From Halichondria panicea (taxonomy: Eukaryota; Porifera; Demospongiae; Suberitida; Halichondriidae), in contig NC_087377.1 of the NCBI RefSeq assembly GCF_963675165.1, forward strand, positions 17,340,518 to 17,404,517: a stretch of 64,000 bases of DNA, in the 5' to 3' direction. Positions within the stretch are counted from its first letter, which is position 1. Every line of letters starts with the position of its first letter. The translations under genes were made by a program, and so were the position numbers. Shown piece after piece: positions 1 to 64,000 of the stretch. The notes beneath the pieces were generated by a model, which made no database searches, had not been told where the DNA came from, and worked only from the letters and a program-made list of their open reading frames with translations.

Positions 1-1609
1 AAAGACACAAGGACGAGCATGACAACCTTCACTCAAATGAAGGACACTAAAGGTATGAGTGTTTGGCCAACTTGATATCCTATAATCTTTCTTTTAGATA
101 CAAGAGGCTCGGACACAGTGGAGGCAACAAAGAGGGAGTCAAAGGACACTCAACCAGTCAAGAAGGTGCGTACATGTAGTGTGATAATGAGATTCCCACA
201 GCAACAATAGTATTGTACCTTAACATGCATGGATGCTGTCTCATGTGTTAAGCCGTAACTACACATCTGTTTGAGTGTGCCTATAATTATGTACTTCATT
301 TAGCGCAAATTGTTGATTGTTCTCGTTCTGTTGTAGAATTTCCACAATGATATTCACGTCTGTGTTTTAGATTTCCACCAACGTTCCCCTGTACAGGCTC
401 ACTGTGAGCAGATTGAGCACAAAGATGCTGAGCTGGTCAGGAGAGACGCCATCATTCAACAGCAGAGACAGGTGAGACAAAATGCACCATTATATTATTG
501 CAGAGCTATAGTAGAAGCTTTGATCTCTTATAATCGTACTGTACATTCTATTAGACTAGTGGGCGTGGCCTCTTAAGCTAATTAGAGAAAGTGATTTAGT
601 GTGCATGCAATTATTGCTACAAGTAACACTCGCTTGTTAGTAGACACTATCCTAATTACACTCATTCATTATTCAGGGTCCCCCTCCCAGAGAGTTGAGA
701 CCTCCACTCACTCTGAAATGGAGAAGAGGAAAAGACATGCCAATCAAGATAGGTGACTCGGTACAGAGTGTTGTTATCGGTGACACGGTGTATGTTGGTG
801 GAGGTAATGCAGGCAATAATCGTGACATGTGTACAGTGATGAAGCTCGAGCAAGATCAATGGACCAAACTACCAGAGTACACTGCCTGGTACTTCGCTAT
901 GACATCACTCGCTAATCGACTAGTGCTGGTGGGAGGATATGATCCAAGAAACAAAAAACGCACCAATCAACTTGCAGTGTTTGAGTCAGGGGAATGGACT
1001 CACCCGTACCCACCAATGAACATTGCTCGTGATTTCTCAACAGCTGTCTCCTTCAACAACCACATCATTGTAGCTGGTGGGCATGATGATAAAAGACGTA
1101 CCTCCTCTGTGGAGGTGTTGGACGTGGCATCAAGAAGATGGTACATTGCTCAGTCACTACCTAACCCACGATCACATCTGAAATCTACTCTCATAGGAAA
1201 CACCCTCTACCTAATGGGAGGGTGGGATCACACTCGGAGTGCAACCAAGACAGTGTACCACGTCGACCTCACTGAACTCGTTGCAAAGGCCCATTCGAAC
1301 CTGGACACACCCACTCTCTGGCAGACCTTACAGGAAGCACCACTCGAGTTGTCAGCTCCTCTCAGTATTGGGAGGTCACTATTAGCCGTTGGTGGACGAG
1401 ACGACAGAGCCAACCCAAGTTCATCGATCCACCTCTACCAGCCTGACACAAGGAGGTGGGTGAAAGTGGGAGACCTGCCTACTGCACGATACTTCTGCAC
1501 ATGCTCAGTACTTCCTAGTGGAGAGGTCATTGTAGCCGGAGGACAGACAAGTGCATATCTGCTTACTTTTAGTCCAACTGTTGGTTTCTTCACTATAAGT
1601 GCTAATTAG
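1..1609 (+). CDS. Receptor gene A, 3' part: linker, coiled coil, six-bladed kelch propeller (5' end outside window)
   Basis: Exons are 1-52 (partial), 98-165, 397-471 and 677-1609, all with GT-AG borders. Exons 1-2 match the second and third exons of gene E, so the missing 5' end may be CARD-type as in E. The 25-codon exon 397-471 encodes a charged helix (HKDAELVRRDAIIQQQRQ). The last exon encodes a kelch domain with six GG motifs (VGGG, LVGG, VAGG, LMGG, AVGG, VAGG), each blade carrying a Trp before it. Such propellers bind protein or peptide ligands on one face. Residues that differ from the paralogues cluster just after the GG and about 15 residues before it. No signal peptide or membrane segment is visible, so a cytosolic sensor is inferred. 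The kelch frame is open to its stop. Confidence 0.85.
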
Positions 1610-3044
1610 TTATTTTGTTAATTGTTTCTCTTTAATTGTGCGATGAGTTTATAACGATATTGATATTCTTTTTATTATGTTGAGACAATTAAGTTGCAAC
1701 AGAATTTTATCGCATAATTATAGTTATTATGATGACATGAAGTGGTACATACATAATTACATTGCCAGAAAATAGTACAAAAACAGACAAAATAATATTT
1801 AACAGCCTCATAACAAGTTCAGGTCCTTGGTTGGGGTCTTGTCCGAGGGTAGGGTGGACGCCTTCTCCCAGAATACAAAGTCTATCTCCTCTTCCGAGTC
1901 AGACAGTGAGGGGTGGGGCTCGGGAACTGAGGGGTTAAAGAGTCACATGATCATAGTCACACTGAGTGGCCAGTTTACGTGAGGCCCCTCTCTTTCTTAG
2001 CAGCATAGTAGGCTTATCTTTTCTGGCCCCCAGTTATCCTAATGGAACTGAGGGGTTAAAGAGTCACACGGTCATAGTCACACTGAGTGGCCTTCTTAGC
2101 AGCATAGTACGCCTAAAGGTGTGTGTGTGTGTGTGTGGGGGGGGGGGGGTCGTACATGATTGTACATTGCACACCTCAAATAGGACACACTATAGCTGAC
2201 CTTGAATGACTTTAAGGGACTCTACAAAGTATGACACAAATGCATTTTCCAGCTAATGTACTCTGTACCTCTACCTCCATTCTCAGTGCCTCTTCTTGTC
2301 TCCTCAACACTTGGCCGGGCTGAAAAATGGCTGCATAACTGGGGGCCGGAAAAGATGAGGGGCGGAAAAATCAAACAATAGTACAGAAGACAAATCGATC
2401 AGTCAATCTACAATTAGAACTAGAGCACTGAAGTGCTACCCTCGGCAGTGTCCTGTAGCCAGGATAAACAACACATGGACACATTCAAACTGGTAGTGTG
2501 ATGAAGGGTCTGGTACACGTACTGTACAATGTCATGTACAAATATTGTGAGCTAGTGTTCTCAATTGACAGACGTTTCCCTGTACACACCTAAACTGCAT
2601 ACATTGTATACAAGTGCATGTACATACAGACTAGTAAGCATGCTAGGTTCCCATTCTTTGTACTGTACATTCAATAGTACACAGTCAACTCATTGCACTG
2701 CATAACTACACATTATACACACGTACCTTGTTCTTGATGAAGGTTCTTCTCAATGCCAGCTAATGGTTAGCTCATGCACAAGCAGTCGATTACCAGGCCA
2801 ACTTTCGAGGAAGTGCCGCTTGAGAAGGAGGCTAGGCTGCACATAATTATAATGGGCGTGGTTACATATAAATGGGCTTTGCTACAATATTTTTCTCAAA
2901 GAGCTCCACACAAATATCATGTATAAAAACTATGTATACATAATAATACTGACAATGTAGCTATAGTAAGTGAAGGAGAGATTACTAAAAAACACACGTT
3001 AAAACTAGAACAGTATAAACAGTCCACAATTATAATATACTGTA
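1610..3044. other. 3' flank of A, shared with the other cassettes
   Basis: This non-coding stretch is repeated almost base for base behind B and, with deletions, behind C, D, E and F. It holds relic minus-strand exons (listed separately), a (TG)n-G(n) tract near 2,121-2,149 and the 3' flank of the USF pseudogene. No intact gene is seen. Confidence 0.75.
1808..1926 (-). pseudogene. Relic C-terminal exon of an unidentified acidic protein
   Basis: On the minus strand a consensus acceptor precedes an open exon that ends in TGA. It reads an acidic stretch (SDSEEEIDFVFWEKAS) and the tail TPTKDLNLL. The same exon lies behind B (10,461-10,579), C (18,154-18,272), D (about 25,126-25,245, one extra G), E (44,380-44,498) and F (about 49,773-49,892, altered). 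A second candidate exon at about 2,285-2,330 (motif GQVLRRQEEALRME) repeats near 10,935 and 25,500. The parent gene is not recognised. Multiple truncated copies suggest it was carried along with the duplicated cassette. Confidence 0.5.
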
Positions 3045-6000
3045 CACTACTGTTGAGAGGATTGGTCCACCGTTTCCATAGACATTGAATCTTGCCCGGG
3101 GCTACCAGCACTTGAGTTGCTTGTGAGCACATTCTGAGCCAGAATCAGAGTGTTGAGCAGACTAGCAGCAGCCGCGGCAGAGAGACCACCACCACCACCA
3201 CCCCCGCCATTGTTGTTGGCTTGTGACAGCATTTATAATATATACTATACATTATTGTTGAGAGGATTGAAATACGAGCTCTTTCAAGTAGTCCACTGTC
3301 TTGTCCAGTACCGTTCCCTTGCTGTACACATACTGCAGTCAGGGAAACATGACGTGAGGGTGAGACATGTACGTGGAGATAACAAAAAAACATACTTAGT
3401 TGCTGTTAAAAAATAGCAATTATATTTTATGTGTAACTAACTACATGTGTTATATACGATGAACTCTGCTGGATTCTATGCTACTACTAACATAACACTG
3501 TGCTCTACACTAATGCATGCTTAAAAAAGCTTAGCAATAATATTAAGAAATTTAGGCTTAAAAAAAACCAAGTAAGTAGTTATTTCGATGGCTTTCAATA
3601 GTACTTTAGTACACACACTCACAGACACACACACTCACCCCGACAATGCAACCAGTATAGTTGCGTCTTTCTTCTGACAAGCAGGCACTATCTGAGCCAG
3701 TATCTTGATGAGCTCGTTGATCCTGTCCCGACGCCGACGCTCAACTGGGCGTGGGAAGAACAACAACAACTGGTAATTATCGTGTTTAGGGCATGTATAC
3801 AATGAAGCTGAGCCAATTGGCAAAATGAATGAACCTTGACCTCACACACACACACGTACACCACTGTACAGTATAAAAACCAAGGCATAATTAATAATTA
3901 AGAATGCGTTTACAGCATTAGATAGCCTCTACAAAACAAGTTATTAGTTATGCCTCGAGGCGTAGCCGCACGAGAGATACGGTAAAGCTGACTGTGTGTG
4001 TCTGTCTGTCTGTCTGTCTGTGTATTCCAGCTATAACTGCTCAATGGTTGCAATGCGACGAAAACTAACAGCTTCTATAGGCTTCTAGCCACGTTCTCTT
4101 GGATTATGATTCTTGGATTAGCAAACTAAAGCTTCTTTCTCGAGTTATGGCTAGTTTGACTCACATTGAAGGCTGTTGCAGTCTCTTCAGAATCTTTCAT
4201 AGCATCATCTGTCCTCACAAACTTTCTATTCAATATATGAGTTAGCCTTGCACTAAAGCGCTAGCTTTTTGTTAGCTACAATACTCAGAAAATATCTGTT
4301 AAAACAGCTAGCTAGCAGTAGCCATTTATCTCTTTGGACACACCCTTTAATTATTCCTGTGGATGTAATGCGCATGCGCGCTCATTCCCCACGTGTGATA
4401 TCCAAGATCCAGATCCTCCTGGCAGAATCATCTTTGTCTTGACGGCCTGGTATTAGCCACAAAACACTACCATATAACAATATAGATAACAATATGCATG
4501 TACACAGGTCTTTTCTTCTTAGATATTATATACACTGAACTACAGATCCTGGAAGAATCAATTTTCTTCTTTCTTGAGGTCCTGGTAAGCCACATAATAC
4601 AATAAATAACAACAATAGATGCATGTAAATAAGTCTTTTCTTCTCAGTGACTTTATATAGATAAGCTAACTTTAATATAAAATTCATTATAGATAACACT
4701 CTAATACTTTTGAGCGAAAGCAAAAACATGGCGAGAGGCATTAGCACAGCGCCAGCTTGAACACTAGTTTTAGAAGTGGCAGATTTGATGTTAAAGCTTC
4801 GTAACTGTACTTTGTGGGAAATGCTTCTATTTGATTATGACCACGTACGTACATGTACATCTGTTGTACACTCTAACTTTCAGTATTGAATTTGCAGCAC
4901 CTTCATTGTGTGTAGCCTTCCTCTGAGCTTCCCTGTTGGCCGCCATATCCCCAGACCTGCAAACCAACCACCATAATAACAACACTCCTCACAGTTACCG
5001 TATTACTAGAATGTTTACGAGCATAATTATGCGAATTTTTAAACAATAAAATTGCAAAACCTAATTTTGGGTAAATACACACGATCCTTGCCAGAACGCA
5101 ATAGTTAGATCGCAAAGGGTTGCCGATTTGGCTGATTCGCAAAGGTTTTTCACCAACAGCAAAATATTCTAGTAATACGGTATGTAGCAAGAATGATGCT
5201 TTCCCTAACATACTGTCATACATGTTATGCAGAGGTAGGCAATCACATGAACTGTGTACTCACAACTGCATTTGAACGATGGGGTCGGCCGTGTGATAAT
5301 CCATAGTTGATATCCCGCTCATCTTGGGTGCTATAGGTCGACCCATTGCATGCAGTATCTCAGCACTACTGGATGGTGGGATCATCACATACAGAGGACC
5401 TCAACACACACAACAACATAGTAAAAACTGACTATTTTTCAACACCACTTCCAAGAAACCTTATTTTATAATTATTTTATATCAAACATTAGCAATAATA
5501 CTCATGGTTCTACATGTAATTAGTATGTACAAGCACTTGGATAACTTATCGAGGCCTATATATAACTTTTGGATTTGCCCCAAAAAATGTATCGTCACAC
5601 TGATAAAATTGGCCTCCATTACTCACCATTTTGGCCAGACTCTGAACCAGATGAGGTGCTCCTAGTGATGAGGAACTGAGATGAGGGGGTGGTCTGTCCA
5701 CCTTGCTGCATCTGGATGAGGGCGTGGCCTATAGCGTTGAGGGTGGAGCCATCCTCAGAGGTCATGTCAGAGGGCAAACCATCATCGCTAGTTAGCGTGT
5801 GGACCTCCTGTGTGAGTGGGCGGGAACAACAAGCGTGTGTGTGTGTGTGTGTGTGTTCGTTATTTGGGAGGTAGTTACCATCATGCAAATTCTAACCATG
5901 TAATACGAAAGCGAAAATAATACGAAAACGAAACGTCCTAGGATACCTTTAAAAAACCGTTTAAAGTGCTAGTTTTTATATGTTACTTGGTGTGAATTGT

Positions 6001-6196
6001 GTGTGTGTGTGTTACCTGGGTATCATGCACAAGGCCAAAGTTAGGGCCCAAGTCACTGGCCTGTAGCTGCTCCACACTCTCCCCATCATCACTATGACTT
6101 ATCTCTATCTCAAACTGTGAACTGGGTACCACCTCTTCAGTAACGATAGTAACCGTCTCCACGTCGGTCGGCTCTGTCCCTACGTGTAGTATCTCT
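3045..6196 (-). pseudogene. USF-like bHLH-zipper pseudogene 1
   Basis: This copy matches the intact gene at 50,823-53,840 exon by exon: exon 1 remnant about 6,017-6,196, then pieces about 5,633-5,806, 5,265-5,400, 4,903-4,955, the bHLH exon about 3,645-3,751 and a last exon about 3,058-3,330. The first exon has lost its start (replaced after the stretch corresponding to ETEILHVG). The bHLH exon has a 2-base insertion before the zipper junction. The last exon lacks the leucine zipper and most of the Gln/Ser-rich tail, with the two ends joined by unrelated sequence. It cannot make a normal USF protein. Short read-through products or a non-coding transcript cannot be excluded. Confidence 0.85.
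3945..4345. repeat. Dispersed repeat inserted in USF pseudogene 1
   Basis: The block begins with TGCCTCGAGGCGTAGCCGCA, followed by a (TGTC)n run and a diagnostic stretch around TTCTATAGGCTTCTAGCCACG. The same block is at about 12,610-12,985 in pseudogene 2, and a diverged copy is at about 31,541-31,800. It separates the basic-region exon from the bHLH exon. It has no coding potential and the family is not identified. Confidence 0.6.
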
Positions 6197-6339
6197 GTAT
6201 TAAAACAGTTTTTAAGTGTTTGCTTTTATGTTACTTGGTGTGAACTCTGTGTGGGTACATACCTGGGTATCATGCACAAGACCAAAGTTAGGGCCCACAT
6301 TATAACCAACTACACATTATACACAAGTACCGTACTTGT

Positions 6340-6610
6340 TCAATTTAAGGCGACCCTCCAAATATGTGACACCCTCGATCTTAGGTAATATTCTGACCTC
6401 TAAAAGTAGCGACTGCTGCGTGTGACAATTATTTTTTATGTGGCGTCCTAAATAGAGGTCAAACCACAGCCTCGATTCCAGGCCGCTAGAAACAATATAA
6501 TTTTAAGCATCCTATAATCGAGGATAGTAGAGTAACCTCCAATTAGATACGACCCTCTAAATATGCGACACCAGGAATTTTTCTAAACCTCCAAAAAGAA
6601 ATGACCTCTC
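6340..6610. repeat. Dispersed repeat with two CCTCCAAATATG-type motifs
   Basis: Two direct copies of a motif close to CGACCCTCCAAATATGYGACACC lie about 200 bp apart, around 6,350 and 6,545. Copies of the block are at 21,305-21,560 and, diverged, at about 30,080-30,300 and 30,480-30,620. It is probably a non-autonomous mobile element. It sits between the USF relic and receptor B. Confidence 0.6.
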
Positions 6611-6802
6611 GCTTTGTAATTTAATATTTATGAATAACTGTACCTTGTTAATGTTCTTGATGAAGGTTCCTCAGTAGTCCCTGTCCATGGACTCATGTCT
6701 TCAGCCTCCACCAATACAGACAAATAGTTTGACCACTTGCTCAGAGCTTCAAAACTGACTGCACAATTTCTTCTTCTCTCTAGCTAGCAGTGAAAGACCA
6801 GC

Positions 6803-6831
6803 CACGTGGTTTAGCAATGGTATCGCACGTG
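6803..6831. promoter_or_regulatory. Two CACGTG E-boxes upstream of receptor B
   Basis: CACGTG occurs at 6,803-6,808 and 6,826-6,831, the second as GCACGTGAC. They lie about 300 bp before the B start codon. The pair is conserved before C (14,869 and 14,898) and D (21,793 and 21,816). CACGTG, especially followed by AC, is the classical USF site, and a USF gene is part of the same duplicated cassette. Function is inferred. Confidence 0.5.
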
Positions 6832-7102
6832 ACAGCTATTGTTTATTGCAGAGAAAGAGGGCGGGTCTCGTTGTAGCTGAGCTAGCTGTTGTCCTGTATT
6901 TCTGTATCGTGCCTGGTATCAAGCTGTGAAGATACTGTAGCTCTGGATTATTATCAGTAAGCGCAGACAGCACTGTTTTATTTTCTGCATATAGATCTAC
7001 GGTACATGGTTTTGATGATATAATTTGCACACACCAAATATTTAAACATAATTACATGACCTTCATATCATTTCTTATCTTATTCCACACTCTACAGAGA
7101 AG

Positions 7103-10100
7103 ATGTCTGACTATCTCACGATAGCAGATCTAAAGAAATTGTACCTTGTCACGTTTAATGCTCGAATTAAGTGGCGAAACATCTTGCTTATTCTTGACGT
7201 ACCCTCGGATACCATCGATAGTATTGGTACGAAATGGCGAGACAATCCTGATGAATGCTATCGTGAGGGTTTGAAAGAATGGCTGAAAGGTGAAGAGAGA
7301 CGCTGGGAAGATGTTGTCAAAGCTTTGTCCAGTCCCATTGTGGGCCACGTTGGCATAGCTAATACCATCGAGAAAGATCATCTACAGTCTACTGATGCAA
7401 GCAATCCTACTGATGTGAAGTCAGAGGGTAAGCACTAGTTCAGCACAGGAATCATACAGTCATAATGCTTAGTTCGTTAGCTGCTATATATAATATAATA
7501 TTCACCCCCCCCACCCCCACACACACACACACACACAATGTTCTACAGTTGACCAAAACCGCCAGAAGATCAACAATGATTTGACTGTTTTCTTAAACGA
7601 ACCTCTCGGTAAAGGTGCATTTGGAGCAGTCTTCAAAGGCAGCTACAGGAGCGAGATTTGTGCGGTCAAACTTCTGATTTACGAGGCTGTAGAAATGCAG
7701 ACAGGTTTCCCAGCCGGTAAAAGTGAAGAATCCAGCAAAGCATTTGATCGTGAGTGTGAGTATCTCCAGTCACTCCAGCACCCAAACGTTGTTCAGTATT
7801 TATCGACAGCTAAGCATCCCAAATCAGGTGGTACAATCCTCGTTGTTGAGCTGATGGATTGCAATCTGAGATCCTATTTCTCCGGCCTTGATGAAGAGTC
7901 TATCACTAGCGAATGTGAAATTAGCCTGTCCAAAGACATGGCTTGTGGTCTGGCCTACATTCACAGCAAGCAGATTATCCACCGTGACCTCTGTGGCGAT
8001 AACGTCTTGCTGAAGCTAACACTGCCAGTGCCTGTTGCAAAGATTTCCGACTTTGGCATGTCACGGCTATATGATCCCTCCAAGCTTAGCCACACCCTCA
8101 CGGCCGTTGGTCACCGTATGGGGTATCTACCTCTCGAGGCTATTCGATTGGACAAGGAGACTTACGATAATAGCGTGGATGTGTTTTCCCTTGGGGCGAT
8201 TATGGTACAGATCGTTTGCAAGCTGAAGACAGTCAAATCTGTGGAAGATCGATTAGACCATGTTGCCCAGGTCCCTCACACACACAAGTTGAGGAAGCTT
8301 ATCGACAGTTGTTTGCAAGAAGACATGAGGAGGAGACCATCTGCCAGGGACATATGTAAGTCAATTAGTGTTGTACATTTTACCGCAAATAATTTGTAAG
8401 TCAATTTGTGTGTTGTACGATTCCGAAATTTTATTCGGAAAAAATTCCTTATTGAAGATTTAACTTTTACTTTAGATGCTTCACTGACAAGCCACTCTGA
8501 CACAGTGGAGGCAACAAAGAGGGAGTCCAAGGACACTCAAGTAAATCAACTTTTACATCAAGTATCTGAGAAAGACACTCATTCACAAGCATCTATCGAT
8601 CGGCTTCAAGCTGAGCAAGTTTGTGGACTAGAAGAAGTGACCACTCCTAAACAAGAACAGTTTGAAGTTCAACCCAGAGAAATTAATCATCTAGTGAAAT
8701 CTCTGCAGATACAACCTCGGAAGGACACTCAACCAGATAATAACTTAGCTGCAGATGTTGACCTGACAAGTGGCTCGAACCCAGTGGAGGCAACAAAGAG
8801 GGAGTCAAAGGACACTCAACCAGTCAAGAAGGTGCGTACATGTAGTGTGTGAATGAGATTCCCACAGCAACAATAGTATTGTACCTTAACATGCATGGAT
8901 GCTGTCTCATGTGTTAAGCCGTAACTACACATCCGTTTGAGTGTGCCTATAATTATGTACTTCCTTTAGTGAAGATTGTCTCGTTCTGTTGTAGAATTTC
9001 TACAATGATATTCACGTCTGTGTTTTAGATTTCCACCAACGTTCCCCTGTACAGGCTCACAGGGAGCACAAAGATGCTGAGCTGGTCAGGAGAGACGCCA
9101 TCATTCAACAGCAGAGACAGGTGAGACAAAATGCACCATTATATTATTGCAGAGCTATAGTAGAAGCTTTGATCTCTTATAATCGTACTGTACATTCTAT
9201 TAGACTGGTGGGTGTGGCCTCTTAAGTTAATTAGAGAAAGTGATTTAGTGTGCATGCAATTATTGCTACAAGTAACACTCGCTTGTTAGTAGACACTATC
9301 CTAATTACACTCATTCATTATTCAGGGTCCCCCTCCCAGAGAGTTGAGACCTCCACTCACTCTGAAATGGAGAAAAAGAAAAGACATGCCAATCGAGATG
9401 GGCTACTCGGTACAGAGTGTTGTTATCGGTGACGCAGTGTATGTTGGTGGAGGTGATGCAGGCGATGATCGTAATAGCTGTACAGTGATGAAGCTGGAGC
9501 AAGATCAATGGACCAAACTACCAGAGTACACTGCCAAGTACTTCGCTATGACATCACTCGCTAATCGACTAGTGCTGGTGGGAGGATTTGATTCAAGAAA
9601 CAACAAACCCACCAATCAGCTTGCAGTGTTTGAATCAGGGGAATGGCCTCACCCGTACCCACCAATGAACATTGCTCGCCATTTCTCAACAGCTGTCTCC
9701 TTCAACAACTACATCATTGTAGCTGGTGGGGATGATGATAAAGGACGTATCTCCTCTGTGGAGGTGTTGGACGTGGCATCAAGAAGATGGTACATTGCTC
9801 AGTCACTACCTAACCCACGATCATCACTGAAATCGACTCTCATAGGAAACACCCTCTACCTAATGGGAGGGTGTGATCAAAATGTGACGGCAACCAAGAC
9901 AGTGCATCACGTCGACCTCAGTGAACTCATTGCAAAGGCCCTTTCCAACCTGGACATACCCACTCTCTGGCAGACCTTACAGGAAGTACCACTCGTGCTC
10001 TCAGCTCCTCTCAGTATTGGGAGGTCACTATTAGCCGTTGGTGGACGGGACGACAGATTCAACCCAAGTTCATCAATCCACCTCTACCAGCCTGACACCA

Positions 10101-10270
10101 GGAGGTGGGTGAAAGTGGGAGACCTGCCTACTGCACGATACTGCTGCACATGCTCAGTGCTTCCTAGTGGAGAGGTCATTGTAGCCGGAGGACGGACAAA
10201 TTATTATACTAATATACTAATGTTTACTTATATTCAAACTGTTGATTTCTTCTCTATAAGTGCTAATTAG
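7103..10270 (+). CDS. Receptor gene B: Death domain, TKL-like kinase, linker, coiled coil, kelch
   Basis: Exons 7,103-7,427, 7,549-8,355, 8,476-8,831, 9,055-9,120 and 9,326-10,270 give 832 residues in frame. Residues 1-100 form a Death domain (KWRNILLILDV core, conserved W in RRWEDVVKAL). The kinase follows, with the glycine loop GKGAFGAVFKG, AVK lysine, HRDLCGDN catalytic loop and DFG, so it looks active. The usual PPEA is PLEA. The linker exon is 356 bp, against 77 bp in C and D, and contains two copies of a [12 protein letters not shown] block. The coil exon has lost three codons. The kelch domain has six blades. An acceptor just before the ATG suggests a 5' UTR intron. Intron 1 has a (CA)n tract. 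The layout resembles IRAK-type Death-kinase signalling fused to a ligand-binding propeller. Function is inferred. Confidence 0.85.
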
Positions 10271-11711
10271 TTATTTTGTTAATTGTTTCTCTTTAATTGT
10301 GCGATGAGTTTATAACGATATTGATATTATTTTTATCATGTTGAGAAAATTAAGTTGCAACAGAATTTAATTATAGTTATTATGATGACATGAAGTGGTA
10401 CATACATAATTACATTGCCAGAAAATAGTACAAAAACAGACAAAATAATATTTAACAGTCTCATAACAAGTTCAGGTCCTTGGTTGGGGTCTTGTCCGAG
10501 GGTAGGGTGGACGCCTTCTCCCAGAATACAAAGTCTATCTCCTCTTCCGAGTCAGACAGTGAGGGGTGGGGCTCGGGAACTGAGGGGTTAAAGAGTCACA
10601 TGATCACAGTCACACTGAGTGGCCAGTTTACGTGAGGCCCCTCTCTTTCTTAGCAGCATAGTAGGCTTATCTTTTCCGGCCCCCAGTTATCCTAATGGAA
10701 CTGAGGGGTTAAAGAGTCACACGGTCATAGTCACACTGAGTGGCCTTCTTAGCAGCATAGTACGCCTAAAGGTGTGTGTGTGTGTGTGTGTGGGGGGGGG
10801 GGTCGTACATGATTGTACATTGCACACCTCAAATAGGACACACTATAGCTGACCTTGAATGACTTTAAGGGACTCTACAAAGTATGACACAAATGCATTT
10901 TCCAGCTAATGTACTCTGTACCTCTACCTCCATTCTCAGTGCCTCTTCTTGTCTCCTCAACACTTGGCCGGGCTGAAAAATGGCCACATAACTGGGGGGC
11001 GGAAAAGATGAGGGGCGGAAAAATCAAACAATAGTACAGAAGACAAATCGATCAGTCAATCTACAATTAGAACTAGAGCACTGAAGTGCTACCCTCGGCA
11101 GTGTCCTGTAGCCAGGATAAACAACACATGGATACATTCAAACTGGTAGTGTGATGAAGGGTCTGGTACACGTACTGTACAATGTCATGTACAAATATTG
11201 TGAGCTAGTGTTCTCAATTGACACACGTTTCCCTGTACACACCTAAACTGCATACATTGAAGCATACCTTGTATACAAGTGCATGTACATACAGACAAGT
11301 AAGCATGCTAGGTTCCCATTCTTTGTACTGTACATTCAATAGTACACAGTCAACTCATTGCACTGCATAACTACACATTATACACAAGTACCTTGTTCTT
11401 GATGAAGGTTCTTCTCAATGCCAGCTAATGGTTAGCTCATGCACAAGCAGTCGATTACCAGGCTAACTTTCTAGGAAGTGCGGCTTGAGATGGAGGCTAG
11501 GCTGCACATAATTATAATGGGCGTGGTTACATATAAATGGGCTTTGCTACAATATTCTTCTGAAAGAGCTCCACACAAATATCATGTATAAAAACTATGT
11601 ATACATAATAATACTGACAATGTAGCTATAGTAAGTGAAGGAGAGATTACTAAAAAACACACGTTAAAACTAGAACAGTATAAACAGTCCACAATTATAA
11701 TACACTGTACA
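10271..11711. other. 3' flank of B, near-copy of 1,610-3,057
   Basis: This stretch holds the relic minus-strand exon at 10,461-10,579, a (TG)n-G(n) tract near 10,772-10,802 and sequence nearly identical to the flank of A. No intact gene is seen. Confidence 0.75.
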
Positions 11712-14697
11712 CTACTGTTGAGAGGATTGGTCCACCGTTTCCATAGACATTGAATCTTGCCCGGGGCTACCAGCACTTGAGTTGCTTGTGAGCACATTCT
11801 GAGCCAGAATCAGAGTGTTGAGCAGACTAGCAGCAGCCGCGGCAGAGAGACCACCACCACTACCACCGCCATTGTTGTTGGTTTGTGACAGCATTTATAA
11901 TATATACTGTACACTACTGTTGAGAGGATTGAAATACGAGCTCTTTCAAGTAGTCCACTGTCTTGTCCAGTACCGTTCCCTTGCTGTACACATACTGTAC
12001 ACATACTGCAGTCAGGGAAACATGACGTGAGGGTGAGACATGTACGTGGAGATAACAAAAAAACATACTTAGTTGCTGTTAAAAAATAGCAATTATATTT
12101 TATGTGTAACTAACTACATGTGTTATATACGATGGCCTCTGCTGGATTCTATGATACTAGTAACTAACATAACACTGTGCTCTACACTAATGCATGCTTA
12201 AAAAAGCTTAGCAATAATATTAAGAAATTTAGGCTTAAAAAAAACCAAGTTAGTAGTTATTTCGATGGCTTTCAATAGTACTTTAGTATACACATGAACA
12301 GACACACACACTCACCCCGACAATGCAACCAGTATAGTTGCGTCTTTCTTCTGACAAGCAGGCACTATCTGAGCCAGTATCTTGATGAGCTCGTTGATCC
12401 TGTCCCGACGCCAACAACGCTCAACTGGGCGTGGGAAGAACAACAACAACTGGTAATTATCGTGTTTAGGGCATGTACAATGAAGCTGAGCCAATTGGCA
12501 AAATGAATGAACCTTGACCTCACACACACACACGTACACCACTGTACAGTATAAAAACCAAGGCATAATTAAGGATGCGTTTACAGCATTAGATAGCCTC
12601 TACAAAACAAGTTATTAGTTATGCCTCGAGGCGTAGCCGCACGAGAGATACGGTAAAGCTGACTGTGTGTGTGTCTGTCTGTCTGTCTGTGTGGGTATTC
12701 CAGCTATAACTGCTCAACGGTTGCAATGCGACGAAAACTAACAGCTTCTATAGGCTTCTAGCCACGTTCTCTTGGATTTTGATTCTTGGATTAGCAAACT
12801 AAAGCTTCTTTCTTGAGTTATGGCTAGTTTGACTCACATTGAAGGCTGTTGCAGTCTCTTCAGAATCTTTCATAGCATCATCTGTCCTCACAAACTTTCT
12901 ATTCAACATATGAGTTAGCCTTGCAGTAAAGCGCTAGCTTTTTGTTAGCTACAATACTCAGAAAATATCTGTTAAAACAGCTAGCTAGCAGTAGCCATTT
13001 ATCTCTTTGGACACACCCTTTAATTATTCCTGTGTATGTAATGCGCATGCGCGCTCATTCCCCATGTGTGATATCCAAGATCCAGATTCTTCTGGCAAAA
13101 TCATCTTTGTCTTGAGGGCCTGGTATTAGCCACAAAACACTACCATATAACAATATAGATAACAATATGCATGTACACAGGTCTTTTCTTCTTAGATATT
13201 ATATACACTGAACTACAGATCCTGGAAGAATCAATTTTCTTCTTTCTTGAGGTCCTGGTAAGCCACATAATACAATAAATAACAACAATAGATGCATGTA
13301 AATAAGTCTTTTCTTCTCAGTGACTTTATATAGATAAGCTAACTTTAATATAAAATTCATTATAGATAACACTCTAATACTTTTGAGCGAAAGCAAAAAC
13401 ATGGCGAGAGGCATTAGCACAGCGCCAGCTTGAACACTAGTTTTAGAAGTGGCAGATTTGATGTTAAAGCTTCGTAACTGTACTTTGTGGGAAATGCTTC
13501 TATTTGATTATGACCACGTACGTACATGTACATCTGTTGTACACTCTAACTTTCAGTATTGAATTTGCAGCACCTTCATTGTGTGTAGCCTTCCTCTGAG
13601 CTTCCCTGTTGGCCGCCATATCCCCAGACCTGCAAACCAACCACCATAATAACAACACTCCTCACAGTTACCGTATTACTAGAATGTTTACGAGCATAAT
13701 TATGCGAATTTTTAAACAATAAAATTGCAAAACCTAATTTTGGGTAAATACACACGATCCTTGCCGAACGCAATAGTTAGATCGCAAAGGGTTGCCGATT
13801 TGGCTGATTCGCAAAGGTTTTTCACCAACAGCAAAATATTCTAGTAATACTGTATGTAGCAAGAATGATGCTTTCCCTAACACATACTGTCATACATGTT
13901 ATGCAGAGGTAGGCAATCACATGAACTGTGTACTCACAACTGCATTTGAACGATGGGGTCGGCCGTGTGATAATCCATAGTTGATATCCCGCTCATCTTG
14001 GGTGCTATAGTCGACCCATTGCATGCAGTATCTCAGCACTACTGGATGGTGGGATCATCACATACAGAGGACCTGAACACACACAACAACATAGTAAAAA
14101 CTGACTATTTTTCAACACCACTTCCAAGAAACCTTATTTTATAATTATTTTATATCAAACATTAGCAATAATACTCATGGTTCTACATGTAATTAGTATG
14201 TACAAGCACTTGGATAACTTATCGAAGCCAATAACTTTTGGATTTACCTCAAAAAATGTATCGTCACACTGATAAATTTGGCCTCCATTACTCACCATTT
14301 TGGCCAGACTCTGAACCAGATGAGGTGCTCCTAGTGATGAGGAACTGAGATGAGGGGGTGGTCTGTCCACCTTGCTGCATCTGGATGAGGGCGTGGCCTA
14401 TAGCGTTGAGGGTGGAGCCATCCTCAGAGGTCATGTTAGAGGGCAAACCATCATCGCTAGTTAGCGTGTGGACCTCCTGTGTGAGTGGGCGGGAACAACA
14501 AGTGTGTGTGTGTGTGTGTTCGTTATTTGGGAGGTAGTTACCATCATGCAAATTCTAACCATGTAATACGAAAGTGAACGAAAACGAAACGTCTTAGGAG
14601 ACCTTGTTTTTAAGTGCTAGCTTTATATGTTCTTTATATGTTACTTGGAACTGTGTGTGTATGTGTTACCTGGGTATCATGCACAAGGCCAAAGTTA
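11712..14697 (-). pseudogene. USF-like bHLH-zipper pseudogene 2
   Basis: This is a close copy of pseudogene 1. The two share the deletion of the zipper and central tail and the 2-base insertion after the bHLH, so one derives from the other or both from one broken parent. The bHLH exon at about 12,320-12,425 has a further 3-base change that makes one arginine a tryptophan (VERCWRRDRIN). Exon 1 is cut to a short piece ending at about 14,697. It also carries the dispersed repeat at 12,610-12,985. Confidence 0.85.
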
Positions 14698-14868
14698 ACT
14701 ACACATTAATATTAACATGTACCTTGTTCTTGATGAAGGTTCCTCAGTAGTCCCTGTCCATGGACTCATGTCTTCAGCCTCCACCAATACAGATAAATAG
14801 TTTGACCACATGTTCAGAGCTTCAAAACTGACTGCACAATTTCTTCTCTTCTGTTTCTTTTGAAGCAC

Positions 14869-14903
14869 CACGTGGTTTAGTAATGTATGTGTTATTGCAC
14901 GTG
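14869..14903. promoter_or_regulatory. Two CACGTG E-boxes upstream of receptor C
   Basis: CACGTG is at 14,869-14,874 and 14,898-14,903, the latter again as GCACGTGAC. The surrounding sequence is more diverged from B and D than the boxes are. They lie about 280 bp before the C start codon. Confidence 0.5.
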
Positions 14904-15146
14904 ACAGATTATTGTTTATTCTGCAGAGAAAGAGGGCCTGTCTTGTTAGCTGCTTTTTCTGTATTTCTGTATCATGCTGTGAAGATACTGTACTGTACAG
15001 AGCCTCTGGATTATTATCAGTGAGTGCAGACAGCACTGTTTACTGCATGTACATGATTTAGATGGCATGATATAATTTGCACACACTAATTCTGACATAA
15101 TATATAATTATTATACATTCATCTTATTCCACTCTCTACAGAGAAG

Positions 15147-17952
15147 ATGTCTGACTATCTCACAATAGCAGATCTAGGAAAACTATACATAGCTACGTTT
15201 GATGCTCGAATCAAGTGGAGAAACTTCTTGCTGGTTCTTGAGATACCCTCGGATACCATCGACAGCATTGGGAAAGATTGGAGCAACAATCCTGATGACT
15301 GCTATCGTGAGGGTTTGAAAGAATGGCTGAAAGGTGGTGAGAGAAGCTGGGAAGATGTTGTCAAAGCTTTGTCAAGTCCCATCGTGGGTGAAGTTCACAT
15401 AGCCAGGACCATCGAGAAAGATCATCCTAGTGCAAGCAATCCTAAAAGAATAAAATTACAAAGTAGGTACCAATGGCACATTAATATATAATACATGTTA
15501 ATACGTTATCTTTCATGCACACAATATTCTTTAGTTGACGAAAACCGCCAGAAGATCAACGATGATTTGACTGTTTTCCTAGACGAACTCGGTAGTGGTG
15601 CATTTGGAGCAGTCTTCAAAGGCAGCTTCAAGGGCAATCCTTGTGCTATCAAACTTCTACATCAGATTGCTATGGAGATGCAGGCAAGTATTCCAGTCGG
15701 TAAAAACGAAGAAGCTAGCGATGCAATTGATCGTGAAAGTGATTTTCTCAAGTCGTTCCAGCACCCAAATGTTGTCCAGTTTTTGTCGACTGCCAAGCAC
15801 CCCAAATCAGGGAGTACAATCCTTGTTGTTGAGCTGATGGATTGCAATCTGAGATCCTATTTCTCTGGCCTTGATGAAGAGTCCCTCACTAGCAAATGTG
15901 AAATTAGCCTCTCTAAAGACATAGCTTGTGGTCTGGCCTACATTCATAGCAAGAAGATTATCCACCGTGACCTCTGTGGCGATAACGTCTTACTGAAACT
16001 TACACGACCAGTGCCTGTTGCAAAGATTTCCGACTTTGGCATGTCACGGCTATATGATCCCTCCAAGCTTAGCCACACCCTTACAGCCATTGGTCACCGT
16101 ATGGGGTATCTACCTCTCGAGGCTATTCGATTGGACAAGGATAATTACGATAATAGCTTGGATGTGTTCTCTCTTGGGGCGATTATGATGCAGATTGTTT
16201 GCAAGCTGAAGACAGTCAAATCTGTGGAAGATCGATCATTCCATGTTGCCCAGATACCTCACACACACAGGTTGAGGAAGCTTATCGACAGTTGTTTACA
16301 AGAAGACATGAGGAGGAGACCATCTGCCAGGGACATCTGTGAGTCAAATATAAGTATGTGTTTTACGTTTCCACTAACCCCTAACTCTAACACAAAAATC
16401 ATTTTATTTTGGTATTGATTTTTTTTACTTTTTAGATGCTGACCTGACAACAGGCTCGGACCCAGTGGAGGCAACAAAGAGGGAGTTCAAGAACACTCAA
16501 CCAGTCAATATGGTGCGTACATGTAGTGTGATAATGAGATTCCCACAGCAACAATAGTATTGTACCTTAACATGCATGGATGCTGTCTCATGTGTTAAGC
16601 CGTAACTACACATCCGTTTGAGTGTGCCTATAATTATGTACTTCCTTTAGCGTAAATTGTTGTTTGTTCTCGTTCTATTTTCATTAATGATATTCACATC
16701 TGTGAAAGATTCCACCAACGTTCCCCTGTACAGACACACAGTGAACAGATTGAGCACAAAGATGCTGAGCTGGTCAGGAGAGACGCCATCATTCAACAGC
16801 AGAGACAGGTGAGACAAAATGCACCATTATATTATTTCAGAGCTATAGTAGAAGCTTTGATCTCTTATAATCGTACTGTACATTCTATTAGACTGGTGGG
16901 CGTGGCCTCTTAAGCTAATTAGAGAAAGTGATTTAGTGTGCATGCAATTATTGCTACAAGTAACACTCGCTTGTTAGTAGACACTATCCTAATTACACTC
17001 ATTCATTATTCAGGGTCCCCCTCCCAGAGAGTTGAGACCTCCACTCACTCTGAAATGGAGAAGAGGAAAAGATATGCCAATCAAGATGGGTCGCTCGGTA
17101 CAGAGTGTTGTTATCGGTGACACGGTGTATGTTGGTGGAGGGCTTGCAGACAATGGTCGTGATGAGTGTACAGTGATGAAGCTCGATCAAGATCAATGGA
17201 CCGAACTACCAGAGTACACTGCCGAGTGTTTCGCTATGACGTCACTTGCTAATCGACTAGTGCTGATGGGAGGATATGATCCAATAGACATCAAACCAAC
17301 CAATCAACTTGCAGTGTTTGAGTCAGAGGAATGGACTCACCCGTACCCACCAATGAACATTGCTCGCCATTCCTCAACAGCTGTCTCCTTTAACAACTAC
17401 ATCATTGTAGCTGGTGGGCATGATGATAAAGTACGTGTCCTCTCCTCTGTGGAGGTGTTGGACGTGGCATCAAGAAGATGGTACATTGCTCAGTCACTAC
17501 CTAACCCACTATCAGAACTGAAATCGACTCTCATAGGAAACACCCTCTACCTAATGGGAGGGTTCGATCACACTCTGAGTGCAACCAAGACAGTGCACCA
17601 CGTCGACCTCAATGAACTCATTGCAAAAGCCCTTTCCAACCTGGACACACCCACTCTCTGGCAGACCTTACAGGAAGCACCACTCGAGTTGTCAGCTCCT
17701 CTCAGTATTGGGAGGTCACTATTAGCCGTTGGTGGACGGGACGACAGAGACTACCTAAATTCATCGATCCACCTCTACCAGCCTGACACCAGGAGGTGGG
17801 TGAAAGTGGGAGACCTGCCTACTGCACGATACTTCTGCACATGCTCAGTACTTCCTAGTGGAGAGGTCATTGTAGCCGGAGGACAGACAAAACTGTTTAT
17901 AATTACTGATTATATTCCAACTGTTGATTTCTTCTCTATAAGTGCTAATTAG
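15147..17952 (+). CDS. Receptor gene C: Death domain, TKL-like kinase, linker, coiled coil, kelch
   Basis: Exons 15,147-15,462, 15,535-16,338, 16,436-16,512, 16,734-16,808 and 17,014-17,952 sum to 736 residues in frame. The Death domain (KWRNFLLVLEIPSDTIDSIG) is followed by a kinase with GSGAFGAVFKG, the AIK lysine, HRDLCGDN and DFG intact. The linker is the short form. The coil exon has the full 25 codons. In the kelch domain, C differs from its paralogues at the blade positions described in the findings (for example Glu-Cys in place of Trp-Tyr or Lys-Tyr in blade 2). Intron 1 lacks the (CA)n tract of B and D. It converges on USF pseudogene 3. A cytosolic sensor kinase is inferred. Confidence 0.85.
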
Positions 17953-19051
17953 TTATTTTGTTAATTGTTTCTCTTTAATTGTGCGATGAGTTTATAACGA
18001 TATTGATATTCTTTTTATTATGTTGAGACAATTAAGGTTGCAACAGAATTTTATCGCATATAATTATAGTTATTATGATGACATGAAGTGGTACATACAT
18101 AATTACATTGCCAGAAAATAGTACAAAAACAGACAAAATAATATTTAACAGTCTCATAACAAGTTCAGGTCCTTGGTTGGGGTCTTGTCCGAGGGTAGGG
18201 TGGACGCCTTCTCCCAGAATACAAAGTCTATCTCCTCTTCCGAGTCAGACAGTGAGGGGTGGGGCTCGGGAACTGAGGGGTTAAAGAGTCACATGATCAT
18301 AGTCACACTGAGTGGCCAGTTTACGTGAGGCCCCTCTCTTTCTTAGCAGCATAGTAGGCTTATCTTACAATAGTACAGAAGACAAATCGATCAGTCAATC
18401 TACAATTAGAACTAGAGCACTGAAGTGCTACCGTCGGCAGTGTCCTGTAGCCAGGATAAACAACACATGGACACATTCAAACTGGTAGTGTGATGAAGGG
18501 TCTGGTACACGTACTGTACAATGTCATGTACAAATATTGTGAGCTAGTGTTCTCAATTGACACACGTTTCCCTGTACACACCTAAACTGCATACATTGAA
18601 GCATACCTTGTATACAAGTGCATGTACATACAGACTAGTAAGCATGCTAGGTTCCCATTCTTTGTACTGTACATTCAATAGTACACAGTCAACTCATTGC
18701 ACTGCATATACTACACATTATACACACGTACCTTGTTCTTGATGAAGGTTCTTCTCAATGCCAGCTAATGGTTAGCTCATGCACAAGCAGTCGATTACCA
18801 GGCCAACTTTCGAGGAAGTGCGGCTTGAGATGGAGGCTACGCTGCACATAATTATAATGGGCGTGGTTACATATAAATGGGCTTTGCTACAATATTTTTC
18901 TCAAAGAGCTCCACACAAATATCATGTATAAAAACTATGTATACATAATAATACTGACAATGTAGCTATAGTAAGTGAAGGAGAGATTACTAAAAAACAC
19001 ACGTTAAAACTAGAACAGTATAAACAGTCCACAATTATAATATACTGTACA
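17953..19051. other. 3' flank of C, shortened copy
   Basis: The flank matches that of A and B but lacks about 330 bp, including the (TG)n tract (junction near 18,366). It holds the relic exon at 18,154-18,272. Nothing else is coding. Confidence 0.7.
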
Positions 19052-21172
19052 CTACTGTTGAGAGGATTGGTCCACCGTTTCCATAGACATTGAATCTTGC
19101 CCGGGGCTACCAGCACTTGAGTTGCTTGTGAGCACATTCTGAGCCAGAATCAGAGTGTTGAGCAGACTAGCACCAGCCGCGGCAGAGAGACCACCACCAC
19201 CACCACCGCCATTGTTGTTGGCTTGTGACAGCATGGAGGATTTCGGTACAGGAGTGGACGGAGAAGTGGTCGTGCTCGCAATGGAGGATAGAGTTTGTAC
19301 GAGTGAGCTTAAGAGTGGTGTGTTTGGATTAGAGGCTCCAGTCGGCAGCGATGATTGTAAGAGGGGAGAGAATTGTGACGAAGCTGACAAGTGCATAGGT
19401 TGTGCTTGCGAAGGTGCCAGACTGTCTTGTCCAGTACCGTTCCCTTGCTGTACACATACTGCAGTCAGGGAAACATGACGTGAGGGTGAGACATGAACGT
19501 GGAGATAACAAAAAAACATGCTTAGCTATTAAAAAATAGCATAAATTATTAATTTTATGTGCAACTAACTACATGTGTTATATACGATGGCCTCTGCTGG
19601 ATTCTATGATACTAGTAACTAACATAACACTGTGCTCTACACTAATGCATGCTTAGCAATAATATTAGGAAATTTAGGCTTAAAAAAAACCAAGTTAGTA
19701 GATATTTCGATGGCTTTCAATAGTACTTTAGTACACACATGAACAGACACACACACTAAGACGTTTACAGCATGGATGGATAGCCTCCACACAAATATGT
19801 TATTAGTTTTAGAAGTGGCAGATTTGATATTAAAGCTTCGTTAACTGTATTTTGTGGGAAATGCTTCTATTTGATTATGACCACATAAGTACATGTACAT
19901 CTGTTGTACACTCTAACTTTCAGTATTGAATTTGCATCACCTTCATTGTGTGTAGCCTTCCTCTGAGCTTCCCTGTTGGCGGCCATATCCCCAGACCTGC
20001 AAACCAACCACCATAATAACAACACTCCTCACAGTTACCGTATTACTAGAATGTTTTATGAGCATATGCGAATTTTTAAACAATAAAATCGCAAAACCTA
20101 ATTTCGGGTAAATACACACGATCCTTGCCAGAACGCAATAGTTAGCACAATCGCAAAGGATCAACTTTGTTGCTAATTGGCAAAGGTTTTTACGAGCAAA
20201 ATATTCTAGTAATACTGTATGTAGCAAGAATGATGCTTTCCCTAACACATACTGTCATACATGTTATGCAGAGGTAGGCAATCACATGAACTGTGTACTC
20301 ACAACTGCATTTGAACGATGGGGTCGGCTGTGTGATAATCCATAGTTGATATCCCGCTCATCTTGGGTGCTATAGGTCGACCCATTGCATGCAGTATCTC
20401 AGCACTACTGGATGGTGGGATCATCACATACAGAGGACCTCAACACACACAACAACATAGTAAAAACTCAACACCACTTCCAAGAAACCTCAAATATTAG
20501 CAATAATACTCATGGTTCTACATGTAATTAGTACGTACAAGCACTTGGATAACTTATCGAGGACTATAACTTCTGGATTTGGCAAAAAAGCAATCGTCAC
20601 ACTGATAAATTTGGCCTTCTTTATTCACCATTAATTTTTGGCCAGACTCTGAAAGGGGGTGGTCTGTCCACCATGCTGCATTCGTGGCCTATAGCGTTGA
20701 GGGTGGAGCTATCCTCAGAGGTCATGTCAGAGGGCAAACCATCATCGCTAGTTAGCGTGTGGACCTCCTGTGTGAGTGGGCAGGAACAACAAGTGTGTGT
20801 GTGTGTGTGTGGTGTGTGTGTGTGTTCGTTATTTGGGAGGTAGTTACCATCATGCAAATTCTAACCATGTAATACGAAAGCGAAAATAATACGAAAACGA
20901 AACGTCTTAGAAGCCGGATACCTTTAAAAAAGCGTTTTTAAGTGCTAGTTTTTATATGTTACTTGGTGTGAACTGTGTGTGTGTGTTACCTGGGTATCAT
21001 GCACAAGGCCAAAGTTAGGGCCCAAGTCACTGGCCTGTAGCTGCTCCACACTCTCCCCATCATCACTCTGACTTATCTCTATCTCAAACTGTGAACTGGG
21101 TACCACCTCTTCAGTAGCGATAGTAACCGTCTCCACGTCGGTCGGCTCTGTTCCTACGTGTAGTATCTCTGT
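19052..21172 (-). pseudogene. USF-like bHLH-zipper pseudogene 3
   Basis: This copy broke independently of pseudogenes 1 and 2. It keeps more of the last exon (about 19,052-19,420, the Ser/Pro-rich tail ending in the MSMETVDQSSQQ terminus), but has lost the zipper and the whole bHLH exon, with a junction near 19,760. The basic-region exon piece is at about 19,943-19,995, other pieces at 20,304-20,438 and 20,640-20,780 (the latter with internal deletions), and the truncated exon 1 at about 20,993-21,172. Without basic-HLH-zipper it cannot act as USF. A separate breakpoint implies either two loss events or recombination between copies. Confidence 0.8.
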
Positions 21173-21304
21173 ATTAAAACAGTTTTTAAGTGTTTGCTTT
21201 TATGTTACTTGGTGTGAACTCTGTGTGGGTACATACCTGGGTATCATGTACAAGACCAAAGTTAGGGTCCACATTATAACCAACTACACATTATACACAA
21301 GTAC

Positions 21305-21560
21305 CGTACTTGTTCAATTTAAGGCCACCCTCCAAATATGCGACACCCTCGATCTTAGGTAATATTCTGACCTCTAAAAGTAGCGACTGCTGCGTGTGAC
21401 AATTATTTTTATATGTCGCGTCCTAAATAGAGGTCAAACCACAGCCTCGATTCCAGGCCGCTAGAAACAATATAATTTTAAGCATCCTGTAATCGAGGAT
21501 AGTAGAGTAACCTCCAATTAGATGCGACCCTCTAAATATGCGACACCAGGAATTTTTCTA
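21305..21560. repeat. Dispersed repeat, copy of 6,340-6,610
   Basis: This is nearly identical to the block upstream of B, which shows that the element was present before the B and D cassettes separated. It is absent upstream of C, where a deletion or a different ancestor is likely. Confidence 0.6.
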
Positions 21561-21792
21561 AACCTCCAAAAAGAAATGACCTCTCGCTTTGTAATTTAAT
21601 ATTTATGAATAACTGTACCTTGTTAATGTTCTTGATGAAGGTTCCTCAGTAGTCCCTGTCCATGGACTCATGTCTTCAGCCTCCACCAATACAGACAAAT
21701 AGTTTGACCACTTGCTCAGAGCTTCAAAATTGACAGCATAATTTCTTCTTCTCTCTAGCTAGCTAGCTATGGAAGTGCAGTGAAAGATCAGC

Positions 21793-21821
21793 CACGTGGT
21801 TTAGCAATGTTATCGCACGTG
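21793..21821. promoter_or_regulatory. Two CACGTG E-boxes upstream of receptor D
   Basis: CACGTG is at 21,793-21,798 and 21,816-21,821, with the same 23-bp spacing as upstream of B. They lie about 300 bp before the D start codon. Confidence 0.5.
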
Positions 21822-22101
21822 ACAGCTATTGTTTATTCTGCAGAGAAACAGGGCGGGTCTCGTTGTAGCTGAGCTAACTGTTGTCCTGTACTTCTGTATC
21901 GTGCCTGGTATCAAGCTGTGAAGATACTGTAGCTCTGGATTATTATCAGTAAGTGCAGACAGCACTGTTTTATTTTCTGCATATAGATCTACGGTATTTA
22001 TGGTTTTGATGATATAATTTGCACACACCAAATATTTATACATAATTACATGTACCTTCATAATTATCATTGTTTATCTTATTCCACACTCTACACAGAA
22101 G

Positions 22102-24961
22102 ATGTCGGACTATCTCACAATAGCAGATCTAAAGAAATTGTACCTCGTCACGTTTGATGCTCGAATTAAGTGGCGAAACATCTTGCTTATTCTTGACGTA
22201 CCCCAGGCTACAATCCACAGCATCGGGAAAGAATGGAGCAACAATCCTGATGACTGCTATCGTGAGGGTTTGATTAAATGGCTTAATGAAGGAGGGAAGA
22301 GCTGGAAAGAGATGGTGGAGGCATTGACCAGTCCCATCGTGGGTGAAGCTCACATAGCCCAGACCATCGAGAAAGATCATCTACAGTCTACTGGTCCAAG
22401 CAATCCTACTGATGTGAAGTCAGAGGGTAAGCACTAGTTCAGCACAGGAATCATACAGTCATAATGCTTAGTTCGTTAGCTGCTATAATATTCACCCCCC
22501 CCCACACACACACACACACACACACACACAATGTTGTACAGTTGACCAAACCCGCCAGAAGATTAACGATGATTTGACTGTTTTCTTAGACAAGCCTCTC
22601 GGTAAAGGTGCATTTGGAGCAGTCTTCAAAGGCAGCTACAAGGGCGAGATTTGTGCAGTCAAAGTGCTGCTTCACGATGCTATGGAGATGCAGGCAAGTA
22701 TTCCAATCGCCAAAGACGAAGAAGCTAGCAATGCAATTGATCGTGAGAGTGATTTTCTCAAGTCGTTCCAGCACCCAAACATTGTTCAGTTTTTGTCGAC
22801 TGCCAAGCACCCCAAATCAGGGAGTACAATCCTCGTTGTTGAGCTGATGGATTGCAATCTGAGATCCTATTTTTCTGGCCTTGATGAAGAGTCCCTCACT
22901 AGCGAATGTGAAATTAGCCTCTCCAAAGACATAGCTTGTGGTCTGGCCTACATTCATAGCAAGCAGATTATCCACCGTGACCTCTGTGGTGATAACGTTT
23001 TGCTGAATCTTTCACGACCAATGCCTGTTGCAAAGATATCCGACTTTGGCATGTCACGGCTATACGATCCCTCCAAGCTTAGCCACACTCTCACAGCCAT
23101 TGGTCACCGTATGGGGTATCTACCTCTCGAGGCTATACGATTGGAAGAGAAGAAATACGATAACAGCCTGGATGTGTTTTCCTATGGGGTGATTGTGACG
23201 CAAATTGTTTGCAAGCTGGAGACGATCAAATCAGTCAAGGATCGATTATTCCATGTTGCCCAGATCCCTCACACACACAGGTTAAGGAAGCTTATCGACA
23301 GTTGCTTGCAAGAAGACATGACGAGGAGACCATCTGCCAGGGACATCTGTGAGTCAATTATAATTATGTGTTTTACGTTTCCACTAACTCCTAGCTCTAA
23401 CAGAAAAATCATTTTATGTTGGTATCGATTTTCTTTTACTTTAGATGCTGACCTGACAACAAGCTCGGACACAGTGGAGGCAACAAAGAGGGAGTCAAAG
23501 GACCCTCAACCAGTCAAAAAGGTTCGTACATGTACTGTGATAATGAGATTCCCACAGCAACAATAGTATTGTACCTTAACATGCATGGATGCTATCTCAT
23601 GTGTTAAGCCGTAACTACACATCCGTTTGAGTGTGCCTATAATTATGTACTTCCTTTAGTGAAGATTGTCTCGTTCTGTTGTAGATTTTTCTGTAATGTT
23701 ATTCACGTCTGTGTTTGATTTCCACCAACGTTCCCCTGTACAGACACACGGGGAACAGATTAAGCACAAAGATGCTGAGCTGGTCAGGAGAGACGCCATC
23801 ATTCAACAGCAGAGACAGGTGAGACAAAATGCACCATTATATTATTGCAGAGCTATAGTAGAAGCTTTGATCTCTTATAATCGTACTGTACATTCTATTA
23901 GACTGGTGGGCGTGGCGTGGCCTCTTAAGCTAATTAGAGAAAGTGATTTAGTGTGCATGCAATTATTGCTACAAGTAACACTCGCTTGTTAGTAGACACT
24001 ATCCTAATTACACTCATTCATTATTCAGGGTCCCCCTCCCAGAGAGTTGAGACCTCCACTCACTCTGAAATGGAGAAGAGGAAAAGACATACCAATCAAG
24101 ATGGGTACCACGGTACAGAGTGTTGTTATCGGTGACACGGTGTATGTTGGTGGAGGGCGTGCAGGCAATGATCGTGACGTGTGTACAGTGATGAAGCTCG
24201 AGCAAGATCAATGGACCAATCTACCAGAGTACACTGTCAAGTACTTCGCTATGACATCACTCGCTAATCGACTAGTGCTGGTGGGAGGACGTGATCTAAG
24301 AAACAACAAACCCACCAATCAGCTTGCAGTGTTTGAATCAGGGGAATGGACTCGCCCGTACCCACCAATGAACATTGCTCGTGATTCCTCAACAGCTGTC
24401 TCCTTCAACAACCACATCATTGTAGCTGGTGGGCGTGATGATGAAGAACGTACCTCCTCCTCTGTGGAGGTGTTGGACGTGGCATCAAGAAGATGGTACA
24501 TTGCTCAGTCACTACCTAACCCACGATCAATACTGAAATCAACTCTCATAGGAAACACCCTCTACCTAATGGGAGGGTGGGATCACACTGGGAGGCCAAC
24601 CAAGACAGTGCACCACGTCGACCTCAATGAACTGATTGCAAAGGCCCATTCGAACCTGGACACACCCACTCTCTGGCAGACCTTACAGGAAGTACCACTC
24701 GTGTGGTTAGCTCCTCTCAGTATTGGGAGGTCACTATTAGCCGTTGGTGGACGAGACGACAGACGCAACCCAAGTTCAACGATCCACCTCTACCAGCCTG
24801 ACACCAGGAGGTGGGTGAAAGTGGGAGACCTGCCTACTGCACGATACTGCTGCACATGCTCAGTACTTCCTAGTGGAGAGGTCATTGTAGCCGGAGGACA
24901 GACAAAACTGTTTACTGCATATACTCCAACTGTTGATTTCTTCTCTATAAGTGCTAATTAG
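22102..24961 (+). CDS. Receptor gene D: Death domain, TKL-like kinase, linker, coiled coil, kelch
   Basis: Exons 22,102-22,426, 22,542-23,348, 23,445-23,521, 23,744-23,818 and 24,029-24,961 give 738 residues in frame. The Death domain differs from B and C in its middle (VPQATIHSIGKEW and INEGGKSW-like region), more than the flanking introns do. The kinase keeps GKGAFGAVFKG, the AVK lysine, HRDLCGDN and DFG. The kelch domain has six blades with its own set of variable residues (GGR after blades 1, 2 and 3). Intron 1 carries (CA)n next to a C-run. No USF copy follows D; the sequence behind it instead resembles that behind E. Confidence 0.85.
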
Positions 24962-25699
24962 TTATTTTGTTAATTGTTTCTCTTTAATATATATTGTGCG
25001 TTAACGATATGAAATTTTTTATTATGTTCTAATTAAGAAGTTGCAACAGAATTAATAATAAGTTAATAATAATATTATTATGACACGAAGTACATAATAA
25101 TACTACAAAATAATATTTAACAGTCTCATAACAAGTTCAGGTCCTTGGTTGGGGGTCTTGTCCGAGGGTAGGGTGGACACCTTCTCCCAGAATACAAAGT
25201 CTATCTCCTCTTCCGAGTCAGACAGTGAGGGGTGGGGCTCGGGAACTGAGGGGTTAAAGAGTCACATGGTCATAGTCACACTGAGTGGCCAGTTTACGTG
25301 AGGCCCCTCTCTTTCTTAGCAGCATAGTAGGCCTAACGGTGTGTGTGTGTGGGGGGGGGTCGTACATGATTGTACATTGCACACCTTCAAGTAGGACACA
25401 CTATAGCTGACCTTGAATGAATTTAAGGAACTCCACAAAGTATGACACAAATGCATTTTCCAGCTAACGTACTCTGTACCTCTACCTCCATTGTCAGTGC
25501 CTCTTCTTGTCTCCTCAACACTTGGCCGGGCTGAAAAATGGCCGCATAACTAGGGGCCGGAAAAGATGAGGGGTGGAAAAATCAAACAATAGTACAGAAG
25601 ACAAATCAATCAGTCAATCTACAATTAGAACTAGAGCACTGAAGTGCTACCCTCGGCTGTTGACATAAATAATAAAGATCTATAGAAACCAGAGGAGTG

Positions 25700-25916
25700 T
25701 TATACTGTATAGCGGGTAATTTTCAGGGGACAAAATATTCGTGGTTCAGCAATATTGAGACATTTCGTGGGTAATATTTTCGTGGTTGCTGCTTGCACTG
25801 CAGGTAAAGGTAGGCATGGTCGCTTCATTCGTGGGTAATATTCATGGTCAGACCTCCAACCACGAAAACGAAAACCACGAATATTTTGCCCCACGAAAAT
25901 TACATGCTATACGGTA
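25700..25916. mobile_element. Foldback MITE of about 215 bp
   Basis: The left end (TACTGTATAGCGGGTAATTTTC, then ACAAAATATTCGTGGTT) pairs with the right end read in reverse (TACCGTATAGCATGTAATTTTC, then GCAAAATATTCGTGGTT). The inside carries CTGCTTGCACTGCAGGTAAAGGTA, which recurs at about 30,425-30,445 inside the big transposon, so at least one more partial copy exists. Confidence 0.65.
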
Positions 25917-26223
25917 CAATAGTATGATCTGGCTAAGCAGCAAGTAACGGGAGCAAAAAAATAAAACTAGACTTAGATAGGGCTGAAACTTTTGAGAACG
26001 AGTTTTAGTAGAATCATAACACTAATAGTATCTTATTGCACTAGATTATAATGTTACTTCAAGATATACAGTGAAACAGTATAGCTGTACTCTAGAGGTG
26101 GCATAGGTCCGCTATGGAGTCCATTAATTAACCTGACTGTATTCTATAATAATCTCTATAGAGTGACTAGAATAAGAAAAGCTTCACTACAACTCTACAC
26201 ACTAACTGACATGACACAACTCA

Positions 26224-26837
26224 CTAGTCGAGCCACTTTGATTTCTTGCTCTTGGACTTAAACAAAGCCGAGTCAGCACTCATCCACAGAGAACAGTTAG
26301 CTACTTAACTTCTTGGGAGGCAATAAAGAGAGTGATGGTGCTTTATCTGCATTCAAGTAGTTGTATAGTGATATACAGTGTTAGCATGTACTGTAGCAGG
26401 TGAGGTGCAAAATTTTGCGTTTTTCGAGGGCAGAGCAGCTAACGTGAACATTAAAACTGGGATAAAGCTATTGATGGGTGTGGTTTCCTAACATTGAAAC
26501 GTGAATATTAGACCCCATGAACATTTCTGATAGCCCAAGAGCCGCTATACAGCAAAACTAAGGATTATGATGACTGTTTTACAAAATACTACACGATGAC
26601 CCTTTACCTAGTATGCTCCACTAAGATCTTACCTAACATAACACGTTATAATAACAGTAAGTAAATAACAGGACCTTTACCTAATAGCGAGAGGTACTTC
26701 TCTTTGTACTCATTTTTCCGCTCCTTCTCAAAGTCCTTACGTAAACTTTTACCTCCAGTTTGGTGACACAAGCAGAAACGGAATTATTTTGCTCCTGTAG
26801 GGCAGAGGCTGAGGACTCGACAGTCGCCTTGTCTCTG
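26224..26837 (-). pseudogene. Relic of an unidentified coiled-coil protein, C-terminal exons
   Basis: Three minus-strand pieces are visible: a helix-rich exon at about 26,745-26,837 (SSASALQEQNNSVSACVTKL), an adjoining piece at about 26,694-26,744 (DFEKERKNEYKEKYLS) and a lysine-rich C-terminus at 26,224-26,284 (ALFKSKSKKSKWLD then stop). The last exon is repeated with an intact acceptor at 45,024-45,084. At 26,285 the acceptor is damaged. A (TG)n run flanks the first piece. The protein is not recognised. Fragments of a coiled-coil gene duplicated with the cassette is the simplest reading. Confidence 0.4.
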
Positions 26838-26859
26838 TGGTAGGGGTGAGTGAGGGGGC

Positions 26860-26893
<34 letters not shown>

Positions 26894-28716
26894 AGAAATA
26901 AGGGTAACTAGTAAAATCATAAATTCAATAATAATTATTACATGAAATTATAGAGAGAAATGGGAGGAATACAGATGACCTTAATCAAAAACTTGCAGTT
27001 AAGCATGGGCTTATAATCGAGTAAGCGCTAATAATCCAGTTTCTACAGGTACAATAACCAATACTCTAGCCTTTATAGGAGTACTAAAACAGAGCACTGG
27101 TTTGGTGGCAACATTCCTGTCCTATGAATTGCATTTTATGACGTGTTCAAATAGTTATTCATGGACACAGACACGTAAACCACAAATTAGAACTAACAAT
27201 TAACAAATGCATATAAATAAGCATAATCACAATTTGCAGAACGGAGCTTTGACTCCAACATGGTCTCAGACAAGGCCCAAGGCTACGACCCAAAGGCCCC
27301 GGCAGGCAGAAATATGACTTGTGCATAAACAAATGGCTCTGGCCAAACACAAAAAGTGTGAAAACTCCTAATATTGATTCCAGTAGGACACTTCTAGGGG
27401 AGTTGTCCTTTTGGGTACTACAGAGCATTTATAAAGTCCACTGCTAAGCAACAATTATACAACCAACTGAAAATGCATTCTCAATATGCAATAATAATTA
27501 GATGTCCTTTTTGCCAGCTAGTTTCGTAGTTCTGGATGGGGATGAATCCCGTACATGTACAATGATAATACTAAGATCATCATGGCAGATTGTTCATGCA
27601 TGCACGAGCTCAAAGACAGATTATTATGGCCGGGGTATGCATATTTTGATATTCGAAATTCGGGAAAAGCTATTTCACAATTATAATAATTATGATTGCA
27701 TTTACCGGAGAGTGTGGAGGAGGCAGTGACCACTGGAGAGAAGCTTGCTCTCGGAGGTTTGAACTCTTAGGCATTCAGCTTGAACTTGACGTCTTTGCAT
27801 TGGGGTTCAGCTTGAACATGGCCCTGAGGAATCGCAAACTCAGTACACGTACACGCGCATGTACTAAACTATGCGTGTTATTTATGCGTGTTATTTAAAT
27901 ATTGTCCACGCTTATTTTCCACAATTTGGGCATGAATTTCATATTGATTTAAGCACACTATGCACTATAAAGAAGCTACCGTAGATAGCGGGTATATTTC
28001 GAGGGTATAAAAAAGGTAGACTGGCGCGTAGCGTGAGCGACTGGCCAACTGCTTATCAGTCACTCGTCTCAGCGGAATATATGGATCATAATAATGACAT
28101 TACCAAACATGAATATCGTTATAGATAATGTGGTTAAATTTTGCTTTAGCTACTATGGAATATAATGTACTCAATCCCTGAAGTGTAAGTGCGGTTACAA
28201 TTACAGGGCTAATATGACATTGAGCAATCTGATAGGCTGCAATGCTCGTTGTGATAACACGACCCCTGGCTATAAGGTCAAATACTCGTGTCATTAGAGC
28301 CCTTGTCAGAGCTTGCTACATGATGGTAGTCTACTGGCGCACTCTTCAACACACAGTTTCAAACAGCTTTCCGGACCATCCAAACAAAATCAAATGCGTC
28401 CTATAGGAACAGTGTACATGAAAATGTTGACAGTAGGTATATCCTATCAGGCTATTAAATAACAACACTATCACTCACTCATCATCCTGAGTTTGTCATC
28501 AGACTTGCATCTTTACGAGCAGCTTCGTCATGTAGGATCATCTGATTGGTCAGGAACTTGCCATTCCCACCTCCTCAGCAATGGTCTCTCTCCATGGTCC
28601 TGGCTATGTCACTGTGACTCACAATAGGACTGGACAAAGCCTCCAGCCGCTCCAGCCCAGGCAATAGATTTTGGCCATCTTCAAAACGTGATTTGCTGAT
28701 TCAGCATTTTTATTAC

Positions 28717-28722
28717 AGAAAG
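28717..28722. repeat. Left 6-bp target-site duplication AGAAAG
   Basis: AGAAAG lies directly before the left terminus TATGAGGGG and again directly after the right terminus (38,496-38,501). Confidence 0.7.
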
Positions 28723-28960
28723 TATGAGGGGTGAGTAGTGCCAAAAGGAGGGTGTTTGTTTGGTGGCGGCGGCTTAACTTCGAAGGTGGCGGCGGCTTAA
28801 CCTCGAATGTGGCGGAGGCTGTTTCCTTCTTCTATCTATGGCGGCTGGTGTTTTTTGGTGGCGGTAGTATGGCAAGCGGTTTGTAACATAAAGAAATGAT
28901 GGCGTTATGACGTTTGAATGTTATAACATGACGTACGTGACCTTATAACGTGGCATACAG
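28723..28960 (+). repeat. Left terminal inverted repeat
   Basis: It pairs with 38,270-38,495. It includes GTGGCGGCGGCTTAAC twice, an extra insertion compared with the right end (TTCCTTCTTCTATCTATGGCGG region), and then GTATGGCAAGCGGTTTGTAACATAA. Confidence 0.8.
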
Positions 28961-29106
28961 CATGACGTACGTATGGGTACGTGACCTTATAACGTGGCGT
29001 ACATAACCTTATAGCATGACGTATGTGACCTTATAACCTTTTCATATGCGCATGCGCATAAGCAACCTTGCATGCCTTAGCTTTCATAACAAGCTAGCTA
29101 GCTAGA

Positions 29107-32100
29107 ATGGCTGAGCAGGATGAATTGTTTGGAGCATGGAGTCAATACTTTATTGATGTCAGTAGATTCCTAGAGAACACAGAACATCAACATGAATAGC
29201 GAATCGAGAATTTTGTGACTATGTTTTGTCAAGACTAGAAGTTTGTCTGAGTACTTGCATGCAACTATCTGATCAAATGCTGCAAGGGGGTTCTGAAGTT
29301 GGAGAAGAAGATGAGCTAGTAATCAATCGAATTTGGCTCATCTACTAGAGTGCCTGAGAAGTGTACACAGACAGTGGGTGCAATATGAAGAGATGTTGGA
29401 TGTAGAAACCAACAAATTCCAGTATCAAGCTGCTAGAAGAATCTTGGGAAGAGGAAGACCTAAGTTTGAAATTGAAAAGGAACAACTAGTGTACCTATCA
29501 TCACTAAATTTTAACTAGACTGAAATTGCGGCCCTGCTGGGTGTGTCTTGTATGATAAGTTTTTGACTGATAAACATAAGTAATACATGTTTTACTAGTG
29601 TATACAGAAGACGAGTTGAGTTTGAATTGCTGGATGACTCTGCAACAACTTTATCAAATGATGAGCTCAATAGAATTGTCAAGGAAATTCATTCAGAATC
29701 CCCGACGTTAAGAGTCATTATGATGGTATGTGGAAGGCTGAGAAGAATGGGATTAATGTCAAGGGATAGAGTCCGATGTTCTCTAAGGTCATCTGACCCA
29801 TTAAGTGCAGCTTCAAGATTGATGGGTGGTCTTAGTCGACGATAGCCTTACTCAGTTGCTGGTCCAAACTCCCTCTGGCATATTGGTGGGTATAATTATT
29901 ATTTGTACAAGTTTTTGTAAATGCATATTGAAAACTGGAACCATATACATGTAGATATAATTATAGGAAAAATAGGAAAGAGGGATTAATCTTGTCCCCC
30001 GCAATAACTTTAAGGCCTTACAGGCCTTCTTTAAGTCTCCCAAAAGCTTGATGTTGATTGTTGGAAAATAGCTAAAGGTATCCATGTAAAGCAGCCCTCC
30101 AAATATGGGACATGCACGGCCCTCCATAATATGCAATTTTGTAACCTCTAAAAGTACTGTATAGCAGGTTATTTCGGGTTATTTAGTCAGCAGGGTGTCA
30201 TTTACAGGACTTTGAAGTAGCGAGTGGAAATAAGGGGGGTCTAAAAGTCACCATAATTATTTTAACACCCTGTTTAATAATTAATAACAGAGACATGACT
30301 GGTGTTCATTCGAAGGTCAATCTAGGATAAATTCTAGTGGGTTTTGAGATTGCCTTTCCATATTCCTGAATGCAGATGTTTAGGGGGGGAGCGGGAGGAA
30401 GTCCATTCGTGGATCTTATTTTCTGCTTGCACTGCAGGTAAAGGTAGTCAAGGTCGCTGGGTAAAATATTCGTGGTCCGGCTATACTGTAGCGACTGCTG
30501 TGTTGACAATATTTTTGTATGTCACATTCTAAATAGAGGTCAAACTATATAGCCTCTATAGAGAAACAACGATCAAATATGCAACACCAAGACTTCAACA
30601 TAATTTTTCAACCTCCAAAATTAGGCTTTAAAAGTGTCACCTTAGATCGAATAAATATACGGTATCATCCTTTTGATATTCGTCAAAATCTGCCCTTGTA
30701 TAAAGCCCACACTCAAATAGTAGTAGCCTCTAAAATTAATCCCCATCTTCAGTGCGATAAAAGCCGCTCTCAAATAGTAGCCTCAATAAACTTTAACCGT
30801 AATCACCTCTGAGTCATATTGATACTGGTATCTACAGTAGCTGCTAGCTAAGTAGCAGCTTTTTAGTGTAGACTTTCACATGGTAGACTTTGAGTTTGTG
30901 CAGGTGAAAAGAACTTACCTGCTAAACCACTTCCTGTTGAACTGGTATGCTACTTATCAAAGAGTTGTCCCAGCGTAGAACTAACCACAAATTACATAAT
31001 GCGTGGATGGATGCCAAACATTTAGCCGCGACAAGCAGCCATAGATGTGTTTGTAATTGAGTCTGCATGGTAACATTAATAAATAAGCGCGAGTATTAAT
31101 TTGTGACTTGTGTATTCTTATCAAAGAAGAGTTATTCCGTGCGTGAGATTCTTTACGCACGGTTAAAAGTAGCCCTTTCCAAAGGCAAAAAAGGAAGCGG
31201 TCTCATTTTACTGGAGCGTTAGTAGACGTAATGAACACCTTTCTGGTCTCTCGAATTCTAATTGCTAGCAAAATATCGTATATAGCTGCAGCCTCTGATC
31301 AAGTAGTACGAGTAACAAGCAATGGCAAGGCTTCTAATTGGCCCTTGCCTGTGTTTGTTATGAGTGTTCTTAATCCCTTATACGAGTAACCTAATCGTTT
31401 ATGATGCCGTTCTCAGGAATTTTAATAATATTTTTAGCCGCAGCTGTTGTTTGAACCCTGTGCAATTACTGATCCGTATGTGATACGCTTTTAATTACCC
31501 TGGGCAGCCCCGTAAACCCAAACCAGTTAGACCATTATTATGCCTCGGTGCGCATGCGCAAGCGAGGTATACGTTTGTGTGTCTATGTGTGTGTAGACTG
31601 CAATCAAGTGCAAGTAAGAGTTTCTATAGGATTCTATAGTCATGTTTACTTGGATTTTAATTCGTGGATTTGCAAAATAATGCTTCGTTCTCGAGTTACG
31701 CCTAGTTTTGCTTACTTGGAATGCCATTGCAGTCTTTTCAGAAGCCGGGCACGTAGCCAAACTTATTTACCGAGTGTTGCTACTCTACTTAGTAGTTAGC
31801 TCTGCACTAGAATGCTAGCTATTGGTAGCTGCATTACAAGAGTGAGAAGAGAGCTGCAAGGCTCTGCTGATGCAGCCATTAATTTTAGACTTGAACTTTT
31901 GGCATCGATTGTTTTATTGTTTAAATAATCATGGTCAATCATTACCCACTCTAAGTTTGCATGCAGCAAAATCAAAAATGTTTATCATGTGTATAAAAGC
32001 TATTAGTAGCTTTATGTTATGTAGCTTTGGCATCTCCATCGAGGCGTCAGCACCCGCGGTGCTTTCATTATAGTATTGACTAATTTTCATCACATTAAAA

Positions 32101-32889
32101 TTAATTATGGTTGAATTATCTTGTTTCAGATTCACATCATAAGCTTATTAGATGGAGAATCGTCACTCGTGGCTGCATTGACGGCTGCAGTAGGCTGGTG
32201 ACTTTCTTGAAGTGTTGTGGCAATAATAAATCGTCAACCGTGTACGAATTATTTTTGTGTGCAGTTCAAAAGCATCAGCTGCCATCTCGTATAATTATAA
32301 GAATGGACCAAGGTGGGGAAAATGTATTGGTCGCACGTCACATGTTAGGACATGATATGAGGAGTGTGATTGTAGGAGCCTCGGTCCATAATCAACGCAT
32401 AGAGCGACTATATGGAGGGACATGCACCGCTGTGACTATTCTCTTTTACAAGCTGTTTTACTTTATGGAACAAGTGGATCTATTAGACTGTTTGAATGAG
32501 ACACATCTGTATTCCCTTCATTATAATGTGTTCATTCCACGTATTAATCAGGCACTTGCACTGTTCATTGGTGGATGGAACCATCACTCAATCCGAACTG
32601 CACACCGTAAGTCTCCACACCAGTTGTTTACAACAGGGGCACTACTTTTGCAGCACGACTCGCAGCTTTGGATTTTTTTGAGAATGTGGAGGAAGAATAT
32701 GGAATTGATATGGAAGGCCCCATCCCGTCTCAGGGACGTTCTATAGTTGTGCCTGAGGTGCCAATAAGGCTAAGTTCAGAGAATTTTGCTCTCCTACAGC
32801 AAGCTGTTAATCCGTTAGCACCTTCTGATGAGTTTGGCATTGATTTGTATGAACAAGTTTTGCAGTTTATGTTAACGATTACGGTATAA
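29107..32889 (+). pseudogene. Integrase-core (DDE) transposase, decayed, with a 2.2-kb intron
   Basis: The 5' half (29,107-29,885) encodes an N-terminal region and a helix-turn-helix (TEIAALLGVS), and ends in PNSLWHI. The 3' half starts at 32,130 in matching phase (D-SHHKLIRW) and holds the integrase core: ...[35 protein letters not shown], then the family C-terminus [11 protein letters not shown] and NPLAPSDEFGID. The GT at 29,886 and AG at 32,129 make a clean intron. Lesions are a frame change near 29,335, an in-frame TAG near 29,516 where the family has another residue, and a one-base frameshift in the T7 run at 32,673-32,679. It is therefore inactive. This family occurs in many aquatic animals as 'integrase core domain' proteins. 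Confidence 0.8.
30080..30620. repeat. Diverged dispersed repeats in the transposase intron
   Basis: Fragments at about 30,080-30,300 and 30,480-30,620 match the CCTCCAAATATG repeat of 6,340-6,610. A fragment at about 30,395-30,490 matches the MITE at 25,700. The rest of the intron (29,886-32,129) shows no gene. A copy of the 3,945 repeat is at about 31,541-31,800. Confidence 0.5.
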
Positions 32890-34534
32890 AACATGACCAT
32901 GATGACTCAATTTTGATGTTATTCTTACATAATTATTATTTTGATGCATGCCATTGTGATGCTCAGTAAACAAAGCTCATAATTATCAACATGAAAAATG
33001 ATTAATGAGAGTATGCATGCAGTACATAGCTATAAGCCAAAACAATACTACCTATATAATGAAAGGGAGTTATTGTTAGAATTGACGATAATCATATAAT
33101 TATTATGAACATCCATGAAGGTGATTGATTGAAATGAAGGATGACACTGAGAGTAAGCTAGCTATAGCACAGCAAAAACACATATGTTATATGGGATGCA
33201 TCATCGTATTTTAGTGTTAAAATGACAGAAATTTATGTCTTTCAATGAAGTAAAACATGTAGTAATAATTATCATGCATGTTACAACAGTAATAACAATT
33301 AACACACCACCAGAGATAGGTGTACAAGTGTATAAATTATTACAAGTATATAGTGTAAAGATAAAAATTAATAGTTTAGTATTCGTGAGGAATAGTAAGT
33401 CCAACTTATAGTCAATGGCAGCAGATAGAGTTAATGATCATTGATGTTTCTTCCTGCGTGTTAAAGGAGATGCGGCCAATACAATTGTGTAGCTATAGAT
33501 TAGACTCATGCATAAAAAAACTATTTTTGCATGCAATGTATGCGTGTGCATGTTCAAGACATGGCAAGGTACATTCCAAATTTAATCTACATCTGAATTG
33601 TCGTAGCTTTATATTATAGCTAGCCTCGATCCCAGGCCGAGTTTTCGCTTTTATAACGTTTAGGTGAACAACTATAGGCCTGCACTAGTTGTCTGCGCAT
33701 GCATGCGCCAGTCATTCAAGTAGATTAAAAATTAGACTAATGGATATTTTTGTTCACATTTATATTCGTGTACTATCGTACTAGCAGTCAGTATCCCGTT
33801 TATCATTAATCGATTGGAATGGCTCTTAATTATTTAGAAAACATTATTCTGAAGACAGAAGAACAAGTGAGGAGGCTACAAATCTTGACAATTAAAGCTC
33901 GTCAAGGTCAGATTTGTTGTGTGGTTCTATCATATCAAGTCATTTTTGTTTGGAAAGATCTAGATCCATTATTGGTATAATTATCTTATGGTGGATGAAG
34001 TGAAGAGTGCATGTGAGCTAGAGGACTTGGTGGTGCCATCATCAGGGGGATTGACAATGACCTGTTTAATACGACACATTTAATTTACATCGCATGTACA
34101 CATATATTATTATAGAATGTCTATACTTCTCTGCACAAGAGCAATGATAATATCCAGCTATCCCAACAGTGCTCCTCTTTTCTACTAAGGGAGGAGACTG
34201 GATAGTGTGAGGTAAGGTTGAAACCCTCTTTTTGTCTTTGGTAATCTTTCCTATACTCACAGGACTGGAGTGTATATGTATACCTGTTCATTCGAGTGTT
34301 GTTTCTGGCAGCTCAGAGCCATGAAGAGAATCTACCTTTCTCAAACATAAATTATGAGTTACAAATAGAGGTCTAGAATATCAGAGAGGTCCAGCAGCCT
34401 GCTAAACCTTCATAATTTGAGGCATTCAATCATCATCCATGAAGTTACATGCCCTAGCTGGGTCACTATAATCATGCTGCAGCACAACTGCATGGCAACT
34501 CTCCTTGTGAAGCAGCTCTCTATAATGTGTATAC
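32890..34534. other. No gene recognised; transposon interior
   Basis: The sequence is AT-rich with many stops. A fragment at about 33,620-33,690 (TAGCCTCGATCCCAGGCCGAGTTTTCGC) is a diverged copy of the head of the 239-bp tandem repeat. Nothing else can be supported. Confidence 0.5.
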
Positions 34535-34539
34535 TATAT

Positions 34540-34725
34540 GTACCATACGGGTGGAAAATTTTCAATATTTAGAACATTTCGCGGGTAGTAGGGTGTTGTG
34601 GCACCTATCTTGCATGCGCATATGAAGCCTTCCACGGGTTCTAATTTTCGTGTTCTGCATGCAGCCACCCACAAAAAACGCGAAATTAAAAAACACCTCG
34701 AAATTTTCCACCGGCATACGGTATC
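34540..34725. mobile_element. Small inverted-repeat element (MITE-like)
   Basis: The left end CCATACGGGTGGAAAATTTTC pairs with the right end, read in reverse CCGTATGCCGGTGGAAAATTT. It is nested inside the 9.8-kb transposon. There is no coding content. Confidence 0.5.
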
Positions 34726-34879
34726 TGTGAATTTTCTATAATACAATGTATTATTGGTTAATTAGCCGACACAAATACAATGAAAATTTTAAGCATGCGC
34801 TGACAACTATAATTTATAGGACCATAGTTAGTTCTGAGACACCAGTGACAAATTAAATCTTATTTCAGAAAACACATGC

Positions 34880-35837
34880 ATGGCATTAGCCTCGATCCCA
34901 GGCCGAGTTTTCGCTTTTATAACAGTTAGGCGAACAACGAGGCTAGCATGGCATAAACACAAAAATCACGTGAGGATAAAATATACATAATAATAATTTA
35001 TAAGATTTATAAGTAAATAGGTTCAACGAGTTTAGAGTTCAGTTACTATATACAGTTTATTATTCCAGAGTGAACATTAATTTTATGAGCTAAAAATATA
35101 TAACATTGCAGTCTTACCATGGCATTAGCCTCGATCCCAGGCCGAGTTTTCGCTTTTATAACAGTTAGGCAAACAACGAGGCTAGCATGGCATAAACACA
35201 AAAATCACGTGAGGATAAAATATACATAATAATAATTTATAAGATTTATAAGTAAATAGGTTCAACGAGTTTAGAGTTCAGTTACTATATACAGTTTATT
35301 ATTCCAGAGTGAACATTAATTTTATGAGCTAAAAATATATAACATTGCAGTCTTACCATGGCATTAGCCTCGATCCCAGGCCGAGTTTTCGCTTTTATAA
35401 CAGTTAGGCAAACAACGAGGCTAGCATGGCATAAACACAAAAATCACGTGAGGATAAAATATACATAATAATAATTTATAAGATTTATAAGTAAATAGGT
35501 TCAACGAGTTTAGAGTTCAGTTACTATATACAGTTTATTATTCCAGAGTGAACATTAATTTTATGAGCTAAAAATATATAACATTGCAGTCTTACCATGG
35601 CATTAGCCTCGATCCCAGGCCGAGTTTTCGCTTTTATAACAGTTAGGCAAACAACGAGGCTAGCATGGCATAAACACAAAAATCACGTGAGGATAAAATA
35701 TACATAATAATAATTTATAAGATTTATAAGTAAATAGGTTCAACGAGTTTAGAGTTCAGTTACTATATACAGTTTATTATTCCAGAGTGAACATTAATTT
35801 TATGAGCTAAAAATATAGCATAACATTGCAGTCTTAC
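34880..35837. repeat. Tandem repeat, 4 copies of 239 bp
   Basis: Units start at 34,880, 35,119, 35,358 and 35,597, exactly 239 bp apart and almost identical. Units 2-4 share AGGCAAACAAC where unit 1 has AGGCGAACAAC. Each unit opens with a foldback (TAGCCTCG ... CGAGGCTAG) and contains one CACGTG. The head sequence also occurs alone near 33,625. Confidence 0.95.
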
Positions 35838-36781
35838 CAGGATTTCTATATATAGCGGCTTTAGCAGTTGCCGATTATTATTATCCTTGTGTATATATAT
35901 AATTCCATTAAACGACAGATTATCGTTTCTTGTTGGTAGTGTCCTATACACCAATTTCAACAGTATCATAATATCTGACAAACCACTTTAAAGAAACTCA
36001 GGTACTCAGATTTGCTTTGCTTTCTTTCTCTATCTTTATTACCTGGAATTCTTAAGAACCGTTAGTTCTAACACTTCCATTCATATTGGATACTTGTTGC
36101 ACATTGGATAAGGAGTGAAGGCTATTGAGGGTGCATATGCATGGTATTGTAGCAGCTATAAGGTGAATCAACAAATCTTAGACCTGGTATACATAATTGC
36201 TGATGGATCAGTGGACCAAAGTGGCCAACTTCAATTTAGAATCTGGTGCGTATATGAAATTAGGTTCTGCTGCCATGGCTATGAGCTTTTACACAGTGCA
36301 TGCGCAGTGGACCAAAATGGCCAAGTTAAATTTAGGACTGCCATCACAGAATCTGGTGCTATCAGCTCGTGTATGCATAGCTATCACTGGACCATGCAAA
36401 GTGAAGTGAGCTCTGACAGTCTGTGCATGAGGTTCCATTCAGCAAGCTTTTTTTAGGTGATCAATGCAGTTATACCAGGAACAGCTAATATAATTCTAGC
36501 TTCCTGTAAAAGGTATAAATAAATTATAGCAGATTAAATATAATTATTGTATCTATAGACCAATCGTTACTGCATGAGCTGGACTTGATCGAAGCATAAT
36601 TATAATTATATATAAGCGTACAGATCTTAACACAACAATCTACCTATATAGTGACCATGTCCACTCTATCAGGCAAGCTGCTATTTCAGAAAATAGCCAA
36701 GGCTTAAAAACTCACGCTGGATACAGCATTATTATTATAAATGGCCGCACACTACCATGCATCTCAACAGCTTAATTCAAT

Positions 36782-37307
36782 CATAGATTGAAGAGTTATA
36801 GGGATAGGAAACGGTTGGTATCTCGAGTAACATCTGCGCTATATACGCTGCAGTTTAATCGAGGCCACCACAACAATATCTATTTCTACACCCATGCAGT
36901 GCATAATAAACTACAAGTAACTGTGCTTAGTCCGTGCAACTCACTTATATTTCAAGGTCTATACCTATTGTAGTAGTCATAACCAGCACGCTTACACGTT
37001 ACATGTTCCAATAGCTCTAAAACAGCCTTGGGAACATATATAACTTTATTGGAAAGTCTCTTTTTACTGGGTGTGGTCAGTCATTAGCAAGTACTACACG
37101 TGGCTCATGGACTAGGCGTGTTATAAGTTGCTGAAAGAGATGATTTCTCGAGGAAACACAGCTTTGGGAGTTACCCGGCAAAAATGTGCTTAATAGCCTC
37201 ATTCATAGGGAGTAACGCGGATAATTTTCGAGGCTCCACTGCAGATTCAATGTAAAATCATCACGTGCACCACTCCGCTTCCTATCCCTCTAACTCTTCA
37301 ATCTATG
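36782..37307. mobile_element. 526-bp MITE with ~30-bp inverted repeats
   Basis: The left end is CATAGATTGAAGAGTTATAG then GGATAGGAA. The right end is the reverse (TTCCTATCCCTCTAACTCTTCAATCTATG). ATTCAAT flanks both ends (36,775-36,781 and 37,308-37,314). A lone end, TCATAGATTGAAGAGTTAGA, is present at about 54,282-54,301 upstream of the SHFL-like gene. Confidence 0.75.
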
Positions 37308-38269
37308 ATTCAATCAACTCAAAAACCTGAATGGAAAACACAACGATAAAACACACTTTATTAATTTGCACACACACATGCATGCAATACCATGCACATA
37401 CATTGTTAATCCAGCCACACTTAGACAGTGGAGCTTGGCAAGAATAGCGAGGTAGCCACATTTCAGAAAATAGCCACGGCTAAAACGACCCTACCTCGAA
37501 TCTAATGACTGAATGATTTTGCGGTGCAAAGATAATGCTCTTGTCTGCCAAACTACACCCAAAACGTCACATCCGGCCGTAATAAAAATAAAAACGTATA
37601 TATCACATATAGTTAGGGGCAGCCAGAACTGGCAGGTATACATTTCAAGGCAAGTGTGTAGTATAAACAACTATAGCTAGCAATCCGTGCCAAACCAAAT
37701 GGCGGGTATATTGAGGTGGCCGTACTTCAGAGAGCCAGAATAGCGAGAGTCGATGATACTGTACACACATAATATACTTTATACCCACCTCATGATAGTG
37801 TTCTCCTCTGTGGATCATTCAGATCACCACAGTCTTGTGTAGTCAGAGAGGGAGCCGATTTTAGAGGCTCTGCCTTCAGTTGAGAAAGCTACTGTAAAAG
37901 GTTTCTTCACAGGGCACTTGCATTTCCTCCACAAGGAGATTAATAACCAGCCAAATAGCACATTCACCAATGCTAGTATATACATCAGTGTTGTGATGAT
38001 TGAGGGGAAAAATAAACTGCACTGCACTTGTGAAGAGTTGAGAGTAAGGCTTCCACTGTCTGTTTGTACATCAACCGTTATGATTTAAAGTTGAGCCGCT
38101 TACACCTTTTGCATCATCACAACACCATGACATCAGGAAAGAGAGTTAACAGTCTCTGATATAGAGGGACATCCAGCCACCATGTATAACTGCAGTAGCA
38201 CTCGTGCTCCAAGGAGGTCCACATACCTTTTCCATTTTGCGCATGCGCGGTTCCTTGCACATCCTACAT

Positions 38270-38495
38270 TACGTGACGTGCTTTACAGCATGACATGAGG
38301 GCCGTAAGGCCCTCACGTCATGCTGTAAAGCACGTCAACGTCATAATAATACTTATGTTACAAACCGCTTGCCATAAAGCCGCCGCCAACAACTGACACC
38401 TGCCGCCACCCTCGAGGTTAAGCCGCCGCCACCAAGTAAACACCGCCTCCTAACACAGCAAATTCGTTTTCTTTTGGCACTATTCACCTCTCATA
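38270..38495 (-). repeat. Right terminal inverted repeat
   Basis: It is the inverted partner of 28,723-28,960. Its inner edge contains the strong hairpin at 38,272-38,337. Confidence 0.8.
38272..38337. repeat. Near-perfect hairpin, ~30-bp arms
   Basis: ACGTGACGTGCTTTACAGCA-TGAC-TGAGGGCC folds onto GGCCCTCA-GTCA-TGCTGTAAAGCACGTCAACGT with a 4-base GTAA loop and very few mismatches. Confidence 0.85.
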
Positions 38496-38501
38496 AGAAA
38501 G
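38496..38501. repeat. Right 6-bp target-site duplication AGAAAG
   Basis: Matches 28,717-28,722. Confidence 0.7.
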
Positions 38502-38624
38502 GGGGTGTATCTTGTAGAGAGATAATACTGAGAAGCTGAGATTATCAGTGGTTTTGTGGGTCCTTCACCAGTTCACTTCCTATCTATTATCCCTTGACTT
38601 TAATAGAGCTAGCTAGGGCCTATA

Positions 38625-39285
38625 CAGGGGCGGATCCAGAGGTAGTTCGTTGGGTTCGTACGAACTACCCTTCCAGCTAGTATATATTAGCTAGCTAGCT
38701 ATATTATAGCTGTACTGTCGTGACAAAGTACGTCCTCTCTGCCTAATAAAAGGGTGGGGCTGGTTCTCTTTGCATAATAAAAGGGTGGGGCTGGTTCTCT
38801 CTACATAACAAGAGGGTGGGGCTGGCTACTGCAGCCACATTGATTTGCACCGTGGTCAAGCGATAATATTATTATATCTAGCCATGAATCCTTGACTCCT
38901 GGTGTAAGAAGAGGAAAGTTTCAGGTAAGGGAGAGTGCATGACACTGCATATTGAATGACACTGCATACTTACATGTATAATTGCTATAATCATTAATAA
39001 TATTGATGGTCAAGTTCTACAAGTCTATAGAAGTCTCCTCTTCACCAGCCACCACCGTCTGTCTTTCCACTGGGGACCACTACTATCTCTCCTCCAGTCA
39101 CAACCATCTCCTGTGTTTATAAATCATGAGGGAGAACATGAGGGTTAATTAGTGGGCGTGGTACTTTAAAAAGGGCGTGGTCACAAAAATTTCGGCGCTG
39201 CGCGCCGAGTGAACTTCTTGCCCGCGCTTTGCGGACAAGAAGTACTATAGGAACCCCCCTTCCTTAAATCCTGGATCCGCCCCTG
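38625..39285. mobile_element. 661-bp non-autonomous DNA element
   Basis: The ends CAGGGGCGGATCCAG and CTGGATCCGCCCCTG are perfect inverted repeats, flanked by CTATA on both sides (38,620-38,624 and 39,286-39,290). Inside is a 2.5-copy tandem of AAAAGGGTGGGGCTGGTTCTCT (38,745-38,826) and a second hairpin near 39,195-39,240. Termini of this kind are common in hAT-like elements, though an 8-bp duplication would be expected. It lies 200 bp before gene E and could contribute to its promoter. Confidence 0.7.
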
Positions 39286-39479
39286 CTATAAGGAGTGAGT
39301 AGCCACCAAGGTGAGTGCGTGATTCATATCTCATTCTATAGCCCATCTCAAAGTTGCAATAGTCTCAGTTTAACTTCACTGAATAATATAATGAGCCTTT
39401 TAGATTGTACATGCTAAAATTGATGTGCACCATATGCCATTGTATGAAATGCCCTGGTCCACTCACAGGCTAACTGTCA

Positions 39480-42263
39480 ATGGCCACTCAAGCAACCCCC
39501 GACCATTCTCCAGAGTATCTGTCCTTCCAAGAGAACTTTGAAGCATTGGTGTCCACATTCAAAGCTCAACCTGCTGCATACGCTGATAGCCTCTTCTCCA
39601 ATGGCTACATACCAGATGAAGTTCTCGAGTACTCTAGACTAAATGGAGTTATGAACTCGGATAAATCTCGAAAGATTCTGGATACTATCATCCATCAAAT
39701 TAAGCTCAATCCCAGTGTATTCCACGACTTTATCGCTGCCATTGCTGGCCCTTCTACTGACGATGTTGTCAAGAAGCTACATGATAGTTACGAGCTTCAC
39801 AAGACTGCGACCAGCCGTGTTGAACAGCCGCAACTCTCTCCACCCCCACACCAGCAACCTCCACCAGAGGCTCCGACGTCCTTCAGCTTCCCACACCTCA
39901 ACACCTCTAGCCTTGATGATGATGTTAAAATTGAATTAGAGGATCGGCTCATACGTGATACAAGAGAAATGATTATTAGGTTCACTGCTTTTACTCTAAT
40001 TATACAAAGATCATTTGAAAACCAACGGATCCCATTGGATCAGATTAAAGATTCTCTTCTCAGCCTCGAATCTTTCAACGACGGGATTGGAGTTAAAGTC
40101 CTTGAGGAAAAAGATAAGCAAAAGATTGAAAATGCCAAAAATTTGTCCCAAGTCTTCATGACTCTACGTGCTTTCATCTCCTTCAATTATGAGATAGTGC
40201 AGTACCTCATCCAGCTGCTGGGATCACCAGACGACCGAACACAACTGCGTGAGTATTGTTCTGCACTTAATGAGTTCTGCCAGCGAAATGTGTTTGAAGT
40301 TCCGGCCGAAGCTTTCTCTTCAATATCTCGTATCAAAACGGCTAAAATGTTTGTTCTCAAGTGCACTGAGCGAGTAGCCACACTGGAGTATGTAAAAAGG
40401 CTGATTCCGAGAATTGCTGAAGCCCTTGGTCTACAAAGAGCAGCGCTACAACTCAGTTCAGTCAGACAAGGCTGCTTGGAGCTCCACTTTCTCATCACTG
40501 TAGCTGTTGCCAAGTGTATCTACCCAGTGTCTCCTACTGTACAGTCTGCTCTCAGTGCGATGGGGGTCAAAGTTCTCACCTGTGGAAGTACGGATGAGGT
40601 GGAGACATTACTGCTGGAACAGTAAGTTCTTGAAGAGGCACTATATACCCGTACTCCTGCATAATTATAATAATTATATACCGTAAGTTAATTAACTAAC
40701 AAGCGTAGGCCCTATATATATTATAATGAATATATAATTACAAGTATGTACATGTCATGTACAGGGATCTGAGCAAACTCAAACTAGAAGGTGTTGAGAA
40801 GATGTCTAAAGACACAAGAACGAGCACGACAACCTTCACTCAAATGAAGGACACTAAAGGTATGAGTGTTTGGCCAACTTGATATCCTATAATCTTTCTT
40901 TTAGATACAAGAGGCTCGGACACAGTGGAGGCAACAAAGAGGGAGTCCAAGAACACTCAACCAGTCAAGAAGGTGCGTACATGTAGTGTGATAATGAGAT
41001 TCCCACAGCAATAATAGTATTGTACCTTAACATGCATGGATGCTGTCTCATGTGTTAACCGAATATACGCCATGACGTCACGTTGCGAAACACCCCCGCA
41101 GCCATATTGATTTTTTAAAAATGCACAAATTTAATCAGTTCTTAGAAAACTGTTTGTAACTTGTCGACTTTTGATTGTGCAAGTTAGACTAGGAAGAAAG
41201 ACCAGTCAAAGATCTACAAGATGATGCCCGAATCGCTTACTATCTCGAAGGATTGGTTGTGATCTGCTTCTGTCAAGCGGTAAGTAGTAGTTACGTATAA
41301 TACTGCTTTGTTACATGGCTTTTTAGATTCGCTAGAAGCTTCATACAGCCTAATACTTATTGTAGTAAGTATATAGGACGTAGCTGTAAAGTTTGTAGTG
41401 CTGAGAAGCGTTGCTTAGCGTTTTTTTGTGCAGCTACACAAGGTACTGGGGACGGTGGCTTATAACCTGAGGCAGCTATGTGTAAAGAGAAACAGTGGCA
41501 GTGGTAAAAAGGTGAGTACAAGCTTCCTAAGCTGTATGTTGACTCTACTGAATGTTTAGAGTCTACTTTAGGGCCTGCATCACCTATCATAGACTTCAAT
41601 TTATTTAAAATCAGGCCCATAAAATTAATATTAAAAGTACAACCGGTTGTAGTTGCTACAGTACTTGTTTGTACTTGTTGCATGCGTTTGTAGAATCGCT
41701 AGAAGCTCTGGTACTGACTGTACATGGTAGATAGTAGTTGTATCTAGAATTAGTAGTGCTAAGCAGCATTGATTAGCCTTCTTTGTGTACGTACGTACAC
41801 TACATGTAGGTGTGACTGGATCCAATAATCCGGAGGTGGGGCCACGTATGTACAGTGAACAGAGGAACAGTGGCAGTAGCAGCGAGGTGAGCCAGGATAC
41901 GTATTACGTTTGTTGACTACACTAACATTATGTTTAGAACTCGTGTGTATAACCTATTATGTAATTATAATTATATAGCCCTTGAATAGTAAAATAATAG
42001 CCTCGCCTTTTGTTCTTCGAGCCTTGAAAAACTTTTTTTTTACCATCAGTAACGATTATAATTCTTTGCGTAACTAACAATAGATATAAAAAGTGTCTGA
42101 TGTCTGTGGCTACTGCTGATACTTTGCTGTCACACTATGCACTGCCACTGGGTCCCTTTTGGAGTACCTTGGAGTCGCCTCTGTCAAGAGTAGAATACAC
42201 GGTTAGACACACGCACACATACAAGCATACACAAACACTCCCGTACACACACACACACACACT

Positions 42264-42294
<31 letters not shown>

Positions 42295-42399
42295 GCGCAC
42301 GCAAACACACACACACACACATACGTACGCAAACACACGCACGCAAACACACGCACGCAAACACACACACACACACACATACGTATGCAAACACACACA

Positions 42400-42436
<37 letters not shown>

Positions 42437-44181
42437 CCATTTACACGCATACACGCGCACAGACAATGCCATGTACAGGAAGGTTGACGTTGGTGGTAGG
42501 ACGTTCACAACAGTGCTCAGCTCATGCAGTGTCGATGTCCTATCCAGATCTACATTTTTGATAATTTAATGTTGTAATTATTGTTGTACTGTACCGGGTA
42601 TTTGATGTTCTTGTTTTTATTCTATACATTGAGTGAAGCCATTTTATTTGTTGCATTTACCTTCAAGCTCCTCTCCAAACTGTTCTCAATCAGAAAACTC
42701 ATCATCACTGCCCTCCATGACTGGCACATCTCTGTTACCTTGCTGTACTCTGGCTACTGGGTCTTCTATGTCAATCTGTGCAGGTCCCAGAGCTAGTGGG
42801 TAGCCTACAATTTCATGCAGCACCTCCTCACTGATCTAGTGTGGCCTCTTAGCCATGCTAGTAGCTCTATATAATTTTTTGATAGTGTTTGTTCATGCCA
42901 ATAATTAATATTTAATTTGTAAACTAGCTACATATTCAAGCGTGTATTGCCAAAATATTTTCTGCACAGTACGAAGTTTTGACTGCATAATTATATACTT
43001 ACCTGAACAGTAACTGGACATAGTAGTAGCGTTAAAATAGCAGCAGCCGCTCCCTGGTTTCTTTAGAGCATGCAGAGAGAAGCCGGATTACTGCGGTTGA
43101 CACAAAAATGCGTCTATGGCGTCATACCGACATGACGCTTAAATGCATCTGCGGCTAATTAGAGAAAGTGATTTAGTGTGCATGCAATTATTGCTACAAG
43201 TAACACTCGCTTGTTAGTTAGTAGACACTATCCTAATTACACTCATTCATTATTCAGGGTCCCCCTCCCAGAGAGTTGAGACCTGCACTCACTCTGAAAT
43301 GGAGAAGAGGAAAAGACATGCCAATCAAGATGGGCATCTCGGTACAGAGTGTTGTTATCGGTGACACGGTGTATGTTGGTGGAGGGTTTGCAGACAATGA
43401 TCGTGACAGGTGTACAGTGATGAAGCTCGAGCAAGATCAATGGACCAAACTACCAGAGTACACTGCCATGTACTTCGCTATGACATCACTCGCTAATCGA
43501 CTAGTGCTGGTTGGAGGATATGATCCAAGTAACAAGAAACGCACCAATCAGCTTGCAGTGTTTGGGTCAGGGGAATGGACTCACCCGTACCCACCAATGA
43601 ACATTGCTCGTAATTCCTCAACAGCTGTCTCCTTCAACAACCACATCATTGTAGCTGGTGGGCGTAATGAAGAACCTACCTCCTCTGTGGAGGTGTTGGA
43701 CGTGGCATCAAGAAGATGGTACATTGCTCAGTCACTACCTAACCAACGATCAGTACTGAAATCGACCCTCATAGGAAACACCCTCTACCTATTGGGAGGG
43801 TACGATCACACTGGGAGTGCAACCAAGACAGTGCACCACGTCGACCTCAATGAACTCATTGCAAAGGCCCTTTCCAATCTGGACACACCCACTCTCTGGC
43901 AGACCTTACAAGAAGTACCACTCGTGTGGTCAGCTCCTCTCAGTATTGGGAGGTCACTATTAGCCATTGGTGGACGCGATGACAGAGACAACCCAAGTTC
44001 ATCGATCCACATCTACCAGCTTGACACCAGGAGGTGGGTGAAAGTGGGAGACCTGCCTACTGCACGATACAGCTGCACATGCTCAGTACTTCCTAGTGGA
44101 GAGGTCATTGTAGCCGGAGGACTGACAAAACCGTTTACTAGTATTCAAACTGTTGATTTCTTCTCTATAAGTGCTAATTAG
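39480..44181 (+). CDS. Receptor gene E: CARD-like domain, helical domain, linker, kelch (no kinase, no coil exon)
   Basis: Exons 39,480-40,621, 40,765-40,859, 40,905-40,972 and 43,258-44,181 give 742 residues in frame. Residues ~10-110 look like a CARD-type death-fold ([14 protein letters not shown] then a C-terminal helix). After a Pro-rich spacer ([12 protein letters not shown]), residues ~150-380 form an all-helical domain ending in [12 protein letters not shown], a type I associate with invertebrate death-domain proteins but cannot name. The linker matches A. The coil exon present in the other genes is missing, apparently removed with the replacement at about 41,060-43,155. Exon phases still join in frame (0 to 0). 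The kelch domain is intact with six blades. A 5' UTR intron (39,310-39,479) is likely. An adaptor-like sensor is inferred. Confidence 0.75.
41060..43155. other. 2.1-kb replacement inside gene E intron, covering the lost coil exon
   Basis: Homology to the other cassettes stops at about 41,059 (after CTCATGTGTTAA) and resumes at about 43,157 (CTAATTAGAGAAAGTG). The 2.1 kb between has no counterpart in A, B, C or D. It holds the large CA-rich tract, and near its two ends short CGCCATGACGTCA / GGCGTCATACCGACATGACG motifs that might be degenerate inverted termini. No coding sequence is convincing. Confidence 0.65.
42200..42445. repeat. CA-rich microsatellite, ~245 bp
   Basis: (CA)n broken by CGCA, TACG and CAAA interruptions. 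Long open frames here in several frames are artefacts of the repeat. Confidence 0.9.
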
Positions 44182-46067
44182 TTATTTTGTTAATTGTTTC
44201 TCTTTAATTGTGCGATGAGTTTATAACGATATTGATATTTTTTATCATGTTGAGAAAATTAAGTTGCAACAGAATTTTATCGCATAAAATTATAGTTATT
44301 ATGATGACATGAAGTGGTACATACATAATTACATTGCCAGAAAATAGTACAAAAACAGATAAAATAATATTTAACAGTCTCATAACAAGTTCAGGTCCTT
44401 GGTTGGGGTCTTGTCCGAGGGTAGGGTGGACGCCTTCTCCCAGAATACAAAGTCTATCTCCTCTTCCGAGTCAGACATTGAGGGGTGGGGCTCGGGAACT
44501 GAGGGGTTAAAGAGTCACATGGTCATAGTCACACTGAGTGGAAGTTTGAGGGCTTAGGAAGTAAGGGGTGAGAAAATCACATGATAATAGTAGCTATAAT
44601 TTATACTGCAAAATGGCTCAACTATGATAAAGGGACACCACACACAACACATGTACTGGTATACAATATGTACGTACTTACATGCTGAAGTGCCTACCCA
44701 CACAAATAATCAAAGTGTTATACAATAGTAAGCAGTAGTGTACAATAGTATGTATGATCTGGCTAAGCAAGTAACGGGAGTAATAAAATAAAACTAGACT
44801 ATAGGCTGAAACTTTTGAGAAAAGAGTTTTAGTAGAATCATAGACACGTACTTTATTGCACTACATAATTATACTTCCAGTGAAACAGTAAAACTACTAC
44901 TGTACTCTATAATTTATAGAACCCCTATAGAGTGACAAGATTAAGTAGGCACTTGCAAGAAAACGTATGTACAGGTGTATCGATCACTACAACTCTACAC
45001 ACTAACTGACGTGACACAACTCACTAGTCGAGCCACTTTGATTTCTTGCTCTTGGACTTAAACAAAGCCGAGTCAGCACTCATCCTGTGCAACAGAGAAC
45101 AGTTAGCTACTTAACTTCTAGGGAGACAATAAAAAGAGTGATTGTGCTTTATCTGCATTCAAGTGGTTGTATAGTGATATACAGTGTTAGCATGTACCGT
45201 AGCAGGTGAGGTGCAACATTTCACGTTTTTCGGGGCAGAGCAGCAAACGTGAACATTAAAACTGGGATAAAGCTATTGATGGGTGTACATTGAAACGTAC
45301 AATAACCAATACTCTAGCCTTTATAGGAGTACTAAAACAGGGCCCACATTAGTTGGTGGCAACATTCCTGTCCTATGAATTGCATTTTTTGACATGCTCA
45401 AATAGTTATTCATGGACACAGACACGTAAACCACAAATTAGAACTAACAATTAACAAACGCATATAAATAAGCATAATCACAATTTGCAGAACGGAGCTT
45501 TGGCTCCAACATGGTCTCAGACAAGGCCCAAGGCTAAGGCCCAAAGGCCCAGTCAGGCAGAAATATGACTTGTGCATAAACAAATGGCTCTGGCCAAACA
45601 CAAAAAGTGTGAAAACTCCTAATATTGATTCCAGTAGGACACTTCTAGGGGAGTTGTCCTTTTGGGTACTACAGAGCATTTATAAAGTCCACTGCTAAGC
45701 AACAATTATACAACCAACTGAAAATGCATTCTCAATATGCAATAATAATTAGATGTCCTTTTTGCCAGCTAGTTTCGTAGTTCTGGATGGGGATCAATCC
45801 CGTACATGTACAATGATAATACTAAGATCATCATGGCAGATTGTTCATGCATGCACGAGCTCAAAGACAGATTATTATGGCCTGGGGGTATGCACATTTT
45901 GACATTCGAAATTCGGGAAAAGCTATTTCACAATTATGATATGATTGCATTTACCGGAGAGGTGTGGAGGAGGCAGTGACCACTGGAGAGAAGCTTGCTC
46001 TCGGAGGTTTGAACTCTTGGGCATTCAGGTTGAACTTGACGTCTTTGCATTGGGGTTCAGCTTGAAC
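44182..46067. other. 3' flank of E and region shared with 25-28 kb
   Basis: It contains the relic exons at 44,380-44,498 and 45,024-45,084 (both minus). It is collinear with 24,962-28,000 but shorter. No intact gene is seen. Confidence 0.65.
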
Positions 46068-46073
46068 CACGTG
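46068..46073. promoter_or_regulatory. CACGTG E-box 99 bp before receptor F
   Basis: AACCACGTGGTTT is a perfect palindrome of 12 bp around the box. The box with the same following bases (CACGTGGTTT) is conserved upstream of B, C and D, although the F coding start is unrelated to theirs. Confidence 0.45.
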
Positions 46074-46171
46074 GTTTGCTGATTCAGCAGTTATTTGCAT
46101 GTGATTGAATAAGAAAAGGGGCGTATCTTGTGTAGCTGTCAAGCTAGCTAGCTGAGTCAACTTAACTACCA

Positions 46172-49100
46172 ATGTTTTCTTTGCGAGATGATGCTGACTT
46201 GAGGGAGTTTGTGCTGGAGAATGTGGAGCACTTTGGAGAGGAGAGAGCTCTAGGAACTGGCTCCTATGGCTCTGTTCAAGAGGTCAGTCACTGCATGCTC
46301 TGTTTCTGTGCTCTGTCTCTAGTGTATCTGCTAGCTATTCAAGTGTGACTGCCTCCATGCACAGGTGATGATCAATGGTGAGGTGTATGCAGCCAAGAAG
46401 ATCCACGAGGTTCTCCTGGAGACGGACGAGCGTGGTGGAGTGGCCAACCTAGCTGGGAACTACCGCCGAGAGTGTCGACTCATGGCTCGCATCCGTCACC
46501 CCAACATCACCCAGTTCATTGGGCTGTGTTTCGTGACTGGCTCTCGACTGCCCCTCCTGGTCATGGAGAGACTGGACTCAAGTCTGGACGATCTCCTGGA
46601 GTCCACCCCCAACATCCCCCTCTCTGTCACCCAGTACATTCTGGTCTGTGTGGCTCGAGGGCTGCTCCACCTGCATCGTGAGTCCGTGGTCCATCGTGAT
46701 CTCACTGCCAGGAACGTCCTGCTGACGGCATCTCTGAGAGCCAAGATCACCGACTTTGGTAACTCTCGTATCGTGAATCTGGAGCCTGGTCGACTGGCCA
46801 GGACTCTAACGAGGTTTCCTGGGACACTGGTGTACATGCCGCCCGAGGCCCTCTCTGACAGAGGTCACAGTGTGTACGGACCCAGTCTGGACGTCTTCTC
46901 TTTCGGAGTGCTACAACTGTTTGCACTCACACAAGTACGTGTGTAGTTAATGATATTCATAGGTTAGATTCCTGGTGACCTTTCATGCAGTGAATTACCT
47001 TATAAGTATTGTGGTTGTATGTGTTGGGGAGATCCCCCTTTAATATTGTTGACCTTCAGCAAATGCATTTTGTATGTATGATTGTGAATATACGTGCACT
47101 CATTTTCTCCAGACATACAGACATACATAAAAACAATCACGACAGTCAGTATTCACATGTTCTTTCACTCGTGTCATTGGACTAGGTGTTTCCAGGAGAT
47201 CTCCTTGCCCCCACGTACAGCGACCCCAACAACCCAGACCACCTCCTGGCTCGCTCAGAGTTTGAGCGTCGAGGTCCCTACACGGCTCTTCTTGAGAGGA
47301 GTCTGGCGGGTGGACGTGAGCACCCTCTGTTTGGTCTGGTGAGGGAGTGTCTGGCCAACACCCCAGAGAGAAGACCGACCACCGCTGAGCTCCTCTCGTC
47401 TCTGGAGGAGGTGGAGAGGGAGATGGACGGAGGACTGCTCCAGCTGGACATTGGACGAGTGAAGACTGCCAGGACCCTCAGGGCAAAGGAGAAGAGGATA
47501 GAGGCTCTACAGGTGAGTCCAGTCCAGTGAGCTAGTAGGTGCAAGGGTCTGACACTGCATGCTGTACTCTGTTTTCAGAGAGAGGTGGTCCAGAAGGACA
47601 GGATACTGGAGAGGAAAGATGAGCAAATAGTACAGAAAGATGAGCAACTTACTGAGAAAGATGCACTTCTAGTGCAAAAAGACAACCAACTCGAACAGAG
47701 CGTTGCACTACTGGCACAAAAAGACGATCAACTTGTTCAAAAAGATGAGGAAGTAGCGGACAAAGATATTCAGCTGGCTAGACAGCAACAGGTCAGCAGA
47801 ACCAGTTTATTTTGTTTATTATAAGCTATTTTGTTCAACAAGCTAGCATGTTGATAACCTTTTTTTATACAGATATTGAATAGTGTCCGTGCTAATGCTG
47901 CCACCAAAGATGGTGTGATTGCTGACAAGGACAGACGACTCAGTGAACAAGAGTCAACGATCGCTGATCTCATTTCCCAGAGAGAGGCTGCTCTAGTTGA
48001 GAGGGCCGCTCTCTTACAGGTATTATAGTAGTCACCAAATGCACACACTCTTATACGCTAGTATTATACTACAATAATGATATTTGTTTGCGTACATGTA
48101 GCTAAGTGTGTCGATGAGATTCCAACAATAGTATTATACCTCAACAATTGATGCTATTGTATAAATCATGCTAAGCTGCTAAATACACCTCCGTTTGAGT
48201 GTGCCTATAATTATGTACTTCCTTTAGTGAAGATTGTTGTTTGTTCTCGTTCTGTTGTAGAATTTTCTCTAATGTTATTCATGTCTGTGTTTGATTTCCA
48301 CCAACGTTCCCCTGTACAGGCACACAGGGAACAAATTGGGCACAAAGATGCTGAGCTGGTCAGGAGAGACGCCATAATTCAACAGCAGAGACAGGTGAGA
48401 TTAGTACATTAGAGAAAGTGATTTAGTGTGCATGCAATTATTGCTACAAGTAACACTCGCTTGTTAGTAGACACTATCCTAATTACACTCATTCATTATT
48501 CAGGGCCCCCCTCCCAGAGAGTTGAGACCTCCACTCACTCTGAAATGGAGAAGAGGAAAAGACATGCCAATCAAGATGGGCATCTTGGTACAGAGTGTTG
48601 TTATCGGTGACACGGTGTATTTTGGTGGTGACAGGTGTACAGTGATGAAGCTCGAGCAAGATCAATGGACCAAACTACCAGAGTACACTGCCAGGTTCTT
48701 TGCTATGACATCACTCGCTAATCGACTAGTGCTGGTGGGAGGATATGATCCAAGAAACAAAAAACGCACCAATCAGCTTGCAGCGTTTGAATCAGGGGAA
48801 TGGACTCACCCGTACCCACCAATGAACATTGCTCGTGATTGCTCAACAGCTGTCTCCTTCAACAACCACATCATTGTAGCTGGTGGGGATGATGATAAAG
48901 GACGTACCTCCACTGTGGAGGTGTTGGACGTGGCATCAAGAAGATGGTACATTGCTCAGTCACTACCTAACCCACTATCAGAACTGAAATCGACTCTCAT
49001 AGGAAACACCCTCTACCTAATGGGAGGGTGGGATCACACTGGGATAACCAAGACAGTGCATCACGTCGACCTCAATGAACTCATCGCAAAGGCCCTTTCC

Positions 49101-49406
49101 AACCTGGACACACCCACTCTCTGGCAGACCTTACAGGAAGTACCACTCGTGTGGTCAGCTCCTCTCAGTATTGGGAGGTCACTATTAGCCGTTGGTGGAC
49201 AGGACGACAGAGACAACTCAAGTTCATCGATCCACCTCTACCAGCCTGACACCAGGAGGTGGGTGAAAGTGGGAGACCTGCCTACTGCACGATACCGCTG
49301 CACATGCTCAGTACTTCCTAGTGGAGAGGTTATTGTAGCCGGAGGACAGACAAAACCATTTCGTAATTTTGTTCAAACAGTTGATTTCTTTTGTATAAGC
49401 GATTAA
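46172..49406 (+). CDS. Receptor gene F: kinase, long coiled coil, kelch
   Basis: Exons 46,172-46,282, 46,365-46,934, 47,186-47,512, 47,579-47,791, 47,873-48,019, 48,320-48,394 and 48,504-49,406 give 781 residues in frame. The kinase has GTGSYGSVQE, AAKK lysine, HRDLTARN, DFG and MPPEAL, so it is complete. It is clearly a different kinase from that of B-D and has no Death domain. Next is a heptad-like stretch of repeated QKD-EQL units (47,579-47,791), more coiled coil, the shared 25-codon coil exon and the kelch domain. The first kelch loop is about eight residues shorter than in the others. The coding style is more GC-rich and C-ending in the kinase than in the kelch, which suggests an older kinase-coil gene that is either donor or recipient of the kelch module. 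Dimerisation through the coil is inferred. Confidence 0.85.
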
Positions 49407-50822
49407 TTAGTTATTGTAATATGTTGTGCATTGTTAACAATCTTTTTGAAAAAAGTTTTATAATTAAGTTCGCATATTTCATTTATTTTTATTCGAACTG
49501 TTGATCTATAAGTGCTAAATACCGTATAGAGCGAAATTTTTGAGGCATTTATATTTTGTGGATAGGCCTCTTTTCGTTGCACAATGTTCGCGGAATGACT
49601 GCTTACCGGAAGCCACGCCTTAAATATTTGCACGTTATAAGCAGGTAAGAGAAAATTAAGTTGCAACAGAATTTTATCGCATATAAAGTTATTATGATGA
49701 CATGAAGTGGTACATACATAATTACATTGCCAGAAAATAGTACAAAAACAGACAAAATAATATTTAACAGTCTCATAACAAGTTCAGGTCCTTGGTTGGG
49801 GTCTTGTCCGAGGGTAGGGTGGACGCCTTCTCCCAGAATACAAAGTCTATCTCCTCTTCCGAGACAGACCAGTGAGGGGTGGGGCTCGGGAACTGAGGGT
49901 TTAAAGAGTCACATGGTCATAGTCACACCGAGTGGAAGTTTGAGGGCTTAGGAAGTAAGGGGTGTGGAAATAACATGATAATAGTAGCTATAATTTATAC
50001 TGGCTAAATGCAAAATGGCTCAACTATGATAAAGGGACACCACACACAACACATGTACTGGTATACAATATGTACGTACTTACATTATGAATACTAGAAT
50101 AATCGTAAGAGTCAGTTAAAGTGATACCTTTTGTGGAGAGTGAGAGCTGCTGAGCTTTGGCACTCTCCAGAAACTTGTCAAAGTCCTCCTCGTCCTGAGT
50201 CAGTGTTCTGTAGCCAGGATAAACAACACATGGACACATTCAAACTGGTAGTGTGATGAAGGGTCTGGTACACGTACTGTACAATGTCATGTACAAATAT
50301 TGTGAGCTAGTGTTCTCAATTGACACACGTTTCCCTGTACACACCTAAACTGCATACATTGAAGCATACCTTGTACACAAGTACGTGCATGTACATACAG
50401 ACTAGTAAGCATGCTAGGTTCCCATTCTGTGTACTGTACATTCAATAGTACACAGTGGACTCATTGCACTGCATAACTACACATTATACACACGTACCTA
50501 GCTTGTTCTTGATGAAGGTTCTTCTCAATGCCAGTAATAGCTAATGCGAAAGCAGTCGATAAAATTTACCAGGCCAACTTTCTAGGAAGTGCGGCTTGAG
50601 ATGGAGGCTAGGCTGCACATAATTATAATGGGCGTGGTTACATATAAATGGGCTTTGCTACAATATTTTTCTCAAAGAGCTCCACACAAATATCATGTAT
50701 AAAAACTATGTATACATAATAATACTGACAATGTAGCTATAGTAAGTGAAGGAGAGATTACTAAAAAACACACGTTAAAACTAGAACAGTATAAACAGTC
50801 CACAATTATAATATACTGTACA
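49407..50822. other. Flank between F and USF, with relic exons
   Basis: About 49,430-49,650 is unique and includes a partial copy of an ACCGTATAG-type element. From 49,650 the shared flank resumes. The relic minus exon is at about 49,773-49,892, and another minus exon with good splice sites is at 50,132-50,209. Bases 50,210-50,822 match 2,450-3,057. Confidence 0.65.
50132..50209 (-). pseudogene. Minus-strand exon of the unidentified acidic gene
   Basis: The acceptor CTACAG precedes an open exon with QDEEDFDKFLESAKAQQLS, closed by a GTATCA donor. The exon is deleted in the flanks of A, B and C, where sequence jumps straight to the following CTGTAGCCAGGAT. Together with the acidic C-terminal exon it implies a real gene once lay here, 3' of USF and in the same orientation. 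No full copy remains in the window. Confidence 0.4.
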
Positions 50823-52220
50823 CTACTGTTGAGAGGATTGGTCCACCGTTTCCATAGACATTGAATCTTGCCCGGGGCTACCAGCACTTGAGTTGCTTGT
50901 GAGCACATTCTGAGCCAGAATCAGAGTGTTGAGCAGACTAGCAGCAGCCGCGGCAGAGAGACCACCACCACCACCACCACCGCCATTGTTGTTGGCTTGT
51001 GACAGCATGGAGGATTTCGGTACAGGAGTGGACGGAGAAGTGGTCGTGCTCGCAATAGAGGATAGAGTTTGTACGAGTGAGCTTAAGAGTGGTGTGTTTG
51101 GATTAGAGGCTCCAGTCGGCAGCGATGATTGTAAGAGAGGAGAGAATTGTGACGAAGCTGACAAGTGCATAGGTTGTGCTTGCGAAGGTGTCAGGCTGGA
51201 GACAATGCCACCTAGTTGTTGTAGGGATGAGATAGAACTTGGTGTTTGGTTGTGTGCCAGTGAGGTCAACAGAGGGCTGTTGGTGAGGTTCTGCGCCAGG
51301 GATAGTAGTAGTTGCTGTGCTGCTACATTGTTAGTTTGTTGTGTGGATTGTTGTGGAGGGGAGACAGAAGTGGTCGGTGGTGAGTGGGTCACTACTGTGT
51401 TGAGGAGACTCTGGGCCAGAGGAGAGTTTAGAAGTTGCTGGTTAGGTTGCTTTTGACCAGAGGAAGCAGCTGCATCGATTCCAAACTGGATAATCTGTGC
51501 TCGAAGAAATGCGTTCTCTTTCTCTAGGACTTGGATCTGGTTTTGAAGCATTGCTAAAGCGTTGGTTGATTTCTCTGCGATTTTGGCACTGGCTGTGAGT
51601 TGTTCGTTTTGAAACACGAGCTCTTTCAAGTAGTCGACTGTCTTGTCCAGTACCGTTCCCTTGCTGTACACATACTGCAGTCAGGGAAACATGACGTGAG
51701 GGTGAGACATGTACGTGGAGATACAAAAAAAACATGCTTAACTATTAGCATATTAATATTATGTGCAACTACAATCATGTGTTATATACGATGGCCTCTG
51801 CTGGATTCTATGCTACTAGTAACTAACATAACACTGGGCTCTACACTAATGCATGCTTAGCAATTTAGGCTTAAAAAAACCAGACATTTCGAGGGCTAGT
51901 ACTTTTCTAATAGAAACAAAATTATAACTGAAAAATGAAGGACTGCGAAAACCAAGTTAGTAGATATTTCGATGGCTTTTCCAATAGTACTTTAGTACAC
52001 ACACTCACAGACACACACACTCACCCCGACAATGGAACCAGTAGTTGCGTCTTTCTTCTGACAAGCAGGCACTATCTGAGCCAGTACCTTGATGAGCTCG
52101 TTGATCCTGTCTCGACGCCGACGCTCAACTGGGCGTGGGAAGAACAACAACAACCGGTAATTAACGTGTTTAGGGCATGTACAATGAAGCTGAGCCAATT
52201 GGCAAAATGAATGAATCTTG

Positions 52221-52271
<51 letters not shown>

Positions 52272-53840
52272 GCGCGTACACCTACTGTACAGTATAAAAT
52301 TAAAATCAAGGCATACTTAGACGTTTACAGCATGGATGGATAGCCCCCACACAGCAAATAAGTTATTAGTTTTAGAAGTGGCAAATTTGTATTTTGTGGG
52401 AAATGCTTCTATTTGATTATGACCACGTAAGTACATGTACATCTGTTGTACACTCTAACTTTCAGTATTGAATTTGCAGCACCTTCATTGTGTGTAGCCT
52501 TCCTCTGAGCTTCCCTGTTGGCGGCCATATCCCCAGACCTGCAAACCAACCACCATAATAACAACACTCCTCACAGTTACCGTATTACAGCGAGCATATG
52601 CGAATTTTTGCCAGAACGAAATAGTTAGATCGCAAAGGGTTGCCGATTTGGCTGATTCGCAAAGGTTTTCACCAACAGCAAAATATTCTAGTAATACTGT
52701 ATGTAGCAAGAATGATGCTTTCCCTAACACATACTGTCATACATGTTATGCAGAGGTAGGCAATCACATGAACTGTGTACTCACAACTGCATTTGAACGA
52801 TAGGGTCGGCCGTGTGATAATCCATAGTTGATATCCCACTCATCTTGGGTGCTATAGGTCGACCCATTGCATGCAGTATCTCAGCACTACTGGATGGTGG
52901 GATCATCACATACAGAGGACCTGAACACACACAACAACATAATAAAAACTGACTATTAACATTTTTCAACACCACTTCCAAGAAACCTCAAACATTAGCA
53001 ATAATACTCATGGTTCTACATGTAATTAGTATGTACAAGCACTTGGATAACTTATCGAAGCCTATATATAACTTTTGGATTTGCCCCAAAAAATGTATCG
53101 TCACACTGATAAATTTGGCCTCCATTACTCACCATTTTGGCCAGACTCTGAACCAGAAGAGGTGCTCCTAGTGATGAGGAACTGAGATGAGGGGGTGGTC
53201 TGTCCACCTTGCTGCATCTGGATGAGGGCGTGGCCTATAGCGTTGAGGGTGGAGCCATCCTCAGAGGTCATGTCAGAGGGCAAACCATCATCGCTAGTGA
53301 GCGTGTGGACCTCCTGTGTGAGTGGGCAGGAACAACAAGTGTGTGTGTGTGTGTATGTGTGTGTGTGTGTGTGTGTGTGTTCGTTATTTGGGAGGTAGTT
53401 ACCATCATGCAAATTCTAACCATGTAATACGAAAGCGAAAATAGTACAAAACGAAACGTCTTAGAAGCCAGATACTTTTAAAAGGCGTTTTAAGTGCTAG
53501 TTTTTAAGTGCTAAGTTTTTATATGTTACTTGGTGTGAACTGTGTGTGTGTGTGTTACCTGGGTATCATGCACAAGGCCAAAGTTAGGGCCCAAGTCACT
53601 GGCCTGTAGCTGCTCCACACTCTCCCCATCATCACTCTGACTTATCTCTATCTCAAACTGTGAACTGGGTACCACCTCTTCAGTAGCGATAGTAACCGTC
53701 TCTACGTCTGTCGGCTCTGTTCCTACGTGTAGTATCTCCGTTTCTGTGTGCTCGTAGCGAGGTCGCTTGGAGGCGCTTGTACCCACTTCTAGTTCAAAAG
53801 AACCGCTTCGAAACTTACTACTCATTGCCTTGGCTTTCAA
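50823..53840 (-). CDS. USF-like bHLH-leucine zipper transcription factor (intact copy)
   Basis: Exons on the minus strand are 53,840-53,559, 53,313-53,133, 52,920-52,785, 52,538-52,483, 52,128-52,025 and 51,674-50,823, totalling 536 residues (531 from the second ATG). The basic region is split over two exons (AQRKATHNE / VERRRRDRINELIK), with the His-Glu-Arg pattern that reads CACGTG. The helix-loop-helix continues through LKELVFQNEQL into a leucine zipper (LEKENAFLRAQI). This matches USF1/USF2 order, while the Gln/Ser/Gly-rich C-terminal tail of about 200 residues is longer than in vertebrate USF. It binds E-boxes as a dimer in the nucleus. Three broken copies lie in the cluster; this one has no lesion. 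It is divergent from the SHFL-like gene. Confidence 0.88.
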
Positions 53841-54531
53841 CTGTCACGAGGGAATGTCACATAAAACTGACCAAGAAGCTGACTTGTCACAAGCTTTACA
53901 AAATACAATGACAAAATGGAGGAGGAATTTGCTTGCGGAATAGAAATCTGATTGGTCCGTTATCTATTTGTCATTTGATAATGGGGCGTGGCCTAAGCTT
54001 TTTCATTAGCCTAAAGATCGTCAGTAGAACTAGCAAAACATAGCCAAGAGTAGTACTAGTTGGGCGTGGCCCGACCGTCTCCTTGACGGGAGGACGGTCG
54101 AGCCACGCCCAACTAGAGTAGTACCTGTGTTATAATATCTACTCTTGCATATCGCTCCAACACTTTAGCTAGTTAGTTCCAATAAATAGACATTTTTTAT
54201 TGACAGTAGTTTTCCCTTCCTTTTTTTAACTTACACAAACTGTCAGTGCTTTACTTACTGTACTGCTCAGCTGTATACAATCATAGATTGAAGAGTTAGA
54301 TCATGATACAATCCAGCAAAACCATGCAGTTAATGATGAGAACACTTAGATATTGTGCATGTGTGCATAAATGGCAGCTCTATGATAATTATTTATAGTC
54401 ATAATGCATGATAGACATAGTACAGTGTTTCTAATGATGTAATTAGGGGTTGTGCCAAACCCCTGAAATAAACACTGATATAAAAGCAGGAGGCATAGAT
54501 AGATACCAGCAGTATACCAGCAAAGCTAGCT
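53841..54531. promoter_or_regulatory. Divergent promoter region of USF and the SHFL-like gene
   Basis: The 690 bp between the two start codons holds the palindrome at 54,053-54,122, a lone MITE end at 54,282-54,301, a small foldback AGGGGTTGTGCCAAACCCCT at about 54,446-54,465 and a TATA-like TATAAAA at 54,479-54,485, about 50 bp before the SHFL-like ATG. Confidence 0.5.
54053..54122. repeat. Strong GC-rich palindrome in the divergent promoter
   Basis: GTACTAGTTGGGCGTGGC then CGACCGTC pairs with GACGGTCG then GCCACGCCCAACTAG, with a short loop (TCCTTGACGGGAG). Arms are about 28 bp with one or two unpaired bases. Confidence 0.85.
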
Positions 54532-57500
54532 ATGGCAACACATCAAGAGGTAAATAATAAAATTAATATAATTATGACACAATGAATGTCTTGTCTTAAT
54601 CTTGCTGTTGATACAGGGATTTTTCATCAAACGTCTGGAGTTGAGTGAAAAATACCAATTTGAAAGTAATCGGATCCTTTACAATGTGCAGAGCGATAGG
54701 AGGGTATACACGATGTAGAATCGATATTCAAATTATGCGTACTGGTGTTCGTTTCGAAGTAATCGGTTCCTGGAGTGGCGTCAAGAAAGCACTGGAAAAC
54801 ATACAGCAAAATTTCTGCCGAGTAAGGAGTATAGCTAGCTATTATTGTATAATTATACGTACATGCAGGCAACAATTACTGGAGACAAAGATGCCAAAGC
54901 TCACAGCTCAAGAAAAGTATTGCGATCTATGAAAAAGGAAGACCAGAACAAAATCCTTGAAGGTGGTGTTGACCCTGGACAACCTCTCTTAACAGAGGCT
55001 GTTCTCAGACAGCACAACTTGCTTCATGAGGTATATGAACTTCGAGAGTTTGCTTGTCTCCGTTGTAGGCAGTATTGGTGGAGAAAAGTCCTCACCACAA
55101 AGCGTGTATCTATGTGCAAAGGGTGTGGTGTAAAATACGATGCCCTCCGTCGAGACAAAGAGTTTGGTATCGGTCGCTATATGTGTCAGAATAAAAATTG
55201 TAATCGCACATTTTATCGATTCTGTCATGCTACCTTGGCCTGTAAATGTAAGGAATGCTATGAGATGGTTCATCATCCACATGTTCATCCCAGGTTTCGT
55301 ACTTTGCTTAAGATACGCAAACCCTTAGATCCTGATACTACACTGTATGACCCATATGAAGGAGAAGCTGTTCAGAAAAAATCAGGTGGAGAAGGTTTTG
55401 AGCCGTATGAACGTAAAAAAAAGAGGAAGTATATTTTTAACCCAAGTACTCGACATCAGTCAACAGGATCGACTGAAATGACATTCCTAACGCAAGCAAT
55501 TCGTTCGGATATAGGTGATGACAACAACTCAGAAATTATATCAATTGCCAGCAGTACTGATTCATTCTCAAGCAGTGACAATGGAAGCGACTCTGACTCC
55601 ACACCTAATCAATCTGATGATGACTCTCAAATAGAAAGTTCAGTATCAACAATACCACCTTCAGATTCAGACAACGATAGTGAATGTGATATGAGCTCCA
55701 GTCATCCAAATCAAAAACGTGAATTGGGAACATATTCCTCTGATGATTCCTCTGAGAATGATGACAATGATGACAAAACGCCCTCTGAAACTGAGTCAGC
55801 CGATTCTGGGAAGTTTTCTTCTCTAGCATCTACCATCAAGGACTCTGGTATCGGTACTGCTAGTAACATTGACACAGTTAGCACTGCTGACAGTGCAAAC
55901 AATACTGCTGACAGTGCAAATACTACTGCTGCTACTGTTCACACAACTTCTCATGGTATTTTTACAATTGATGCGTAATTTTTACAATTGATGTGTAATT
56001 AAAATTAATTATGTGTATTTATCATAATCGTTTATCATTCCAGGTTGGAAGCGTTCCTCAACGATTAAGCCTGATTACCTTCCAGTTAAGTTCTCACGGA
56101 GGGAATTTCGAGAAAATGTCGACCATCATGGAGCTGATATCATCGGTGAAGGAATTCATGTCATCATTCCTCCTAACGCAATCCGTCATGGTAATATTTC
56201 TGTGACTGTTCAAGCATGTCTAGGGGGTCCGTTCGAAATTCCCTCTGATTATGAGCCCATCAGCCCTGTCTACCTGCTCCACCCACCGTATGTATTTCAA
56301 ACCGAGGTTGAACTTAAGATTAAGGTCTTTGCTGATATCGAGGAGAACGATGACATCATATTTCTCACAAGCCAAGATAAGCCTACTGTTCGGAAAAAGC
56401 AAAACATATGGATTTTCATGGAAGAAGCTAAGGATGTGTCTGCTAAAGTTCAACCATTTTCTGCTGGAAGTCGGGAGGTCTCGGTATCAGTGCGGCACTT
56501 TTGCTTCGGACTGCTTGCAAGACGCAGAAAGAAGAGTGAGTGGATTAAAACTGTTAATTGTGCCAATCAGTACTTTTTCCTTTTATAGGGCAAAAGAGTT
56601 TGTATGTTGTCTGCCTGTACTATTTTCTGGTGCCTTCTTGCCGTGCCATCTTTACAGCTTCGTTGGACAGTGATGTGTACATAAATGTAAGAAACCTTCA
56701 TATTATGTGTTTGTCTAAATTCCTTGTACTCATTATCATTACTTTTTAGGAGTTTGAAGAATATCTGAAAAGAGATTACAAAGATAATCAACGTTATGGC
56801 ACGCCACGTCATACTCGTCTGTCTGCGGACAAAATTGAGCTTGTGTTACCCAAAAGCACTGAAGTACAGATCATACTCGATTCTTCTCCTTGCATTGTAA
56901 TAAGCTGCTACTCTCTATAACTTGTGGTTGTTTATAGTTATATTATTCTGCAGATCAAGAAAGAGTTTTTAGACCTGCCAAAGAGGAAGAAACGTGGTAC
57001 CTCATCACTGTATCCTCCATGGTTCTCTATGTCCATCCACGGGACCTCAGAACAGCATCAGGTGTGCACATTTGGAGTGAAGGGAACAGAAGAAGAAATC
57101 GAGTTCAATGTTGAAGTTCCCCCCTCCAGACCCCCCTCTTTGTCCACACACTCATCCCGGAGTGAAGCTAGTGATTGTAAGTGAAGGCATTCATTAATTG
57201 CATGTATTTACTGTTGTATGTAGGTCCTACGTATGTGTCTATCGTTGACCATGTTGGTGTTTCTGAGTCACTGCTGAGTAGAAAATGCTCATCTGAACAC
57301 CTCAAAAAAATTGCTGATTTTGTTCCAAATTGGAAAGAGTTGGCGATGAGTTTGGGAGTTCAAAAAGGCTACATTATAGACATTAACAGCGATCGACAGC
57401 TCACTGGTCCTGTAATGAAAGCACAGAGTGTTTTGGACCAATGGCATCGCTCCAACGGGTTTATGGCATCGCACAAAATGTTAATAGAAGCTTTTATAAG

Positions 57501-57635
57501 TCAAGGTGATGCAGATCTGGCGGAGCGTGTTTGCAGAATTGCTAAAAAAGGTTGTGTGGTTCATACATGTTGTGTATCTTTTGATAATGTTATGTTATGT
57601 TTACAGAATTGGAGCCAGATATTGGGAAGTGTTAA
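54532..57635 (+). CDS. SHFL-like zinc ribbon + ZU5 + UPA + Death domain protein
   Basis: Exons: 54,532-54,549, 54,617-54,821, 54,869-55,955, 56,044-56,535, 56,589-56,686, 56,750-56,896, 56,954-57,176, 57,224-57,550 and 57,607-57,635. From exon 3 on the frame is continuous for 800 residues. At 55,052-55,270 is a zinc ribbon (CLRCRQYWWRKV, CKGC, CQNKNC, CKC) closely matching the pattern of SHFL (C19orf66), a vertebrate antiviral protein that blocks -1 ribosomal frameshifting. A Ser/Asp-rich linker follows, then ZU5 (IGEGIHVIIPPNAIRHG), a UPA-like segment and a Death domain (NWKELAMSLGV). ZU5-UPA-Death is the order of PIDD1 and UNC5. There is no membrane helix, so it resembles PIDD1. Exon 2 shows a one-base frame conflict (see findings). 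SHFL assignment by motif only. Confidence 0.75.
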
Positions 57636-57906
57636 TTTACAGAACTGAATTGAACTACTTTTTATTTTATTTTATCAAGTGTGTATAAATTTATATGCAA
57701 AGTGCATCCCTTCTACCCACCCACTCAGTGCATGGATGGCATCATAATCAGAGGCCAGGAGCGGATTTGTTTCAATAGAAGAAATTAGGGGAAAGGTCGT
57801 CGTTGAAAAAACTGTGTCCGGAAATAGGGGGAAAGATCATCATTAGTTGGTAAAACAACTGATGAGAATTCAGCTACTGTATATATTTATAGCTGCTAGA
57901 TATAGT
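57636..57906. other. Short intergenic gap
   Basis: About 270 bp between stop and the next start on the same strand. No feature beyond an AT-rich tail is seen. Confidence 0.5.
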
Positions 57907-61013
<3,107 letters not shown>

Positions 61014-61273
61014 TCTCTGATCATTAATCTTACAACATACATGTACGCACATATAAAATTATATAATAATCTTTATTAAAATTTAATTGAACAGTTGAAC
61101 TGAAGCATGATCGATAAAGACAAGTGCTTGTAATTAATAGCATCGTTCTATTTAGCTAATTTTATTTCTATAGCCGATTATTTTTTCTTTAAATAATACT
61201 TATTATAATTATGTGCATACAGAGGATTATAATTATAGGAAAAGGTGATAGTGACTAGTAAGTATTTCTGGAG
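61014..61273. other. Convergent 3' ends of CENATAC and FRG1
   Basis: 260 bp of AT-rich sequence. AATAAT/ATTAAA-like signals are at about 61,063-61,080. No gene is present. Confidence 0.5.
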
Positions 61274-63614
61274 CTATTTGCAGTATCTGTCTGCCTTCAT
61301 CTTCTCCCTCCTGTCCAGTAGAGCCTCGTGCAGTTTGCCCTTGGCCTGTGCTTTACTCAAATCAGTAGTGCCTCCATCGTTGATTCTCAGTTTGCGGTCT
61401 TGGAAGCTCTGGAACTTCTTCCTGTGTGGGTGTATGTGTGGGGGGAGGGGTCAAGTTGTAGTCCACTGTATCAGGAGTACATGAACTCCTGACTCCTGAC
61501 TGTAAGAGGTGTAATAACTAGGGACAGAATAGGTGTGGCTTAGTGGTTAAGGTGGTGGCTTAGTAGATTAGATGATAGATTAGGCGTGGGTTTGATTCCC
61601 TCTTGGGGGACTTTTCTTCATTTCTTTACAAATCAGTTAGTAATTTCCCTAAATTTTGAATACCACAAGTACATAATCAAGTTGGGGCGTCGCCCGGTTT
61701 CTGTGAAATGAAGTTTAAAGTGCATCTGAAACGAAGTTTCACGGAAACCGGGCGACGACCCAACTTTCCCTTTTTAGGTAGATTAGGTTCTGTCTTTCTT
61801 TATTTTCTCAGATCTGCACTAAATTTTGTAGAATCAGAAATGGCCAAAATATAATTTCCTAAACATCATTTCCCCTTTCAGTTTGGCATATTAAAGTGCA
61901 TCTGGCAACCTAATTGTAGTTTACTCTCTAGCTGTTGCAATACTAGCCTGGTAAGGATTTCCATCACCACAAATCACTATTGGACGCCTAGTCTGATCAA
62001 TTGGTACGGTAGATGTGTGATGAAGTATTGCGACTAAAAAAGGCAATAAAAATTAATACCAATTTACTTGCAGGTTAACGATTACTTACACGTATCCCAC
62101 TTCAAAGCCTTTCATGTCTTTAGTGGCTTCTTCCGCTTCCGTTTCCGTGTCCGTTTTGACCTTTTTGATCCCGGACATGTCCGTATACATCTGTAGAAGT
62201 ATAACACACACACACACACACTCTAAATGATATTTAGCATAATTTTTATTCTTAAGACTTTAATAATATTATGGGGGCAACAGTGATTCTATGTACCGTA
62301 GTACATCATGTAGGTTACTGGATCAAATCTCAAGGGCCCTATATTGCGTTGATTTGGATTGTTTCCTGATATTAATTATCACATTGGGCGTGTAATACTT
62401 CACACACACACACACACACACACACATACCACAAGTATCTCCTTCTCTTTGGCTTGCTCGCTACTTGCCATTAGTTTATGGTCGCTAGTCACGGTCACAA
62501 AGCGATGAGTGCACGCACACAATGCCAGCTTACTCTGTCAGGGGGTGGGCATACATATACATATATTAAAGGTACTTCATCTACGATATAGGCTTGTAAG
62601 TGAAGTGGACAGAATTCGCGAAGTGGTGGGCTATATGCCTAAATCTCAAAATGAAGTAACGTTAAATAGAGCATTTTTGAACGGCCATAACTTCAGTTTC
62701 GTTAAAATTTTAATAATTATTATTTAGCGAATTAGTACAATACTAGGCCACACCCACCTCCTCAAACACAGGATCCCACGTCTCCCTAGGTCCCACAGCT
62801 TCTGAGCGCCCAATCAGCTCGCCCGCTGAGTTGACACTTACATAGCGACCAAAAGCTGTCTTCAGCGCTATCTTGTTGTCGGACACACGTACCACAGTGA
62901 ATACTTCGGCAGGATCTGGTTGGTCGCCTGTGTAAGGGGGTGGGGTAATGTATGCCTGGAATACTTACGATCTAAAATAATAATTATGGTGCAAATAAAT
63001 AATTATTGATTGGATCAAAATTATTATTATTATTTTCTTCAAAAAAAGTTATTGACAGCCAAAGAGAGCGAACAAATAATCTTAGAAAAAAATTTGCAAT
63101 TCAATTCTCTTCACCAAATTACACCTACCCTCTTCCTTGGTACCGCCCACAGTGAAGTATCCCGTGTCCAGGGCGATGATATAACCACCTGTGTGTACCT
63201 CAAACACTGCCTTGTCTTTGGCCTCCATCAGCTCTGACACCTGTCGCCAGCTGCCTGTACATGCACAGAGAGAGAACACACTAGTAACTTAAACATGGAC
63301 TCCTTTAATGCCGTACTTATAAAGTTGTCGTAATTACAGCGCCAGAAAAATTTGTGAGACTGTGTACAAAATAATTAAGGTGATCCTGTATGCGTACGTA
63401 TATGGATTTCCCACTGGAGCTTGTACTATTACAAACAGATGTGCATGGTTAATTTATTATTCTCTCTTCTTTTTATACCATGTCTCAGTGGTCCTTCCCC
63501 AGTCTCCTCTGATTTGGAGTGGTGTCTCTTTCTCTTCCTCTTCTTACCACCCAGCGTTCCCTTGCCTCCCTTCAGCTTCAACTTCCCCACACGCACAGCA
63601 GAGTACTCACTCAT
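61274..63614 (-). CDS. FRG1: FRG1 homologue
   Basis: Minus-strand exons 63,614-63,479, 63,254-63,129, 62,927-62,758, 62,534-62,430, 62,190-62,090 and 61,421-61,274 give 261 residues, close to the 258 of human FRG1. The start is [18 protein letters not shown] with a following basic nuclear signal (KKRKRKRHH). The fascin-like beta-trefoil shows [30 protein letters not shown] and [12 protein letters not shown]. The C-terminus [11 protein letters not shown]...[15 protein letters not shown] ends as in vertebrates. FRG1 is a nuclear/nucleolar actin- and RNA-associated protein found in spliceosomes. The exon 1 donor (GTATAA) is weak but phase-correct. Intron 5 (61,422-62,089) carries an inverted repeat. 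Confidence 0.95.
61682..61767. repeat. Inverted repeat in FRG1 intron 5
   Basis: AAGTTGGGGCGTCGCCCGGTTTC and a GTGAAA step pair with TTTCAC, GGAAACCGGGCGACGACCCAACTT. Arms are about 28 bp with a ~30-bp loop, one base bulged. Confidence 0.8.
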
Positions 63615-63960
63615 ATCATCTGCCCTAAAGATTAATAGTCTTTGAGCTGTCAGTTCCTCTACTGAAGGATCGTTAAACTGTTTAGTGAATAATGCATTGG
63701 TAAATGTGTTGAGAGCAGGTTTGTCAAGGATGAGCAGAATAAACGCCGGAAATGTGGAGCTTCTTTTAATTGGTAACCTTTTACTGTTCTGCATGTGCAC
63801 TGCATTTGGTGAGAGGTAACTAGGTGTACGTGTGTACCAGTTCTCCTGGCACTTCACGCTATAAAGAAAGAGCAGCTGCTACAGCTAGAGCTAGAGCTAG
63901 CTATCAAATTGCAAAGGTGAGAGGTATTTCTATTGTTTAATTAATTAATACTTTTTTGTA
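63615..63960. promoter_or_regulatory. Divergent promoter between FRG1 and the next gene
   Basis: 346 bp between the two starts. AGCTAGAGCTAGAGCTAGCTA near 63,880-63,902 is a short tandem. An intron acceptor (TTTTTTGTAG) directly before 63,961 indicates a 5' UTR intron for the plus-strand gene. Confidence 0.45.
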
Positions 63961-64000
63961 GATGTCCAAGAGTAGTGAGCCACACGAGGTTGACTACTAT
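63961..64000 (+). CDS. Start of an unrecognised gene, cut by the window end
   Basis: ATG directly follows a consensus acceptor and reads MSKSSEPHEVDYY to the window end. Thirteen residues are too few to name it. It is divergent from FRG1. Confidence 0.5.

What the first reader, a model, noticed from the sequence alone, without database searches (positions are those of the whole stretch)
677..49406. Six clustered kelch propellers vary almost only at ligand-pocket positions
Seen directly: kelch exons of A-F are near-identical, yet in each blade one spot changes codon. Blade 1 after MG: D, Y, R, T, I, I. Blade 2 after YTA or YTV: W, K, E, K, M, R. Blade 3 after NIAR: D, H, H, D, N, D. Blade 4 after the S in NPRS or NPLS: H, S, E, I, V, E. 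Blade 5: EL, VL, EL, VW, VW, VW. Blade 6 after TARY: F, C, F, C, S, R. A second set lies right after each GG (blade 1 N, D, L, R, F, deleted; blade 3 H, D, H, R, R, D; blade 4 W, C, F, W, Y, W). The changes are nearly all amino-acid changing, while neighbouring codons and even introns stay the same. Known: in KEAP1 the residue 15 before GG is Ser363, Asn414, Ile461, Ser508, Ser555 or Ser602, and residues after GG include Arg380 and Asn382, all in or beside the NRF2 pocket. The variable sites of this family coincide with, or sit next to, that pocket. Inference: diversifying selection on recognition, as in an immune receptor or allorecognition family.
Basis: partly seen in the sequence, partly recalled or inferred. 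Interest (0 to 1): 0.95.

Follow-up and report, generated by a model that had tools for sequence, protein, structure and literature searches.

The report
Sponge kinase receptors with hypervariable propellers
A breadcrumb sponge carries well over a hundred closely related copies of a propeller-shaped binding domain, fused to signalling kinases in the genes read in full, and evolution has changed mainly the ring of amino acids on the propeller's binding face, which is what an intracellular non-self sensor family would look like in one of the earliest animal lineages.

Summary
The six kelch exons belong to a family with 167 exon starts in Halichondria panicea. My FUBAR-style test of 309 codons positively selected (2dlnL 510; largest of 180 null simulations with recombination 112). 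Of the 27 such sites between residues 28 and 288, 26 lie in BC or DA loops of the AlphaFold propeller and none in AB or CD loops, in KEAP1-pocket register; 11 more lie in the C-terminal tail (290-309). 21 type-1 kinase exons show 0 of 268 selected codons. An array on contig C3 and five distant protein clusters vary at the same places. Genes read in full are Death-like, kinase, coiled coil, kelch, or a second kinase, long coiled coil and the same kelch; hydropathy shows no signal peptide or membrane helix. Best reading: a cytosolic non-self recognition family, possibly immune, working like fungal HET-NACHT-WD40 allorecognition genes with unrelated parts. Ligand and function are untested.

The parts
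677..1609 (+). Copy A, kelch exon (gene starts upstream of the window; linker-like match 100-165 and short coiled-coil exon match 394-450)
7103..7426 (+). Copy B, Death-like exon
   Evidence: tblastn with gene D
7542..8399 (+). Copy B, kinase exon (PF00069/PF07714); end approximate
9326..10270 (+). Copy B, kelch exon
15147..16337 (+). Copy C, Death-like and kinase exons (one tblastn match across both; internal boundary not set)
17014..17952 (+). Copy C, kelch exon
22102..22426 (+). Copy D, Death-like exon starting MSDYL
   Evidence: Death assignment
22542..23348 (+). Copy D, kinase exon (type 1, HRDLCGDN and DFG present)
23445..23521 (+). Copy D, linker exon
23744..23818 (+). Copy D, short coiled-coil-like exon
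24029..24961 (+). Copy D, kelch exon; the five exons join in one 738-aa frame
43258..44181 (+). Copy E, kelch exon; a linker-like match lies at 40907-40972, no kinase match was found between 25 and 43 kb
46172..46982 (+). Copy F, type-2 kinase exons (matches 46172-46285, 46362-46982), a different kinase from type 1
47159..48391 (+). Copy F, end of kinase and long coiled coil (47159-48019), short coiled-coil exon (48314-48391)
48504..49406 (+). Copy F, kelch exon, loop after the first GG deleted

Best explanation
This is a large germline-encoded family of cytosolic recognition kinases of the sponge Halichondria panicea. The C-terminal six-bladed kelch propeller is the sensor: a ring of positions at -15, -14, +2 and +4 to +9 around each blade's GG, on the loops that form the ligand face in KEAP1, is under strong diversifying selection (shown by sequence and predicted structure). 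The rest of the propeller and the kinase are conserved (shown). Point changes, and exchange of sequence between copies, even between genes with two different kinases, spread new binding faces through the array (exchange shown indirectly). Ligand binding on the propeller would cluster the protein through its coiled coil and, in type 1, its Death-like domain, and switch on the kinase, as Death-kinase proteins such as IRAK do (inferred; IRAK recalled). The ligand is most likely non-self: microbial or viral proteins inside the cell, or products of foreign sponge cells (inferred).
For: pN/pS 4.09 versus 0.90 at sites named beforehand, in 52 other copies. 39 of 309 codons selected, 2dlnL 510 on one tree and 401 summed over three segment trees; 180 null simulations with three different trees reached at most 112 and 18 sites. 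Kinase control: 21 distinct type-1 exons, 0 of 268 codons, 2dlnL 7.2, mean beta/alpha 0.40; kelch of 19 of those genes: 26 of 308, 2dlnL 176, beta/alpha 1.62. Sites fall at -15 (5 of 6 blades), -14 (5 of 6), +2 (6 of 6); none at -24 to -17, -13 to +1, +3. 26 of 109 BC/DA-loop codons against 0 of 45 AB/CD-loop codons, p 4.6e-5. Array on C3, 12 distinct exons, 28-30% identical to copy A: the -15, -14, +2 offsets have pN/pS 2.65, the rest 0.77. Five protein clusters of 8 to 47 members from unnamed records vary at the same columns (12 to 20 of the top 30, p 2e-6 to 1e-17); in the one of 47 members 14 of 15 residues at those offsets exceed 1.5 bits against 18 of 240 other kelch residues, and the first 300 residues, with the kinase, average 0.18 bits with 7 above 1.5. 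Gene D reads through five exons without a break and a RefSeq model has the same layout (P0121). HRDL and DFG in 21 of 21 and AVK in 20 of 21 kinase exons. Highest 19-residue hydropathy 1.51 in four proteins examined.
Against: No ligand, expression, knock-out or population data. 12 of the 39 selected sites lie outside residues 28-288, 11 of them in the C-terminal tail (290-309), at offsets up to +21 of which most are not pocket positions. The Death-like call is weak: Pfam Death matches 4 of 8 members, best E 0.01, and not gene D itself; the profile finds FADD at E 0.0039 in the PDB. Type-2 and distant relatives lack that N-terminus: in the 8 scanned (P0142, P0182, P0187, P0195, P0205, P0216, P0223, P0231) the kinase match begins at residue 21 to 46. 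Solved kelch propellers often bind peptides of self proteins (titles). A 2018 study of two other sponges lists 'Kelch motif containing gene' entries that fell after microbial signals, not rose (passages of PMC6208332); whether they belong here is unknown.
Confidence: 0.72

Rival explanations
1. Surface or self/non-self allorecognition family: the propellers tell own from foreign sponge cells, in the manner of Hydractinia Alr or Botryllus Fester genes (these two recalled).
For: Diversifying selection, many copies, possible haplotype differences: 4 of 4 copies tested from an unnamed 246-kb contig have no near-identical copy among the matches scored in this assembly (two have a best match of 90%, two nothing above a strict cut-off), while P0001 from another contig matches 100%.
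Against: No signal peptide or transmembrane segment by hydropathy in the two type-1, one type-2 and one distant protein examined. Dozens to hundreds of paralogs point to a repertoire, not one or two allodeterminants. Fungal-type intracellular allorecognition after cell fusion is not excluded.
Confidence: 0.15
2. The propellers recognise a set of the sponge's own fast-evolving proteins, such as degrons, gamete or guarded proteins, so this is signalling specialisation rather than defence.
For: Solved kelch propellers of the KLHL class bind peptides of self proteins (titles); the site register is the KEAP1 pocket.
Against: Dozens of closely related receptors with nearly saturated first and second bases at pocket codons and no pocket consensus are hard to explain by a stable self partner.
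Confidence: 0.1
3. The pattern is an artefact of recombination, relaxed constraint or alignment, without positive selection.
For: Exchange between copies is likely (912 of 2016 pairs of two-state sites fail the four-gamete test) and inflates the test: null simulations gave 2dlnL up to 112 and up to 18 false sites, about 5 on average. Some of the 39 sites may therefore be false.
Against: Observed 510 and 39 sites; tree-free pN/pS of 4.09 on sites named from other copies; relaxed loops would give a ratio near 1, not 4; the same offsets recur in an independent array and in five distant clusters.
Confidence: 0.02
4. A dedicated process diversifies first and second bases of these codons (targeted mutation or very short templated conversion), with selection as a filter.
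For: In 13 pairs with under 2% background difference, selected codons differ 12.5 times more per base. Third bases are more frozen than a codon model predicts at 3 of 12 sites tested (p 0.005 to 0.015).
Against: The other 9 of 12 sites fit the codon model (p 0.05 or more), two of them leaning the other way; the frozen third base differs from site to site, so no single motif is shared; part of the excess in close pairs lies in one C-terminal stretch that looks converted as a block.
Confidence: 0.06

Closest known systems
Fungal HNWD/NWD family (het-d, het-e, het-r of Podospora anserina)
   Same: Cytosolic multidomain receptor with a signalling N-terminus and a beta-propeller sensor; four residues per repeat on the interaction face under positive diversifying selection; repeats exchanged between paralogs (PMC1805685, abstract and passages; PMC12881547, passages).
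   Different: WD40 propeller with near-identical repeats inside one gene, NACHT and HET domains, about ten genes. Here: kelch propeller whose six blades differ from each other, a kinase, no NACHT match, 167 exon starts of one kelch type alone.
KEAP1 and other KLHL kelch adaptors
   Different: No BTB or BACK match in the proteins scanned; a kinase sits in their place; the pocket is diversified instead of conserved.
IRAK and RIPK-type Death-domain kinases (recalled)
   Same: Type-1 layout: N-terminal Death-like domain followed by a kinase matching PK_Tyr_Ser-Thr.
   Different: IRAKs have no sensor domain of their own (recalled); here a diversified kelch is fused at the C-terminus. Death assignment is weak.
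Sponge NLRs (Dysidea avara, H. panicea)
   Same: Large lineage-specific repertoire of presumed cytosolic receptors, some with Death domains (PMC12909245, passages).
   Different: NACHT-LRR instead of kinase-kelch; the word kelch does not occur in the held text of that paper or of PMC8242945.

Membership tests
KLHL/KEAP1-type kelch propeller (fold) | Six kelch blades closing into one propeller | tested here: met
   Pfam kelch matches; AlphaFold pLDDT 90, pTM 0.88; Foldseek and VIA-align to KLHL12, KLHL3, KEAP1
KLHL proteins (BTB-BACK-kelch) | N-terminal BTB and BACK domains | tested here: not met
   Gene D (738 aa) and 10 full-length relatives scanned: kinase plus kelch, no BTB or BACK match
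Protein kinase superfamily, active | Kinase domain with VAIK-type lysine, HRD and DFG | tested here: met
   PF00069 E 1.6e-37; AVK in 20, HRDL in 21 and DFG in 21 of 21 type-1 exons. Activity itself not testable
Death domain superfamily | N-terminal Death fold | tested here: inconclusive
   Pfam Death in 4 of 8 members, best E 0.01, no match for gene D; PDB profile search up to E 10: 13 of 13 hits are FADD, PIDD or a leucine-rich repeat and death domain protein, best E 0.0039
Diversified recognition family (HNWD-like mode) | omega above 1 concentrated on the binding face | tested here: met
   null; 11 of 39 sites lie in the C-terminal tail instead
Diversified recognition family (HNWD-like mode) | Exchange of the sensor between paralogs | tested here: met
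   Indirect: four-gamete failures 912 of 2016, rarer for near (0.31) than far pairs (0.47); kelch background distance within type 1, within type 2 and between types 0.038, 0.035, 0.038 although the kinases differ (19 and 6 genes)
HNWD/NLR proteins | NACHT or other NOD ATPase | tested here: not met
   No NACHT match in Pfam scans of gene D and 10 full-length relatives
Immune or allorecognition receptor | Binds non-self ligand; needed for response or rejection | not testable with these tools
   needs bench work
Polymorphic within the species | Different alleles or repertoires among individuals | tested here: inconclusive
   4 of 4 copies tested from one unnamed contig not found in this assembly, positive control found; source individual and species unknown

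The most novel reading that the evidence does not exclude
Sponges and perhaps other early animals use a so far undescribed class of intracellular receptors, kinase-coiled coil-kelch proteins, present in hundreds of germline copies, in which a kelch propeller plays the part that leucine-rich repeats play in NLRs and VLRs: an interchangeable sensor exon with a ring of hypervariable residues at fixed offsets, shared and swapped between genes with different kinases and conserved as a design across relatives only about 30% identical.
Probability: 0.6. Interest if true: 0.92.

Novelty: new variant of a known kind. Interest (0 to 1): 0.86.

Why it matters
It would add a new sensor scaffold, the kelch propeller, to the short list of germline-diversified recognition domains, in an early-branching animal lineage, and show the same solution as fungal WD40 allorecognition genes reached with unrelated parts. 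It also makes a testable system: the variable positions are known, and the fold has many ligand-bound structures. The sponge repertoire studies I saw in passages count NLR, SRCR, TIR, lectin and GPCR domains; this family would be missed by such counts.

Tried and rejected
Rejected: 'six copies only' (167 starts). Rejected: relaxed loops or recombination artefact. Considered and not supported as the main cause: targeted mutation of codon positions 1 and 2; 3 of 12 sites have third bases more frozen than the codon model expects, 9 of 12 do not, and 2 of these 9 lean the other way. GC-biased conversion as the cause was set aside because first and second bases at the top 12 sites are G 27, A 32, T 29, C 12 percent. 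Surface receptor reading weakened by hydropathy only; no signal-peptide program was available. My selection test is a home-made grid version of FUBAR with FastTree trees and kappa 2, not HyPhy or PAML; rows dropped before it: L013 (stop inside) and four exons identical to others, 58 of 63 used; loci L009, L019 and L032 were not entered because they repeat window copies. Kinase control: 28 matches, 25 of at least 230 residues, one with a stop dropped, 21 distinct; its tree is shorter than that of the matched kelch set (0.69 against 0.88), so it has somewhat less power. In one search, 12 distinct near-full C3 exons were used of 17 loci looked at (13 near-full with one identical pair, 3 cut off by the ends of my stretches and dropped, 1 without a match). 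The distant proteins come from records without names, so I cannot say which species they are; one search cut the kelch from only 34 of 59 and was redone with all 59; of 167 proteins the five clusters of 8 or more hold 133, and the other 34 were not tested. Hits listed are the best 120 of each protein search. Literature: searches listed no paper that I recognised as describing such a family; the library holds open-licence papers only. Further N-terminal exons upstream of MSDYL are not excluded.
Full report
What and where. The window is C1:17,340,518-17,404,517 of a 131-Mb genome. Database proteins on a contig of exactly the same length, 18,138,809 bases, are named Halichondria panicea (P0047, P0051, P0121), so the window comes from the breadcrumb sponge. 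The six kelch exons are part of a long array: a protein search scored 125 matches (of 452 candidates), 104 of them at C1:15.48-16.13 Mb on the minus strand and C1:16.71-17.39 Mb on the plus strand, 3 on C1 near 11 Mb, 15 on C6 and 3 on C28. The splice acceptor plus exon start occurs 167 times with up to 3 mismatches, the reversed control 0 times.

The gene. Copy D joins five exons into one open 738-residue protein: a Death-like domain, a kinase, a linker, a short coiled-coil-like exon and the kelch. A RefSeq model of the species, P0121, has the same layout. Copies B and C show matches to the Death-like, kinase and kelch parts. Copy F belongs to a second type, with a different kinase, a long coiled coil and the same kelch. 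Hydropathy shows no signal peptide or membrane helix in either type, so the proteins should be cytosolic. The Death assignment is likely but weak: 4 of 8 members match Pfam Death, best E 0.01, gene D itself does not, and 13 of 13 PDB profile hits are Death-domain proteins, best FADD at E 0.0039.

Check of the observation. The residue series in the finding are right. I gathered 63 kelch exons (6 window, 57 from loci), 59 distinct, 58 without a stop. At many hypervariable codons first and second bases vary freely while the third is frozen, for example 13 codons but always C as third base in 63 of 63 at site 27.

Selection test. A home-made FUBAR-style grid found 39 of 309 codons with posterior above 0.95 for beta over alpha; 2dlnL between the free mixture and the mixture with beta not above alpha is 510. 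With a separate tree for each third of the exon the sum is 401 and 36 sites pass, most of them the same. Exchange between copies is likely: 912 of 2016 pairs of two-state background sites show all four combinations, and distances of different thirds correlate only at 0.32-0.37. I therefore simulated 180 null alignments with a different tree for each third and no positive selection: the test was inflated (mean 37-38, largest 112; about 5 false sites on average, up to 18) but far below the observation. As a control, 21 type-1 kinase exons gave 0 of 268 sites, 2dlnL 7.2 and beta/alpha 0.40, while the kelch of 19 of these genes gave 26 of 308, 176 and 1.62.

Independent replication. The C3 array, found in passing (48 kinase matches between 0.87 and 3.2 Mb), also holds kinase-coiled coil-kelch genes, with kelch exons 28-30% identical to copy A. 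With 12 distinct exons, and the offsets fixed beforehand, -15, -14 and +2 give pN/pS 2.65 and the rest 0.77; above 1.5 bits are +2 in 6 of 6 blades, -15 in 4 of 6 and -14 in 2 of 6, together 12 of 18 against 14 of 278 elsewhere. At protein level, five clusters of unnamed relatives about 30% identical to the window's kelch (n 47, 45, 21, 12, 8; 133 of 167 proteins, smaller clusters not tested) have 20, 14, 16, 13 and 12 of their 30 most variable columns among the 26 selected sites in range (p 1e-17 to 2e-6). In the largest, 14 of 15 residues at those offsets exceed 1.5 bits against 18 of 240 other kelch residues, and the first 300 residues, which hold the kinase, average 0.18 bits with 7 above 1.5.

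Exchange between gene types. Mean base differences are 2.2% for type-2 kinase exons, 7.9% for type-1 kinase exons, 3.5-3.8% for unselected kelch codons and 31-33% for selected ones; the unselected kelch codons differ as much within type 1 (3.8%) as between type 1 and type 2 (3.8%) (19 and 6 genes). The sensor exon thus appears shared across two kinases. Some pairs are almost identical outside the selected codons: L020 and L036 differ at 0.74% of background bases and at 15 of 39 selected residues, nine of these at 290-309 in what looks like a block conversion, the other six scattered. Some copies are recent duplicates: L014 and L015 agree over 3945 of 3945 bases, and copy D is 99.8% identical over 3.95 kb to two loci elsewhere in the array.

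Polymorphism. Four of four proteins tested from an unnamed 246-kb contig have no near-identical copy among the matches scored in this genome (best 90% for two, nothing above a strict cut-off for two), while P0001 from another contig matches 100%. In a wider look, 1 of 14 proteins of that contig and 0 of 4 of a 632-kb contig had a match of 99% or more among my 63 exons, against 26 of 49 for three other contigs. This suggests a different haplotype or individual with a different repertoire, but the source is not named.

Interpretation. Shown: strong diversifying selection concentrated on one set of propeller loops, conserved kinase, large arrays, same design in distant relatives. Shown indirectly: exchange of the sensor. 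Inferred: ligand binding at that face, clustering and kinase signalling, non-self as the ligand. The mode is that of the fungal HNWD genes, whose WD40 propellers have four diversified residues per repeat on the interaction face and exchange repeats (PMC1805685, abstract and passages), but the parts are different, so this is not a member of that family. Eight searches of open-licence papers listed no paper that I recognised as describing it; two sponge immunity papers do not contain the word kelch, and one lists kelch-motif genes that fall after microbial signals (passages of PMC6208332).

Noticed in passing
   Followed up: partly
window 54839-57648 (+): ORFs with UPF0515, ZU5 (below cut-off) and Death matches in a row, perhaps one or two genes separate from the kelch kinases.
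   Followed up: no
window 50823-51680 (-) and 19052-19525 (-): An ORF with a leucine-zipper-like stretch (LKELVFQNEQL) and a low-complexity tail; the tail occurs again at 19052-19525 as a shorter copy.
   Followed up: no
window 32105-32743 (+): Integrase core ORF (PF24764, E 1.9e-59), a mobile-element remnant inside the array.
   Followed up: no
window 40907-44181 (+): Copy E has a kelch exon and a linker-like match but no kinase match between 25 and 43 kb of the window; it may be a truncated gene.
   Followed up: partly
last 90 bases before the kelch exon, e.g. window 23939-24028: The end of the last intron is much more conserved among copies (pi 0.009-0.017) than columns 90-210 upstream (0.10-0.14) or the exon's synonymous sites (about 0.07); cause unknown, possibly a conversion anchor or splicing signal.
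   Followed up: no
G000 C1:15.48-17.39 Mb: The main array has two arms transcribed outward, minus strand on the left and plus strand on the right, with near-exact duplicates between the arms.
   Followed up: no
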